A DNA stretch of 64,000 nt from Glycomyces sp. L485 (GTDB taxonomy: Bacteria > Actinomycetota > Actinomycetes > Mycobacteriales > Micromonosporaceae): positions 139,684-203,683 of the forward strand of contig NZ_JAKZEW010000004.1 of NCBI RefSeq assembly GCF_022548875.1. Reading direction: 5' to 3'. This document shows, piece by piece, positions 1-64,000 of this stretch. The notes below the pieces were generated by a model. It made no database searches and was not told the origin of the DNA. It was given only the letters and a program-made list of their open reading frames with translations. Numbering within the stretch: position 1 is the stretch's first letter; each line of letters begins with the position of its first letter. The translations under genes and the position numbers were made by a program.

Positions 1-125
1 ATGACGTCGATGCCCTCGGTATGAGCGGCATCGAGATCCTCGGCCGCGGCGGGCGAGGCGCTGCCGGCGACGATGGCACCGGCGGCGCCCAGCGCGGCGG
101 TGACGCTCAGAGCTTTACGAAGCAT
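1..125 (-). CDS. N-terminal part of a secreted protein (cut by window edge)
   Basis: The ATG at 125 opens a frame that runs off the left edge of the window. Only about 41 residues are visible. They begin with a classical Sec signal peptide: M-L-R-K, a hydrophobic Ala/Gly/Val core (residues 5-25), and a likely AxA cleavage site around residues 26-29. A GGGAG ribosome-binding site lies about 6 nt before the ATG. The mature part is too short to assign a family. It is downstream of and co-directional with the prepilin peptidase gene, with 93 bp between them. Confidence 0.7.
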   Translation of the reverse strand, partial: MLRKALSVTAALGAAGAIVAGSASPAAAEDLDAAHTEGIDV

Positions 126-218
126 GAAGACTCCCTCGAATCGAACTAGACGTGCGGTCCGGATTGCCGGACCAATGCGGACTATATGCACGTCGGACGA
201 GTTTCACCTACTTTATGG

Positions 219-851
219 CTAATGTGAATCGTCGTTTCTTTTCGAGCTGTTCGAGTGGTTCCCCCGCCTTAAGAAAGCCAGTGCCAGCCCGGCCGCAGCT
301 CCCAGGACCAACGCCGGCCCGAACGGGAAATCTTGGCCGTGCAGGGCCCTCACCACGAGCGCCTGTCCTCCGCCGATGATGCAGACTGCGACGAGGCCGG
401 CCAGGGCCCCTTGCCAGGAGGCCCAGCCGAGGACCAGACCCAGCAGCCCGGCCAGCTTGACGTCACCGAAACCGACCTGGCCCGCGGCGCAACCGGCTCC
501 GTACAGGGCCAGACCAGCCAGCGCGCAGGAGGCGGCTCGGATCATCGCATCGGCGTCCGAAGTGGCCAGCAGCAGCGCCGCGACGGCCGGGTAGACCGGC
601 AGGACCACCACGTCGGGCAGGCGGCGTTCGAAGGCGTCCACCCACGCCGCGACGATGCCCGCCGAAGCGACGAGCGCCAAAGCGGCCCCGTGGAGCACGC
701 TCTCGGCGCGCCACACTATGAGCAGCGCCGCCGCGAGGCTCGCGGCGGCGAGCAGGCGCGCGTCGGGACGACGGGCGGTGGCCAGAGCGACGCACCGGCC
801 CAGTCCGGGACTCGCCAGGAGTGCGACTGCGGCCGCCCCGACGGCCAGCAC
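219..851 (-). CDS. Short prepilin peptidase, A24 family (TadV/CpaA-like)
   Basis: This is a 210-residue, strongly hydrophobic protein with about six membrane segments. It carries the two aspartate motifs of the A24 aspartic peptidases. The first is D72...RRLPD80 after a predicted membrane helix, and the second is GFGDVK with D130. These enzymes cleave the leader of type IV prepilins or Flp-type pilins at the membrane. The N-terminal zinc/methyltransferase domain of long PilD enzymes is absent, so this is the short form typical of tad-type systems. No pilin or tad gene is visible nearby. The ATG at 851 directly follows the uvrA stop, so the gene may be co-transcribed with uvrA. Confidence 0.8.
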   Translation of the reverse strand: MLAVGAAAVALLASPGLGRCVALATARRPDARLLAAASLAAALLIVWRAESVLHGAALALVASAGIVAAWVDAFERRLPDVVVLPVYPAVAALLLATSDADAMIRAASCALAGLALYGAGCAAGQVGFGDVKLAGLLGLVLGWASWQGALAGLVAVCIIGGGQALVVRALHGQDFPFGPALVLGAAAGLALAFLRRGNHSNSSKRNDDSH

Positions 852-3815
<2,964 letters not shown>

Positions 3816-3847
3816 CGTGGCAATCTAACCTTCGGGTCCGACAGGTT

Positions 3848-3880
3848 TGGGAGGCCCGCTGTTCGATCGCGGGCCTCCCA
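3848..3880 (-). terminator. Hairpin terminator downstream of the SH3/glucosaminidase gene
   Basis: A perfect 12-bp inverted repeat (TGGGAGGCCCGC and its complement) encloses a 9-nt loop. It lies about 50 bp past the stop of the minus-strand hydrolase gene and 32 bp before the uvrA start. There is no long T-tract, so it is an L-shaped or weak intrinsic terminator. Confidence 0.65.
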
Positions 3881-3931
3881 CGAGGCTACCCGGTTCCCAA
3901 CTGCGATTTCTCCTCTGATGTGAGGAGCGCC

Positions 3932-5032
3932 TCAGCGGTCGTAGCGGTACAGGTCGTACTGCTTCATGATGCCGATCAGCTTGTCGGAGTACTTCGGATC
4001 GGTGGCGTACCCGGCCTTGTGGATCTCGCGGGCGAACCGGTCGGGGTCGCCCCTGTGGTCCATGGCCTTGGCGTAGCGCGACCAGCCCGAGAGCAGCTCG
4101 CCGTGGTCGCGGTAGGAGTCGCCGACGTTGTCGTAGGCGCGGAAGGTGGCGTTGATGTCGAAGCAGCCACCGGTGGGGCTGCACTCGAAGGTGCCGTAGT
4201 CGCGGCAGCCGATGGCGTGATCGCCGGGCGAGCCGAAGCACTTCATGCCGAAGATGTTGTGGTCCTCGCGAGCCAGCGCGCCCTTGCCCCAGCCGGTCTC
4301 CAGGATCGCCTGGGCGAGGGTCACGGAGGCCGGAACGCCGGTGGCGAGCCGGCTGGCCTGCGCGGCGGAGGCGTGGCGGTCGATGAAGGCCTGGTTGCCG
4401 CCTTTGGGCACGCTCGGCGGGTCCTGTCCGCACCAGGGGATCCAGGGCTCGCCCTTGTTCCATTCGATGTAGGCGGCGGAGACGAAGTTCTTGTCGCCGA
4501 CGCGGTACCAGACGTTGGTCTCGCTGACCCTGCCGTCGACGGACTGTCCCCAGACCTGGCAGACGACGCGGGCGGTGGCGCCGTTGTCGTAGGTGCCGCG
4601 GCGGTTCGATCCGGAGTCGGCGGCGGCGCGGACGTTGAGCCTGGAGCCGGCCGTGGTGACCTTGGCGTGGGTCGGCTTCTTGCTCGCCATGGCGCACCAG
4701 GGGGTCTTGGGTGAACCGTCCGTCCATCGGATGTAGGCGTGGCTGACCCAGCGGTCGGTGCCGACTCGGAGCCACGACGAGGAGCCCCGGACATGGCCGT
4801 CGATGCGTTCGCCGCGGACCTTGCAGTGGACGGTGGGCGTCGCCCCGTTGGCGAGGGCGGTGACGACCTTCTGGTCGGTGGCGGGACCGGAGCGCACGTT
4901 CACGCTGCCTCCGGAGGTGGAGACGACGGCGCCGGTGACCTTCGCGTCGGCGGGAACGGATCCCGCCAGCATGATGGCGGCGGCCAGCACGGGGACCATT
5001 GCGAACCTGATGGAGATGTTCAATACGCCCAT
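3932..5032 (-). CDS. Secreted cell-wall hydrolase: two SH3 repeats plus glucosaminidase (GH73-like)
   Basis: This 366-residue protein has a signal peptide at residues 1-30, ending near SVPADA. Two bacterial SH3-like repeats follow at about 43-120 and 125-205. They share the pattern NVR(S/A)...G...(V/Y)C.V.G..(I/V)DG.V and both end in W.PWC or T.PWC. The C-terminal domain (about 212-366) matches the glucosaminidase family, with the motif SVTLAQAILETGWGKGA; the Glu is the likely catalytic residue. Its probable role is peptidoglycan cleavage between glycan units outside the cell. The start at ATG 5032 is preferred over the in-frame TTG at 5038 because a good promoter lies directly upstream, leaving almost no leader. 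Confidence 0.85.
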   Translation of the reverse strand: MGVLNISIRFAMVPVLAAAIMLAGSVPADAKVTGAVVSTSGGSVNVRSGPATDQKVVTALANGATPTVHCKVRGERIDGHVRGSSSWLRVGTDRWVSHAYIRWTDGSPKTPWCAMASKKPTHAKVTTAGSRLNVRAAADSGSNRRGTYDNGATARVVCQVWGQSVDGRVSETNVWYRVGDKNFVSAAYIEWNKGEPWIPWCGQDPPSVPKGGNQAFIDRHASAAQASRLATGVPASVTLAQAILETGWGKGALAREDHNIFGMKCFGSPGDHAIGCRDYGTFECSPTGGCFDINATFRAYDNVGDSYRDHGELLSGWSRYAKAMDHRGDPDRFAREIHKAGYATDPKYSDKLIGIMKQYDLYRYDR

Positions 5033-5040
5033 GAACAATG

Positions 5041-5069
5041 AGAGTACGAATGTGTCGCTTTTCTGTCAG
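5041..5069 (-). promoter_or_regulatory. Promoter of the SH3/glucosaminidase gene (leaderless type)
   Basis: On the minus strand there is a -35 CTGACA, a 17-bp spacer and a -10 TACTCT. The -10 ends 8 nt before the ATG at 5032, so the transcript would begin at or next to the start codon. There is no Shine-Dalgarno sequence, which agrees with a leaderless mRNA. The rest of this divergent gap to typA shows no riboswitch that I recognise. Confidence 0.6.
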
Positions 5070-5173
5070 TTGAACCACAAACGTGAGGTTTTCTCTTTCG
5101 TGGTGGAGTTCCGTGTCGGCCATCACGTGGCCTGACCGAGATTCCGGTCCGCTCTTAGGAGACAATTGGTGTC

Positions 5174-7045
<1,872 letters not shown>

Positions 7046-7054
7046 CGGGAACGA

Positions 7055-7091
7055 CGAAGCGGGCCCGGCCTCAACGGCCGGGCCCGCTTCG
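7055..7091. terminator. Bidirectional terminator between typA and the PAC2 gene
   Basis: A perfect 16-bp inverted repeat (CGAAGCGGGCCCGGCC and its complement) surrounds the loop TCAAC. It lies between convergent genes, 10 bp past the typA stop and 14 bp past the stop of the minus-strand PAC2 gene, so it can serve both. Confidence 0.85.
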
Positions 7092-7104
7092 CTGTCGCCT
7101 GTGC

Positions 7105-8016
7105 TCAGTCGTCGTCGCGCTTCTGGCGCTCCGCCAGGAAGTGCTCGAAGGCGGCTCCCAGCTCGTCCGCGGTGGGCATCCGGCCCTCCTGCAGCATCTC
7201 GTCGGCCTCGGCCGCCTCCGTGAACGAGTCGTACTGTTCCTCAAGGGACTTCACGACCTCGGCCACCTCGTCGGACTCGGCGACCTGCTCGGCGATGTCG
7301 GCGTCCACGCGCGCCCGGTCCTCCTCCAGCGCCGGGTCCGAGGGCAGGTCGAGACCGGTGGCCTCCCGGATGCCCTCCAGCAGCCGGATCGTCGCGGCCG
7401 GGTAGGTCATCTGCATCACGTAGTGCGGTACATGGACCGACAGCCCTATCGCGTCGCGCCCGGACTCGCCGAGGCGGTATTCGAGCAACCCCGCGGCGTT
7501 CCCGGGCACGGTCACCTCGTTGAACACCGGCCGGTTGTCGAAGACCAGTTCGGGGCGGGTCGCATGCACGGTCATGCCGAGGTCCCTGGTGTGCGGCACA
7601 CCCATGGGGATGCCTTGGAAGCCGACCGTCAGCGGGACGCTCCAGTGGTCGATCAGGTCCTCGGTGGCGTCGACGAAACGCTCCCAGGCGAAGTCCGGCT
7701 CAGGTCCGGTCATCAGCAGGAACGGACGGTCCGACCGGTCGTGCATCAGGTACACGACCAGCTGCGGCGCCTCGAAGTCCGACCAGCGGTCCAGTGCGAA
7801 CGTCAGGTTCGGGCGCCGGGACCGGTAGTCGATGAGCTGATCGACGTCGAACGACGCCACCGGCGTGTGCTCGAACTCGTCGAAGAGGTAGTCGACGACG
7901 CCGCGACCAGCCGAGCCCGCGTCCATGAACCCGTCCAGGAAATGCAGCAGGACCGCGCCCCGCGCCTCCGGAGGGTCGGCGAGGACGTCGCACAGTGCCC
8001 AAGGGTCAACGTTCAA
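7105..8016 (-). CDS. PAC2-family protein (proteasome assembly chaperone-like fold)
   Basis: This is a 303-residue soluble protein of the PAC2 family, common in actinobacteria. Family features are the early HFLDGFMDAG segment, the region around FQGIPMGVPHTR, and YPAATIRLLEGI. The C-terminus is acidic and helical (about 235-300), rich in Glu/Asp. Archaeal and eukaryotic relatives help assemble proteasomes, but the job of the bacterial protein is not established. The start is a TTG at 8016 with AAGGAG 9 nt upstream. It follows ftsI on the same strand after an 87-bp gap. Confidence 0.75.
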   Translation of the reverse strand: MNVDPWALCDVLADPPEARGAVLLHFLDGFMDAGSAGRGVVDYLFDEFEHTPVASFDVDQLIDYRSRRPNLTFALDRWSDFEAPQLVVYLMHDRSDRPFLLMTGPEPDFAWERFVDATEDLIDHWSVPLTVGFQGIPMGVPHTRDLGMTVHATRPELVFDNRPVFNEVTVPGNAAGLLEYRLGESGRDAIGLSVHVPHYVMQMTYPAATIRLLEGIREATGLDLPSDPALEEDRARVDADIAEQVAESDEVAEVVKSLEEQYDSFTEAAEADEMLQEGRMPTADELGAAFEHFLAERQKRDDD

Positions 8017-8103
8017 AGCAATCGGCTCCTTCTTCTAGACGCCTTAGATGCTAACGTCCGGCGTCGGCCCGCCATTCCCCCGAGCACTGGGACCGGAGCG
8101 GGC

Positions 8104-10239
8104 TCACCCCCATACATCGAACTCGGGATCGGGCCCCTGCGAGGGCCGGACTCCGAAGTAGCCCAAAGCGAATTCGTTGATCTGCCTGAACGCGTCCCCG
8201 GTCGTCCCGCCGCCTCCGCCGCCGTTGGGCACGTACACGGTGACGGCCACGACGTACTGCGGGTCCTCCGCCGGAGCGAACCCGACGAAGGAGGCGACGG
8301 ACCCCGGCGCGTACTCACCGTCCTTGACGAGTTTTCCGGTGCCGGTCTTGCCTGCGAGGCGGTAGTTCTCCAGGTGAGCGTTCTGTCCGGTACCGGTGCC
8401 GTCGGCGATCGGAGCCTGGAGCAGGTAGTGGAGGTCCGCGGCGGTCTTCTCGGAGACGACCCGGTGCGTCTCCGGCTCGCCGTCGTCCTCGACGACATCG
8501 CCTTCGGCGTCGATGAGGTCGTCGATCAGGGTCGGCTGGACGTACTCGCCGTCGTTGGCGATCGCGCCGTACACGGCGGCCATCTGGATGAGCGTGGCCG
8601 TGATCTCGTGGCCGATCGGAATCGATCCGAAAGAGGTTCCCGACCAGAGCTCGGGGTCCACGAGGAGGCCCGACGCCTCCCCGGTGACGCCGACACCGGT
8701 CGGCCGACCGAGACCGAAGGCCTGCTGGTACTCGTAGACCTTGTCCTCGCCGAGGCAGTCGGCGAGCAGGATGGTGCCGACGTTGGAGGACTGGGCGATC
8801 ATCCCGGCCAGGCTCAGCGAGGCGTCGCCGTGCGGATAGGTGTCCTCGTAGATCTGCCCGCCCTTGTTGATGGTCTGCCCCATCGGCATGGTCCCGTCCG
8901 CCTCGATGCAGCCCTCCTCCAGGGCCGCCGCGAAGATGATCGCCTTATGGATCGAGCCGGGGTCGAATGTCTCCTGGGTGGCGTAGTCGCGGTAGACCTC
9001 CTCGTCGTCCACTTCGAAAGGGTCCGCCGCGTCGTACGTCGGTGTCGACGCCATCGCGAGCATCTCGCCCGATCCGACCTCCATGACCATCGCGGAGCCG
9101 AACTCGGCGTCGTTGTCGTCGACGGTCTCCTCAAGGATCTTCTGCACCTGGAACTGCAGGTCGGCGTCGAGGGTGAGCTGGACGTCCTTGCCCGGTGACG
9201 CCGGCTCCTCCCGGTAGAACGCGCCGGGTATCGGCTGCCCCGACCCGCCCCGCTCGTACGCGACCTCGCCGTCGGTGCCCCGCAGCCAGTCGTCGTAGGA
9301 CGACTCCAGGCCCGCCAGTCCCTCGCCGCTGTCGCCGCCGGTGAAGCCGATGACGTTGGCGGCCAGGTCGTGTCCGGGCACGATGCGGCGCTCGTCGTCG
9401 CCGATGATGATGCCCGGGTCGTCGATCTCGGCGATCTCGTCGCCGGTGGCCAGGTCGACGCCGCGCTGGAGGTAGGCGAACTGGACCGGCTCGCCCTGCG
9501 GGGTCTCCCGGGTGGCGATGAGCGGCTCCAGCTCCGAGGCGCGGCGGCCCAGCAGCGGCCCGAGGTCGGCGGCCAGCTCGGCCGGGTCGGCTTCGACGCG
9601 GGTGGGGTCGACGGCGATGTAGTTCGCCTCGACCGAGTAGGCCAGGGCGTTCCCGTTCCTGTCGAGGATCGACCCGCGCTCGGCGGGGATCGGCTCGGTG
9701 ACGAGGCGCTGGTTGAGCGCGTCGGCGGCGTAGGCGGCCGAGTCGGTGACCTGGAGTTGGACGAGGCGGCCGCCGGAGACGAGCAGGAGGATGAGGACCA
9801 GCGCCGAGGCGAACCGGAGCCGTCTGGCGGGGCTGCCGACGCGAGGCAGTTCGCGGATCTGGCGGACCTTCGGCGCGGCCTCGCGGGAGGGCCGCCTCGG
9901 AGAGGGCGTGCCGGGCCGCCTCGGGGCGGGGCGTCGGGCGGGTGCCTCCTGGCGCGCCCGCGGGGCCTCGGGAGCGGGTTCGCGCTGGCGTCGCTGACGT
10001 GAGCGGGCGGCGGCCTCCCGGCGCCGCCTGGCGGCGAGGTCCTCGGTTTCGCGCTGCTGGGCTTCGCGGCTGCGAGCACGGCGGGCGGCCTCGCGGTCGC
10101 GCGCGCCGTGCTCGCGGGCGCGGTTGTCCTCGCCCGCGTCGGATGCCGCCTCGCGGACGGTGCGTCCGCGAGGCGTGTAACGACGCGCCCGGCTCATCGA
10201 GGAGGGGTCGCGCCGCTGACGGGGATCGGACTCGGCCAT
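8104..10239 (-). CDS. ftsI: Division-specific penicillin-binding protein (FtsI/PBP3, class B PBP)
   Basis: This is a septal peptidoglycan transpeptidase of 711 residues. The N-terminal 130 or so residues are very rich in Arg, Ala and Glu and should lie in the cytoplasm. One membrane helix (about 140-160) is followed by a PBP dimerisation domain starting near ERGSILDRNG, and then the transpeptidase domain. The active-site motifs are SxxK as S429-I-H-K, SxN as SSN, and KTGT at 631-634. SIHK differs from the common STFK in the middle positions but keeps Ser and Lys. A run of six glycines lies near the C-terminus. The gene starts 8 bp after the ftsL-like gene. Confidence 0.93.
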   Translation of the reverse strand: MAESDPRQRRDPSSMSRARRYTPRGRTVREAASDAGEDNRAREHGARDREAARRARSREAQQRETEDLAARRRREAAARSRQRRQREPAPEAPRARQEAPARRPAPRRPGTPSPRRPSREAAPKVRQIRELPRVGSPARRLRFASALVLILLLVSGGRLVQLQVTDSAAYAADALNQRLVTEPIPAERGSILDRNGNALAYSVEANYIAVDPTRVEADPAELAADLGPLLGRRASELEPLIATRETPQGEPVQFAYLQRGVDLATGDEIAEIDDPGIIIGDDERRIVPGHDLAANVIGFTGGDSGEGLAGLESSYDDWLRGTDGEVAYERGGSGQPIPGAFYREEPASPGKDVQLTLDADLQFQVQKILEETVDDNDAEFGSAMVMEVGSGEMLAMASTPTYDAADPFEVDDEEVYRDYATQETFDPGSIHKAIIFAAALEEGCIEADGTMPMGQTINKGGQIYEDTYPHGDASLSLAGMIAQSSNVGTILLADCLGEDKVYEYQQAFGLGRPTGVGVTGEASGLLVDPELWSGTSFGSIPIGHEITATLIQMAAVYGAIANDGEYVQPTLIDDLIDAEGDVVEDDGEPETHRVVSEKTAADLHYLLQAPIADGTGTGQNAHLENYRLAGKTGTGKLVKDGEYAPGSVASFVGFAPAEDPQYVVAVTVYVPNGGGGGGTTGDAFRQINEFALGYFGVRPSQGPDPEFDVWG

Positions 10240-10247
10240 CGAGGCTC

Positions 10248-10817
10248 TTACTCCCCGCCCCAGGGCACTTCGACGGTCTCACCGTCGGGCAGGTACAGGA
10301 ACGTGACGTTCTTGGGCTTGACCATCCCGAACTCGACCGACCGCGCCTCCAGGTTGTTCGGCGAGTTGAGCTCGGAGAGCTCGGAGTCGAGCGCCTGCTC
10401 GGCCTGGTTGAGCTCGGTGTTCTCAGCGCGCAGCTCCTGAAGGTGGAACGCGTCCTCGTTGATGACGGTGTTGAGCAGCAGCAGCCCCACGATGCCCGCG
10501 ACGACCAGTGCGACGACGCCGCCGACGAACGCCGGGCGCGGCATCTCGACCGGCTCGGGCGCGGGCTTCGCCTTCGGGCGCTCGACCGGGCGGGCTCGCT
10601 CGGTCGGGATCGCCTCGGTCTCGCGCTCGTGGATAGGAGGGGACTCGACCGGGGCGGCCTCGGGCTGCACGGCGAGCGAGCCGTCGACGACCGGAGTCTC
10701 GGCGGCTTCGCCGACGAGGGACCGTCGCCGCGAGGACGCGGCGCGGGCCCTGCGGCGGGCGGCCCTGATGATCTCGTCGGCGTCTGCTCGGGGCCGACGG
10801 TAGGGCGCGTTGCTCAT
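10248..10817 (-). CDS. ftsL: FtsL-like division protein (single-pass membrane, coiled coil)
   Basis: This 189-residue protein has a long basic then Pro/Glu-rich cytoplasmic part (1-95) and one membrane helix (about 97-118, AFVGGVVALVVAGIVGLLLL). A short heptad-like segment with LRAENTELNQAEQALDSEL (about 126-148) follows. This layout, and its place between rsmH and ftsI, identify it as the FtsL-type subunit of the FtsQLB complex that activates FtsWI. The sequence itself is poorly conserved, so the call rests largely on topology and position. Its ATG overlaps the rsmH stop (ATGA), indicating translational coupling. Confidence 0.75.
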   Translation of the reverse strand: MSNAPYRRPRADADEIIRAARRRARAASSRRRSLVGEAAETPVVDGSLAVQPEAAPVESPPIHERETEAIPTERARPVERPKAKPAPEPVEMPRPAFVGGVVALVVAGIVGLLLLNTVINEDAFHLQELRAENTELNQAEQALDSELSELNSPNNLEARSVEFGMVKPKNVTFLYLPDGETVEVPWGGE

Positions 10818-11782
10818 GAGTCGCCTCCTTCTCCGGTGGACGTTGCTACCCGTTCGGCGGCGCGCAGTCGCGCGGGCGCCGATCGCGGGTTTCGGTCGAG
10901 TTCGGTCTGGGTCGGTTGTTGGGCTTTCCTTGTCAGGAGTCGAAAGGTGGGCGCGGTTCCGGGGAGGTCGACCGGCAGGCCGGCCGGGGTGGTGGAGCTG
11001 GCCCGGCGGGCCAGCTCGTGCTTGGTGATGCGGTCTTCCAGCGAGTGGTAGGACATCACCACGACGCGCCCTCCGGGGGCGAGCGAGTCGAGCGCGGCGG
11101 GCAGGGCGGCCCGCCAGGTGTCGAGTTCGCCGTTGACCTCGATGCGCAGGGCCTGGAAGGTCCGTTTGGCGGGGTTGCCGCCGGTGCGTCGGGTGGCGGC
11201 CGGGATGGCGTCCCGGACGAGGTCGGCGAGCTCGCGACTGGAGGTGATCGGGGCCTTGGCGCGGGAGGCGGCGATGGCCTTGGCGACGCGGGGGGCGAAC
11301 TTCTCCTCCCCGTATTCGCGCAGGATGCGCACGAGCTCGGGCACAGGGTAGGTGTTGACGACGGTCTCGGCGGTGAGCTCGTCGTCGGGGTTCATGCGCA
11401 TGTCCAGGGGCGAGTCCTGGGCGTAGGCGAAGCCCCGCTCCGGCTGGTCGAGCTGCATCGAGGACACGCCGAGGTCGAACAGGATCGCGTCGGCGGTCTC
11501 GTGGCCGCTCGCGGCGAGCACGTCGGGGATCGCGTCGTAGACGGCGCGGGCCGGGACGAAGCGCTCCCCGAAGCCGGCGAGGCGCTTGGAGGCGAGCTCG
11601 AGCGCGGTGGGGTCGCGGTCGACGCCGATGACGGTGAGGCCGGGGTGGGCGGACAGGAGCGCCTCGGTGTGGCCTCCGGCGCCGAGTGTGGCGTCGACGG
11701 CGATCGCGCCGGGCCGGGATGCGGCGGGCGCGAGGTATTCGAGCACCTCGTCGAGCATGACGGGTACGTGCGGTGCGTTCAT
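10814..11782 (-). CDS. rsmH: RsmH, 16S rRNA m4C1402 methyltransferase
   Basis: This 322-residue enzyme uses SAM to N4-methylate C1402 in the ribosomal P site. The SAM-binding segment DATLGAGGHTEALL is near the N-terminus, and family motifs FDLGVSSMQLDQPERGFAY and GGRVVVMSYHSLEDR are present. The start at ATG 11782 (MNAPHVPVML) is preferred to the in-frame GTG at 11791. The GGAGG site sits 8 nt before the ATG but directly against the GTG. It is the second gene of the mraZ-rsmH-ftsL-ftsI run. Confidence 0.96.
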   Translation of the reverse strand: MNAPHVPVMLDEVLEYLAPAASRPGAIAVDATLGAGGHTEALLSAHPGLTVIGVDRDPTALELASKRLAGFGERFVPARAVYDAIPDVLAASGHETADAILFDLGVSSMQLDQPERGFAYAQDSPLDMRMNPDDELTAETVVNTYPVPELVRILREYGEEKFAPRVAKAIAASRAKAPITSSRELADLVRDAIPAATRRTGGNPAKRTFQALRIEVNGELDTWRAALPAALDSLAPGGRVVVMSYHSLEDRITKHELARRASSTTPAGLPVDLPGTAPTFRLLTRKAQQPTQTELDRNPRSAPARLRAAERVATSTGEGGDS

Positions 11783-11798
11783 GTCACTCACCTCCTTC

Positions 11799-12230
11799 TC
11801 ACAGTCCTTCGGGCAGGTCGCCCTCTTCGATGTCGGCGAAGGCCTCCTCGGAGGCCTCCAGGTAGTCGTCCCAGGTGGTCGCGTTCCAGATCTCGACCCG
11901 GTTCGAGGCGCCGATGACGACCAGGTCGCGGTCGAGCCCGGCGTACTCGCGCAGTCGGGGCGGGATGGTGACTCGGCCCTGCTTGTCGGGGACCTCGTCG
12001 TGGGCCGAGGCGAAGAACACCCGGTTGTAGGCGCGGGCGGTCTTACTCGACATGGGCGCCTGCTGGAGCGCCTCTGCCAAGCGGGAGAACTCGTCTTCGG
12101 GGAAGACGTAGAGGCAGCGCTCCTGGCCCTTCGTCATCACCACCCCCTCCGCGAGTGCGTCTCGGAACTTCGCGGGGAGGATGACGCGGCCTTTGTCGTC
12201 CAGGCGCGGGGTGTGGGTGCCGAGGAACAT
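11799..12230 (-). CDS. mraZ: MraZ, transcriptional regulator of the division cluster
   Basis: This is a 143-residue double AbrB-like protein beginning [15 protein letters not shown], as in most MraZ proteins. Two tandem MraZ repeats are visible, each with a D.(K/Q)GR(V)..P pattern (residues 9-20 and about 88-98). It binds GTGG-type repeats upstream of its own gene. An in-frame GTG at 12239 exists, but the GGGGG ribosome site is correctly spaced only for the ATG at 12230. It is the first gene of the dcw fragment, with such repeats 65 bp upstream. Confidence 0.96.
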
Positions 12231-12294
12231 CGGCGCCACCCCCTGTGACTTTCAGGCTGCGCGGCCTCCGGTGCCGCGTCGGTGGAAGCCCCCT

Positions 12295-12332
12295 CCCACC
12301 AATGCGCCCCACCATACTCCACTTCCCCCCAC
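12295..12332 (-). promoter_or_regulatory. MraZ-box repeats (putative operator of mraZ)
   Basis: On the minus strand GTGGG, GTGGA and GTGGG occur at an exact 10-bp period, ending at 12,332, 12,322 and 12,312. A fourth GTGGG follows 13 bp further on, ending at 12,299. Helically phased GTGG repeats in front of mraZ are the known type of MraZ binding site. The array ends about 65 bp before the mraZ ATG. Confidence 0.65.
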
Positions 12333-12394
12333 CGTTGGGGGTTGTTTCGCTCGGGCATTCATGATTCGGGTAGCGAAGCCGCAGTTCAGCGTCG

Positions 12395-12410
12395 GTGGAG
12401 AGAAGTGGAG
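12395..12410 (+). promoter_or_regulatory. Second GTGGAG pair, opposite orientation
   Basis: Two GTGGAG hexamers lie exactly 10 bp apart on the plus strand, about 65 bp beyond the main MraZ array and facing murT. The period is the same as in the main array, so this could be an extra MraZ site. No experimental analogue is claimed. Confidence 0.35.
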
Positions 12411-12771
12411 TGACGAGCGGACGACAACCGCCTAGATGGTGAGATTCACTCGGAGTTCATCCCTTCGGGTTCACAGGGCCCGCAAACGGAAACCCCGACG
12501 CGCGACCGTGCGCGTACGCTGGGCAACACGAACGGACACTCTGCGTGGGCTCGAACGGACCCGACGTCACGTGATCGCCGTGGACACTCGATGCGTGAGG
12601 ACGCGACTACCGAGAGGCGGGTGTCGATGCTCTCGGCACCACTTACTGGATCTCGATCCGAGTGGCGCAATGAGCCTCACCCACCCCTCCCGCTCAAAAC
12701 GCCCGCCCCCGACCGTGTGACAAACTCTTCTGCATAGTCGTCGAGTCCGATCAAGTGGAAAGCGAGTCCGC

Positions 12772-14016
12772 ATGAGCGCGAACCTGACCCCACGCGCGAA
12801 ATTCGCCACAGCACTGCTCCGAACGGCTGCGGTGCTGTCGCGGGCCACCGGGCGCGGTGACGGCTCGGTCATCGGCGGGCGCGTCGGGCTGATCGTCGAA
12901 CCCCGGCTCCTCGAACTGCTCGCCGACGGACGCCACGTGGTCCTCATCTCGGGAACGAACGGCAAGACTACGACCACCCGGTTCACCACCGCCGCGCTGG
13001 AGGCCATCGGGAAGGTCGCCACGAACTCCTTCGGCGCCAACATGCCGACCGGGCACACCACCGCGCTCGCCAAGTCCCCGAAGGCGACCTACGCGGCCCT
13101 CGAATGCGACGAGCACTACCTCGGGCAGCTGCTCGACGCGGCGCACCCGAAGGTCGTCGCGCTGCTCAATCTGTCCCGTGACCAGCTCGACCGCGCCATG
13201 GAGGTCACCGCGCTCGCGCAGAAGTGGCGCCAGACCCTCGAGATGTCGGCCGGGCAGACGACGGTCGTCGCCAACGCCGACGACCCGCTCATCGTGTGGG
13301 CCGCCTCGGTCTGCGAGCGCGTCGTGTGGGTCGCGGCCGGCCAGAGCTGGACCGCCGACTCCGCGATCTGCCCCAACTGCGGCTCGCACCTCGACCGCTT
13401 CGGCGAGTTCTGGCGCTGCACCAACTGCGGCCTCAATCGGCCCAGTCCGCAGTGGTCCGTCGCGCAGGCCGGCGAGGCCGTCGTCGGCCCCGACGGGCGC
13501 CGCTACGACCTCAACCTCCAGCTGCCGGGCCGCGTCAACCGGGCCAACGCCGCCACCGCGCTCGCGATCGCGAGCCTGTTCGGGGTCGAACCGGCCCAGG
13601 CGGCGCCGAAGCTCTCGGAGGTCACATCCGTCGCCGGTCGCTACGCGAAAGTCGAACGCGACGGCAGGCACCTGCGGCTGCTGCTGGCGAAGAACCCCGC
13701 GGGGTGGCTTGAGTCGTTCGACATGATCGAGAAGACCCCGCCGGTGGTGCTCTCCCTCAACGCCCGCGAGGTCGACGGCTTCGACACCTCCTGGATCTAC
13801 GACGTCGACTTCACGTCACTGGCCGGCCGCAAGGTCGTCGTCACCGGAGACCGGCGCACCGACCTGGCCGTCCGCTTGGAGGTCGACCGGGTCGACTACA
13901 TCGTCGTCGACGACATCAGGGCGGCGATCGCGGCCGTGGCCCCCGGGCCGGTCGAGGTCGTCGCGAACTACACGGCGTTCCAAGACATTAGGGCGGAATT
14001 CAATCGTGTCAATTAG
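12772..14016 (+). CDS. murT: MurT, lipid II isoglutaminyl synthase, Mur-ligase-like subunit
   Basis: This 414-residue protein has a Mur-ligase central domain with the ATP loop GTNGKTTTT at residues 61-69. A Cys4 zinc ribbon is inserted in that domain (C200, C203, C216, C219), as in characterised MurT proteins. The C-terminal domain is the DUF1727 type. With GatD it converts the D-Glu of the lipid II stem peptide to D-isoglutamine, using glutamine as the nitrogen donor. The ATG at 12772 gives the standard N-terminus. It overlaps gatD by 11 bp and is divergent from mraZ, so two cell-wall functions share one intergenic region. Confidence 0.93.
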   Translation: MSANLTPRAKFATALLRTAAVLSRATGRGDGSVIGGRVGLIVEPRLLELLADGRHVVLISGTNGKTTTTRFTTAALEAIGKVATNSFGANMPTGHTTALAKSPKATYAALECDEHYLGQLLDAAHPKVVALLNLSRDQLDRAMEVTALAQKWRQTLEMSAGQTTVVANADDPLIVWAASVCERVVWVAAGQSWTADSAICPNCGSHLDRFGEFWRCTNCGLNRPSPQWSVAQAGEAVVGPDGRRYDLNLQLPGRVNRANAATALAIASLFGVEPAQAAPKLSEVTSVAGRYAKVERDGRHLRLLLAKNPAGWLESFDMIEKTPPVVLSLNAREVDGFDTSWIYDVDFTSLAGRKVVVTGDRRTDLAVRLEVDRVDYIVVDDIRAAIAAVAPGPVEVVANYTAFQDIRAEFNRVN

Positions 14017-14725
14017 CACACTGCGCATCGTCTGGCTGTACCCCGATCTGCTCTCGACGTACGGCGACCGGGGCAACCTGCTGGTCCTGGCCCACCGGGC
14101 CCGCGCCCGCGGCATCGAAGTCGAACCGATGCAGGTGCGAAGCGACCAGCACATCCCGCACGGCGCCGACATGTACCTCATCGGCGGCGGCGAGGACGGC
14201 CCGCAGGCGGTCGCCGCCGAGCGCCTCCTCGACGACGGCGCGCTGGTCAAGGCCGCCGACGCCGGCCGGCCGATCCTCGCCATCTGCGCCGGCTACCAGC
14301 TTCTCGGCGAGTCGTTCTACGCCAACGGCCGCTGCTACCCGGGCCTTGGCATCCTCGACCTCCGCTCAGACCGCGGCGAGTCGCGCGCCGTCGGCGAGAT
14401 CGCCGGCGAGGGCTCGGCGGCTCTCGACATCGGCCCGATCACCGGCTTCGAGAACCACGGCGGCCGCACCCACCTCGGCGAGGCCGTGCAGCCCCTCGCG
14501 CACGTCTCCGCCGGCATCGGCAACGACGGCGTCACCGAGGGCGCCTGGGCCGGGCACGTCGTCGGCACCTACATGCACGGCCCGGCGCTGGCGCGCAACC
14601 CGCGCCTGGCCGACCTGCTGCTGTCTTGGGCGATGGGCATCGACCCGAGGACGATGCCGCAGGTCGACGACGCCTGGCCCGAGCGCCTGCGCGCCGAACG
14701 GTTCGTCGCACTCGCGCCCGAATGA
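14006..14725 (+). CDS. gatD: GatD, glutamine amidotransferase subunit of lipid II isoglutaminyl synthase
   Basis: This 239-residue class I (triad) glutaminase resembles cobyric acid synthase (GATase_3). The nucleophile is C94 in AICAGYQLLG and the catalytic His is H190 in GTYMHGPAL. It delivers ammonia to MurT. The start is GTG at 14006, inside the end of murT, so translation of the two subunits is coupled. I see no hairpin terminator after the stop. Confidence 0.94.
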   Translation: MSISTLRIVWLYPDLLSTYGDRGNLLVLAHRARARGIEVEPMQVRSDQHIPHGADMYLIGGGEDGPQAVAAERLLDDGALVKAADAGRPILAICAGYQLLGESFYANGRCYPGLGILDLRSDRGESRAVGEIAGEGSAALDIGPITGFENHGGRTHLGEAVQPLAHVSAGIGNDGVTEGAWAGHVVGTYMHGPALARNPRLADLLLSWAMGIDPRTMPQVDDAWPERLRAERFVALAPE

Positions 14726-14773
14726 TCGGCCTAAGAGGCTTTGGTCCAGAATCGGTAGGCAATCGCTTCGAAC

Positions 14774-14802
14774 CGAGTTAGTTTAGTCAAACAACTAACT
14801 CG
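14774..14802. promoter_or_regulatory. Inverted repeat upstream of the GH42 gene (ROK/XylR-like operator)
   Basis: Perfect 10-bp arms CGAGTTAGTT and AACTAACTCG are separated by 9 bp. A second, nested inverted repeat GTTT-agtc-AAAC sits in the centre. The TTAGTTT...AAACAACTAA layout resembles operators of ROK-family sugar repressors such as XylR. It lies 24 bp before the beta-galactosidase start, just upstream of the GGGAGG ribosome site, where a bound repressor would block transcription. No ROK gene is in the window. Confidence 0.55.
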
Positions 14803-14825
14803 TACCTCACCGGGAGGACACCCTC

Positions 14826-16739
14826 ATGGACTGGCCCAAAGGCGTCGACGGCCTGTGCTACGGCGGCGACTACAACCCCGAGCAGTGGCCCGAGAACGTC
14901 TGGGACGACGACGTCGCGCTCATGCGCGAAGCCGGAGTCAACCTCGTCAGCGTCGGCGTCTTCTCTTGGGCCAGACTCGAACCCAAAGAGGGCGAATACG
15001 ACTTCGACTGGCTCGACCGCGTCCTCGGCAAACTCCACGACGGCGGCATCGGCGTCAACCTCGCCACCCCGACCGCCTCCCCTCCGCCGTGGTTCACCCT
15101 CGCCCACCCCGACGCGCTCAACGTTCGCCCCGACGGCACCCTCCAGGTCCACGGCTCACGCGACACCTACGACGTCCACGCCCCCGCCTACCGCGAGGCC
15201 AGCCGCCGGATCGCCGCCGAACTCGCCGGGCGCTACGCCGACCACCCCGCGCTGGCGATGTGGCACGTCCACAACGAATACGGATCCACCAGCCACTCCC
15301 CGCACGCCGAGCGGGCCTTCCGGGTCTGGCTCCGACAGAAGTACTCCACGCTGGAGGCCCTGAACGACGCCTGGTGGGGCTCGTTCTGGTCGCAGCGGTA
15401 CTCCGAGTGGGACCAGATCCTCGCCCCCCGCGCCACCCAGTACCTGACCAATCCCGCCCACGAGCTCGACTTCAAGCGCTTCACCTGCGAGGCCATGCTC
15501 GACCACTACCGCGAGCAGCGCGACATCCTCCGCGAGGCCGCCCCCGACGTCCCCATCACGACCAACCACGTGTTCGGCCAATGGGTGCCCGTTGACCAGT
15601 GGCGGTGGTCCGAAGAGGTCGACCTCGTCGCCTTCGACTCCTACCCCGGCGCGCCCGACGAACGGGCCGAGCAGCAGAGCGCCCTCCACGCCGACCTCGC
15701 CAGGTCCTGGGCCGGCGGCAGGCCCTGGCTGCTCATGGAGCAGGCCGCCGGATCGATCCACAGTGCCGACGGCTCGATCGCCAAGAGCCCCGGCCGCATG
15801 GCCCGCCACTCCATGATCCACATCAGCCGCGGTTCCAAAGGCGCCATGTTCTTCCAATGGCGGGCCGGGCGCGGCGGCGCCGAGCAGTGGCACTCCTCGC
15901 TGGTCCCCCACTCCGGCAAGGACACCCGAATGTTCCGCGAGGTAGTCGAGTTCGGCAACGCCCTGCCGGGCATCGCCGATGCCGCCGACGCCCCCGTCGA
16001 GGCCGACGTCGCGATCCTGTGGAGCCCCGAATCCTGGTGGGCCACCGGCGGGCACGCCTCCCTGCCCGCCAAGATCGACTACCTGGAGAACGTCGCCCAG
16101 ATCCACCGGATCCTGCGCGACCGCGGCGTCACCGTCGACTTCGCCGCCCCCGAAGGGGACCTCGGCAAGTACTCCGTCGTCATCGCCCCCACCACATACG
16201 TGCTCAGCAAGGCCGCCGCAGAGAACCTCCGCTGGTTCACCGCCGGCGGCGGACGCCTCGTCGCCTCCTACCTCACCGGCGCCGTCGACGAGAACTGCCA
16301 GGTCTGGACCGGCGGCTACCTCGGCGGCCTCACCGACCTGTTCGGCATCCGCGTCCTCGAGCACCTCCCCCAGCCCGCCGGAGAGCAGCGGGCACTGTGG
16401 AACTTCGGCGGCGCCGAGCGCTTCTGCGAACTGGTCGAACTGCGCGGCGCCCAATGCGTCACCCAGTACGCCACCGGCGACGTCATCGAGAACCAGCCGG
16501 CGGTCACGGTGAACCCGTTCGGCGAGGGCGAGGCCTGGTACGTCTCCTGCAAACTCGCCGACGACGCCTGGGACCGGCTCTTCGAGGCCCTCGAACTCAA
16601 CGGGCCCGGCCTCGCCGGCGTCGACGTGGTCGACCGCGGCCGGTGGCGCTTCATCATCAACCACACCGACGCCGAGGCCCAGATCGGCCGCATCATCGTC
16701 CCCGCAGGGGCGTGGGCGGTCGACAAGCGCCCCGATTAG
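14826..16739 (+). CDS. Beta-galactosidase, glycoside hydrolase family 42
   Basis: This 637-residue retaining glycosidase lacks a signal peptide, so it should act inside the cell on imported galactosides. The GH42 N-terminal signature YGGDYNPEQWP starts at about residue 12. The acid/base is E151 in WHVHNEYG and the nucleophile is E305 in LLMEQAAG. The trimerisation domain (about 395-590) and a small C-terminal beta domain follow, so the length is nearly typical. GGGAGG lies 8 nt before the ATG. It is a stand-alone gene, with no transporter next to it, behind a probable ROK-type operator. Substrates could also be arabinogalactosides or other beta-galactosides. Confidence 0.92.
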   Translation: MDWPKGVDGLCYGGDYNPEQWPENVWDDDVALMREAGVNLVSVGVFSWARLEPKEGEYDFDWLDRVLGKLHDGGIGVNLATPTASPPPWFTLAHPDALNVRPDGTLQVHGSRDTYDVHAPAYREASRRIAAELAGRYADHPALAMWHVHNEYGSTSHSPHAERAFRVWLRQKYSTLEALNDAWWGSFWSQRYSEWDQILAPRATQYLTNPAHELDFKRFTCEAMLDHYREQRDILREAAPDVPITTNHVFGQWVPVDQWRWSEEVDLVAFDSYPGAPDERAEQQSALHADLARSWAGGRPWLLMEQAAGSIHSADGSIAKSPGRMARHSMIHISRGSKGAMFFQWRAGRGGAEQWHSSLVPHSGKDTRMFREVVEFGNALPGIADAADAPVEADVAILWSPESWWATGGHASLPAKIDYLENVAQIHRILRDRGVTVDFAAPEGDLGKYSVVIAPTTYVLSKAAAENLRWFTAGGGRLVASYLTGAVDENCQVWTGGYLGGLTDLFGIRVLEHLPQPAGEQRALWNFGGAERFCELVELRGAQCVTQYATGDVIENQPAVTVNPFGEGEAWYVSCKLADDAWDRLFEALELNGPGLAGVDVVDRGRWRFIINHTDAEAQIGRIIVPAGAWAVDKRPD

Positions 16740-16915
16740 CCGAAACCGCACCCTGACCGCCATGCCGGCCATAGGCTCGCGCCTATGGGCGACGACACGA
16801 GGCAGAACCCGCCGTGGTGCGGTCCGGGCTACCCGAAGACCCCGGCTCCAGAGCCGTCGGGATCATCAGAGACCGCGCGCCCGCGGGCGCGGCACGACGA
16901 ACCGCAGGGGGACGC

Positions 16916-17530
16916 ATGGAGGTCCTGATCGCGGGCTCAGGCAACATGGCCCGGGGCATCGGCGGCCGCATGTGCGCAGGGAAGCACCGGGTGCGCATCG
17001 CCGACCGCGAGCCCTCCAAGGCCGTGACGCTCGCCCGGGAACTGGAGCACGAGTCGACCGGTGAGGCATTCGAGAGTGTCGGCGACGCCGACATCGTCGT
17101 CCTGGCGACGCCGTACCGCGGGAGCCTTGAGGTCGCCCGGCGCTGGGCCGACCAGTTGGCGGGGAAGGTCCTTATCGACATCTGCAACCCGGTCGACACG
17201 GCCACGTACGACCGACTGGTCACCCCGCCCGACAAGTCCGCGGCCGAAGAGATCGCAGAGATAGCACCGGACGCGCTGGTGGTCAAGGCCTTCAACACCA
17301 CCTTCGCGACTCGGCTGTCCGCCTACGGCGCCCTCGACGTCTTCATCGCCGGCGACGAGGAGAAGGCGCGCGGCAGAGTCGCCCGAGTCTGCGAGGACGG
17401 CGGGCTGCGCCCGATCCAGGTGGGCGCGCTCAAACACGCCAGGGCGCTCGAAGCGTTCCAACTGCTGCACATGAAGGTCCAGGACCAGATCCGAGGCAAC
17501 TGGTCGACCGCCCTCGCGATCGAGTACTGA
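16916..17530 (+). CDS. NADP-binding oxidoreductase, F420:NADP reductase-like (small Rossmann protein)
   Basis: This 204-residue protein has an N-terminal Rossmann motif IAGSGNMARGIG (residues 4-15). The following segment ATPYRGSLEVA and the stretch VVKAFNTTFA are typical of the NADPH-dependent F420 reductase and related NAD(P)-binding family. Whether it uses coenzyme F420 cannot be read from the sequence. The frame is open upstream to 16814, but the ATG at 16916 is preceded by AGGGGG and starts at the conserved M-E-V-L-I-A-G. It is convergent with the suf operon, with 13 bp between the stops. Confidence 0.75.
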   Translation: MEVLIAGSGNMARGIGGRMCAGKHRVRIADREPSKAVTLARELEHESTGEAFESVGDADIVVLATPYRGSLEVARRWADQLAGKVLIDICNPVDTATYDRLVTPPDKSAAEEIAEIAPDALVVKAFNTTFATRLSAYGALDVFIAGDEEKARGRVARVCEDGGLRPIQVGALKHARALEAFQLLHMKVQDQIRGNWSTALAIEY

Positions 17531-17543
17531 GGCCTTCCGCCTC

Positions 17544-18200
17544 TCAGTCGGGCAGGTGGATCTCGAAGCTGACTGCCCTGTAGGCGATCTCCCGCAGGAG
17601 ATGCTGCCTGGGCTCGGTGATATCACCTATGTGGACCGCCGGGGTCAGGTGCTTCAGGCGCGGGTCCTCGAGGATCGCGTCCACCACTCCCCCGGTCACC
17701 ACGGCGTCCAGGTCGGCGTCGGCGAGGACGGCCGCGGACGCCTCGACGGCTCGTTTTCCGGCGGCCTTGGCCTGGCCTTCGCGGCGGCGCGCGAAGCGCT
17801 GCTGGGACTGACCGCCGGCCTTCGTCTTGCCCTGGACGTAGGCGGTGTCAGTCTTGGAGGCCTCGATGCGGCCGTCCACGACTATGCCGACGGAGTAAGC
17901 GCCTTTGCGGGCCAGCAGGACGCCGAGGCGTCTCGGTTCGAGGGCGTACTCGCGCAGGCGTCCGGCCACTTCGTCGGGTTCGCCGGTCAGGAGCCATTCG
18001 GCGGGGATGCCCGCGGCGAGCGCCCACCGGACGCTCGCCGCGGTTCCGTCGTTCGATTCGATCGTCCAGGCGTCGCCTTCGGCGTGATGGGCGGCGATGC
18101 CGCCGTTGCGCTCGGCGAAGCGCTCCACCCAGCGCGGCAGGCGCTCCGGTTCGACCTCGACGATCCTGCCGCCGCCCGGCGCGGGGCGGATCTTCGTCAT
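17544..18200 (-). CDS. acVLRF1-type peptidyl-tRNA hydrolase (Vms1/eRF1-like)
   Basis: This 218-residue protein matches the actinobacterial Vms1-like release factor family. The diagnostic loop GGQSQQRFARRREGQ (129-143) follows a basic GKTKA stretch and precedes a helical region. Relatives cut stalled peptidyl-tRNA during ribosome quality control, with the loop Gln acting in the ribosomal A site region. The start is ATG 18200, which overlaps the stop of the preceding gene (ATGA). A longer in-frame extension to 18374 is only a shadow of that gene. It is the last gene of the suf transcription unit. Confidence 0.8.
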   Translation of the reverse strand: MTKIRPAPGGGRIVEVEPERLPRWVERFAERNGGIAAHHAEGDAWTIESNDGTAASVRWALAAGIPAEWLLTGEPDEVAGRLREYALEPRRLGVLLARKGAYSVGIVVDGRIEASKTDTAYVQGKTKAGGQSQQRFARRREGQAKAAGKRAVEASAAVLADADLDAVVTGGVVDAILEDPRLKHLTPAVHIGDITEPRQHLLREIAYRAVSFEIHLPD

Positions 18201-18538
18201 CAGACGTTGAAGCCCAGTGCCCGCAGCTGGTCGCGGCCCTCGTCGGTGATCTTGTCCGGGCCCCACGGCGGGATCCACACCCAGTTGATGCGGATGTCGG
18301 AGACCAGGCCGCCCTCGGCACCGCCGGTGAGCGCGGACCTGGACTGGTCCTCGATGACGTCGGTGAGCGGGCACGCCGCGGAGGTGAGCGTCATGTCGAG
18401 CGTGGCGATGTTCTCCTCGTCGACGTGGACGCCGTAGACCAGGCCGAGGTCGACGACGTTGATGCCGAGCTCGGGGTCGACGACGTCCTTCATCGCCTCG
18501 AGGATTTCCTCATCCTTGGCCTTCGTTGCTTCGGTCAT
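18200..18538 (-). CDS. sufT: SufT-like MIP18-family (DUF59) Fe-S assembly protein
   Basis: This 112-residue protein has the DUF59/MIP18 fold. It carries the motif DPELGINVVDLGLVY (21-35) and the conserved T-S-A-A-C56-P-L segment, where the Cys is the likely functional residue. SufT proteins help Fe-S cluster maturation or carriage, and this gene closes the suf operon proper. The ATG at 18538 shares one base with the sufU stop (TAATG). In-frame codons upstream to 18622 lie inside sufU and are not used here. Confidence 0.9.
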   Translation of the reverse strand: MTEATKAKDEEILEAMKDVVDPELGINVVDLGLVYGVHVDEENIATLDMTLTSAACPLTDVIEDQSRSALTGGAEGGLVSDIRINWVWIPPWGPDKITDEGRDQLRALGFNV

Positions 18539-18999
18539 TACTCGGCTCCTCCTTCGGGAGTCGGCACGGCTTCGGCGCGGACCAGGGCGTCCTTGAACGC
18601 CATCCAGCCCAGCAGCGCGCATTTGACGCGCATCGGGTACTTCGAGACGCCCGTGAAGGCCACGGCGTCTTCAAGGGTCTCCTCGTCGGCCTCGCCCTGG
18701 CCCCTGGAGTTCATCAAGGCGGTGAACTCCTTCAGGCGCGCCAGCGCGTCGTCGATGTTCGCGCCGTTGACCAGCTCGTACAGCACCGACGCTGAGGCCT
18801 TGGAGATCGAGCAGCCCACGTTCTCGTAGGAGAGGTCGGCGACGGTGTCGCCTTCGACGTGGACGCGCAGGGTGATCTCGTCGCCGCAGGTCGGGTTGAC
18901 CTGATGCGACTCGCCTTCAAAGGGCTCCCGCAGGCCGACGCCTCGCGGGCGCTTGTAGTGGTCGAGGATGACTTCCTGGTACAGCTCGTCGAGATCCAT
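18538..18999 (-). CDS. sufU: SufU, zinc-dependent sulfur acceptor
   Basis: This 153-residue IscU-like protein accepts sulfur from SufS. The metal ligands are C38 and D40 (NPTCGD), C63 (VGCSIS) and C127 (RVKCALLGW). The 18-residue spacer between the second and third motifs that marks SufU is present (about 95-120). Its ATG overlaps the sufS stop by one base (TGATG). Confidence 0.95.
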   Translation of the reverse strand: MDLDELYQEVILDHYKRPRGVGLREPFEGESHQVNPTCGDEITLRVHVEGDTVADLSYENVGCSISKASASVLYELVNGANIDDALARLKEFTALMNSRGQGEADEETLEDAVAFTGVSKYPMRVKCALLGWMAFKDALVRAEAVPTPEGGAE

Positions 19000-20267
19000 C
19001 AGGCGAACACCTTTCGCACCTTATCCAACGCCGACACCATGCGGTCTATTTCATCCGTCGTGGTGTAGACGTAGCCTGACGCGCGGGTGGTGGCGGTGAC
19101 GCCGAATCGGATGCACGTCGGTTTGGCGCAGTGGTGTCCCACGCGCACGGCGACGCCCTCGGAGTCGAGGATCTGGCCGACGTCGTGCGGGTGGACGCCT
19201 TCGAGCTCGAACGAGACGGTGGCGCCGCGCCCGATCGGCACGCGGGGGCCGATGATCGTGACGCCGTCGACGGCTTCGAGCTTCTCCAGCATGTAGCCGG
19301 CGAGTTCCTTCTCGTGGGCGCGGACGTTCTCCATGCCGAGCGCTTCGAGGTACTCGACGGCGGCGGCCAGGCCGACGGCCTCGGCGACCGGCGGGGTGCC
19401 GGCCTCGAACTTCGCGGGCGCCTTGGCGAAGGTGGTCCGCTCCATCGTGACCGTCTCGATCATGGATCCGCCGGTCAGGAACGGCGGCATAGCGTCGAGC
19501 AGTTCGGCCTTCGCCCACAGTATGCCGATCCCTGTGGGGCCGAGCATCTTGTGGCCGGTGAAGGCCATGAAGTCGACGCCGAGTTCGGCGACGTCGACCG
19601 GGATGTGCGGCACGGCCTGGGAGGAGTCGAGACCGACGAGGGCGCCGACTGCCTTGGCGCGGGCGACGATCTGCGAAGTCGGGTTCACCGTGCCGAGCAG
19701 GTTCGCCACGTGGACGAACGAGACGACCTTGGTGCGCTCGTTGACGACCTCGTCGAGGTCGTCCAGGTCGAGCCGGCCCTCCTCGGTGATGCCGATCCAG
19801 CGGAGCGTGGCACCGGTGCGCAGGCACAGCTGCTGCCAGGGCACGAGGTTGGCGTGGTGCTCCATCTCGGTCACCACGACCTCGTCGCCGGGTTTCAGGA
19901 CGAAGCGCGGGTCGGCGCCGCGTTCGACGGCGGCGTTCTGGAAGGCGTAGGTGATCAGGTTGATCGACTCGGTCGAGTTCTTGGTGAAGACGACCTCGTC
20001 GGGGCTGATCGCTCCGATGAACGACGCGACCTTCGCCCTGGCGCCCTCGTAGGCGTCGGTGGCCTCGGAGGCGAGGGTGTGGACCGAGCGCGAGATGTTG
20101 GCGTTCGAATAGTCGGTGAACTGCCGCATCGCGTCGGTGACCTGCACCGGTCTCTGCGAAGTGGCCGCCGAGTCGAGGTACGCGAGCGTCTTGTCCCCGA
20201 TCTTGCGCTGCAGGATCGGGAAGTCCGCGCGAATCGACTCGACGTCGAGCTTGCTGGCTGCCTCCAC
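18999..20267 (-). CDS. sufS: SufS, group II cysteine desulfurase
   Basis: This 422-residue PLP enzyme supplies persulfide sulfur from cysteine. The PLP lysine is in FTGHKMLGPTG and the catalytic cysteine is C380 in RVGHHCAKP. The N-terminal AYLDSAATSQRP segment is typical. It lies 14 bp after sufC and is coupled to sufU downstream. Confidence 0.97.
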   Translation of the reverse strand: MEAASKLDVESIRADFPILQRKIGDKTLAYLDSAATSQRPVQVTDAMRQFTDYSNANISRSVHTLASEATDAYEGARAKVASFIGAISPDEVVFTKNSTESINLITYAFQNAAVERGADPRFVLKPGDEVVVTEMEHHANLVPWQQLCLRTGATLRWIGITEEGRLDLDDLDEVVNERTKVVSFVHVANLLGTVNPTSQIVARAKAVGALVGLDSSQAVPHIPVDVAELGVDFMAFTGHKMLGPTGIGILWAKAELLDAMPPFLTGGSMIETVTMERTTFAKAPAKFEAGTPPVAEAVGLAAAVEYLEALGMENVRAHEKELAGYMLEKLEAVDGVTIIGPRVPIGRGATVSFELEGVHPHDVGQILDSEGVAVRVGHHCAKPTCIRFGVTATTRASGYVYTTTDEIDRMVSALDKVRKVFA

Positions 20268-20281
20268 TTGACTCCTTCTTT

Positions 20282-21043
20282 CTAGGCGGCCTTCGTGCCG
20301 ACGTAGCCTTCGTAGCCCTCGGCTTCGAGCTTGTCGGCGAGTTCGGACCCGCCCTCCTCGGCGATTCGGCCGTCGACGAAGACGTGGACGAAGTCCGGCT
20401 TGATGTAGCGCAGGATGCGCGTGTAGTGCGTGATGAGCAGGACGCCGGAGTTCGTGGTCTCCTTGGCATGGTTGATGCCCTCGGAGACGACGCGGAGCGC
20501 GTCGACGTCGAGCCCCGAGTCGGTCTCGTCGAGGATCGCGATCTTGGGCTTGAGCAGCTCCATCTGGACGATCTCGTGGCGCTTCTTCTCGCCGCCGGAG
20601 AAGCCCTCGTTGACGTTGCGGTTGATGAACGCCTCGTCCATCTTCAGCTCGCTCATGGCGCCTTTGAGGTCCTTCATCCAGGTGCGGATCTTGGGGGCCT
20701 CGCCGTCGACGGCGGTCTTGGCGGTGCGCAGGAAGTTCGAGACGCTCACGCCGGGCACCTCGACCGGGTACTGCATGGCCAGGAACAGGCCGGCGCGGGC
20801 GCGCTCGTCGACGCTCATTTCGAGGACGTCCTCGCCGTCGAGGATGACCTCGCCGCCGGTGACCTCGTACTTCGGGTGCCCGGCCAGCGAGTAGGCGAGC
20901 GTGGACTTGCCCGACCCGTTGGGCCCCATGATGGCGTGTGTCTCGCCGGAGCTGATGGTGAGGTCGACGCCGTGCAGGATCGGCTTGGCGCCCTCTTCGG
21001 TGTTGACCGAGACTTGCAGGTCGCGGATCTCAAGCTTGCTCAT
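20282..21043 (-). CDS. sufC: SufC, ABC-type ATPase of the SufBCD scaffold
   Basis: This 253-residue soluble ABC ATPase has Walker A GPNGSGKSTL, signature FSGGEKKRHE and Walker B AILDETDSGLDVDAL. It drives conformational change in the SufB-SufD scaffold. The start is ATG 21043 (MSKLEIRDLQV); the open frame further upstream lies in the preceding gene. Confidence 0.97.
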   Translation of the reverse strand: MSKLEIRDLQVSVNTEEGAKPILHGVDLTISSGETHAIMGPNGSGKSTLAYSLAGHPKYEVTGGEVILDGEDVLEMSVDERARAGLFLAMQYPVEVPGVSVSNFLRTAKTAVDGEAPKIRTWMKDLKGAMSELKMDEAFINRNVNEGFSGGEKKRHEIVQMELLKPKIAILDETDSGLDVDALRVVSEGINHAKETTNSGVLLITHYTRILRYIKPDFVHVFVDGRIAEEGGSELADKLEAEGYEGYVGTKAA

Positions 21044-21057
21044 GGTGGGTCTGTTCC

Positions 21058-21396
21058 TTAGGCTTCTTCGGTGGTCTTGGGTTTCAGGCTGAGGTAGACG
21101 TCGCCGTCGCGGACTTCGACCGGGTAGGTCGCCACGGGCTCGGTGGCCGGCGGCCCGGTGGGCTTGCCGGTGCGCAGGTCGAACATCGACCCGTGCAGCC
21201 AGCACTCCAGTGTGCAGTCCTCGACGTCGCCCTCGGAGAGCGCCACGGCCGCGTGGGAACACTCGTCGTACAGGGCGAAGACCTCTTCGTCCTTGCGCAC
21301 CAGCACGATCGACGTGCCGTGGATGTCGGCGGCGATGGCCTCGGAGTCCGGCAGGTCGTCGAGCGCGCAGACGCGCAGGAAATCGGCGTCGGTCAT
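21058..21396 (-). CDS. Rieske-type ferredoxin of the suf operon
   Basis: This 112-residue Rieske [2Fe-2S] protein has the cluster motifs C46-S-H48 and C65-W-L-H68. Such small ferredoxins are commonly embedded between sufD and sufC in actinobacteria. They are usually labelled as oxygenase ferredoxin subunits, but the context suggests electron supply for cluster assembly. The ATG at 21396 overlaps the sufD stop by 4 bp. Confidence 0.92.
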   Translation of the reverse strand: MTDADFLRVCALDDLPDSEAIAADIHGTSIVLVRKDEEVFALYDECSHAAVALSEGDVEDCTLECWLHGSMFDLRTGKPTGPPATEPVATYPVEVRDGDVYLSLKPKTTEEA

Positions 21397-22577
21397 GCGG
21401 TGACCGCCTCGCCTGAGTCGAGGCGTCCGACGATGATGTCGGTGAGCTCTTCGCGCAGCGACTCGGACGGGATCTTCTGGACGATCTCGTTGAAGAAGCC
21501 CTTGACGACCAGGCGTCGGGCCTCGTCCTCGGGGATGCCCCGCGACTGGAGGTAGAACAGCTGGTCGGCGTCGAAGCGTCCGGTGGCCGAGGCGTGACCG
21601 GCCCCGGCGATCTCGCCGGTCTCGATCTCCAGGTTCGGCACGGAGTCGGCGCGGGCCCCGTCGGTGAGGACCAGGTTTCGGTTGACCTCGTAGGTGTCGG
21701 TGCCGGTGGCGGCGTCCTGGATGAGCACGTCGCCGACCCACACGGTGTGGGCCCGGTCGCCTTGGAGGGCGCCGCGGTAGTTCACGCGGGAGCGGCAGTC
21801 CGGCACCGAGTGGTCGACCAGCTGGCGGTGCTCGATGTGCTGCCCCGTGTCGGCGAAGTAGAGGCCGTAGGCGTCGACGTCGCCGCCTCGCCCGGCGTAG
21901 TCGACCGACAGGTACTGGCGGATCAGGTCGCCGCCGAGGCTGACCGCGATGTGGTCGAGCTTGGCGTCGGAACCGAGGCGGGCCTTCTGGTGCTCGACAT
22001 GGGCCGAGTCGCGGTCCCATTCGGCGATGGAGACGATGCGCAGGTGCGCGCCGTCGCCGACGACGATCTCGACGTTGTCGCCCAGCCGGGCCTGGCCGGT
22101 GTGCCGCAGGATCACGGTGACGTCGGCATGGTGGCCGACCTCGATGAAGGTGTGGGCCCAGGAGGCGCCGTCGAGGCCGCCGCCGACCACGTCGATCCAG
22201 ACGGGCTCGGCTACGCGAGCCTCGGGTTCGACGGCGACGACCAGGGCCGACTCGGACCTGGCCCAGGCGACGGCGCTGGGCCGGTCGAAGGGCTTCAGGA
22301 TCGAGCCCAGGCGCGGGTCGCTCTTGGGGACGGTCTCGGTCTTGACCCCGGCGGGCAGATCGCGCACTACGTAGTCGGCGGTCTTGACCGCGGCGACCGT
22401 GTCGGCGTCGTCGAGCCCGGCGAGGCGCTTGATCGGCGTGAACCGCCAATCCTCCTCCCGGCCGGTGAGGGCCGGGAAGTCGGCGGGGGCGAAGGAGCGC
22501 AGCAGCTGCGACTTCGTCTTGGGCGGCACTTCGTCGGCTCCGTGGGTGTGCGGGCGCGCGCCTACTTCAATGCTCAT
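21393..22577 (-). CDS. sufD: SufD, scaffold subunit
   Basis: This 394-residue SufB/SufD-family protein has the right-handed beta-helix region and the conserved C-terminal segment YLQSRGIPEDEARRLVVKGF. It forms the Fe-S scaffold with SufB and SufC. It lies 33 bp after sufB. Confidence 0.96.
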   Translation of the reverse strand: MSIEVGARPHTHGADEVPPKTKSQLLRSFAPADFPALTGREEDWRFTPIKRLAGLDDADTVAAVKTADYVVRDLPAGVKTETVPKSDPRLGSILKPFDRPSAVAWARSESALVVAVEPEARVAEPVWIDVVGGGLDGASWAHTFIEVGHHADVTVILRHTGQARLGDNVEIVVGDGAHLRIVSIAEWDRDSAHVEHQKARLGSDAKLDHIAVSLGGDLIRQYLSVDYAGRGGDVDAYGLYFADTGQHIEHRQLVDHSVPDCRSRVNYRGALQGDRAHTVWVGDVLIQDAATGTDTYEVNRNLVLTDGARADSVPNLEIETGEIAGAGHASATGRFDADQLFYLQSRGIPEDEARRLVVKGFFNEIVQKIPSESLREELTDIIVGRLDSGEAVTA

Positions 22578-22610
22578 CAGGTCTATTGGTTCCTTGTCCG
22601 TACGGGCCGA

Positions 22611-24044
22611 TTAACCGACCGCGCCTTCCATTTGCAGCTCGATCAGGCGGTTCAGTTCGAGCGCGTACTCCATCGGGAGCTCCTTGGCGATCGGCTCGAT
22701 GAAGCCGCGCACGATCATGGACATCGCCTCGTCCTCGGTGAGGCCGCGGCTCATGAGATAGAACATCTGGTCCTCGCCGACCTTGGAGACCGTGGCCTCG
22801 TGGCCCATGTCGACGTCGTCCTCGCGGATGTCGACGTACGGGTAGGTGTCCGAGCGCGAGATGGTGTCGACCAGCAGCGCGTCGCACTTGACCGTGGACT
22901 TCGAGTGGTGGGAGCCCTCGTCGACCTTGACCAGGCCGCGGTAGGAGGTGCGCCCTCCGCCGCGGGAGATCGACTTCGAGATGATCGTGGACGACGTGTT
23001 CGGCGCCGCGTGCGTCATCTTCGCGCCGGTGTCCTGGTGCTGGCCCTCGCCGGCCATCGCCACGGACAGGACCTCGCCCTTGGCGTGCTCGCCGGTCATG
23101 ACCACGGCCGGGTACTTCATGGTGACCTTGGAGCCGAGATTGCCGTCGACCCACTCCATGGTGGCGCCCTGCTCGGCGATCGCGCGCTTGGTGACCAGGT
23201 TGTACACGTTGTTCGACCAGTTCTGGATGGTCGTGTAGCGGACCCGTGCGTCCTTCTTGACGACGATCTCCACGACCGCCGAGTGCAGCGAGTCCGAGGA
23301 GTAGACCGGGGCTGTGCAGCCCTCGATGTAGTGGACGAACGAGCCCTCGTCGGCGATGATGAGCGTGCGCTCGAACTGGCCCATGTTCTCGGTGTTGATC
23401 CGGAAGTAGGCCTGGAGCGGGATGTCGACGTGGACGCCCTTGGGCACGTAGATGAACGACCCGCCGGACCACACGGCGGTGTTCAGGGCCGCGAACTTGT
23501 TGTCGCCGGTGGGGATGACCGTGCCGAAGTACTCCTCGAACAGCTCGGGGTGCTCGCGCAGGCCGGTGTCGGTGTCCATGAAGATGACGCCCTGCTGCTC
23601 CAGGTCCTCGCGGATGGAGTGGTAGAGCACCGTGGACTCGTACTGCGCGGCGACGCCGGAGACGAGCTGCTGACGCTCGGCTTCGGGGATGCCCAGCTTG
23701 TCGTAGGTCTTCTTGATGTCCTCGGGCAGGTCCTCCCAGGACTCGGCCTGCTTCTCGGAGGCCTCGACGTAGTACTTGATGTTGTCGAAGTCGATCCCGG
23801 ACAGGTCCGCGCCCCAGTTCGGCATGGGTTTGCGGCCGAAGAGCCTGTGGCCCTTCAGGCGGCGCTCGAGCATCCATTCGGGCTCGTTCTTGCGCGCCGA
23901 GATGGAGCGGACGACCTCGTCGGTGAGGCCGCGCTGCGCGTTCGCGCCGGCGACGTCGGAGTCGGCCCAGCCGTACTCGTAGCGCCCCAGCGAGGCCAAG
24001 GCCTCTTCCTGGGTCAGCTGCTCGATCTTCTTCGTGTCGGTCAT
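22611..24044 (-). CDS. sufB: SufB, Fe-S cluster scaffold subunit
   Basis: This 477-residue SufB has the signature [24 protein letters not shown] in its core and [20 protein letters not shown] near the end. The start is ATG 24044 ([10 protein letters not shown]), with AGGTGAG a few nt upstream. Longer in-frame codons up to 24389 fall inside sufR. No intein is present; SufB is a common intein host, and this copy is uninterrupted. Confidence 0.97.
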
Positions 24045-24069
24045 CTCAGTCTCACCTTTGACCTGTCGG

Positions 24070-24768
24070 CTATTCGGGCTCTGCCCTTTGCGGGGCGGGC
24101 AACGGCACCGGACCGGGCACGTGCGTCGTGCACACGCCGTCTCCGTTGGCGATCGTCGCCAGGCGCTGGACATGGACGCCCAGCAGTTTGCTGATGACGC
24201 GGGTCTCCGCCTCGCACAGCTGCGGGAACTCTGACGCCACCCCGGCCACCGGGCAATGATGCTGGCACAGCTGGCCGCCGGTGGCGATGACCGACGCCGT
24301 TGCGGCGTAGCCCTCACCGGACAGCGCGTCCGCCAGCGCCTGCGCCCTCGCCATCGGATCGTCCGAGTCGACCGCCTCAAGGGCGGCACGGCACCGGTTC
24401 TCCAGGCGTGCGACCTGCTCTGCCGCGAAGGCGCTGATGGCGTCCTCGCCTTCGAAGCGGAGGATCCAGCGGAGCGCCTCCGTCGCGAGGTCGTCGTAAG
24501 TGTGGCCGAAGGATTCGCGGGCCGCCGAGGTGAGCTGGTAGTGCTTCGCCGGGCGGCCGCGCTTGGAGGTCTTGACGACGCGCGTCTCGACCTGCCCCTC
24601 GGACTCCATGACGTCGAGATGGCGGCGAGTGGCGGTGGCGGTGATGCCGAGGGCGTCGGCGAGTTCGGCGGCCGTGGCCTGGCCGCTCTCGAGCAGCAGC
24701 TCGGACACTCGGCGGCGGGTCTCCCCGTCCGTCGAGTGGCTGCCGCCGACCCTCGTCACCATTTCCAC
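24070..24768 (-). CDS. sufR: SufR, Fe-S-sensing repressor of the suf operon
   Basis: This 232-residue regulator has an N-terminal winged helix-turn-helix (about 17-75, with [11 protein letters not shown] in the recognition region). The C-terminal half has cysteines C168, C172, C185 and C213 that can hold an Fe-S cluster. In the family, apo-SufR releases DNA and the suf genes are induced under iron or oxidative stress. The start GTG 24768 is chosen because a -10 box ends 7 nt before it, implying a leaderless mRNA; an ATG lies two codons further in. It is the first gene of the operon and divergent from ctaA. Confidence 0.9.
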
Positions 24769-24775
24769 AAGCCAA

Positions 24776-24804
24776 ATGTTACTTAATTCGCAGTGCGGTG
24801 TCGA
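24776..24804 (-). promoter_or_regulatory. Promoter of the suf operon (leaderless type)
   Basis: On the minus strand there is a -35 TCGACA, a 17-bp spacer and a -10 TAACAT. The -10 ends 7 nt before the GTG start of sufR. There is no Shine-Dalgarno sequence. Autoregulation by SufR would act here, but I could not define its operator. Confidence 0.6.
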
Positions 24805-24829
24805 CAGCGCCTATCGTGAGACCGGGCAC

Positions 24830-24848
24830 GCAGGGTTGCCTAACCTCA
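24830..24848. promoter_or_regulatory. Possible DtxR/IdeR-type iron box
   Basis: The 19-bp stretch GCAGGGTTGCCTAACCTCA agrees with the iron-box consensus TTAGGTTAGSCTAACCTAA at 14 of 19 positions, and the right half-site is almost perfect. It lies between sufR and ctaA, about 25 bp upstream of the sufR -35. A CACCT-G-AGGTG palindrome overlaps its end (24847-24857). The left half is weak, so this is tentative. Confidence 0.3.
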
Positions 24849-24914
24849 CCTGAGGTGGTACTGCCGCGGCCCACATCTCGGCACCTGGAGCGCGGGGACC
24901 TTCGGCCCGGCCGA

Positions 24915-24920
24915 TAGATT
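24915..24920 (+). promoter_or_regulatory. -10 box of ctaA (leaderless type)
   Basis: TAGATT ends 7 nt before the GTG start of ctaA, the spacing of leaderless actinobacterial promoters. No good -35 is visible. Confidence 0.4.
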
Positions 24921-24927
24921 CGGGCCC

Positions 24928-25917
24928 GTGAACCTGTTGCAGAGGTGGTTCGCCCAACCGGGTGCGGTGCGCCGGTGGGCCCTGGCCAGCCTGATCGCGA
25001 ATGTCGGCATCGTCCTGACCGGGGGCGCGGTGCGCCTGACCGGCTCGGGCCTGGGCTGCGCCGAGTGGCCGAACTGCTCCGAGGGACAGCTGACCGCCAC
25101 GCCTCAGATGGGCGTCCACGGCGCGATCGAGTTCGGCAACCGGATGCTGACGTTCGTGCTCGTCGCGGTGGCGCTGGGCGCGCTCATCGCGGCCTGGTCG
25201 CGGACGCCGCGGCGGTCGTCGCTGGTGAAGCTCGCGCTCGGCGTCATGTGCTTCGTGCCCGCGCAGGCGGTCATCGGTGGAATCACGGTCTGGACCGACC
25301 TCAACCCTTGGGTGGTGGGGCTGCACTTCCTGGCCTCGATCGTCATCCTCGGGATCGCGGCGACGCTGTACTTCCGTTCGGGGGAACCGGACGGGCCGGC
25401 CGCGCCGCTGGTTCCGAAGGCAGTGGTCCGGCTGGGTCAGGCACTGGCCGCCGTGGCGTTCGCCGTGATCGCTCTGGGCGTGGTCGTCACCGGGTCGGGC
25501 CCGCACGCGGGCGACCCGGATTCGCCGCGCAACGGACTGGACCCGCAGTTCGCGGCGCAGCTGCACGCCGACGGGGTGTGGCTGCTCCTCGGGTTGAGCG
25601 TCGCGATGATCGCGGTGCTGCACGCGGTGGGCGCCCCGCTCTCGGCGAGGCGGGCCGCGTACATCCTGCTCGGCGTCGAGCTGCTCCAGGGCGTCACCGG
25701 GTACGTGCAGTACTACACGGGCCTGCCGGAGGTCGTCGTCGGGATGCACATGCTGGGTGCCTCGCTGCTGTGGATCAGTGCGATCGCGGTGGTGTTCTCG
25801 CTGCGCAAGCGCAGTCCGCTGAACGGCTCCGAGCCGTTCGTGATCGTGGTGGAGGACCAGGGCGAGCCGCTCGAGGAGGCCGAACGTGCCGAGCCCGAGG
25901 TCTCGGCACGGAACTAG
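24928..25917 (+). CDS. ctaA: CtaA, heme A synthase
   Basis: This 329-residue membrane protein has about eight helices and the family motifs GGAVRLTGSGLGCAEWP and MHMLGASLLW. The conserved histidines for heme lie in VHGAIEFGNR, GLHFLAS and MHMLG. It oxidises heme O to heme A for cytochrome oxidase and needs CtaB, which is encoded 23 kb away at 49,262. The C-terminal tail is acidic (Glu-rich). The start is GTG 24928. Confidence 0.93.
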   Translation: MNLLQRWFAQPGAVRRWALASLIANVGIVLTGGAVRLTGSGLGCAEWPNCSEGQLTATPQMGVHGAIEFGNRMLTFVLVAVALGALIAAWSRTPRRSSLVKLALGVMCFVPAQAVIGGITVWTDLNPWVVGLHFLASIVILGIAATLYFRSGEPDGPAAPLVPKAVVRLGQALAAVAFAVIALGVVVTGSGPHAGDPDSPRNGLDPQFAAQLHADGVWLLLGLSVAMIAVLHAVGAPLSARRAAYILLGVELLQGVTGYVQYYTGLPEVVVGMHMLGASLLWISAIAVVFSLRKRSPLNGSEPFVIVVEDQGEPLEEAERAEPEVSARN

Positions 25918-25932
25918 CACGACGGGGAGCAA

Positions 25933-25974
25933 CGCTTCGGTCGCCGCATCGCGTCCTGCCGATGCGCAGAAGCG
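25933..25974 (+). terminator. Possible hairpin terminator after ctaA
   Basis: An outer CGCTTC/GAAGCG pair and an inner GCATCG/CGATGC pair can form an interrupted stem starting 16 bp after the ctaA stop. There is no T-tract. Confidence 0.4.
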
Positions 25975-26016
25975 ATGACGAAGAGCACTGGCCGGGCTGC
26001 GGCGGCGCATGCCCCC

Positions 26017-26022
26017 TAGAAT
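26017..26022 (+). promoter_or_regulatory. -10 box of the ADP-ribosylglycohydrolase gene (leaderless type)
   Basis: TAGAAT ends 6 nt before the GTG at 26029, and no Shine-Dalgarno is present. The start codon itself lies within the inverted repeat GCTGTG-act-CACAGC (26026-26040). Confidence 0.45.
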
Positions 26023-26028
26023 CCGGCT

Positions 26029-26991
26029 GTGACTCACAGCATCACCGCCGAAGACCGGATCCTGGGCTGCCTCGTCGGAGGCGCCGTCGGCGACGCCCTG
26101 GGATATCTGGTGGAGTTCGACTCCTGGCCCCAGATCGAGCAGCGGTTCGGCCCTTCAGGGGTCACCGAGATGGCCCACAACAAGGTCTCCGACGACACTC
26201 AGATGACCCTCTTCACCGCAGAAGGGCTCCTGGAGGCGCTCGAGGGCACCGAGTTCGAATCGGTCCGCCGCGCCTATCTGCGCTGGTTCGACACCCAGAC
26301 CAAGCCCATGCCGCCCGCCGGCGCCCGGGGTCTGGCCGCCCTGCCGTGGCTCTACGAGCGGCGCGCGCCCGGAAACGCCTGCATCTCCTCGCTGGCCCAC
26401 GGGGGCGAACGGGGCGCTGATCCGGATTCGAAGGGCTGCGGGACGGTCATGCGCTCGGCCCCGTTCGGCCTGCTCGCCTCCTCCCCCGCTCGGGCCTACG
26501 ACCTGGCGCGGCAGTGCGCGGCGATCACCCACGGCCACCCGACAGCGGGCGCGGCGGCCGGCGCGTTCGCGATGATGGTGTTCCACCTGGTCGAGGGCGA
26601 GACCGTCCAGAAGGCCGTTTCGCACACGATGCTGCACCTTCGCCAGAGTCTCGACCGCTCCGAGACCGCCGATGCCCTTCAGCGGGCCTTCGAACTGGCC
26701 GGGAACGTCCCGCCCGCGCCGAACTCGTGCGCGCGACTCGGCGAGGGCTGGGTCGCCGAGGAGGCCCTCGCGATCGCCGTGTACTGCCTGCTGGGCACTG
26801 GTGACGTGCGCGCGGCGCTGGTAGCGGCCGTCAGCCACGGAGGCGACTCCGACTCGACCGGCGCGATCCTGGGGAACCTGCTGGGCGCCGCCTACGGCTA
26901 CGCGGCGGTTCCGGCGGACTGGGCGGCCCACGTGGAGGGCCGCGGGACGATCGCCGACCTCGCCGCGCGAATCGGCGCGGCACGCCGCTGA
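26029..26991 (+). CDS. ADP-ribosylglycohydrolase family protein (DraG/ARH-like)
   Basis: This 320-residue all-helical protein has the binuclear metal-binding motifs of the family. These are GDALG near the N-terminus, SDDTQMT (about 54-60) and GDSDSTGAI (about 272-280). It likely removes ADP-ribose from proteins, nucleic acids or small molecules; the substrate cannot be told from sequence. No ADP-ribosyltransferase gene is next to it. It is the first gene of the block between ctaA and ctaB. Confidence 0.88.
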   Translation: MTHSITAEDRILGCLVGGAVGDALGYLVEFDSWPQIEQRFGPSGVTEMAHNKVSDDTQMTLFTAEGLLEALEGTEFESVRRAYLRWFDTQTKPMPPAGARGLAALPWLYERRAPGNACISSLAHGGERGADPDSKGCGTVMRSAPFGLLASSPARAYDLARQCAAITHGHPTAGAAAGAFAMMVFHLVEGETVQKAVSHTMLHLRQSLDRSETADALQRAFELAGNVPPAPNSCARLGEGWVAEEALAIAVYCLLGTGDVRAALVAAVSHGGDSDSTGAILGNLLGAAYGYAAVPADWAAHVEGRGTIADLAARIGAARR

Positions 26992-27150
26992 CCCCGTTTC
27001 AGGGCGCGCGTTTCGACCGCCGGACGAGCGGGTAGAGCGTCCTTGCCGCGGTGCGGTCTCGGGCCGCGACCGCCACTGCGCCGCTCGTCCGTCTGCGGCG
27101 CCCGCCGAACGTTGGCAATCGGCCAGGAGGGAACCGGCGGTGGGGACCAT

Positions 27151-28752
27151 ATGAACTGGAGCGCTCGTCAAGGGCCACGGCCGACCCGCGGGAACTCGGT
27201 CGAGTTCCTGATCGACAACGAGGCCGCGTGGGGGCGCCTCGCCGAGGAGGTCGGCTCGGCCCGGAGGTCGGTGCGGTGCATGCTGTTCCTACTCGACCTC
27301 CCACACGTGCGGATGTCCTTCGACGAGCGGATCGTCGGGCGCCCGGGAGCACCAGGTTCCACCAGGCTCGAGGAACGCCTCGTGTCGGCCGCGCGGCGCG
27401 GCGCGGAGGTGAGCCTGCTGCTCAACCACGTCGAACCCGCCATCTCACCGGTCAATACCTCCCGCCCCGTCGAGCGGTTCTTCAAGCGTCGCGGGGTGCC
27501 CGCTCGGGTCCGGCTCCGCCGGTTCCACACGCCCCAGGCCGCGCCGATCCACGCCAAGGTCTTCCTCGTAGACGACGCCGTCGCGTTCTCGATCGGTTCG
27601 ATGTTCACCCAGGAGTTCTTCGACTGCACCGCACATCACCTGGACGATCCGAGGCGGGGCCACGTGCGGTGGCGCAGCGCCATCCGAGTGCCGGCCCACG
27701 ACGTCAGCGCCCGGATCACCGGCCCCGCCGTCGCGGACCTCGACGCCACCTTCAGGCTGCATTGGAACCTCAGCGGACCGGCGGACCTGCCGGAATTCGC
27801 ACCGCCGGCCGAAGCGGCTCAAGGCGACCTCTCGGCACAGGTGACGCGCACGCTTCACGGCGGGCGCTTCCCGGATCTTCCCGGCGGCGAGACCGGCATC
27901 CTCGAGTCGTACCTGAACGCGATCGCGAATGCGAAGGAGTTCATCTATCTGGAGAACCAGTACCTGACCTCGGACGACATCGTCGACGCCCTAGTCGATG
28001 CGCTGCGGGGCAACGACCGACTGCATCTGATCGCCCTCATCAACAACCGCCCCGACATCCCCCGATACACGCAATGGCAGCCCGAAGCGCTCGAGCGGCT
28101 CTATTCGAGTCTGTCGGGCCCGGACGCGGCCGAGCGGATAGGAATCTACACGCTGTGGAGCCACGAACACGGTTCGATCATCCGCACGCATGTCCACTCC
28201 AAGGCAGCGGTCGTAGACGACACCTGGGCCACCGTCGGATCGGCGAACCTCGACGGCCTCTCCCTCGCGGCCTCGGAGCACGCCCGGGCGGCCGCCTGGC
28301 CGGTGAGGCTCGCCGGCCGCGTGGTCGGGGCGTTCGGGCCTGAGAACCCCGACGACGTCCGCTCGACTGAGGTCAATCTCGCCATAGCCGACTTCGACGG
28401 GGACCGCCCCGAGTCGACCCGAGCCCGCATCGCCGACCTGCGGCGGCGCCTGTGGTCTGAGCACCTGGGCCTCGACCTCACCGCTCCCGAACTGCACGAC
28501 CCGCCGGACGGTGGCTGGAACTCGCTGTGGAGGGTGCGGGCCGAGGCGAAGCTGCGGCGACTGCGCCGGTCGCCCGGCGAACCTTCCGCCTCCAGGGTCC
28601 TGCCGTTCCCCCGACAGGGGACGCGGATACCGGACGGTGTCGACAAGTCCGCGACGTACCTGCGGGAACTGGGCGTCGCCACCGACGCCGTGGAGGTCCG
28701 CGAGCGGTTCCGATCGTTCTCGTTCGACAAGGGTGCCTGGAAGCGGCGTTAG
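27151..28752 (+). CDS. Phospholipase D-like protein with two HKD motifs
   Basis: This 533-residue PLD-superfamily protein has the first motif H134-x-K136 in PIHAKVFLVDD and the second H349-x-K351-x4-D356 in VHSKAAVVDDTWATVGSANLDG. Two complete HKD motifs indicate an active phosphodiesterase or phosphatidyltransferase fold. It has no signal peptide or membrane helix, and its basic, Arg-rich C-terminus is unlike cardiolipin synthases. The start ATG 27151 follows a GGTGGGG; an in-frame extension to 27043 has no support. It is convergent with the malic enzyme gene, with 11 bp between them. Confidence 0.85.
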   Translation: MNWSARQGPRPTRGNSVEFLIDNEAAWGRLAEEVGSARRSVRCMLFLLDLPHVRMSFDERIVGRPGAPGSTRLEERLVSAARRGAEVSLLLNHVEPAISPVNTSRPVERFFKRRGVPARVRLRRFHTPQAAPIHAKVFLVDDAVAFSIGSMFTQEFFDCTAHHLDDPRRGHVRWRSAIRVPAHDVSARITGPAVADLDATFRLHWNLSGPADLPEFAPPAEAAQGDLSAQVTRTLHGGRFPDLPGGETGILESYLNAIANAKEFIYLENQYLTSDDIVDALVDALRGNDRLHLIALINNRPDIPRYTQWQPEALERLYSSLSGPDAAERIGIYTLWSHEHGSIIRTHVHSKAAVVDDTWATVGSANLDGLSLAASEHARAAAWPVRLAGRVVGAFGPENPDDVRSTEVNLAIADFDGDRPESTRARIADLRRRLWSEHLGLDLTAPELHDPPDGGWNSLWRVRAEAKLRRLRRSPGEPSASRVLPFPRQGTRIPDGVDKSATYLRELGVATDAVEVRERFRSFSFDKGAWKRR

Positions 28753-28763
28753 CGGCGGCTCGG

Positions 28764-29900
28764 TCAGGCGGCGGCCTTGACCGCTTCGGCCACCGCCGGC
28801 GCGACCTTCGGGTCGAGCGCCGAGGGGACGATGTGGTCGGCGGCCAGGTCGTCGCTCACGCAGTCGGCGATGGCCTCGGCGGCGGCGAGCTTCATCTCTT
28901 CGGTGATCGCCCTCGCTCCGGCGTCGAGGGCGCCCCGGAAGATCCCCGGGAAGGCCAGCACGTTGTTGATCTGGTTCGGGTAGTCGCTGCGGCCGGTGGC
29001 AACGATCGCGGCGTGCTCTGCGGCGACCGCGGGATCCACCTCGGGCCGCGGGTTCGCGAGCGCGAACACGATCGCGTCGTCGGCCATGGAGGCGAGCGCC
29101 GACTCCGGGACGCGGCCGCCGGAGACGCCGATGAGGACGTCGGCGCCGTCGAGTGCCTCGGCGAGGCCGCCGGTGCGCCCGAACCGGTTGGTGTTCTTTG
29201 CGAGTTCCTCTTTGACCGGGCCCAGCCGTTCGCGCCCGGGGTGGATGACCCCGGTCGAGTCGCAGACGATGATGTCGTCGACGCCGGCGGACCGCAGGAT
29301 CGCGGTGATCGCGACTCCGGCGGCTCCCGCGCCGACGATCGCGACGGTCACGTCGGCCGCGTTGCGGCCTTGGAGGCGCAGCGCGCCTCGCAACGCGGCG
29401 AGGACGACGACGGCGGTGCCGTGCTGGTCGTCGTGGAAGACCGGGATGTCGAGGGCGGCTTTGAGGCGCGCCTCGATCTCGAAGCAGCGCGGCGCGGCGA
29501 TGTCTTCCAGGTTGATGCCGCCGAAGGACGGGGCGATGGCGGTGACTGCCGCGACGATCTCATCCGGATCGGTGGTGTCGAGGCAGATCGGGACGGCGTC
29601 GACGTCGGCGAACTGCCGGAACAGGGCCGCTTTGCCCTCCATGACCGGCAGTGAGGCGGCAGGCCCGATGTCGCCGAGCCCGAGCACGGCGGTGCCGTCG
29701 GTGACGACGGCGACGAGGTTGGGTCGCCAGGTGTAGTCGCGGGCGAGCGCGGCGTCGTCGGCGATGGCCTCGCAGACCCGGGCCACGCCGGGCGTGTAGG
29801 CGATGGACAGGTCGTCGCGGGTGTCCAGCGGGACGGTGGCGGCGGTGCGCAGTTTGCCGCCCCGGTGCGCGAGAAAGATCGGGTCTTGCAGGTCGAACAC
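28764..29900 (-). CDS. NAD(P)-dependent malic enzyme
   Basis: This enzyme decarboxylates malate to pyruvate, yielding NAD(P)H. It is of the short bacterial type, 378 residues from GTG 29900. Motifs are HRGGKL near the N-terminus, catalytic Tyr in AYTPGVARV, Lys in EGKAALFRQF, metal-binding E-D in GGINLEDIAAPRCFEIE, DDQHGTA, and the nucleotide fold GAGAAGVAI. The frame is open to a GTG at 29996, which would add 32 atypical residues. I prefer 29900, which matches the usual N-terminus, but no strong ribosome site decides it. It lies downstream of the SWIM gene on the same strand. Confidence 0.9.
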   Translation of the reverse strand: MFDLQDPIFLAHRGGKLRTAATVPLDTRDDLSIAYTPGVARVCEAIADDAALARDYTWRPNLVAVVTDGTAVLGLGDIGPAASLPVMEGKAALFRQFADVDAVPICLDTTDPDEIVAAVTAIAPSFGGINLEDIAAPRCFEIEARLKAALDIPVFHDDQHGTAVVVLAALRGALRLQGRNAADVTVAIVGAGAAGVAITAILRSAGVDDIIVCDSTGVIHPGRERLGPVKEELAKNTNRFGRTGGLAEALDGADVLIGVSGGRVPESALASMADDAIVFALANPRPEVDPAVAAEHAAIVATGRSDYPNQINNVLAFPGIFRGALDAGARAITEEMKLAAAEAIADCVSDDLAADHIVPSALDPKVAPAVAEAVKAAA

Positions 29901-30050
29901 GATGATGAAAGCCCCATTGCTCGTATGAACGATGCCGACGGCCGAATTCGGGGACGTTGTCGCCCCGGTCGTTCGCGTGGCTGGAGAGAAAAGCACTGCA
30001 AGCTTATGGCTTGCCGGCTTCGCTGAGATCGGGATTACCCAGGAATCGGG

Positions 30051-31973
30051 TCATTGTAGCTCAGCGGTCACCAGTATTCGGACGGCGGTATCGTTCCAGG
30101 CCTGAATCTTGACATTGTCGTCATCCTCCCCAAGCGACTTGGAAAGCATAGCAAGAACGCTCGCGGACTTTCGAAGACCAACCCGATACAAGGATTCAGC
30201 CGCTGATTCTATGGCTCTACGGGAGGGTTCGCGGGCGTGGCTCAGCCCCCGGTGGGCCAGATCCGCGCAGGCGTCGACCGCGGTTTCGAGCGCCGAGGCG
30301 ACCGGGTCCGCCGCTGAGGCGGTGACGGCGGCGAAGCCGGCGGAGTCGTCGCCGGGGGCCAGGTCGGGCACGACCGGGCCGTCGGCGGCCAGGATCGCGG
30401 TCGGTTCGACGACCAACCCGCCGCGCTGACGGCTCACGGCCCCGGCGAGGGCGGACGGTTCGCGGCCGAGCGCGTCTTCGACGGCCTCCAGCGCGCCTGG
30501 GGCGGCGGCGCTGTAAGCCGCGCGCACCAGCGCCCTGCCGCCGCCAGGAGCGGTGATGGCGGCCTCAACGCGCTGGGCGGCCGGGTCGTAGCCGATCGAC
30601 TCGACCTTCTCGACGGCTATCACGCGCACCAGTTCGGCGGCGACGCGCGGGCGGATCAGGGTCGGCGGCAGGGCGTCGAGCCGTTCGGTCAGCGCGTCGA
30701 GGTCGGTGACGCGCAGGCCGGCGGGCAGGTCGTCCCAGGACCGGCCGAGCGGGAGTACCTGGGTCTTGGCCAGGCGGCCGTTGCCGAGCCTGAGCGATCG
30801 GGCGGCGGTGCGGCTGGCGGCCTCGGAGACGACGTTGCCACCGGCCATGGCGCCGATACGGCAGCCGGCCAGACGCCGCCCGGCCAGGTCGTGCCCGGTG
30901 AGTCGGCCGCTCTCGGGAAGCTCCCAGTCGCGTTTGACGGTCAGTACCATTCCGGTCTCGGGCTGGGCGAAGTACAACTCGACGGTGCGCCGGTCGCCCT
31001 CGGTGCCGACGCGGCAGCCCATGCCCGTCAGCCGCAGCAGGGTCAGCGGGGTCTCGGCGGCCTCGTCGCTGCCGAGGATCGCAGCGTTGGGGGTGCCCGA
31101 GTCGGATCGTCCGGCGCGCTCGCGGGCGGGGATCTCGGCGAGCAGGGCGGCGAGCCGCCGCTGGTCGTAGGCGGCAGACCGGTCGTGATAGCGCTCAAGC
31201 TGGGCGATCAGGTCCGCGAGGGCTCCGGCGGGCCAGTGGAGGCGGCGGACCGTCAAGGCCTTGGCCTCGCGGGCGAGCGCGGCGCGAAGGACGGCGTCGG
31301 CGCCCTCGACGCCGCCGAGGAGGACTCTCCGGGCCAGATGGACCGCCGCGTCCAGGTCGTCGGTGCGGGAGCGGCCGCCGACGCTGATCGTTTGCGGCGC
31401 TTCGCCTTCGGCCCGCTCGGCCTCGCGGAAGGCCCAGACGGCCTGGACGATGCCGGACTCGCGGGCCGGTCCGGTGGCGTCGGTGTGGACGTAGCCGAGG
31501 CCGGGCACCAGGAAGGAGACGGTGCAGGCGGGCAGCTCGGCGACGGCGGGCCGGTCGGGACCGGGCCAGGTCAGGCGCGTGGTGTATCCGGCGCGGCGGG
31601 CCTTCTCGGCGGCGGCCATGGCGTGGCGGCCGTAGGCCTCGCGCAGTTGGTCGTCGGTGATCGCGGCGGGAGAGGCGACCTCGGTCTCCCCGGTCCCCTC
31701 GTGCTCGCGCTGGTAGGCCAGGACGGCGCCGACGCGGTGGCGGCACTTCGAAGGGGCCGGGCAGGTGCAGGTGGCGGCTTCCATGCCGCCGTGGGCGGGC
31801 AGGGCGGTCTCAGTCCGGTCGGGAAAGGTCGCGCGGACCGTCCCGTCCGGATCGGTCTCCAGGAGCGGGGCGGTCCCGGCGTCGAGTTCCTTGGCGGCGC
31901 GCTTGACCAGGCCGCGGTTGGCCAGCGCTGCGAGGCTGTCGGCGGTGAGGGCGAGGAGGTCGTCTCTGATCAC
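30051..31973 (-). CDS. SWIM zinc-finger protein (YehQ-like)
   Basis: This 640-residue protein has an N-terminal SWIM zinc finger, CxC...CxH, at C69, C71, C77 and H79. The remainder is mixed alpha/beta without a catalytic motif I recognise. SWIM domains bind DNA or protein partners. Its place as the last gene after AAA+, DUF5682 and VWA matches yehQ at the end of the E. coli yeh set. The GTG start overlaps the stop of the VWA gene (GTGA), so the two are translationally coupled. An apparent longer frame to 32,465 lies inside the VWA gene. Function unknown. Confidence 0.85.
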   Translation of the reverse strand: MIRDDLLALTADSLAALANRGLVKRAAKELDAGTAPLLETDPDGTVRATFPDRTETALPAHGGMEAATCTCPAPSKCRHRVGAVLAYQREHEGTGETEVASPAAITDDQLREAYGRHAMAAAEKARRAGYTTRLTWPGPDRPAVAELPACTVSFLVPGLGYVHTDATGPARESGIVQAVWAFREAERAEGEAPQTISVGGRSRTDDLDAAVHLARRVLLGGVEGADAVLRAALAREAKALTVRRLHWPAGALADLIAQLERYHDRSAAYDQRRLAALLAEIPARERAGRSDSGTPNAAILGSDEAAETPLTLLRLTGMGCRVGTEGDRRTVELYFAQPETGMVLTVKRDWELPESGRLTGHDLAGRRLAGCRIGAMAGGNVVSEAASRTAARSLRLGNGRLAKTQVLPLGRSWDDLPAGLRVTDLDALTERLDALPPTLIRPRVAAELVRVIAVEKVESIGYDPAAQRVEAAITAPGGGRALVRAAYSAAAPGALEAVEDALGREPSALAGAVSRQRGGLVVEPTAILAADGPVVPDLAPGDDSAGFAAVTASAADPVASALETAVDACADLAHRGLSHAREPSRRAIESAAESLYRVGLRKSASVLAMLSKSLGEDDDNVKIQAWNDTAVRILVTAELQ

Positions 31974-33094
31974 GTTCCGTGCCTTTCGGCGACGAACTCG
32001 GCGAGGTGGGCGGGGGTCATGGCCCCGACATGGGCGCCGAGGGCGGCCATGCGCCCGGCGAGGTCGCGGTGGTAGTCGGGATCGGCCTCTTCGTCGAGTG
32101 CGGCCAGTCCGAGTACCTGGGTGCCCTGTTCGCACAGTTGCTTGACGGTGTGCAGGAGCCGGCGCTCGCTGCCGCCCTCGTAGAAGTCGGTGACGACGGC
32201 GACGATCGCGCGGCGGGGGTTCTCGACCAGGCCGGAGGCGTAGTCGACGGCGCGGGCGATGTCGGTGCCGCCACCGAGCTGGACCTTCATGAGCAGCTCG
32301 ACAGGGTCGTCCACTTCGGAGGTGAGGTCGACGACGTCGCTGTCGAAGGCGACCAGGTGGGTTTTCAGGCCCGGCAGGGCGTACAGGCATGAGGCGGTCA
32401 CCGCGGAGTGGATGACCGATCCGGCCATCGACCCGGACTGGTCGACCAGCAGGATCAGTTGCCACTGTTCGAGGCGCCTGGCGGTGCGAGAGTGGAAGTA
32501 GGGCCGTTCGATGGCGACCCGGCGATCCTCGGGCCGGTAGTGGGCGAGGTTGGCCCGCAGGGTGCGGCGAAGGTCGAAGTCGCGGGCGCGGCGGTGGTGG
32601 CTGGGGCGGCGGGCGCGGCTGCCGGTGAATGCGGTGCGCACCTCGACCGAGAGCTTCTCGACCAGCTGCCGGACGACCTCGGAGACGATGCGGCGGGCGG
32701 CGGCAAGCACTTCGGGGTTCATCAGGTGCTTGGTTCGCAGGACGGCTTTGAGCAGGGCCGGGTTCGGATCGATCCGGCCGAGTATTTCGGGATCGGTGAC
32801 GACGTCGTCGATCTCGTAGCGCTCGATGGCGTCGCGTTCGAGCCGTTCGACGGTCTCCTTGGGAAAGAGCCGGTGGATCTGATCAATCCAGTCCACAGTG
32901 GTGACGATGGAGGGTCCGTCGCCGCCTTCGCGCGTGCCGCCGCGGCGGACGTCTCGCCTGTCGAGGTCGCCGTCGCGGCTGTAGAGCCAATCGAGGGCGG
33001 CGTCGCGGGCGGCGGCCCGCTCGCCCAAGGCGCCGGTGTGCCGTTCGGCGGCGGGCCCTAGGACCAGCCGCCAACGTTCCAGGTCTGCGCTCAC
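31970..33094 (-). CDS. VWA-domain protein (YehP-like), partner of the MoxR ATPase
   Basis: In this 374-residue protein the N-terminal half is helical (about 1-200) and the C-terminal half is a von Willebrand A domain. All MIDAS residues are present: D218-Q-S220-G-S222, T277 in GGGTDIA, and D303 in VTDFYEGG. VWA proteins of this kind act as metal-dependent adaptors that link MoxR ATPases to targets. The GTG start overlaps the DUF5682 stop by 4 bp and the stop overlaps the SWIM start by 4 bp, so the three proteins are made as a set. Confidence 0.88.
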   Translation of the reverse strand: MSADLERWRLVLGPAAERHTGALGERAAARDAALDWLYSRDGDLDRRDVRRGGTREGGDGPSIVTTVDWIDQIHRLFPKETVERLERDAIERYEIDDVVTDPEILGRIDPNPALLKAVLRTKHLMNPEVLAAARRIVSEVVRQLVEKLSVEVRTAFTGSRARRPSHHRRARDFDLRRTLRANLAHYRPEDRRVAIERPYFHSRTARRLEQWQLILLVDQSGSMAGSVIHSAVTASCLYALPGLKTHLVAFDSDVVDLTSEVDDPVELLMKVQLGGGTDIARAVDYASGLVENPRRAIVAVVTDFYEGGSERRLLHTVKQLCEQGTQVLGLAALDEEADPDYHRDLAGRMAALGAHVGAMTPAHLAEFVAERHGT

Positions 33095-35388
33095 TGTCGC
33101 TCCTCCGTTGCGGCGAATAGGTGTTCACGTTCGAGGACGGTGTCGACGCGGGCTTCGAGGGCGTGGGAGGCGGCCTGGACCACCGGGTCGACGTCGTGGC
33201 GGGCGAGCAGGTCGCGGCCCGATCCGGGCGCGCCGCGCCGCTCGACGACCCGCTCGGCGATCTGCGCGCGTTCACGCGGGGGGAAGTGCCCGAATGCCTG
33301 GCGCAGCGCGGGCAGCGCCTCCAGGAACTCCGATTCGGACATGTCGCCGACGAGCTCGTCCACGGCGGCGACCACGCCGCCGTCGTCGGCCTCGGCCAGG
33401 ACCTCTTCGCGCGCGACCGCGAACAACCCGGCGAGCCAGTCGCCGAGGCGGCCGGGGGCGCCGGCGCTCGCGGCGGCCTCGTCCGCCTCCGGTGGGGCCC
33501 CGAGGGACCAGGCCAGGCCGGCGGCCGCTCCGCGCAGGTCGGGCGGGGCCTGGCCGTCGCGGGCGATGCGTCGGCCCGTGTCGGCCACCGATCCGGCCGG
33601 AGGTGTCAGGTGCGGGACGTGGCGGACCGCGTCGCGAACCGCGCACAAGGCTTCGAGGCGCCCGGCGTGCGCCGGGCCGGGCCCGGCGTGGAGACCCTCG
33701 GCCAGCCACAGCGCGCGGTCGGTGCACCGACCGATGACCGCGGCGTACAGGTCGCTCCCGGCGGTGCCGAACAGGTGGTCGTGCCGCCACAGCGCCAGCG
33801 CGACGGCCAGTGCCTTCCCGACCGCGGCGAGCTCGGGTGAGGCGGCGACCGCGGCCTCAACAGCCGGTCCGAGCCGGTCGGTGAGGCGGGCGCGGCCGCA
33901 CAGCGCGGCCCCGAACAGGTTGGCCGCCAACGCCTCCAGATCGCCGTCGGCGCCGCCGATGCGGCGTTCGAGGACGTTCTGGGCGGCGTCGCCGAGGGTG
34001 GCGCCGTAGGCGCCGGCTTCGATGAGGGCTGAGCGGCGGCCGTCGTGGTCGCGGATCTCCCACTGTTCGCTCGCGGTCACCTCCATGCCCTCCGCGGGGC
34101 CCTCCTCGCGGCTGAATCCGGGGACGGCCAACATGCTGAGGCAGTGCATGGCGCGGCTGCGTTCGAGGTCGAGCGGGTCGGTGAGGTCGATGCGGACGGC
34201 TCCGGGGCTGTCGAGTCCGAGCCGCTCCAGGGCCGCTTCGACGTCGGCGACCAGGGGCGGCGCGGGCGTGTCGGGGTGGAGGCGGCCGACACGGGCACCG
34301 GTGAGGGCGGCGGTCATCTCGACGACGACGGGGTGAGTGCCGGGGGTGAGGGTGCCGCGCCTGGTCCACGGCAGGGGCTGTTCGAGGTCGTCGCTGATGA
34401 GGGCGCCGGCCAGGCCGTCAAGCAGGTCGGTTCGGCCGGGCCGGTCGTGGCCGCGCAGGCGGGCCAGGCCGTCGGTGAGGGCTCTCGCGCCGATCAGATC
34501 CGATGTGGATACGATCTGGTCACGTCCGCGCAGGCGGGTCGCGATGAGTTCGACCAGGGCGTCCGCGGCGGCCTGGGGGCCGTCTTCCCACAGCCGCTGG
34601 TAGTACTCGGGCGAGGGCATCCCGGACTGGTATCCGGCGAAGGCGTCGAGCCGTTTGAACGAGTACGGCACCAGGAAGCCGCCGACCTCGGCGCCCTCGG
34701 GCGGCAGGGGCACCGCGGGCCGGTCGGCCGGGCCCCGGTCTGCCAGGCGGCGCAGGGCCGGGGCGTGGAAGCCGCCGCAGACGACCACGACCGGTCCGTC
34801 GGTCTCGGCCAGGGCGGCGCGGATCCACGCGGCCATATGGGTCTCGCGCTCGGTGTCGGCCTCGTCGGCGGCGGCCTCGCCGCGCAGCAGCTCGAAATAG
34901 GCGTCGAGCCGTTCGGCGAGGCCGTCCGGGTCGGCGACCTCGACCAGGTGGTCCCACAGGGCGTCGGAGTTGTCGACGGCGAGTTCGCGGCACAGCCGCT
35001 CGGTCGCCTCACCGTAGCGCCTCTCGGCGTCGGAGTAGCGGTTCTCGATCCCGGCGAAGGCGTCGTGCCAGGCGGGCAGGTCGATGAACCGGACCTCGGC
35101 CCCGGCCCGGCGGGCGGCCGCGAGGGCGATCCACTCGGGTGAGTAGTCGCAGAACGGCGTCCAGGTGCGCCGCATGTCGCCTTCGGTGCCGGTGTAGGAG
35201 TAGATCGCCACGGGCAGCGCGTGGTCGAGGGCGAGCTCGTCGAGCCGGTCGTTGAAGTCGGCCGGGCCCTCGATGAGCACCGCGGCGGGCCGGAGCCGTT
35301 CGACCGTGTCGGCGACCAGGCGCGCGCAGGCCGGCGAGTGGTGGCGCACGCCGAGTATGTGCAGTCGGTCTCGGGAAGACATGAGCAT
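33091..35388 (-). CDS. DUF5682 protein (YehM-like)
   Basis: This 765-residue protein is close to the length of E. coli YehM. Its N-terminus has the motif ILGVRHHSPACARLV (about 11-25), followed by VLIEGPADFND and FIDLPAWHD. The segment CGGFHAPAL (about 200-208) suggests a hydrolase-like fold, but the activity is unknown. The C-terminal half is Ala/Leu-rich and helical. The ATG 35388 shares one base with the AAA+ gene stop (TGATG); a second ATG lies two codons in. A frame extending to 37,107 is spurious, since it runs through the AAA+ and DUF4132 genes. Confidence 0.85.
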   Translation of the reverse strand: MLMSSRDRLHILGVRHHSPACARLVADTVERLRPAAVLIEGPADFNDRLDELALDHALPVAIYSYTGTEGDMRRTWTPFCDYSPEWIALAAARRAGAEVRFIDLPAWHDAFAGIENRYSDAERRYGEATERLCRELAVDNSDALWDHLVEVADPDGLAERLDAYFELLRGEAAADEADTERETHMAAWIRAALAETDGPVVVVCGGFHAPALRRLADRGPADRPAVPLPPEGAEVGGFLVPYSFKRLDAFAGYQSGMPSPEYYQRLWEDGPQAAADALVELIATRLRGRDQIVSTSDLIGARALTDGLARLRGHDRPGRTDLLDGLAGALISDDLEQPLPWTRRGTLTPGTHPVVVEMTAALTGARVGRLHPDTPAPPLVADVEAALERLGLDSPGAVRIDLTDPLDLERSRAMHCLSMLAVPGFSREEGPAEGMEVTASEQWEIRDHDGRRSALIEAGAYGATLGDAAQNVLERRIGGADGDLEALAANLFGAALCGRARLTDRLGPAVEAAVAASPELAAVGKALAVALALWRHDHLFGTAGSDLYAAVIGRCTDRALWLAEGLHAGPGPAHAGRLEALCAVRDAVRHVPHLTPPAGSVADTGRRIARDGQAPPDLRGAAAGLAWSLGAPPEADEAAASAGAPGRLGDWLAGLFAVAREEVLAEADDGGVVAAVDELVGDMSESEFLEALPALRQAFGHFPPRERAQIAERVVERRGAPGSGRDLLARHDVDPVVQAASHALEARVDTVLEREHLFAATEERQ

Positions 35389-36476
35389 CAGCCCGGCAGC
35401 AGTGCACGCGCCTGGTGCAGGTCTCGCCAGTGCTCGCCTTTGTGCTTGGGCGCGCGCTGTTCGAGGTAGCGGCGAAGTCTGGCGAGGTCCTCGCGGTTGT
35501 CCTTGGCGGCGGCCCCGGCCATGCAGTCGACGATGTCGCCGGCCGCGGCCCGGCCGCCGCGCAGATACCAGGCCTTGATGCCGACGGCGTGGGCGACCGA
35601 GACGGCCTCGGCGGTGGACATGACCGACTGCATCCGGCCGCCGGCGTCGTCGCCGCTGCGCAGGTCGCGGAAGACCCGCACCAGCACTTCCAGGACGTCG
35701 CGGCTCGGCGGCGCCGGCACCCCGGAGCGCTCCAGGGCGGCGGCGGCCTCGGCCTCGACCAGGTCGAGCTCGGTGGCGAAGTCCGCGATGGGGAAGACCG
35801 TCTCGAAGTTGAAGCGGCGCTTGAGCGCCGCGCTCATCTCGTTGACGCCCCGGTCGCGGGTGTTGGCGGTGGCGATGATGTTGAAGCCCTCGCGGGCGAA
35901 CACCATGTTGTCGCCGCCTTCGAGTTCGGGGACGGCCAGGACGCGGTCGGACAGGGGCGACAGCAGCGAGTCCTGGACTTCGAGGGGGCAGCGGGTGATC
36001 TCTTCGAAGCGGACGAGGCGACCCTCGGCCATGCCGCGCAGCAGCGGCGCGGGCACCAGTGCGCGCTGGGTGGGGCCCTCGGAGACCAGCAGGGAGTAGT
36101 TCCACGAGTAGGCGATCTGGTCCTCGGTCGTGGAGGCCCCGCCCTGGATGGTGAGCGTGGAGTCGCCGCAGACGGCGGCGGCGATGAGCTCGGACAGCAG
36201 CGACTTGGCGGTGCCGGGGTCGCCGACGAGCATCAGCCCCCGGTTGGTGGCCAAGGTGACCAGTGCCCGGTCGATCAGGGACGGGTCGCCCACGAACTTG
36301 CGGCTCACGCCGAGCCTGTCGTCGCCGACCACGAACGCGCGGGCGGCCTGGAGGCTCAGTGCCCACCCGGGCGGGCGCGGGGCGGAGTCGTCGGCGGCGA
36401 GCTTCGCGAGTTCGTCGGCGAATCGCTGTTCGGCGGGGGGCCTTTGGAGTTTCGGCTCGGTGGAGTTGTCGATCAT
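35388..36476 (-). CDS. MoxR-family AAA+ ATPase (YehL-like)
   Basis: This 362-residue ATPase has Walker A GDPGTAKS (85-92), Walker B-like LVRFEEI (154-160), sensor-1 Asn N205 in IATANTRDRG, and an arginine pair at ALKRRF (about 219-220). The Walker B Asp is replaced by Phe before Glu-Glu, which is seen in some MoxR proteins but should be checked. It is expected to form a ring that remodels proteins with the VWA partner. AGAAAG lies 5 nt before the ATG, and it starts 9 bp after the last DUF4132 gene. Confidence 0.9.
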   Translation of the reverse strand: MIDNSTEPKLQRPPAEQRFADELAKLAADDSAPRPPGWALSLQAARAFVVGDDRLGVSRKFVGDPSLIDRALVTLATNRGLMLVGDPGTAKSLLSELIAAAVCGDSTLTIQGGASTTEDQIAYSWNYSLLVSEGPTQRALVPAPLLRGMAEGRLVRFEEITRCPLEVQDSLLSPLSDRVLAVPELEGGDNMVFAREGFNIIATANTRDRGVNEMSAALKRRFNFETVFPIADFATELDLVEAEAAAALERSGVPAPPSRDVLEVLVRVFRDLRSGDDAGGRMQSVMSTAEAVSVAHAVGIKAWYLRGGRAAAGDIVDCMAGAAAKDNREDLARLRRYLEQRAPKHKGEHWRDLHQARALLPG

Positions 36477-36485
36477 GTCGGCTTT

Positions 36486-39179
36486 CTAATTCGCGATGCG
36501 GGTGTCGGCGAGCTCGGCGAGCTGGCAGAGGATCTCGGAGGCGGTCAACGGATCGACTTCGGGCGGCCACCGGTGTTCGCGGCCGTGTCGGTACCATCCG
36601 TAGTCCTCGAAGTCGGACAGCTTGACCGAGGTCAAGGTCTGCTCGGGGAACTCCGCGGGGCGACCGATGGCGAAGCCCGGTTCGAGTTGGACGCAGACGT
36701 ATCCCCCGGCGGGAAGTCGGCGCCCGATGCCGGGCTGGTGGCCGTTGTCGACCGGGGCCGCCCGGTGCCACCCGTGCTTCTCCAGGCGCAGGACCCTGCC
36801 CACGTCGACGGTGATCCCTTCGAAACGTTCGAGCCGTCCGGTGGCGATCTCCGCTTCGGTGAGCGCCATGACCGGTCGCGACAGCTGCTCGAACGGCTGC
36901 AGGATCTCGTAGTCGGCGAACACCTCGCTCCACTCGCGGCACTCGTCGCCCATGTGGAGCGGGTGGCCCAGGCGGATGACGGTGCCCGCGTCCAGCGTCA
37001 GGTCGTTCTCGTCGGAGTCGGTGAGCGTGCGGTCTTCGGCGATCCGGAAAGCGGTCTGCTCGCCGTCGGCCTCGGCGAGCCACACCAGCCGCCGCGCCAA
37101 GTGCCACACCAGCGGATGGCCGACGAAGTACCGCTCGAACTCCGGCTTCGACCAGGTACGCCCGTCGACCATGGCCCGCTCAAGACGTTTCACCTGGTCG
37201 GAAGCCACGGTTCGGAGGTCCTTCCTCAACTGGGTGAAGCGCCTGTAGGCGGCTTCGGCCACCTCGGCGTCGTCTCGGGCTCCGGGCTTCGGCAGGCTCT
37301 TGCGGCGTTTTCCGGCCGAGTCGGTGACGAACGGTTTGAGCTGCTCGTCGAAGCCGACCGTGAAGCGGCGGGGTCCGTAGTCGATCACCAGGCTGGAGGC
37401 GTCGTCGAGGCCGAAGTCCGGCACGAGGCGGTCGCCGAGTTGCTCGGCGCTGAGGCCGAGGCCGGCAGCGATGGCGGTGACCTGGCGGCCCGCCTCCCGC
37501 TTGAGGCCCTGGAACTTGACCTTCTGCGAGATGCCGTGGATCGCGCGCAGCGCCGTCTCGGATCCGATCGCGCCCAGCAGTTCCAGTCCGAGGACGGCCC
37601 GCTTGTGGTGGCTCTCCCCCGGCCACTCCCTGATCATCGGGGTCAGACGCGCCACGAGGTCGTCGTCGGCGAAGCACCGCAGCTGGGTGAACGCCCACTT
37701 GTCCCTCGCCGGTCCGCCCGCGTGAAGCCAGAGTTCGAACAGCTTCCAGGAGAAATGCTTCAGGGACCCGAGGTCGCATTCTCGGGCCACGGCTTCGATC
37801 GTGTCGTTCGGTCCGGTCAAGCCGGCGACGGCCAGTTCGTTGAGGAGGTGATCGACGGCCACCAGGGGCAGGGCACTCTCGCCTCCTCGCAGAAGCACCT
37901 GCGGCAGCAGCGCCGGATTCGCCCAGGGTCCGGCTGCCGGATCGGGCCGCGAAGGCGAGGCGACCGCCTCCGGAAGGGCCTCGGCCGGGGCGTCCGGAAC
38001 CAGTTCCAGACCCTCGACGAGCTCGGTGATCCGCGCCTGGTCCTTGTCGCTCAGGTGATGGAACGCGACTTCGAGCAGGGCCGGGTCGGATCGCACCACT
38101 CCGGTCAGGAGTGCCCGGTCCGCGGGCGAGGCGCCGGGTGCCAGCGCCGCGGCCGCGCGGAGCATCCGGGTGGGGAACCGCTTGACCGACTCCAGCGCAA
38201 GGCTCCTCGCGTCGAACGACGCGATATCGCTCAGCAGTGCCGCCATGGCATCGTCGGAGGGAAGCACCGAGAGGGCCGTCAGCAGCAGCAGGCGTTGCTC
38301 GCCTTGACCGTACTCCCGAAGGGTCTTCTCCAACACCGGAACGCAATCTGCGCCGAAACCTTCGACCATGGCTGCCAAGCGCGGCTTGGTGATGATGTGG
38401 TGGTGCAGCTTCGTCCTGCCTGACGCGGCGAGCTGGTCGGAAGTGGTGATGATCGACAGCAGCCATTTGTCGAGAAGGGTCATCTTGTACTCCGCGCAGG
38501 CCTGCTCGACCCATGCCTCCTGGTCGGGCATGAGGTAGGCGGTGGCGAAGCGTTTGATGGGGCTGCCACGGTGCTCGGCGAGCGACTCCGCCAGGGCGAC
38601 GTATTCGTCGTCGGTGGCGCCCGCGAGCAGTGACCGCAGGTGGATGAGGTCCTCGAGCTGGCCGTCCCAGTAACTGGTCGTGGGCTCGAACAGCTCCGGG
38701 ACGGCACGTCGATTCGGACCGGCGTGCTCGAGCGGCACCACAGCGGCCACGCCCAGTGCCTCCACGGCCGCTCGGAATGCGAACTCAGTGCCGAATTCGG
38801 CGCGCCAAGCGCAGAAATGCGACCGCAGTCTCTGGGGGCCCCCGTACACGTTTCCGTGGGAGCCGTCGGCAACCCGGTACCGACGGTTCTTGTCGCTGTT
38901 GGCCAGCGCCCTGATCACTCCGGCTCCGAGCGGGTCCGGCCGGCCGTCGAGGCAGGCCACACCGGCCGAAGCGTACGGCTCGTTGCGCGGATCGGCCAGT
39001 GCGACTCGGATATCGTCCTCCATCGATGCGATGATTCGGCGAATCCGTGAGGGAGCCGATTCGTCGGGTTCGATCGGCCCGGAGGAGGATCCTCCGCGCC
39101 GTCTCGATGTGGCGGCCTTCCATCGCGAGGGCAGTTGGATTCGGTTCTCGTCCGGCAGTTGCGCATCGGGGTGATTCAT
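36486..39179 (-). CDS. DUF4132 protein, paralogue 1 (YehI-like, shortened)
   Basis: This 897-residue protein, counted from ATG 39179, opens with LPDENRIQLPSRW, a signature shared with the next paralogues. Helical-repeat-like sequence follows, then the DUF4132 core (about 640-800) with DYGPRRF, LPKPGARDD, GRTWSKPEFERYFVGHP, LARRLVW and LQPFEQLSRP. It lacks about 220 residues that the other three paralogues have between LPELL.APPW and the WA.PA.LPQVLL segment. An in-frame GTG at 39248 is possible but would overlap the upstream gene. No WGR domain is visible. Function unknown; it is fourth in the tandem, next to the ATPase. Confidence 0.82.
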   Translation of the reverse strand: MNHPDAQLPDENRIQLPSRWKAATSRRRGGSSSGPIEPDESAPSRIRRIIASMEDDIRVALADPRNEPYASAGVACLDGRPDPLGAGVIRALANSDKNRRYRVADGSHGNVYGGPQRLRSHFCAWRAEFGTEFAFRAAVEALGVAAVVPLEHAGPNRRAVPELFEPTTSYWDGQLEDLIHLRSLLAGATDDEYVALAESLAEHRGSPIKRFATAYLMPDQEAWVEQACAEYKMTLLDKWLLSIITTSDQLAASGRTKLHHHIITKPRLAAMVEGFGADCVPVLEKTLREYGQGEQRLLLLTALSVLPSDDAMAALLSDIASFDARSLALESVKRFPTRMLRAAAALAPGASPADRALLTGVVRSDPALLEVAFHHLSDKDQARITELVEGLELVPDAPAEALPEAVASPSRPDPAAGPWANPALLPQVLLRGGESALPLVAVDHLLNELAVAGLTGPNDTIEAVARECDLGSLKHFSWKLFELWLHAGGPARDKWAFTQLRCFADDDLVARLTPMIREWPGESHHKRAVLGLELLGAIGSETALRAIHGISQKVKFQGLKREAGRQVTAIAAGLGLSAEQLGDRLVPDFGLDDASSLVIDYGPRRFTVGFDEQLKPFVTDSAGKRRKSLPKPGARDDAEVAEAAYRRFTQLRKDLRTVASDQVKRLERAMVDGRTWSKPEFERYFVGHPLVWHLARRLVWLAEADGEQTAFRIAEDRTLTDSDENDLTLDAGTVIRLGHPLHMGDECREWSEVFADYEILQPFEQLSRPVMALTEAEIATGRLERFEGITVDVGRVLRLEKHGWHRAAPVDNGHQPGIGRRLPAGGYVCVQLEPGFAIGRPAEFPEQTLTSVKLSDFEDYGWYRHGREHRWPPEVDPLTASEILCQLAELADTRIAN

Positions 39180-39228
39180 CGCCACCAGATTAGGCGGCGG
39201 GTGCGACACCGCGGCCTTTCGAACACCG

Positions 39229-42200
39229 TCATCCGACACCGGTGGCACTCGCGAGCGGGACGAGGGCCTCAGAGGCCGCGACCGGGTCGATCGGGGTTCG
39301 CCCGCCGTGCCGGTGCAGTCGCACGGAGTCGACCTTCTGCTCCGGGAACTCGTGAACGTCGCGGACTGTGATGCCGGGGGTCAGCCCGATCTCCAGATGG
39401 CCCGCGTCGCCGAGATCGCGGGTCATTTCAAACTCCATGCCCCCGTCGCCGACGCAGCCTCGTTCCCAGCCCTTGCCGGTCAGCCCCAGCAGCGATCCGA
39501 CCGATACCGCGGCGCCCTCGAATCTGGTGAGGCGCCCGGTCTCCAGTTCCTCCGGGGTGAACGCCTCGACCGGCCGGGCGAGCTGTTCGAAGGGCTGGAG
39601 GAGTTCGTAGTCGGCGAAGATCCCGGCCCAGGTCTCGACCTGGTCTCCCAAGTGGACGGGATGGGCCAGGCGGATCGTCGCGTCGTCGGGGAGCCTCAGC
39701 TCGTTCTCGTCGACGTCGGTGCGGCTGCGGTCCTCGGCCATGCGGAACGCGGTCGTCTCTCCGCCATGATCGGCCACCCACACCAGGCGGTGCGTGAGAT
39801 GCCGTACCAGGGCATGGTCGACCAGGTGGCGGTCGAACTCGGCCTTCGTCCAGGTCCGTTGGCGGACCATGGCCAGCTCCAGGCGCTCCACCAGGTCGGA
39901 GGCGACCGTTCGGACCTCTTTCTTGAGCCTGGTGAACCGTTTGCGGGAGGACTCGGCGATGCCGGCGTCGTCGCGGACTCCGGGTTTGGGGAGGGCCTTG
40001 CGGGCCTTGCCGTCGGAGTCGGTGATGATCGGCTTCAGCTCCTCGTCGAAGCGGACCTCGAACCGGCGGGGACCGTAGTCGTACACCAGCGCGGACTCCT
40101 CGCCGATCCCGAAGTCGGGGACGAGGCGGTCGGCGAGCTGTTCGGAACTCAGGCCGAGTCCAGCGGCGATCGCCTCGATCTGCTCCCGCGCAGTCCACTT
40201 GAGATTCTCGTACCTGACCTTCTCGGAGATGCGGTGGATTGCCCGCAGGGCCGTCTCGGTTCCGATGACGCCGAGCACTTCGAGACCCGCGACGGCACGC
40301 TTGTGCAACTTGCGGCCCGGCCACTCGCAGATGAGCGGCACGAGCGCGCGGACGGTGTCGTCGTCCCCGAAGTGGGCGAGCTGGGCGAGCGCCCACGAGT
40401 CCTCGACGGGGGCGCCGACGGCCAGCCACTGCTCGAACAGCGCCCAGCAGAACCGTGCGAGCGATTCCGGGTCGCAGTGCTCGGCCACGACGTCGATCCC
40501 GGCGTACCGGTAGTGGGGCGCGGCGATCGCCAGGACGGTCACGAGATGCCCGACCGATCGGTCCGGCAGTGCGCGCTCACGGCCTTTGAGCAGCACCTGC
40601 GGCAGGACCGCAGGCGCGGCCCAGGCGCCGACCCCGGGGGCCTTGCCGCCGAACGGCTCGAGCGGGTCGCGCTCGGCCAAGGGCCTGATCGCCTCGACGG
40701 CGGCCTCGCCGTACCGCGCCGCTGCTTCGAGCAGCAGTTCCGGTCCCCGCCGGTGCCGCAAATAGTCCAAAGTGGCCTCGGCGGCCCGGCGGGCCTTCCT
40801 GGCCCTGCCGAGCGCGTCCGGAATGAGAAGGATCGCCGCGTCGGCGGCGTGCCGGTCGAGCCAGGCGAGGGCCGTCGGGCGGAGGGCCTTGAGGCGGACC
40901 AGCGAGTCGGCCGCCATCCGGGCCGCCTCCGGGTTGGACAGTGGAAGCAGGACCTCGCGCAGTGCCGCGTTGGGCTGCACCAGCTCGGTGATCTGCGGTG
41001 CGACGTCGAGTCCGAATCGGGCGAGCACCTGCTTGAGTTCGTGCGCGCTGGGGTACCAGGCCCGGCCGTCCCATCGGGCGGCCATGGGCTTGGCGAGTTC
41101 GTCGGGGGCGAAGGCGAGGAAGTCGAGTCGTTCGGTGTAGTCGCGCTCGTCCCATCGAGCGGCTTCGGCCCGCCACTGGTCGATGTCCCGTTCACGGCGC
41201 GGGTACTTGGGTTCCCACTGGTCCCGTTCGCCTTCGGCCCACACGATCCGGTTCACAGGGAGCGGGTCCAGTCCCTCCAGCACGGCCGGTTTCGCCTTCG
41301 GCCTCGGTCGCTCCCACGGCGGTGCGAGCAGCAGTTCCGGGATCTCTTCGGGTGCCGCCTCCGGGACTGGCCTCGCGTCGCCGGTCAGCGGTTCGAGCGC
41401 GTCGCGTGTTCCCTGATCGAGGGCCGGGAGCGCGGACTCGACCAGGTTCGGGTCGGACCGCAGCACGGTGGTGAGGAGTCTGCGCTGCTCACGCGTCGCC
41501 GCTGCGACCTTGGGCGCGATGGTCCGCAGGGCGCGGCAGGGGAAGCGGGCTGCCGCTTCGATCGCGGGGCCGACCGCCACCGGCGCGTCGAGGTCGTCGA
41601 TGATCGCGGCCATCGCCTCGTCGGAGGGCAGCGCCGCCAGCGCCTGGTAGATCGGTTTCCAGCAGTCCGCGCCGCGGGACTGCGAGATCATTCCTCGCAG
41701 CATCGGGAGTGCGTCGATGCCCAGCCGGGCTGTCAGGTCGAGCGCGTCGGTCCTGCCGATCACGGTTCCGGCGAGCACGCTCTCGCCCGCCGCGTGCAGT
41801 TGTTCGGAGGTGGTGATCAGCCGGAGCAGGGCATTGGCGATGTGGGTGTCCCCGCGCCGGTCGCTCAGCTCGACGCACAGCTCGTCGATCCAGGTCTTCC
41901 GATCCGGCACGATCAGGCATGAGATGAGCCGCTTGACGGCGGTGCCGCGCCGCGCCGCAAGTGCCTCCAGCACCGCTTCGTACTCGGCGTCCGGGGCGGT
42001 TGCCACGACGGTCCGAATCGTTCCGAACTCGGCGTCTCTACGGGACCAGCGCCACCCGATGTCGTCGATCGATATATAGAAAAGGTAGTTGAAGCCGCCG
42101 CGGAAGTAGCGGGAGTCGACGGCGGCCAGCTCGATCACGGCGCTCGCGGCGAACGGGAGGCCGTAGTCCTCGGCCAGCCAGTCGAACAGCGGCCGCGGCG

Positions 42201-42492
42201 AGGTGCCGTTGCCGTAGTCCCGATTGATCACCGCTGCGACGACCGCGGCGCCGTAGGGATCGGGCTCGCCGTCGAGGAACGCCAGCGCGGGTGCGGCGAA
42301 CGACTCGTTCTGCTCGAGATCCAATGTCCTGCGGACCTGGCCCTCGCGGTCGCGGAGGTCGGCGCGCATCTGGTCGGGTTTGAGCGCGACCCTTCTTCTG
42401 CTGCCGTCTCCTCTCCTGGCCCGGAGATGCCGTCTCCAGGATTCGGGGACGGCGAACTGGTCTTCATCGGGCAATGACAGGCTCGGCTTCAT
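39229..42492 (-). CDS. DUF4132 protein, paralogue 2 (YehI-like)
   Basis: This 1,087-residue protein, counted from ATG 42492, opens with SLPDEDQFAVPESWRRHL. The motif FLDGEPDPYGAAVV follows near residue 75, then long Ala/Leu-rich helical repeats, and the DUF4132 core near 840-1,000 with DYGPRRF, LPKPGVRDD, QRTWTKAEF, HLTHRLVW and LQPFEQLARP. In-frame starts at 42522 and 42525 are closer to the previous stop. I chose 42492 because it aligns with the N-termini of the paralogues; no ribosome site settles it. Role unknown. Confidence 0.82.
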   Translation of the reverse strand: MKPSLSLPDEDQFAVPESWRRHLRARRGDGSRRRVALKPDQMRADLRDREGQVRRTLDLEQNESFAAPALAFLDGEPDPYGAAVVAAVINRDYGNGTSPRPLFDWLAEDYGLPFAASAVIELAAVDSRYFRGGFNYLFYISIDDIGWRWSRRDAEFGTIRTVVATAPDAEYEAVLEALAARRGTAVKRLISCLIVPDRKTWIDELCVELSDRRGDTHIANALLRLITTSEQLHAAGESVLAGTVIGRTDALDLTARLGIDALPMLRGMISQSRGADCWKPIYQALAALPSDEAMAAIIDDLDAPVAVGPAIEAAARFPCRALRTIAPKVAAATREQRRLLTTVLRSDPNLVESALPALDQGTRDALEPLTGDARPVPEAAPEEIPELLLAPPWERPRPKAKPAVLEGLDPLPVNRIVWAEGERDQWEPKYPRRERDIDQWRAEAARWDERDYTERLDFLAFAPDELAKPMAARWDGRAWYPSAHELKQVLARFGLDVAPQITELVQPNAALREVLLPLSNPEAARMAADSLVRLKALRPTALAWLDRHAADAAILLIPDALGRARKARRAAEATLDYLRHRRGPELLLEAAARYGEAAVEAIRPLAERDPLEPFGGKAPGVGAWAAPAVLPQVLLKGRERALPDRSVGHLVTVLAIAAPHYRYAGIDVVAEHCDPESLARFCWALFEQWLAVGAPVEDSWALAQLAHFGDDDTVRALVPLICEWPGRKLHKRAVAGLEVLGVIGTETALRAIHRISEKVRYENLKWTAREQIEAIAAGLGLSSEQLADRLVPDFGIGEESALVYDYGPRRFEVRFDEELKPIITDSDGKARKALPKPGVRDDAGIAESSRKRFTRLKKEVRTVASDLVERLELAMVRQRTWTKAEFDRHLVDHALVRHLTHRLVWVADHGGETTAFRMAEDRSRTDVDENELRLPDDATIRLAHPVHLGDQVETWAGIFADYELLQPFEQLARPVEAFTPEELETGRLTRFEGAAVSVGSLLGLTGKGWERGCVGDGGMEFEMTRDLGDAGHLEIGLTPGITVRDVHEFPEQKVDSVRLHRHGGRTPIDPVAASEALVPLASATGVG

Positions 42493-42532
42493 GTCGGAGA
42501 GCCTATGCGAGTCATACGACATCACTTCGCGA

Positions 42533-45500
42533 TCATCCGTTCGATGACCGGTCCATTGTGAATCGCAGCAGGTCGGTGACGGCTTCGGAGGCGGCGACCG
42601 GGTCGACCTGGTCGCCGCGGAGCGGCCGGAACGCGGACCTGTGGCGGTTGGCGCTCCGCGCGAACCTGACCTCGGTCAGGTGGTAGGTGGCCCCGTGCAC
42701 CGGCCAGGTGGTCTCGGGCCCTTCGGCGATCTCGACGATCAGGCGGCCCCCGCCGGGCAGCCGCCGTGACAGTCCCGCGCCCCTGCCGGGTTCGTCCCAG
42801 GCCAGGCCCGCGGTGCCGTGACGCCAGTCCCAGGCGCCGCCCGAGAGCAGACCCACCATGCTTACTCGACGACCGGCGAACCGGGTCAGCACTCCGGTGC
42901 GGCGCTCCTGCTCGTCGAGGACGTACGACGGGCGGGACAGCTGCTCGAAGGGCTGCAGGAGCTGATAGTCCAGCGCGGTCTCCAGCCAGGGGTCGAGTCC
43001 GTCGCCTAGCAGAGCGGGGTGGGCGAGCCGGACATCGACGTCGCCGGGGAGCGTCAGCAGCCGGTCGTACGCGTCGGCGTAGCCTTCGGACTCGTCGACC
43101 CTGAAGCCCAGCCACTGCTCTCCGGACCGGTTGGTCCAGATCAGACGCCTCGCGAGCGGGGCGATCACCGGATGTCCGAGGATGTTCCGTTCGAACTCGG
43201 CCAGGGTCCATGTGCGGCCGTCCAACATCGCTTCGCGCAGCCGCCCGGCCTGGACGTCCGCGGCCAGGCTCAGGGCCTTGGCCAGGCGGCGGTATCGCCC
43301 GCGGGAGGCCTGCGCGAGCGCGTCGTCGTCGCGCACGCCAGGTCGGGGCAGGGTGCGCCGCGCACGGCCCCGGTCGTCGACCACTCTCGAATTGAAATGC
43401 TCGTCGATCTCGATGTGGAAGCGGCGGCTTCCGTAGTCGAGCACCGTGGTCGCCGGATCGCGCAGGCCGAGGTCGGGTGCCAGGCGGTCCGCGAGCGACT
43501 CGACCGTGTCGCCTCGCTCGTCGGCGAGTCGGGCGACGAGTTCGCGGGCGTGCCTGGTGGTGGAGGGGAAGCGGTCGAGGCGGGAGATCCGGTAGAGGGT
43601 GTCGAAGGCGGTGTCGCCGCCGATGGCGGCGATCGCTTCGAGCGCGTCGAGCGACCAGCGCTGGTCGGGGCTCGAGGACCAGCGCAGGAGATGCGGCTCC
43701 AGCAGCTCCACTGTCGATCCGTCGCCGAAGCATCCCATCTGATGCACCACCCAGGAGTCGGACTTCGGCTCGTCCGAGGCAAGCCACAGTTCGAACAGCG
43801 CTCGGGAGAATTCGGCGAGCGACTCGCGCTCGCAGTGCTCGGCGAGTTCCTCGACCGGCATGTAGGGCACCTGCGGGGTCCACAGTGACAGTGCGGTGAT
43901 GAGGTTCCCGACCGATTCTCTGGGCACGACGGCGTCGCCGCCGCGCATCACCACCTCAGGGAGTGCCGCGGGGTCGGCCCAGTCCTTCGGCGCCCGCACC
44001 GCCAGGCCGATCGGTTCGAGCGGATCGGCCTGCGACAGAAAGGAGGCCACGCGCTCCCCAACCTGGGTCCCGTAGCGGCCGGCCGCCTCGACGACGGCGC
44101 GGTCGCCGTGCCTGAACGCCAGGTACCGCAGCGCGGCCCACGCGCCGCGACGGGCGCGCGCGTCCTCGCCGACCGCGTCCGGCACAAGGAATTCGGCGGC
44201 CCGGAGGCCGTTCCGGTCGAGCCAGGCGACAGCCCCCTTCCTGCGGACCCTGAGGCGCACCAGCCAGTCGGCGGCGAGGCGGGCGGCCGATTCGCTGAGG
44301 ATCGGGGTGAGGATCTCCGAGCGGATGTTCGGGTTCTCCCGCAGCCGCCGGACGGTGTCGTCGGCCACCTCCGCACCCCGGTGCGCGAGCCTGCCGAACA
44401 GGGCCGAGCCCACGTCCAGACCGCCGATGCGGGACGAGCCGACCGACATCTCCGTGCCCCAGTACTCCTCCTCGTCCCATTCCCAGCAATGCGGTTCGAT
44501 CGACTTGGCGCGGGCGTACTCCTCGAACCTCCAGATGAGCTCGATCTCGCTGGGCGCCTTGAGGTCGGTGATCGGCTTCGTGCGGGGGCCGCGGCGTCGC
44601 CGAGGCCAGGGCGGGGCCGCGAGCAGGCGCGGCAGCCGCTCGGTCTCGGCGGCCGGGAGGCCCCGGCCCGCGGTGACCGCGCGCAGGGCCGCGTGTTCGG
44701 CCTCGGTCAAGGCCGACCGCGCCTCGGCCGATTCGAGGAGCTCGGGGCCGAGGTCGCGGGCCAGTCGCGCCCGCTCGATCGCCGACAGGCCCGGGGTCGA
44801 TGCCGCGGCGGCCTTGGCGAAGCGGCCGGGGAATCGGGTCGAGGCGGACCGGACGGCGGCGCGCGCCTGCGGGTCGTCGCGGTGGGCGAGCAGCAGCGCG
44901 ACCGCTTCGTCGCTCGGCATCAGCGCCAGCCCGTCGAAGATGACCCGGCGCCGAGGGGCGATGGGGAGCCGGCCGCGCAGCGGCGCTGTCAGGAACGGCA
45001 GGCAGCCGATGCCGAGGTGGTGGATCCACTCGGCGAGGACACGGCGGCACACGTACGGCGCGGGGATCCTCTCGGCGCCGCCGTCGAGCAGCCTTCCGGG
45101 GTCGGCCTTGATCGACAAGACGACCGACTCGGACGGACACCAGTCGGCCCCTTGGGATTGATCCTCCTCTCCGGCGTCGCGCACCCACTGGTCCTGGTCG
45201 GGCAGCAGCAGCGCCGCGACCAGGCGCCGCGATGTCGAGTTCCGCTGGGCGGCGGCGGCCGCGACCGCGGCGGCGTATTCGCCTTCTGGGGCCTGGGCGA
45301 GTGCGCTCTGCGCCTTGCGCAGCGCAGGGCCCTTGCCCACCCAGGGAGACTCGTACATGGAGGCGAAGAATGTCGCCTCGCCGATCAGGGGCAGGTCATG
45401 CTCCTCGTCGCCGGGCGGGTTCAGGTTCGGTCGGGCCTCATAGCCGATCTGGGCGATCGCGGCCGCCGCCGCGAACGGCAGGCCGAACTGTCCGGCCCAG

Positions 45501-45859
45501 GCCGACCAGATCTGCCAGTCGACGTCGTCGCGGTCGAGGTCGCACCATTCGGAGTGGTCCGCAAGCGCGGCCTTCCGGAGGATCAGTCCGACCGCCGCGG
45601 CGCCGAGCGGATCGGCCTCGCCGTCGAGGTAGGCGATTCCGGCGTCGGTGACGTAAGGGAGCGAACCGGGTTGGCGCAGTGCCTGCTCCAGCGCGGTCCG
45701 GTGCGCGGTGAGCCAGAGGCGGATCCGCGCCTCGGCCTCGGTGTCGGGACGGCAGTCGACTCGGACCTCGTTGCGCCGCCTGGGCAGCAGCAGTTCCCGC
45801 CATTGCTCGGGCAGCTCGATCCGGTTCTCGTCGGGAAGGTCGGTGATCGGGCGGGGCAT
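42533..45859 (-). CDS. DUF4132 protein, paralogue 3 (YehI-like, most diverged)
   Basis: This 1,108-residue protein starts at ATG 45859, supported by AGGAG 7 nt upstream; an ATG at 45874 in ATGA overlap is less well placed. The N-terminus has DLPDENRIELPEQW, then YLDGEADPLGAAAV near residue 80. The C-terminal core keeps DYGSRRF, LPRPGVRDD, GRTWTLAEF, LARRLIW and LQPFEQLSRP. Between these anchors it differs more than the other three do from each other. A longer open frame to 48,001 lies inside paralogue 4 and is not coding. Confidence 0.85.
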   Translation of the reverse strand: MPRPITDLPDENRIELPEQWRELLLPRRRNEVRVDCRPDTEAEARIRLWLTAHRTALEQALRQPGSLPYVTDAGIAYLDGEADPLGAAAVGLILRKAALADHSEWCDLDRDDVDWQIWSAWAGQFGLPFAAAAAIAQIGYEARPNLNPPGDEEHDLPLIGEATFFASMYESPWVGKGPALRKAQSALAQAPEGEYAAAVAAAAAQRNSTSRRLVAALLLPDQDQWVRDAGEEDQSQGADWCPSESVVLSIKADPGRLLDGGAERIPAPYVCRRVLAEWIHHLGIGCLPFLTAPLRGRLPIAPRRRVIFDGLALMPSDEAVALLLAHRDDPQARAAVRSASTRFPGRFAKAAAASTPGLSAIERARLARDLGPELLESAEARSALTEAEHAALRAVTAGRGLPAAETERLPRLLAAPPWPRRRRGPRTKPITDLKAPSEIELIWRFEEYARAKSIEPHCWEWDEEEYWGTEMSVGSSRIGGLDVGSALFGRLAHRGAEVADDTVRRLRENPNIRSEILTPILSESAARLAADWLVRLRVRRKGAVAWLDRNGLRAAEFLVPDAVGEDARARRGAWAALRYLAFRHGDRAVVEAAGRYGTQVGERVASFLSQADPLEPIGLAVRAPKDWADPAALPEVVMRGGDAVVPRESVGNLITALSLWTPQVPYMPVEELAEHCERESLAEFSRALFELWLASDEPKSDSWVVHQMGCFGDGSTVELLEPHLLRWSSSPDQRWSLDALEAIAAIGGDTAFDTLYRISRLDRFPSTTRHARELVARLADERGDTVESLADRLAPDLGLRDPATTVLDYGSRRFHIEIDEHFNSRVVDDRGRARRTLPRPGVRDDDALAQASRGRYRRLAKALSLAADVQAGRLREAMLDGRTWTLAEFERNILGHPVIAPLARRLIWTNRSGEQWLGFRVDESEGYADAYDRLLTLPGDVDVRLAHPALLGDGLDPWLETALDYQLLQPFEQLSRPSYVLDEQERRTGVLTRFAGRRVSMVGLLSGGAWDWRHGTAGLAWDEPGRGAGLSRRLPGGGRLIVEIAEGPETTWPVHGATYHLTEVRFARSANRHRSAFRPLRGDQVDPVAASEAVTDLLRFTMDRSSNG

Positions 45860-45870
45860 GTCCTGGCTCC

Positions 45871-48800
45871 TCATGCGGTCTTTGTGATCCGCGCCAGCGC
45901 GGTGAGCACTTCGGATGCGGTGACGGGGTCGAGGTCGGTCGGGTGGGGATGCGATTCGCCGCACGCGGCCGACCGGTAGTCCTCGGCGTGCGACAGGTGG
46001 ACCGACTCGACGGTCTGCAAGGGGAACTCCGAGACGTCGCCGGCGTAGATGCCGGGGTCGAGCGAGAGGAGGACGTATCCGCCGCCGGGCAGTGCGTAGC
46101 ACACGCCCGGTTCGCATCCGGCGTCTTCGGGGGCGGCTCGCCGCCAGCCCCAGTGGGTCATGCCCAGGAGGCGGACCGCCTCGATCCGGGCGCCTTCGAA
46201 GCGGGTGAGCCGCCCGCTCTCCAGCTCGTCGGCGGTGAAGGCCATGACCGGGCGGTTGAGCTGGTCGAACGGCTGGATGATCTCGTAGTCGGCGAGGATC
46301 TCGGTCCAGTCGGTCAGGTCCTCCCCCAGTCTCGCGGGGTGTGCCAGGCTGATCGCCGCGTCCTCGGGCAGGTCGAACTCCTCCTCGTCGACGTCGGTGG
46401 GGCTCTTGTCCTCGGCGAGCCGGAAGGCGCGCCGGACGCCGCCGGACTCGGCCAGCCAGATCAGGCGGCGCGCCAGGTTCCACATCAGCGGGTGGTCGAC
46501 GAAGAACTCCTGGAACTCCCCCGTCGTCCACCTCCGTCCAGAGACCATGGCCCGTTCCAGGCGCTCGATCTGGTCCTTGGCGACCGAGCGGAGGTCCTTC
46601 TTCAGCTGCGAGAAGCGCTTGTAGGCGGCCCCGGCGAGCTCGGCGTCGTCCTTGGCGCCGGGCTTGGGAAGGCTCTTGCGGGGTCTGCCGTCCATGTCGG
46701 TCACGTACGGCTTGAACTGTTCGTCGAGGCCGATCTTGAACTTCCGGGGTCCGTAGTCGAGGACCACACTCGACGCCTCGTCGAGCCCGAAGTCGGGGAC
46801 GAGGCGGTCGCCGAGCTGCTCGGTGGTCAGGCCCAGTCCTTCGGCTATGGACCCGATCTGCTCGGTGGCCTTCTCCTTGAGGGCCTTGAACCTGACCTTC
46901 TGGGAGATGGAGTGGATCGCGGCGAGCGCTGATTCGGAGCCGATGGCGCCGAGGACCTCCAGGCCGGTCACGGCTCGTTTGTGCTGGCTCTGTCCGGGCC
47001 ACCGGCGGATCATAGGGGTGAGGCGGCGGACGGCGTCGTCCCCGCCGAAGTGGGCCAGTTGGGTGAGGGCCCAGCCGTCCTTGGACGGTGCCTCGGCCGC
47101 GATCCATTGCTCGAACAGCGCCCAGGAGTATTCGGCGAGCGAGTCGCGGTCGCAGGTCGCGGCGACGACGTCGACCCCGGCGTAGGGGAAGCCGGGGGCG
47201 GCGACGGCTAGGACGGTGGTGAGGTGCCGGACCGACTCGGCCGGCAGCGCGGCCTCGCGGCCCTGCAGAAGGACCTGGGGCAGCATCGCGGGGTCGGCCC
47301 AGGCGGGAGGTTTGGGGATCTTGACGTCTACGGGGTCGAGCGGGTCGGTGTCGATCAGTGCGGTGACGGTTTCGGCGGCCGCCTCCTCGCCGTATTCCTT
47401 CGCGGCGGCGGTGACGTTCTCGGCGCCGCGGGTGGCGATCAGGTGGCGCAGGGCGGCGGCGGCTGCGGCGCGCGCCTGCTTGTCGGTGCCGAGGGCGTCG
47501 GGGATGAGCAGGTGCACTGCCGCCGGGCCGTGGCGGTCGAGCCAGCGCTTCGCGACCGGCCGCAGGGATTTGAGCCGGCGCAGCCAGTCGGCGGCGAGGC
47601 GGGCGGCCTCGCGGCTCCGGATCGGGAGGATCGCGGTGGCTATGTCGGGGCTGCGATTGAGGTGGGGCGTCAACCGGTCGAGGACGTCGGTTCCGAACCT
47701 GGACAGGATGCGTTTGGCCCGAGCCTCCGTGAGCCCGCCGGCCGAACCGTCCCACCGGTCGAGCAGCGGCGCCGCGAGGTCCGTCGGCGCACATGCGAAG
47801 AAGAAGGTGTCGTGCCCCGACCCGGAGTGCTTGTCGAAGCTTCGTATCCTGCGCATCCAGAAGTCGCGGTCGGCCCAGCGGAACTCGGCCTCCCCGATCA
47901 CGGACCAGGACTCCTGTTCGCCTGCCTCCCAGACGAGCCGGTCCTCCAGGAACGGCGAGAGGATCCTGTACGCCGACCGTTTCCGCCTGCCCCGCGTCCA
48001 CGGCGGTGCGACGAGCAGTTCCGGCAGTGCCTCGGTGGAGGCGTCCGGGACGCGGTCGGAGTCGTCGAGCAGTCCGGCGATGGCCTCCCGATCGGCCGGC
48101 GCAAGGCGCGGGAGTGCCGTGTCCAGCAGGCCGGGGGCGGCCCTCGCGAGGCCGGCGAGCCTGCCGCGCAGTGTCGCATCCGCATCTCGGGCCCGCACGG
48201 CGATGGTGCGCAGTGCCCGGTCCGGGAACCGCTCGGCCATGGCGAGCAGGGTCTTCTGGGCGCCGGGCATCGTCAGATGGTCGATCGTGAACTCGACGGC
48301 TTCATCGGTGGGGATCAGTCCGATGGCACGAAGCAGCAGGACGCGTGCGTCCTTGGACATCTCGGGCGAGCGCGTGAGGGTGTCGGCCAGGATCGGCAGG
48401 CTCGCGGACCCCATCCCGTCGACGAGCGCGGCGACGGTCCTCTCGGTGAGGTGGTAGCCGTCGATGTGCGTCCTCCGACTCGCCGCGACGTGTTCGGGAG
48501 CGGTCACCATGGTCCACAAGGCGCCCTCATGGCCGCCGACGGCGGGGAAGTCGGCGCAGGCCTCCTCGACCCACAGCGATTCGGTCGGCATGAGCTGTGC
48601 GGCGGCGAGCCTCCTGGCCGGATCGGTCCGGCGCTGGGCGAGGGCCGCGACCGCGGCCTCGTACTCGCTCTCGGAAGCCGAGGCGAGCAGCGATCTGATC
48701 CGGCCGATCCTGTCCGACGGGCGGTGCCAGCTCCATCCCAACCGATACGGTGCGTCCTCGCCGACGATCGTGTGGGCGATGCCCCTCTGCTCGTAGTCGG

Positions 48801-49197
48801 GGAACCAGTGCGTGATCGCCAGGGACTCGGTCGTCGCGGCGGCGGCGAAGTCGATGCCGTGCTCGACGGTCCAGGCGTCGAGGTGCTCGTTTCGACGGTC
48901 CCGTTCGATGCAGTAGTCGCCCTTGGCCTCGAGCAGCAGCATCACCACCGCGGCTCCGGCCGGGTCGGGATCGCCGTCGAGGTGCGCGGTGGCGGCCGCG
49001 GCGACGGCCTGATTGTCCGGCTGGGCGAGGGCCGCGTCGAGGTCGCCGCGGTTGCGGGCGATGCGGCCGGCGATCAGCGCGGGCGCGGCGGCGTCGAGGA
49101 CGATCTCGGGCCCGGTGCGCCTGCCGCGCCACGGCAGCAGGTGGTTGGTCCATTCGGCGGGCAGTCGCGGGGCGTGATCCGTGTCGGGGTTCTTCAT
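45871..49197 (-). CDS. DUF4132 protein, paralogue 4 (YehI-like), first gene of the operon
   Basis: This 1,108-residue protein has a reduced form of the shared N-terminal signature (APRLPAEWTNHLLPW), then HLDGDPDPAGAAVV. The DUF4132 core, near 830-1,000, has DYGPRKF, LPKPGAKDD, GRRWTTGEFQEFFVDHP, LARRLIW and IQPFDQLNRP. No Shine-Dalgarno lies before ATG 49197. A TATTGT hexamer ends 7 nt upstream, so the mRNA may be leaderless. E. coli YehI is of similar size and also stands first in its set, but it carries a WGR domain that I do not see here. Confidence 0.83.
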   Translation of the reverse strand: MKNPDTDHAPRLPAEWTNHLLPWRGRRTGPEIVLDAAAPALIAGRIARNRGDLDAALAQPDNQAVAAAATAHLDGDPDPAGAAVVMLLLEAKGDYCIERDRRNEHLDAWTVEHGIDFAAAATTESLAITHWFPDYEQRGIAHTIVGEDAPYRLGWSWHRPSDRIGRIRSLLASASESEYEAAVAALAQRRTDPARRLAAAQLMPTESLWVEEACADFPAVGGHEGALWTMVTAPEHVAASRRTHIDGYHLTERTVAALVDGMGSASLPILADTLTRSPEMSKDARVLLLRAIGLIPTDEAVEFTIDHLTMPGAQKTLLAMAERFPDRALRTIAVRARDADATLRGRLAGLARAAPGLLDTALPRLAPADREAIAGLLDDSDRVPDASTEALPELLVAPPWTRGRRKRSAYRILSPFLEDRLVWEAGEQESWSVIGEAEFRWADRDFWMRRIRSFDKHSGSGHDTFFFACAPTDLAAPLLDRWDGSAGGLTEARAKRILSRFGTDVLDRLTPHLNRSPDIATAILPIRSREAARLAADWLRRLKSLRPVAKRWLDRHGPAAVHLLIPDALGTDKQARAAAAAALRHLIATRGAENVTAAAKEYGEEAAAETVTALIDTDPLDPVDVKIPKPPAWADPAMLPQVLLQGREAALPAESVRHLTTVLAVAAPGFPYAGVDVVAATCDRDSLAEYSWALFEQWIAAEAPSKDGWALTQLAHFGGDDAVRRLTPMIRRWPGQSQHKRAVTGLEVLGAIGSESALAAIHSISQKVRFKALKEKATEQIGSIAEGLGLTTEQLGDRLVPDFGLDEASSVVLDYGPRKFKIGLDEQFKPYVTDMDGRPRKSLPKPGAKDDAELAGAAYKRFSQLKKDLRSVAKDQIERLERAMVSGRRWTTGEFQEFFVDHPLMWNLARRLIWLAESGGVRRAFRLAEDKSPTDVDEEEFDLPEDAAISLAHPARLGEDLTDWTEILADYEIIQPFDQLNRPVMAFTADELESGRLTRFEGARIEAVRLLGMTHWGWRRAAPEDAGCEPGVCYALPGGGYVLLSLDPGIYAGDVSEFPLQTVESVHLSHAEDYRSAACGESHPHPTDLDPVTASEVLTALARITKTA

Positions 49198-49211
49198 GCG
49201 CGAAACAATAA

Positions 49212-49241
49212 ACGCCCGCTGCGACAGTTCGCGGCGGGCGT
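49212..49241 (-). terminator. Rho-independent terminator of ctaB, abutting the DUF4132 operon start
   Basis: On the minus strand a 12-bp stem (ACGCCCGC plus GCG, with one G-T wobble) and a 6-nt loop are followed directly by the T-rich TTTATTGTTT. It lies 20 bp past the ctaB stop and 14 bp before the start codon of DUF4132 paralogue 4. The T-tract overlaps that gene's proposed -10 (49,205-49,210). Confidence 0.8.
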
Positions 49242-49261
49242 CAGCGGCTCAAGTCCTTGGC

Positions 49262-50251
49262 CTACATGATGAACGAGTCGATCGCCAAGGTCAGGAACAG
49301 CAGGGTCAGGTAGCTGGTGGACCAGTGGAACAGCCGCATCGGCCTGGGGTCCTCGCCGCGGTTGACGCGTCCGAGGAGCTTGTGCGCCTCCAGGACGAAC
49401 AAGCCACCCGCGATGACGGCGACGACCAGGTAGAGCCAGGTCGAGCCGAGCCAGAACGGGATCACCGAGACGGCGAGGGTCAGCCAGCCGTAGACGACCG
49501 ACTCGACCGCGACGCGCTTGGCGGGGGCGACGGCCGGGAGCATCGGGATGCCGGCGGCGGCGTAGTCGTCCTTGAACTTCATGGCCAGCGCGTAGAAGTG
49601 CGGGGGCTGCCACAGGAACACGACGGCGAACAGCACCCATGCCATCCAGGACATGTGGCCGGTGACGGCGGCCCAGCCGATGAGAACCGGCGCGGCGCCG
49701 CAGGCCCCGCCCCACACGGTGTTGTAGGGGGTGGTGCGCTTGAGCCAGATCGTGTAGACGACGTCGTAGTAGACGATCGCGCCGAAGGTGAGGGCGGCAG
49801 CGAGCGGCCCGACCACGGCCCACATGCCGGCGACGGCGATCGCGCCGATGACGAGTCCGAAGATCAGGGCGTTCTTCGGCGGGATCTCCTGCTTGGCCAG
49901 GGGGCGGCGCGAGGTGCGCCGCATGAGCTGGTCGATGTCGCGGTCGATGTAGCAGTTGATGGCGTTGGCCGAGCCGGCGGCGAGCGCGCCGCCGACGATG
50001 GTGGCGACGACCGCGGCCAGGGACGGCAGCCCGTCGAACTCCTGGCGGGCGGCGACGAGCATGGCCGGGACGGTGGTGATGAGGAGGAGCTCGACGATGC
50101 GCGGTTTGGTGAGCGACACGTAGCCCGCGATGCGGGAGCGCAGGTTCGGCTCCCCGGAGTCCTGGAGGGTCTCGGCGGGTACTTCGATTCGGGGTCGGGC
50201 GGCGGGCGTCGGGGGAACGGCGGCAGCTCGGGTCGGGTGCTCGTTCATCAC
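49262..50251 (-). CDS. ctaB: CtaB, protoheme IX farnesyltransferase (heme O synthase)
   Basis: This 329-residue polytopic UbiA-family prenyltransferase has the diphosphate/Mg motif N99-CYI-D103-RDI-D107 followed by RRTSRRPL. It makes heme O for CtaA. A TACTGT hexamer lies 5-8 nt before the GTG 50251 and ATG 50248 starts, suggesting a leaderless mRNA; either start is possible. It is divergent from tkt. Confidence 0.95.
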
Positions 50252-50465
50252 GGCCCACAGTACGGGCAGTGAGGCCGCGGTCTGGGGCCGGGGCGATGGT
50301 CGCTACCTGCGTCTATGGGAGAGCGGTCCTGCTCGTGTGCGGGTTCACAACAAGTCGAATTTCGCCCTCCGAGAGAGTGCGCCTAAAGTTCTCCCTGTGT
50401 AGGTAGGGTCGGAAGACAGACGTCCGACGCCCAAATAAATACGACGAGCACCAAGGAGTATCGCA
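50252..50465. other. Divergent gap between ctaB and tkt
   Basis: This holds the ctaB -10 (TACTGT, 50,257-50,262, minus strand) and, toward tkt, a TAGGGT hexamer (50,404-50,409) that could be a -10 but has no good -35. An inverted repeat GTCGGA...TCCGAC with a 9-bp spacer (50,408-50,428) follows and could be an operator. No gene is seen here. Confidence 0.4.
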
Positions 50466-52541
50466 GTGGCACAGTTCGAGTGGACCGAACTCGACAAGAA
50501 AGCGGTTGACACGGCGCGGCTGCTGGCCGCCGACGCGGTCGAGAAGGCCGGCAACGGCCACCCTGGGACGGCCATGAGTCTCGCCCCGGTCGCCCACACC
50601 TTGTTCCAGAAGGTGATGCGGCACGACCCGAGCGAGCCGAACTGGGAAGGACGCGACCGCTTCGTGCTGTCCTGCGGGCACTCCAGCCTGACGCTGTACG
50701 TCCAGCTGTACCTCGCCGGTTACGGCTTGGAGTTGGAGGACCTCAAGAGCCTGCGCCAGTGGGGTTCGCAGACCCCCGGCCACCCCGAGCACGGGCACAC
50801 CCTCGGCGTTGAGACGACCACGGGACCGCTCGGCCAGGGCCTGGCCACCGCGGTCGGCATGGCGATGGCGGCGCGCCGCGAGCGCGGCCTGTTCGATCCG
50901 GCGGCGGGCGAGGGCCAGAGCCCGTTCGACCACCACGTGTACGTCCTTGCGTCCGACGGCGACATCGAGGAGGGCGTGACCCACGAGGCGTCAGCCATCG
51001 CGGGCACGCAGGAGCTGGGCAACCTGGTCCTGATCTACGACGACAACCAGATCTCCATCGAGGACGACACGAACATCGCCCTCTCCGAGGATGTCGCGGC
51101 CCGCTACGAGGCCTACGGCTGGCACGTCCAGACCCTCGACTGGAAAGCCGGCGGCGAGTACGTCGAGGACACCGAGGCCTTGTTCGACGCGCTGGAGGCC
51201 GCCAAGTCCGAGACCGGCAAGCCCAGCCTGATCCGCCTGAAGACCATCATCGGCTGGCCCGCCCCGGGCAAGCAGAACACCGGCGGCATCCACGGCGCCA
51301 AGCTCGGCGGCGACGAGCTGGCCGCCACCAAGGAGGTCCTGGGCTTCGACCCGTCGGCGACCTTCGCCGTGGCCGACGAGGTCATCGAGTACACCCGCGG
51401 CGCGGTCGAGCGCGGCCAGAAGGCCCGCGCCGCCTGGCAGACCGCCTTCGACGCGTGGGCCGATGCCAACGCCGAGGCCAAGGCCCTGCACGACCGCGTG
51501 TGGGCCGGCGAGTTCCCCGAGGGCTTCGCGGCGGCGTTCCCCGAATTCGAGGCCTCCGCCAAGGGCGTCGCGACCCGTGCGGCCTCCGGCAAGGTCCTTG
51601 AGGCGCTCGCCCCGGTGCTGCCCGAGCTGTGGGGCGGCTCGGCCGACCTGGCCGGCTCGAACAACACCACCATGACCGGCGAGCCGTCGTTCCTGCCCGA
51701 GAACCGCCAGACCAAGAAGTTCCCCGGCAACCCGTACGGCCGCACCCTCCACTTCGGCATCCGCGAGCACGCGATGGGCTCGATCCTCAACGGCATCAAG
51801 CTCCACGGCCCGACCCGCCCGTACGGCGGGACGTTCCTCGTATTCTCCGACTACATGCGCGGCGCGGTCCGCCTGTCTGCGCTGATGAAGCAGCCGGTGG
51901 TCTTCGTATGGACGCACGACTCCATCGGCCTCGGCGAGGACGGCCCCACCCACCAGCCGGTCGAGCACCTCGCCGCGCTGCGGGCCATGCCGGGCCTGGA
52001 CGTCATCCGCCCCGGCGACGCCAACGAGACCGCCGTGGTCTGGAAGACCTTGCTGGGCAAGCAGGACCGCCCCGCCGCTCTGGCGCTCACCCGCCAGGCG
52101 ATCCCGACGTACGACCGCACCGAGTACGCCTCCGCAGAGGGCGCCGCGAACGGCGCCTACGTCCTGGCCGACACCGAAGGCACCCCCGACGTGATCCTCG
52201 TCGGCACCGGTTCGGAGCTCCAGCTGGCCGTCCGGGCCGCCGAGACCCTCGCCGCGGAAGGGGTGAAGGCCCGCGTGGTCTCCATGCCGTGCCGCGAGTG
52301 GTTCGACGAGCAGGACGAGGACTACCGCGAGTCGGTGCTGCCGGGGAACGTCAAGGCCCGCGTCTCGGTCGAGGCCGGCATCGCCATGCCGTGGCGCGAC
52401 ATCGTGGGCGACGCGGGAGTCAGCGTCTCACTGGAGCACTTCGGGGCGTCCGCGCCGTTCGAGAAGCTGTACGAGGAGTTCGGGATCACCGCGGCGGCCG
52501 TCGCGGACGCGGCCCGCGCCTCCATCAAGAAGGCACAGTAA
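50466..52541 (+). CDS. tkt: Transketolase
   Basis: This 691-residue ThDP enzyme belongs to the non-oxidative pentose phosphate pathway. The ThDP/Mg motif is [12 protein letters not shown] in the first half, and the pyrimidine domain has [17 protein letters not shown]. The N-terminal [16 protein letters not shown] is typical. The start is GTG 50466 with AGGAG 7 nt upstream. It is the first gene of tkt-tal-pgi-zwf-opcA-pgl. Confidence 0.98.
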
Positions 52542-52591
52542 GACAGCAGATAAGGCCACAGAGGACTATCCAGATCAGCTGGAGGGAACCA

Positions 52592-53707
52592 GTGAGCACC
52601 AACCAGAATCTCGCCGCCTTGTCGGACGCCGGCATCTCGGTGTGGCTCGACGACATCTCCCGTGAACGGCTCGCCGGCGGCAACCTCGCCGAACTCATCG
52701 AGACCCGGAGCCTGGCGGGAGTGACGTCGAACCCGACGATCTTCTCAAAGGCGGTCTCCAAGGGCGGGTCCTACGACGAGCAGATCGCCGACCTCGCCCG
52801 ACGCAGGGTCAGCGTCGAGGAGGCGGTCCGCTCGATCACCACCTACGACATCCGCTGGGCCTGCGACGTGCTGCGGGAGGTCTTCGATAACGACGGCGGC
52901 ACCGACGGGCGCGTGTCGCTCGAGGTCGACCCGCGGCTGGCCCACGACACGGCGACGACCATCGCCGAGGCCAAAGCCCTGTGGTGGGCCGTCGACCGGC
53001 CGAACCTGTTGATCAAGATCCCCGCCACCAAGGAGGGGCTGCCCGCGATCACCGCTGCGATCGCCTCCGGCATCAGCGTCAACGTCACGCTGATCTTCTC
53101 CCTGGAGCGCTACCGGGAGGTCATGGACGCGTTCCTGACGGGCATGGAGTCGGCCGAGGCCGCCGGGATCGACCTTTCGAAGATCCAGTCTGTCGCCTCG
53201 TTCTTCGTGTCCCGAGTGGACTCCGAGATCGACAAGCGGCTCGACGCCATCGGCACCGACGAGGCGAAGTCCCTCAAGGGCAGGGCGGCGATCGCGAACG
53301 CCCGCCTCGCCTACCGGGCCTACGAGGAGGTCTTCGCCTCCCCGAGGTGGGCCGCCCTGGCCGACTCCGGCGCCCGCCCGCAACGCCCGCTGTGGGCGTC
53401 CACGTCGGTCAAGGACCCCGACTACCGCGACGTCATGTACGTCGAGCAGCTGGTCGCCCCGAACTGCGTCAACACCATGCCGGAGCAGACCATGGAGGAC
53501 TTCGCCGACCACGGCGAAGTCGAGGCCGACACGGTCCGGCCGAACTACGACGACGCGGACAAGGTCTTCGAGCGGCTCGCGGACGTCGGCGTCGACTACG
53601 ACGACGTCGTCCAGGTGCTGGAGGACGAGGGCGTCGACAAGTTCGCCGTCAGCTGGAACGAGCTGCTGGCCGAAGTCGAATCAAAACTCGAATCGAACCG
53701 AGGATAG
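52592..53707 (+). CDS. tal: Transaldolase
   Basis: This 371-residue actinobacterial-type transaldolase has Schiff-base lysine K142 in [11 protein letters not shown] and the signature VTSNPTIF near residue 45. The start is GTG 52592, preceded by GGAGGG; open codons upstream lie within tkt. It lies 50 bp after tkt. Confidence 0.97.
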
Positions 53708-53710
53708 GCG

Positions 53711-55318
53711 ATGATGGGGAAGATGGAAGCCGCCGGAGGGCTGGCGGTCACCACAGGAGTAGGCGTCAACGCGGGCGTCGAAGCGCTCAAGAGCGCCGGC
53801 GTCCCGGCCAGGCTCGCGGCCAAGGACGCCACCCTGTGGGGTCCCGAGGCGGAGACCGAGGCGTCGATCCGGCTCGGCTGGGTCGACACCTTCGAGAAGT
53901 CCAAGGAGCTCATCGCTCCGCTCGCAAAGCTCCGCGCCGAATTCGGCGAGCAGGGCATCGACCACATCGCGCTGTGCGGCATGGGCGGTTCCTCCCTGGC
54001 TCCCGAGGTCATCTCGCGGACGCTCGACCTGGGCATCAGCGTGCTCGACACCACCGACCCCGGCCAGATTCTGGCCGAGATCGGCGAGGACTCACTGCGC
54101 CGCACCGCGGTGGTCGTCTCCTCCAAGTCCGGCTCCACGGTCGAGACCGACTCCCAGCGGCGCGCCTTCGAGGCCGCGTTCAAGGGCATCGGCATCACCG
54201 ACTACGCGAAGCGGTTCGTGTTCGTCACCGACCCGGGCTCGCAGCTGGAGGAGTTCGCCACCGAGGCCGGCTCGCACCTGTTCCTGGCCGACGAGAACGT
54301 CGGCGGACGCTACTCGGCGCTGACCGCGTTCGGGCTCGTCCCGACCGCGCTGGCCGGCGCCGACATCGCCGAGCTCATCGACCAGGCCGAGACGTTCGCT
54401 ACCGCCATCGCCAATGACGGCGACAACCCCGCGGTGGTGCTCGGCGCGGTCATCGCCTCGCGGGAGACGATCACCATCGCCGACGACGGCTCGGGCATCG
54501 TCGGCCTCGGCGACTGGGCCGAGCAGCTCATCGCCGAGTCCCTCGGCAAGAACGGCAAGGGCACGCTCCCGGTCGTCCTCGAAGACCCCGGCGCCGCGGG
54601 CGCCCGCGGCTCGGACCGCGTCTACACGACCGTCGGCGGCTCCTCGACCGGGCTGCCGAACTCGGGCTCGCAGCTGGCCATGCCGGACACCGTGGTCAAC
54701 GGCCCGCTCGGCGCGCAGTTCCTGGTCTGGGAGCTGGCCACGGCCTACGCCGGCCACCTGATCGGGATCGACCCGTTCAACCAGCCGAACGTCACCGAGT
54801 CCAAGGAGAACACCAAGCGGATCCTCGCCGAGGGCCTCCCCCAGGAGCGCCCGCACGCCGTCGACGGCGCCGTCGAGATCTACGGCAGCCACGCCGAGAC
54901 CGTCACCGGGGCGCTCGGCGAACTGCTCGTCGACGCGGACAACGACGGCGCCTACATCGCCGTCATGGCCTACCTCGACCGGCTCGACGACGCTCCGGTG
55001 GCGGCGCTCCGCGCCGAGCTGGCCGATCGCACCGGCGCGCCGGTCACCTGGGGCTGGGGGCCGCGCTTCCTGCACTCCACCGGACAGTTCCACAAGGGCG
55101 GACGCCGGACCGGCGTCTTCCTCCAGATCACCGGCGCGATCGGTGAAGACGTCGAGATCCCGGGCAGGGACTACACCTTCGCGAGCCTCCAGGCAGCGCA
55201 GGCCGCCGGCGACCGCCAGGCGCTCCAGTCCCGCGACCGCCCGCTGGTGCGCCTGCACCTGACCGACCGCAAGCGCGGCGTCAACCAGCTGCTCCACGCA
55301 GTGCGGGAGTTGAGCTAG
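53711..55318 (+). CDS. pgi: Glucose-6-phosphate isomerase
   Basis: This 535-residue sugar isomerase interconverts glucose-6-P and fructose-6-P. SIS-domain features include GMGGSSLAPEV and VVVSSKSGSTVET. The C-terminal HSTGQFHKGG segment is of the actinobacterial form. It starts 3 bp after tal, with GAGGA upstream. Its position between tal and zwf lets pentose-derived fructose-6-P be recycled. Confidence 0.95.
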   Translation: MMGKMEAAGGLAVTTGVGVNAGVEALKSAGVPARLAAKDATLWGPEAETEASIRLGWVDTFEKSKELIAPLAKLRAEFGEQGIDHIALCGMGGSSLAPEVISRTLDLGISVLDTTDPGQILAEIGEDSLRRTAVVVSSKSGSTVETDSQRRAFEAAFKGIGITDYAKRFVFVTDPGSQLEEFATEAGSHLFLADENVGGRYSALTAFGLVPTALAGADIAELIDQAETFATAIANDGDNPAVVLGAVIASRETITIADDGSGIVGLGDWAEQLIAESLGKNGKGTLPVVLEDPGAAGARGSDRVYTTVGGSSTGLPNSGSQLAMPDTVVNGPLGAQFLVWELATAYAGHLIGIDPFNQPNVTESKENTKRILAEGLPQERPHAVDGAVEIYGSHAETVTGALGELLVDADNDGAYIAVMAYLDRLDDAPVAALRAELADRTGAPVTWGWGPRFLHSTGQFHKGGRRTGVFLQITGAIGEDVEIPGRDYTFASLQAAQAAGDRQALQSRDRPLVRLHLTDRKRGVNQLLHAVRELS

Positions 55319-55320
55319 CC

Positions 55321-56910
55321 ATGGGCGACGACAAGACCGCCCTCGCGGCGAATCCGCCCACCCGTCTCCCCGAGCCGGGGCGGGCCACGCCCGCGCAGAA
55401 CCCTCTGCGCGACCCGGTCGACCGGAGGCTGCCCAGGATCCCCGAGCCGTGCGCGCTCGTGATCTTCGGCGTCACCGGCGACCTGGCGAAGAAGAAGCTC
55501 ATCCCGGCGATCTACGACCTCGCCAACAGGGGCCTGCTCCCGGCGTCGTTCGCGATCCTCGGGTTCGCGCGCCGCGACTGGGACCACGGCACGTTCGAGG
55601 AGATGGCGCGCGACGCCGCCAAATCCCACGCCCGCACGCCGTGGCGAGAGGACGTCTGGAACCGGCTGACCGGCAGCTTCAAGTTCGTGCCCGGCTCGTT
55701 CGACGACGACGCCGCCTTCGACAAGCTCTCGTCCACGCTGGACGACCTGCGCGAGTCCCACGGCATCCCCGGCAACGCCGCGTTCTACTTCTCGATCCCG
55801 CCGCAGGCCTTCCCGAAGGTGCTCAAGCAACTGGAGCGCACCAAGATGGCCGACAACGAGCACTGCGGCGGTTGGAGGCGCGTCGTGGTCGAGAAGCCGT
55901 TCGGCACCGACCGCGAGTCCGCACGCGAGCTCAACGACCTGGTGGACCAGGTCTTCACCGCACCAGACGTGTTCCGCATCGACCACTACCTGGGCAAGGA
56001 GACGGTGCAGAACATCTTCGCGCTGCGCTTCGCCAACGCGATGTTCGAACCCATCTGGAACTCCAACTACGTCGACCACGTGCAGATCACCATGGCCGAG
56101 GATGTCGGCATCGGCTCCCGGGCCGGGTTCTACGACGCCAACGGCGCCGCCCGCGACGTCCTCCAGAACCACGTGCTGCAACTGCTGGCCCTGACGGCCA
56201 TGGAGCAGCCCGTCGGCTTCGACGCCGAAGAGATCCGCATCGAGAAGCTCAAGGTGCTCCGGGCCATCAAGCTCGGCGACGAACTGGAGGCCACCGCCAT
56301 CCGCGGCCAGTACACCGACGGGTGGGTCCAGGGCCGCCCCGTCGCGGGCTACCACGCCGAGGAGAACATCCCGGCCGACTCCACCACGGAGACGTACGCG
56401 GCCGTGCAGATCGGCATCCAGAACCGCCGATGGAACGGCGTCCCGTTCTATCTGCGCACCGGCAAGCGGCTCCCCAAGCGGGTCACCGAGATCGCGGTGG
56501 TCTTCAAGGAGGCCCCGCACATGCCGTTCGCCGACTACGACACCCAGATCCTCGGCAACAACCAGCTGGTCATCCGGGTGCAGCCGGACGAGGGCGTCAC
56601 CGTCAAGTTCGGCTCCAAAGTGCCGGGCACCGGCATGGAGCTGCGCGACATCACCATGGGCTTCGGCTACGGCGAGACGTTCACCGAGTCCAGCCCCGAG
56701 GCGTACGAGCGGCTCATCCTGGACGTCCTGCTCGGCGACAAGACCCTCTTCCCCGACTCGCACGAAGTGGACGCCTCCTGGGCGGTCGTCGACCCGCTCG
56801 AAGAGTTCTGGGCCGGAACCAAACCCGAGGCGTACGAGTCCGGAACCTGGGGCCCGACCGGGGCCGATCTCATGCTGCAGGCGTCCGGTCGACGCTGGCG
56901 GCGGGCATAG
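55321..56910 (+). CDS. zwf: Glucose-6-phosphate 1-dehydrogenase
   Basis: In this 529-residue protein the coenzyme site is GVTGDLAKKK (50-59) and the active site is RIDHYLGKE (about 219-227). It is the first oxidative step of the pentose phosphate pathway and produces NADPH. It starts 2 bp after pgi. OpcA, encoded next, is its assembly factor. Confidence 0.98.
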   Translation: MGDDKTALAANPPTRLPEPGRATPAQNPLRDPVDRRLPRIPEPCALVIFGVTGDLAKKKLIPAIYDLANRGLLPASFAILGFARRDWDHGTFEEMARDAAKSHARTPWREDVWNRLTGSFKFVPGSFDDDAAFDKLSSTLDDLRESHGIPGNAAFYFSIPPQAFPKVLKQLERTKMADNEHCGGWRRVVVEKPFGTDRESARELNDLVDQVFTAPDVFRIDHYLGKETVQNIFALRFANAMFEPIWNSNYVDHVQITMAEDVGIGSRAGFYDANGAARDVLQNHVLQLLALTAMEQPVGFDAEEIRIEKLKVLRAIKLGDELEATAIRGQYTDGWVQGRPVAGYHAEENIPADSTTETYAAVQIGIQNRRWNGVPFYLRTGKRLPKRVTEIAVVFKEAPHMPFADYDTQILGNNQLVIRVQPDEGVTVKFGSKVPGTGMELRDITMGFGYGETFTESSPEAYERLILDVLLGDKTLFPDSHEVDASWAVVDPLEEFWAGTKPEAYESGTWGPTGADLMLQASGRRWRRA

Positions 56911-56923
56911 AAGGGGTCTGGAC

Positions 56924-57868
56924 ATGCATTTGGAGGACACCACGACCGGCGAGATCATGAAGGCGCTCGCCGAACTGATCCACGCCGTCGGCGGCTCATC
57001 GAGCCTCGCGCTCAACCTGGTGGCGCTGACCACCGAGGACGAGCGCGAAGAGGTCGAGGAGGCCGCCTCGCAGGCCGCGCAGGAGCACCCGTACCGGCTG
57101 ATCCTCGCGATCCCGCGCGACACCGACGCCGAGAAGCCGCGCATCGACGCCGAGGTCACCCTCGGAGAGCGACTCGGCGCGGCAGAGGCCGTCATCCTGC
57201 GCCTCGACGGCCCGGCCACCGCCCACCTGACCTCGATCGTGCTGCCGATGCTGGCGCCCGACGTGCCGGTGGTGACCTGGTGGCTGCTCGACCCGGTCCG
57301 GTACGGACTGGAGCAGGAGCTGCGCACCTTCGCAGACCGCCGCATCACCTACTCGGCCAGGGCCACCGACCCGGTCGAGTCGCTGTACCGCCGCGCCCAG
57401 ACCTACGTCGCCGGCGACACCGACATCTGCTGGACGCGGATCAGCCTGTGGCGCTCGCTCATCGCCAGCTGCTTCGACGGGGTCACGCACGCGGTCGAGA
57501 AGGTCGACATCAAGGCCGACCGCCGGGATCCCTCCGCGCAGCTGATGGCAGCCTGGCTTCACACCCGGCTCGGGGTGACGCCCGAAGTGGTCGACACCAA
57601 GGTCGAGCGGAACTCCGAGCACCTGCCGGCGATCGCCTCCGTGGGGTTCACCATGGAGAACGGCGAGACGATGGAGGTCGAGCGCAACGCCGACGGCGAG
57701 ACCGTGCTGCGCCAGGCGGGGCTGCCGAAGCGGCGCCAGACGCTCCAGGGCCGGACGCTGGGCCAGCTGCTGGCCGAGGAGCTGCGGCACATAGACCCGG
57801 ACACGGCCTACCGCCGTGTGCTGGACACGTTCAAGGAGAACCACTCGTTGACGGTGGAGGACTCATGA
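56924..57868 (+). CDS. opcA: OpcA, glucose-6-phosphate dehydrogenase assembly protein
   Basis: This 314-residue protein has the family segments LAELIHAVGG near the N-terminus and PDVPVVTWWLLDPVRY in the middle. It is required for assembly and allosteric activity of G6PDH in cyanobacteria and actinobacteria. It overlaps pgl by 4 bp (ATGA). Confidence 0.93.
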   Translation: MHLEDTTTGEIMKALAELIHAVGGSSSLALNLVALTTEDEREEVEEAASQAAQEHPYRLILAIPRDTDAEKPRIDAEVTLGERLGAAEAVILRLDGPATAHLTSIVLPMLAPDVPVVTWWLLDPVRYGLEQELRTFADRRITYSARATDPVESLYRRAQTYVAGDTDICWTRISLWRSLIASCFDGVTHAVEKVDIKADRRDPSAQLMAAWLHTRLGVTPEVVDTKVERNSEHLPAIASVGFTMENGETMEVERNADGETVLRQAGLPKRRQTLQGRTLGQLLAEELRHIDPDTAYRRVLDTFKENHSLTVEDS

Positions 57869-58644
57869 GCCGCTCAGGCGCGGTGATCGTCCACGAGGAC
57901 GCCGACGTGCTCAGCGAGGCGGTCGCCTCGCGGCTCATCAACCGGCTGGCCGACGCCCAGGCGCACCGGGGCGAGGCGTCGGTCGTGCTGACCGGAGGGC
58001 GAATCGCCGCGAAGGTGTACGCTCACGTGCTGGCCTCGCGCGTCAGGGGCGTCGTGGACTGGGCGAAGGTCGACTTCTGGTGGGGCGACGAGCGGTTCCT
58101 GCCGTCCGGCGACCCGGAACGGAACGAGACCCAGGCGAGGGAGGCGTTCCTCGACCTGCTGCCGGTCGACCCTGATCGGGTCCACCCGATGCCGGCCGCC
58201 GATGTCGTGGACACTCCCGAGGAGGCCGCGGCGATCTACGCCGCGGAGTTGGATGCGGCCTCGGGCGGCGCGGGCGTGCCGCAGTTCGACCTGCTGCTCT
58301 TGGGCATCGGCGAGGACGGGCATGTGGCGTCCCTGTTCCCGGAGAACCCGGCGCTCGCCGCGGCGGGTCAGGCGGTGGTGGGGGTCCACGACGCGCCGAA
58401 GCCGCCGCCGCAGCGCGTGTCGCTGACGATGCCGACGATCAACTCCGCCCTGGCGGCGTGGATCATCGCCTCGGGCTCGGGCAAGGCCGAAGCGGTCGGG
58501 GAGGCCCTCGCGGGTCCCCCCTCGGCGAAGCCTGCGAGCCGTGAATCTGCCCAGTCGCCGGCCGGTCGGGTGCAGGCCCAGGGCCACACGCGCTGGCTGA
58601 TCGACGCCGACGCGGCGGCGAACCTGAAACACCTGGAGTTCTGA
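57865..58644 (+). CDS. pgl: 6-phosphogluconolactonase
   Basis: This 259-residue Pgl/DevB protein is of the glucosamine-6-P isomerase fold, with motifs FWWGDERFLP and LLLLGIGEDGHVASLFP. It hydrolyses 6-phosphogluconolactone after Zwf. The start is ATG 57865; upstream codons lie within opcA. It is the last gene of the pathway operon and is followed by a hairpin. Confidence 0.96.
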   Translation: MSRSGAVIVHEDADVLSEAVASRLINRLADAQAHRGEASVVLTGGRIAAKVYAHVLASRVRGVVDWAKVDFWWGDERFLPSGDPERNETQAREAFLDLLPVDPDRVHPMPAADVVDTPEEAAAIYAAELDAASGGAGVPQFDLLLLGIGEDGHVASLFPENPALAAAGQAVVGVHDAPKPPPQRVSLTMPTINSALAAWIIASGSGKAEAVGEALAGPPSAKPASRESAQSPAGRVQAQGHTRWLIDADAAANLKHLEF

Positions 58645-58658
58645 CAGGACGCGGTTAA

Positions 58659-58687
58659 GGGGCCGGGCGACACTGTCGCCCGGCCCC
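58659..58687. terminator. Terminator between pgl and rbpA
   Basis: A perfect 14-bp inverted repeat GGGGCCGGGCGACA-c-TGTCGCCCGGCCCC lies between convergent genes. A smaller one, TTCCCGA-a-TCGGGAA, follows at 58,695-58,709. Confidence 0.8.
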
Positions 58688-58754
58688 TGCTCGGTTCCCG
58701 AATCGGGAAACGGATACTTCGGCCCCTCCCCACCTGGGGCCTCATCGACTGCGA

Positions 58755-59102
58755 TCAGGAGCGTTCGCCGCGCTTGGCGGCGAGGGATGCGAGCGCTTCG
58801 GCGAGGAGGTCTTCGGCCTCTTCCTCGCTGCGGCGCTCGCGGACGTACGTGAGGTGTGTCTTGTACGGCTTGACGGTGCGGCGGTCCGGCGGATTCGCCT
58901 GGTCCGGACTGGCCGGCCAGCCGCAGCGGGTGCAATCCCATTCGCTCGGGACCTCAACGTACAACGCGAACGACCGGACGGTCTCGTGTCCGTTGGCGCA
59001 CCAGTAACTCACGTTCTGCCGGGGCACCGGCTCGCCGCGCTCCGAGTGGAGTCCCGGGTTCGCGCCGATTCGGGTGCCACGGATGGCGTGTCCGTTGGAC
59101 AT
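58755..59102 (-). CDS. rbpA: RbpA, RNA polymerase-binding protein
   Basis: This 115-residue actinobacterial transcription factor binds RNA polymerase and the group I/II sigma factor and stabilises the open complex. The N-terminal tail with AIRGTRIGAN contacts sigma. The core zinc site has C in SYWCANGHE and CxxC in WDCTRCGWPA, and the C-terminal helix carries the sigma-interaction residues (RRSEEEAEDLL). It is convergent with pgl. A near-consensus promoter lies about 100 bp upstream. Confidence 0.95.
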   Translation of the reverse strand: MSNGHAIRGTRIGANPGLHSERGEPVPRQNVSYWCANGHETVRSFALYVEVPSEWDCTRCGWPASPDQANPPDRRTVKPYKTHLTYVRERRSEEEAEDLLAEALASLAAKRGERS

Positions 59103-59205
59103 ATGCGTGATTGCTCCTCACAGATGGGGGATCTTCTGTGGATATCGGCCGTACACGTCTACCGTGACGTCACCGACCGGAGCGGCAGGGGAACCGCCCG
59201 TGGAA

Positions 59206-59234
59206 ATTCTATGACGTAAGGCACACAATGTAAA
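59206..59234 (-). promoter_or_regulatory. Promoter of rbpA
   Basis: On the minus strand TTTACA and TAGAAT are separated by exactly 17 bp, close to the principal sigma consensus. Transcription from here would leave a leader of roughly 95 nt carrying GAGGAG. An 11-bp direct repeat GACGTCACCGA (plus strand 59,166-59,176 and 59,235-59,245) flanks it, and one copy touches the -35. Confidence 0.7.
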
Positions 59235-59337
59235 GACGTCACCGAAAGGCAGTCGCGAATGCGCGGTGCGGATTCCGATCCGATTCCGCATTCCCCTCAC
59301 TGCGCGAACGCATACCGCTCGCGCGAGATGAGAAGGA

Positions 59338-59370
59338 GTCCCCGCACGCTCCTGTCGTGCGCACGGGGAC
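59338..59370 (-). terminator. Weak hairpin after the alcohol-dehydrogenase-like gene
   Basis: Arms GTCCCCG and CGGGGAC with a 19-nt loop lie 18 bp past the stop of the minus-strand gene. There is no T-tract. Confidence 0.4.
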
Positions 59371-59387
59371 CGAAGTGGATCTATCGG

Positions 59388-60320
59388 CTACGCGATCGTC
59401 AGGACGATCTTCCCGCGTGTGCGGCCGGTCTGGCTCGCCTCCCAGGCTTCGGCGGCGCGGTCCAGGGGGAATGTCGCCGTTACGGGGACGGTCAGCCGCT
59501 TCGCCTCGATGAGGTCGGTGAGCGTCCGCAGGTCGTCGGCGTTGGGCTCGACGAAGACGTACTTGCCGCCCTTCTCTCGGACGGCCGGGTCGGCGATCGA
59601 GACGACCCGGCCGGGGTCGGCGCCGGCTTCGATGGACAGGTCGACCTCTCCCCTGCCGACGGCGTCCAGTGCCGAGTCGATGCCGTCCGGAGCGAGCCCG
59701 CGCAAGCGTTCCAGCAGGCCGTTGCCGTATTCGACCGGTTCGACTCCGAGGGAGAGGAGGTAGTCGTGGTTGCTGGTGGAGGCCGTGCCGATGACTCGCG
59801 CGCCGCGGGCCTTGGCGATCTGCACGGCGACCGATCCGACCCCGCCGGCGGCGGCGTGGACGAGGACCGTGTCGCCCTGTTTGACGCGGACGGCGTCGAG
59901 GGATTGGAGGGCGGTTAGCCCCACAAGCGGCAGCGCGGCGGCGGTCTCCCAGTCGACGACGTCTGGCTTGGGCGCGATCATGCCCGGTTCGGCGACCGTG
60001 TACTCGGCGTAGGTGCCCCACTTGACCACCGGACGGCGCACGTAGCCGAGCACGTCGTCGCCGACCCGACAGCCGGTCACCGCGGAGCCGGTCTCGACGA
60101 TCGTCCCGGCGGCGTCCCAACCAGGGATGAGCGGAAACTCACCGGGCAGGAACGAGTCGAGGTATCCGGCCCCGACCTTCCAGTCGACGGGGTTCACGGA
60201 GGTCGCCTTGAGAGCTATGAGCACCTCGTTCGGGCCGTGAGGCGGCTCGGGAACGTCGGTCGACTCGAGGTCCTGGATCCCGCCGTAGCGGGGCAATACG
60301 ACTGCTTTCATACCGAACAT
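59388..60320 (-). CDS. Zinc-independent alcohol dehydrogenase/quinone oxidoreductase-like protein (MDR family)
   Basis: This protein of about 310 residues belongs to the medium-chain dehydrogenase family. The GroES-like N-terminal part has KATSVNPVDWKVGAG, and the Rossmann motif is AAAGGVGSVAVQIAKA. No catalytic or structural zinc Cys cluster is present, so it resembles NADPH:quinone oxidoreductases. Starts at 60311 (MKAVVLPRY), 60320 and 60344 are all possible, and no clear ribosome site decides. Substrate unknown. Confidence 0.85.
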   Translation of the reverse strand: MFGMKAVVLPRYGGIQDLESTDVPEPPHGPNEVLIALKATSVNPVDWKVGAGYLDSFLPGEFPLIPGWDAAGTIVETGSAVTGCRVGDDVLGYVRRPVVKWGTYAEYTVAEPGMIAPKPDVVDWETAAALPLVGLTALQSLDAVRVKQGDTVLVHAAAGGVGSVAVQIAKARGARVIGTASTSNHDYLLSLGVEPVEYGNGLLERLRGLAPDGIDSALDAVGRGEVDLSIEAGADPGRVVSIADPAVREKGGKYVFVEPNADDLRTLTDLIEAKRLTVPVTATFPLDRAAEAWEASQTGRTRGKIVLTIA

Positions 60321-60422
60321 GACATCACGGATCGCCCGTCCCATCAAGGGATCGAGATCATGGCGTCATCGTCTCGGCATCGCGCTGCCGTCTGCCGGCG
60401 CCGCCCGGAACCGAAGGAAGCA

Positions 60423-60464
60423 GGCCGGGGTCCGGCGGAGCTGCGCTCCGCCCGGACCCCGGCC
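60423..60464 (-). terminator. Strong hairpin terminator after secG
   Basis: A stem of about 19 bp (GGCCGGGGTCCG, one bulged base, then GCGGAGC, with its complement) surrounds a 3-nt loop, 17 bp past the secG stop. It separates the gap-pgk-tpiA-secG run from the dehydrogenase gene. Confidence 0.8.
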
Positions 60465-60480
60465 TTGAAGTCTGAGGTCG

Positions 60481-60729
60481 CTAGACCAGTGCTCGCAAGA
60501 GCAGGCCGTAGGCGATTACGCAGGCGAACCAGATGACGCCGACGCCGATCGTGATGCGGGTGAGGTTCCGCTCGGCCACCGAGGAACCGGAGGCCACCGA
60601 CGACATGCCGCCGCCGAACATGCTCGACAGGCCGCCGCCCTTGCCCTTGTGCAGCAGCACCAGCAGGATCAGCGCGCCACTGGTCACGAGCAGAAGGATC
60701 AGCAGGGCGTAAATCAGTACCGTCATCAT
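60481..60729 (-). CDS. secG: SecG, protein translocase subunit
   Basis: This 82-residue protein has two membrane helices (about 3-25 and 58-80) joined by the Gly-rich loop LHKGKGGGLSSMFGGG typical of SecG. It aids SecYEG protein export. ATG codons at 60729 and 60726 are equivalent. It follows tpiA on the same strand, with a long hairpin between them. Confidence 0.95.
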   Translation of the reverse strand: MMTVLIYALLILLLVTSGALILLVLLHKGKGGGLSSMFGGGMSSVASGSSVAERNLTRITIGVGVIWFACVIAYGLLLRALV

Positions 60730-60825
60730 CGGCGATCGGATGTCCTCTCCAACACTTCGAACGCCCTAGAACAGGGCGCCCGGGCCCGAGTCTAACTCAG
60801 AGGTTGTTCCGGTCACGGAACAGGT

Positions 60826-60857
60826 AGGGCCGCCGTACAACGTTGTACGGCGGCCCT
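60826..60857 (-). terminator. 32-bp perfect palindrome between tpiA and secG
   Basis: AGGGCCGCCGTACAAC meets its own complement without a spacer, so as RNA it forms a long hairpin just 13 bp past the tpiA stop. It probably terminates or attenuates transcription before secG. No T-tract follows. Confidence 0.65.
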
Positions 60858-60869
60858 GGTCTGCGTTCC

Positions 60870-61655
60870 CTAGGCGTTCGCGTGCTCCGGGAACCGAACG
60901 ATCTTGGCGAACTCCTCGGCGTCGAGGCTCGCACCTCCGACGAGAGCGCCGTCGATGTCCGGCTTGACCATGATCTGGGCGATGTTGGCCGACTTGACCG
61001 AACCTCCGTAGAGGATCCGAACCCGGTCGGCGACAGCGCCGAACTTCTCGGCCAGCGCCGCGCGCAGCGCGCCGATGACCTCCTGGGCGTCGTCCGGGGT
61101 CGCGGTGCGGCCCGTCCCGATCGCCCAGACCGGCTCGTAGGCCACGACGACCTTGCCGAGTTCCTCCTCGGTCAGCCCGTCCACGGCGGCCAGCAGTTGG
61201 CTCACCGTGTGCGGCACGTGGTTCCCGGACTCGCGGACGTCCAGTGCCTCGCCCACGCACAGGATCGGGCTGATCCCGTTGTTGAGCGCCTGGCGGACCT
61301 TCGCGGCCACCAGTTCGTCGCCCTCTTCGTGGTACTGCCGGCGCTCGGAGTGGCCGACGGCCACGTACGAGCAGCCGAGCTTGGCCAGCATCGAGGCGGC
61401 GATCTCGCCGGTGTAGGCGCCGGACGGGTGCGCGGACACATCCTGGGCACCGTAGCCGACGGTGAGCTTGTCGCCGTCGACGAGCGTCTGCACGCTGCGG
61501 ATGTCGACGAACGGCGGCAGGACGACGGTCTCGACCGCTTCGAGCTGGTCGCGGGAGAGGCTGAAGGCCAGCTTCTGCACCAGTGCGATCGCTTCGAGGT
61601 GGTTGAGGTTCATCTTCCAGTTGCCGGCGATGAGCGGCTTGCGGGTCTCAGACAT
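60870..61655 (-). CDS. tpiA: Triosephosphate isomerase
   Basis: This is a 261-residue TIM barrel. The catalytic set is N12 and K14 in GNWKMN, H102 in VGHSERR, and E174 in [11 protein letters not shown]. It abuts pgk with no intergenic base. Confidence 0.98.
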
Positions 61656-62852
61656 TTAGTCCTCCAGTGCGTCCAGGCCGGGCAGGGTCTTGCCTTCGAG
61701 GTATTCGAGGCTGGCGCCCCCGCCGGTGGAGATGTGGCTGAAGCCGTCTTCGGGCAGGCCGAGCGTGCGGACCGCGGCGGCGGAGTCGCCGCCGCCGACC
61801 ACGCTGAACGCGTCGGAGTCCACCAGGGCCCGCGCGACGGTCTTGGTGCCGGCCGCGTAGTCGGGGAACTCGAAGACGCCCATCGGGCCGTTCCAGAACA
61901 CAGTGTCGGCCTCGCCGATGCGCTGCGCGAACAGCTGGGCCGACTCGGGGCCGATGTCCAGGCCCATGCGGTCGGCCGGGATGGCGGAGACCGGCACCTC
62001 GAGCGGCTCGGCGTCGGCGGCGAACTCGGCGGCGGTGACGGCGTCCACCGGCAGCAGCAGTTCGACGCCCAATTCGGCGGCGCGATCGAGGTAGGTCTTG
62101 CAGGTGCCGATCTGGTCCTTCTCCAGCAGTGATGAACCGACTTCGTAGCCTTCGGCCGCGAGGAAGGTGAACATCATGCCGCCGCCGACGATCAGCGTGT
62201 CGACCTTGTCGAGCAGGTTGTCGATGACGGCGAGCTTGTCGGAGACCTTGGCGCCGCCGAGGACCACCACGTACGGCTTCTCGGGGTCGCCGGTGAGCTT
62301 CGAGAGGACCTCGACCTCTTTGGCGATGAGCCAGCCCGCATAGTGCGGGAGGACCTTCGCGACGTCGTAGACGGAAGCGTGCTTTCGGTGCACGGCGCCG
62401 AAGGCGTCGTCGACGTAGACGTCGCCGAAGGCGGCCAACTGGCCGGCGAATTCGGCGCGCTCGGTGTCGTCCTTGCTGGTCTCGCCCTTGTTGAAGCGCA
62501 GGTTCTCCAGCAGCAGCACATCGCCGTCGCCTTGGGCGACGGCCTTGGCTTCGGCGTCCTCGCCGACGGTGTCGGCCGCGAAGGCGACTTCGAGGCCCAA
62601 GACCTCGCCCAGCCGCTGCGCGACGGGGGCCAGCGAGAACGCCGGGTCCGGCTCGCCCTTCGGGCGGCCCAGGTGCGAGCACACCACGACGCGGGCGCCG
62701 GCCTCGGCGAGGGCCTTGACGGTGGGCGCGACGGCGCGGATGCGGCCGTCGTCGGTGATGTTCTTGCCGTCGAGAGGAACGTTGAGGTCGGCGCGCACGA
62801 GTACGCGCCGACCGTTGACGCCCTCCTTCAGGAGTTCGTCGAGTGTCTTCAT
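61656..62852 (-). CDS. pgk: Phosphoglycerate kinase
   Basis: This 398-residue kinase has the N-terminal signature [27 protein letters not shown], and the nucleotide loop [11 protein letters not shown] near the C-terminus. It lies 7 bp after gap and is part of gap-pgk-tpiA. Confidence 0.98.
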
Positions 62853-62859
62853 GAGTTGA

Positions 62860-63873
<1,014 letters not shown>

Positions 63874-64000
63874 CTAGAACAGAAAACGAAAATATCTGAC
63901 TGAGACCAGAGGCGGTCTCGGACGCGATCCATTCAGCCACAGTGCGACGGTGGAACAGATCGCTGTTCGGCCTCGTCGCCGAGCACTCTACGACCCTACC

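Follow-up and report, generated by a model that had tools for sequence, protein, structure and literature searches.

The chromosome of Glycomyces sp. L485 carries a minus-strand run of eight genes encoding, in order, four DUF4132 proteins, a MoxR-type AAA+ ATPase, a DUF5682 protein, a VWA protein and a SWIM-type protein. We propose, tentatively and at somewhat less than an even chance, that together they form a MoxR–VWA–DUF5682 machine for which the DUF4132 proteins are specificity subunits, binding a variable and probably foreign ligand. The remodelling machine is widespread in bacteria, and the DUF4132 proteins that accompany it are, by structural modelling, HEAT-like solenoids in which two segments vary and the C-terminal part stays constant. 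A constant tail joined to fast-changing, swapped fronts, in the manner of recognition proteins, suggests a sensing system that has so far gone unrecognized. A broader reading is more doubtful, namely that this is an immune-like, chromosomally fixed surveillance machine common to Actinomycetota and Escherichia coli, in which mosaic DUF4132 recognition subunits feed the MoxR–VWA machine and a DUF5682 hydrolase; diversity would then be generated by a gene array in Glycomyces and by reassortment of alleles in E. coli.

The features of the locus are listed in Table 1, numbered within the window (the whole 64 kb stretch of DNA analysed). The families and gene order given by the first-pass annotation are borne out by the sequence and by Pfam for DUF4132, MoxR, DUF5682 and VWA. 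The SWIM match of the YehQ-like protein falls under the Pfam cut-off (15.2 vs 19.6 bits), and its assignment is supported by tblastn to the yehQ region (29% identity, E 1e-48); the protein also shows a Cys-x-Cys...Cys-x-His pattern. The four DUF4132 proteins have Pfam E-values from 3e-38 to 1e-59 and are the only DUF4132 matches in this genome, and the VWA protein contains the DxSGS and TD metal-site residues. Pfam found no known effector domain among the eight proteins, and an NCBIfam scan gave matches far under the cut-off only. As had been noted, the last four genes overlap by a few bases, the junctions read from the DNA being 1 bp (MoxR/DUF5682), 4 bp (DUF5682/VWA) and 4 bp (VWA/SWIM), and D1 and D2 also overlap by 4 bp; with the starts chosen here the remaining gaps are 10 or 40 bp (D2/D3), 49 bp (D3/D4) and 9 bp (D4/MoxR). 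That the genes are made together is likely at this locus, but it is no general rule: in five loci open frames on the opposite strand, as assessed from length and GC3 alone, separate the DUF4132 genes from MoxR, and at locus L121 there is no DUF4132 gene within 6 kb upstream of MoxR.

Table 1. Features of the eight-gene locus of Glycomyces sp. L485, in window coordinates
Feature	Position	Strand	Basis or remark
D1, DUF4132 protein, 1108 aa	45871..49197	-	PF13569 E 1.9e-59; HEAT-like solenoid and C-terminal DUF4132 domain
V1, first variable segment, D1 residues 61-300	48298..49017	-	Low identity by windows, Glycomyces orthologues and E. coli alleles
V2, second variable segment, D1 residues 421-540	47578..47937	-	Identity by windows
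More constant half, D1 residues 541-1108	45874..47577	-	Pfam domain at 837-1018
D2, DUF4132 protein, ~1113 aa	42533..45874	-	Start overlaps D1 stop (ATGA)
D3, DUF4132 protein	39229..42522	-	Start ATG 42522 or 42492
D4, DUF4132 protein, 897 aa	36486..39179	-	From ATG 39179; without block around V2
MoxR-type AAA+ ATPase (YehL), 362 aa	35388..36476	-	PF07728 E 1.6e-34; P-loop GDPGTAKS
DUF5682 protein (YehM)	33091..35388	-	PF18934 E 2.2e-107
Putative TraB/TIKI-like N-terminal domain of DUF5682	34657..35364 (approximate limits)	-	PrgY/TraB profile comparison, conserved residues
VWA protein (YehP), 374 aa	31970..33094	-	PF05762 (VWA_CoxE) E 1.6e-57
SWIM-type zinc-finger protein (YehQ), 640 aa	30051..31973	-	tblastn to yehQ region
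Weak terminator-like hairpin	29998..30014	-	Between SWIM gene and malic enzyme gene
TATTGT, possible -10 element	49205..49210	-	7 nt before D1 ATG, read from sequence

The likeness to the E. coli yehI–yehL–yehM–yehP–yehQ genes that had been pointed out holds both for gene order and for the proteins, whose counterparts are 63% (MoxR), 40% (DUF5682), 56% (VWA) and 29% (SWIM) identical (E 3e-147 to 1e-48), a relationship drawn from identity and gene order and not from a rooted tree. The gene content is conserved, and the E. coli locus also has several upstream DUF4132 genes, although yehI and yehL are separated there by yehK, some of the DUF4132 proteins have an annotated WGR domain, and Glycomyces sp. 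L485 has four DUF4132 copies. Of 5426 complete E. coli genomes, 5321 match the yehH–yehL stretch. In K-12, yehH is a pseudogene with a match to DUF4132, and among eight other E. coli strains fetched there are two tandem DUF4132 genes in six and three in two, broken ones included. The view that a single yehI has been expanded to four is thus not upheld, four being a typical number for Glycomyces, where there are usually three to six copies. A phenotype may have gone unseen because K-12, in which tests are usually done, carries a broken copy.

The number of DUF4132 genes beside the ATPase set ranges in our survey from no intact copy (genome G037) to 6 (G214). DUF5682 and DUF4132 are both present in 20 of 22 Glycomyces genomes and both absent from the other two, and in the family sample all 16 genomes with the set carry DUF4132 somewhere (a count that includes G033, the genome whose contig is locus L121). 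This joint presence and absence, the variable copy number and the slow evolution of the core agree with the earlier picture of one conserved ATPase set next to several DUF4132 proteins. DUF4132 occurs as well in 23 of 45 family genomes that lack the set, and some DUF4132 proteins therefore work without it. In 15 loci the set adjoins the gene for malic enzyme, and this fixed chromosomal site is unlike that of a mobile defence island. Phage records contain no match to D1, 53 stretches of viral contigs fit the MoxR pattern and none of these encodes a relative, and 23 of 72,556 plasmid records match D1, several of them chromosome-sized. PADLOC models matched none of the eight proteins.

An AlphaFold model of D1 (pLDDT 90.1) resembles HEAT/ARM-type solenoids, which account for the majority of its 50 listed PDB matches; PDB sequence searches with DUF4132 and DUF5682 profiles gave nothing convincing. 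D2 is the most divergent paralogue (34-35% identity to the other three) and clusters with 15 copies from other Glycomyces in a tree that shows lineage-specific expansions and was built from 33 of the 80 named loci, three loci of the G series, the L485 proteins and E. coli yehI. Nearly all of the block at D1 residues 399-627, which contains V2, is absent from D4. The DUF4132 alignment comprised the four L485 proteins and 58 of 106 long translations, and that of DUF5682 the L485 protein and 39 of 69, with segments containing stops dropped from both. To call the DUF4132 proteins interchangeable client or sensor modules, as was done initially, is too strong in one respect, since the Glycomyces paralogues form several old, separately kept groups; the sensor half of the description is backed by the variable segments.

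In E. coli the DUF4132 copy that precedes yehI exists as mosaic alleles whose V segments are 30-48% identical between types and whose C-terminal part is 92-99% identical. V1 and V2 reassort among these alleles: L186 and L192 share V2 at 100% and V1 at 38%, and L189 and L191 share V1 at 92.5% and V2 at 33% (L188, with an upstream gene that its annotation marks as broken, was excluded from the allele comparisons and from dN/dS). The V1 types have matches in 4061, 735 and 148 of 5426 E. coli genomes, the V2 types in 3382, 865 and 619; 5282 genomes match the constant part. Matches to the V types are mostly at least 90% identical to the query in DNA, with 420 of the 4061 for the largest V1 type at 80-90%. 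Variation falls at the same windows in Glycomyces orthologues, so that the variable/constant layout is common to two phyla, although the window-by-window correlation between them (0.84, with 0.82 reached by the best shift) mostly reflects a broad gradient. In HsdS, the specificity subunits of type I restriction systems, and in other mosaic recognition proteins, two variable segments reassort on constant parts; the layout is like that of V1 and V2, and we claim no relation. For four Glycomyces pairs dN/dS, estimated by a counting-type method that is rough in 70% G+C DNA, is 0.02-0.17 for MoxR, 0.10-0.16 for VWA, 0.15-0.22 for DUF5682, 0.18-0.38 for SWIM and 0.30-0.88 for orthologous DUF4132 proteins (0.45-0.99 in the N-terminal third; in one pair the C-terminal part, at 0.91, evolves no more slowly than the remainder); a malic enzyme control gave 0.11-0.26. 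The DUF4132 range omits L091:1-3168 vs L093 (52% identity, 0.91 overall and 1.04 in the N-terminal third) because these are likely to be paralogues.

DUF5682 is coupled to VWA both by gene order and by fusion: among 30 other DUF5682 loci MoxR lies on one side in 29 and VWA on the other in 29, and one DUF5682–VWA fusion in a sister system was confirmed by Pfam. The AlphaFold model of DUF5682 (pLDDT 86.9) has alternating strands and helices, and Foldseek found no match to it at E 0.001. The N-terminal motifs GxRHHSP, EGP, RE and GGFH align by hhalign with PrgY as collinear GxxH, E, RE/ERD and GxxH motifs over ~200 PrgY residues; the DUF5682–TraB/PrgY probability was 66.8 with one template row in the wrong frame and 42.8 with six TraB rows, the latter alignment scoring 38.5, where 100 column shuffles reached no more than 20.4. 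DUF5682 thus has the His/Glu motif set of the TIKI/TraB superfamily (PrgY, ChaN, erythromycin esterase) in matching order and differs by its long helical C-terminal half. From this domain similarity its N-terminal domain appears to be TraB/TIKI-like, with a predicted role as a hydrolase. An erythromycin esterase profile did not match DUF5682 (probability 0.1-0.2, three of 15 loci having been dropped from the profile, two with stops and one of odd length); these enzymes are a distant branch, and the missing match is therefore still compatible with TIKI/TraB kinship. The TraB Pfam family itself was found in none of 41 family genomes and in one of 149 phylum genomes of Actinomycetota.

In the mechanism that we favour, a DUF4132 protein would use the two diverse segments of its solenoid to bind a ligand that varies and is probably foreign, and its constant C-terminal half would dock on a fixed complex in which DUF5682 joins the MoxR ATPase and the VWA co-chaperone; the SWIM zinc-finger protein may be an accessory. 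ATP-driven remodelling would then hand the ligand to, or free, the TraB/TIKI-like domain of DUF5682, which may hydrolyse or inactivate its target. In its favour are the E. coli allele mosaic, the like placement of variation and the dN/dS contrast in Glycomyces, the lineage-specific expansions, joint presence and absence, the coupling of DUF5682 to MoxR and VWA, and the TraB-like domain. Against it are the missing PADLOC, phage and effector-domain matches, the fixed site, the DUF4132 proteins of genomes that lack the set, the broken E. coli genes, a dN/dS of only 0.17-0.36 in the N-terminal part of the E. coli mosaic protein, the fast C-terminal part of one Glycomyces pair, the negative esterase and Foldseek comparisons and the lower TraB probability with more rows. 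The accessible text of Kaur et al. (2020; PMC7159879) describes four kinds of MoxR–vWA ternary conflict systems, with VMAP, iSTAND, FtsH or a beta-propeller as the third component, a P-loop of the form GxxxTAKS in two subtypes, a fast-evolving component, and variable effector domains fused to vWA. The L485 locus likewise combines MoxR and VWA with a third conserved protein and a fast-diversifying component, DUF4132, and its P-loop fits GxxxTAKS; however, by Pfam its third component is DUF5682 and none of those four, its VWA protein has VWA-type matches only and no effector domain, and its bpMoxR match is under the cut-off (20 vs 27 bits). If the proposal is true, the locus represents a further kind of MoxR–vWA ternary system beside these four, and DUF5682 and DUF4132 acquire candidate roles. 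In the literature searched, with most subscription papers outside its scope, we found no function for the MoxR–DUF5682–VWA–SWIM–DUF4132 set, no report of a DUF4132 allele mosaic and, by name, three papers on DUF4132 but none on DUF5682.

RavA–ViaA and NorQ–NorD also pair a MoxR AAA+ protein with a VWA partner but have other partners and known dedicated clients, specific respiratory complexes according to the accessible parts of the published accounts. By this precedent MoxR and VWA might be a maturation chaperone that assembles, or inserts cofactors into, DUF4132 clients with jobs of their own, DUF5682 and SWIM assisting and the DUF4132 variation mirroring the diversity of those jobs. Joint presence and absence, the fixed locus and the slow core are all in keeping with such a role, but alone it does not predict discrete mosaic alleles on a near-constant C-terminal part within one species, and we think it rather unlikely. 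Alleles that are discrete and reassorting could also serve in kin self/non-self recognition, marking strain identity instead of detecting invaders; by Pfam and PADLOC none of the eight proteins falls in a family of toxins or of secretion components, and we take this reading to be improbable. Relaxed constraint on a decaying, dispensable system, its solenoid drifting freely, would account for the set genes or DUF4132 genes annotated as broken in five of the eight fetched E. coli strains (yehK left aside), yet the variable segments are of few types, each common to hundreds of genomes, dN/dS of the E. coli mosaic protein is 0.07-0.17 in the C-terminal part, and the Glycomyces DUF4132 arrays have been kept, so that we regard simple decay as quite improbable. 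Molybdate regulation, implied by the old name molR and a 1990 molR report cited in PMC8533742, is scarcely credible, as the accessible text of that paper has DdrO depletion in D. radiodurans raising the DUF4132 operon with moeA and moeB unchanged, and no molybdate family occurs among the scanned neighbouring proteins of the window. For the favoured machine with specificity subunits, the pairing of constant machinery with hypervariable, reassorting partners offers a testable hypothesis on what V1 and V2 bind.

The hairpin beyond the SWIM gene is of a kind with 8 sites against 4.8 expected by chance. An SOS-box-like pattern was considered and set aside, its sole match in the window, at 6796, being away from the operon (0.83 expected), and a search for sigma-70-type promoters found no match. 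The TATTGT before D1 is directly preceded by a G+C-rich hairpin (49213-49240), and its position suggests that it may mark a leaderless start of the operon.

The first-pass annotation recognized eight minus-strand genes, encoding four DUF4132 proteins (D1–D4) and then MoxR, DUF5682, VWA and SWIM-type proteins, and all eight are borne out; since every junction is either an overlap or a gap of <50 bp, they are likely, as judged from the sequence, to form a single operon. The host genome is 4.4 Mb, and the operon is flanked by UbiA prenyltransferase and transaldolase genes on one side and a malic enzyme gene on the other. The closest named relatives of the MoxR gene are 15 Glycomyces records (86–90 % identical) and an unclassified actinomycete bin (89 %). 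The malic enzyme gene follows the SWIM-type gene at 15/15 loci (L085–L099, 14 Glycomyces and the bin; L100, whose sequence ends before that position, is left out), and the operon site is therefore fixed. The region ahead of D1 carries features hinting at a leaderless start of the operon.

Coordinates of the features discussed
Sequence	Position	Strand	Feature
Window	30051-49197	-	Eight-gene cluster
Window	49198-49240		G+C-rich hairpin 3′ of ubiA, followed directly by TATTGT box and D1 ATG
L081	5374-9186	-	Sister system, noted for L032-L035 as well: MoxR, DUF5682-VWA fusion, 1704 aa frame, short separate DUF4132
L096	8855-9721		High-GC3 open frame opposite in strand, between DUF4132 genes and MoxR
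L122 (Salinispora)	4272-9082		Second MoxR-DUF5682-VWA cluster, of another type, directly adjoining the Yeh-type set
L193 (E. coli)	15284-18340		yehM, annotated as broken

A scan with MoxR found at least 544 relatives, and the neighbours of the best 80, all actinomycetes by title, were read by eye. DUF5682 lies downstream of MoxR in 80/80 and DUF4132 upstream on the same strand in 79 (the exception is L121), while VWA and SWIM-type genes come next after DUF5682 in 75, the other five ending at a contig edge. At L088, L133, L136 and L148, as at L096, opposite-strand frames of high GC3 intervene, so that the DUF4132 genes and the MoxR part look like separate transcription units there. Among 22 Glycomyces genomes, also read by eye, 19 have same-strand arrays of 3–6 DUF4132 genes (on the same contig as DUF5682 in 18), another has just one copy, and the remaining two lack DUF4132 altogether. 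Across a family sample of 61 genomes the number of DUF4132 matches ranges from 0 to 20, and the Yeh-type set (MoxR, DUF5682, VWA and SWIM-type protein) is present in 16, with neighbouring genes confirming it; it is split over contigs in G021 and G033. Large genome-wide DUF4132 expansions, mostly distant from the ATPase set, are seen in G006 (20 matches), G044 and G029.

The Yeh-type set seems to need DUF4132, whereas some DUF4132 proteins manage without the set, because DUF4132 is found in 16/16 family genomes with the set and in 23/45 without it (P 0.0002, relatedness ignored), and the only two Glycomyces genomes of the 22 that lack DUF5682 (G220 and G227) are also devoid of DUF4132, dispersed copies included (Fisher P 0.004 for joint absence, relatedness ignored). 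Some of the set-independent proteins seem to be part of the sister system, whose 1704 aa frame has no Pfam match and whose DUF5682–VWA fusion is shown by Pfam for L081 only. Of 30 other DUF5682 loci (flanks ≤1.5 kb), 29 have MoxR to one side of DUF5682 and 29 have VWA to the opposite side; together with the single polypeptide of L081, this makes MoxR–DUF5682–VWA a constant trio. The N-terminal part of DUF5682 aligns with the TraB-family protein PrgY over 187–203 positions, and the motif pairs GVRHHSPA/GTAHISSE, LIEGP/CLEWD, ERExxMA/ERDxYLA and GGFH/GQAH can be read off the alignments. Against six TraB rows the score is 38.5, compared with ≤20.4 for 100 column-shuffled TraB profiles and 14–18 for MoxR, DUF4132 and esterase profiles, although the probability is just 43–67 % and the E-values are single-pair, not database, values. 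Residues H17, H18, P20, E41, D104 and R182 are identical in 73/73 DUF5682 rows, and H209 in 72.

The four DUF4132 genes had been taken as an expansion of a single yehI position, a view that does not hold: K-12 has yehF, yehH (a pseudogene) and yehI, of which yehH also matches DUF4132, and eight other E. coli strains (chosen among 25 that were listed out of 5323 records) have three (2/8) or two (6/8) tandem copies, broken genes included. A quick tree was built from 84 DUF4132 proteins, with 33 of the 80 loci represented; in it, the 52 Glycomyces-type rows form one group (support 100), and copies cluster by genus in Lentzea, Goodfellowiella and Catenulispora (100 each) and more weakly in Actinomadura (94); the arrays therefore grew separately in several lineages. 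Old groups within Glycomyces contain D2 (16 rows), D3 (11) and D1 (3), and D4 is unplaced. The yehH–yehL stretch has a match in 5321/5426 complete E. coli genomes, with ≥80 % covered in 4737. Genes annotated as broken in the eight strains are yehM (3), yehI (2), yehL, yehQ and the upstream DUF4132 gene (1 each), with at least one in 5/8 strains. Besides L193, the broken yehM genes are in L187 and L191, where the adjoining DUF4132 genes are intact; one of the three yehM genes is broken by an IS1 element.

The D1 model (pLDDT 90.1) is mostly helical, and HEAT- or ARM-type solenoids (for instance SF3B1, CAND1, PP2A scaffold and importins) make up the majority of the 50 listed PDB matches, two of which reach E ≤0.001; D1 is thus predicted to be such a solenoid, although with low TM-scores the support extends to the general type alone. 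Among seven intact E. coli genes for the copy preceding yehI, window means are 92–99 % identity over residues 721–1260, and the lowest pairs fall to 22–38 % at residues 61–300 and 541–660. The borders of the variable segments are sharp: between strains L189 and L191 identity drops from 95 to 75 to 12 % over successive 20-residue blocks and climbs back from 45 to 95 %. The first and second segments (V1 and V2) reassort, with V2 identical and V1 38 % identical between L186 and L192, and V1 92.5 % and V2 33 % identical between L189 and L191. Counted singly over 5426 E. coli genomes, matches number 4061, 735 and 148 for the V1 queries, 3382, 865 and 619 for the V2 queries, and 5282 for a constant-part query; since the sums fall below 5282, more types probably exist. 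The yehI product is less variable (window means 83–98 %, lowest pair 68 %). In nine orthologous Glycomyces pairs the identity minimum lies within D1 windows 61–540 and the maximum at 661–1020. Glycomyces and E. coli profiles correlate at 0.82–0.84, mostly a broad gradient, since a shifted profile attains up to 0.82, and the common dip at 421–480 is more telling. D4 lacks nearly all of D1 399–627, the V2-bearing block.

Values of dN/dS, obtained by simple counting and serving as between-gene comparisons rather than tests of positive selection, rise in four Glycomyces species pairs from 0.02–0.17 for MoxR to 0.30–0.88 for orthologous DUF4132 (N-terminal third 0.45–0.99, C-terminal part 0.23–0.91), with malic enzyme at 0.11–0.26. 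The E. coli values are 0.01–0.02 (metG), 0.03–0.07 (yehL), 0.03–0.08 (yehP), 0.08–0.19 (yehQ), 0.14–0.15 (yehM), 0.14–0.21 (yehI) and 0.24–0.33 (upstream DUF4132; N-terminal part 0.17–0.36, C-terminal part 0.07–0.17). The raised dS of the upstream gene (0.25–0.69, versus 0.17–0.23 for metG) would fit exchange of divergent segments.

A slowly evolving machine at a fixed site, combined with a partner that is fast, modular and reassorting, has the look of a system with specificity subunits, and for this reason we prefer a reading in which DUF4132 would recognize a variable ligand, with remodelling, and perhaps also hydrolysis by DUF5682 (a putative hydrolase), as the output. That the set is instead a maturation chaperone is a serious rival. 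The fixed locus, and the absence of any PADLOC match for the system, speak against a typical defence island. In Deinococcus radiodurans, a DUF4132 gene is reported to be upregulated on depletion of the DNA-damage repressor DdrO (PMC8533742).
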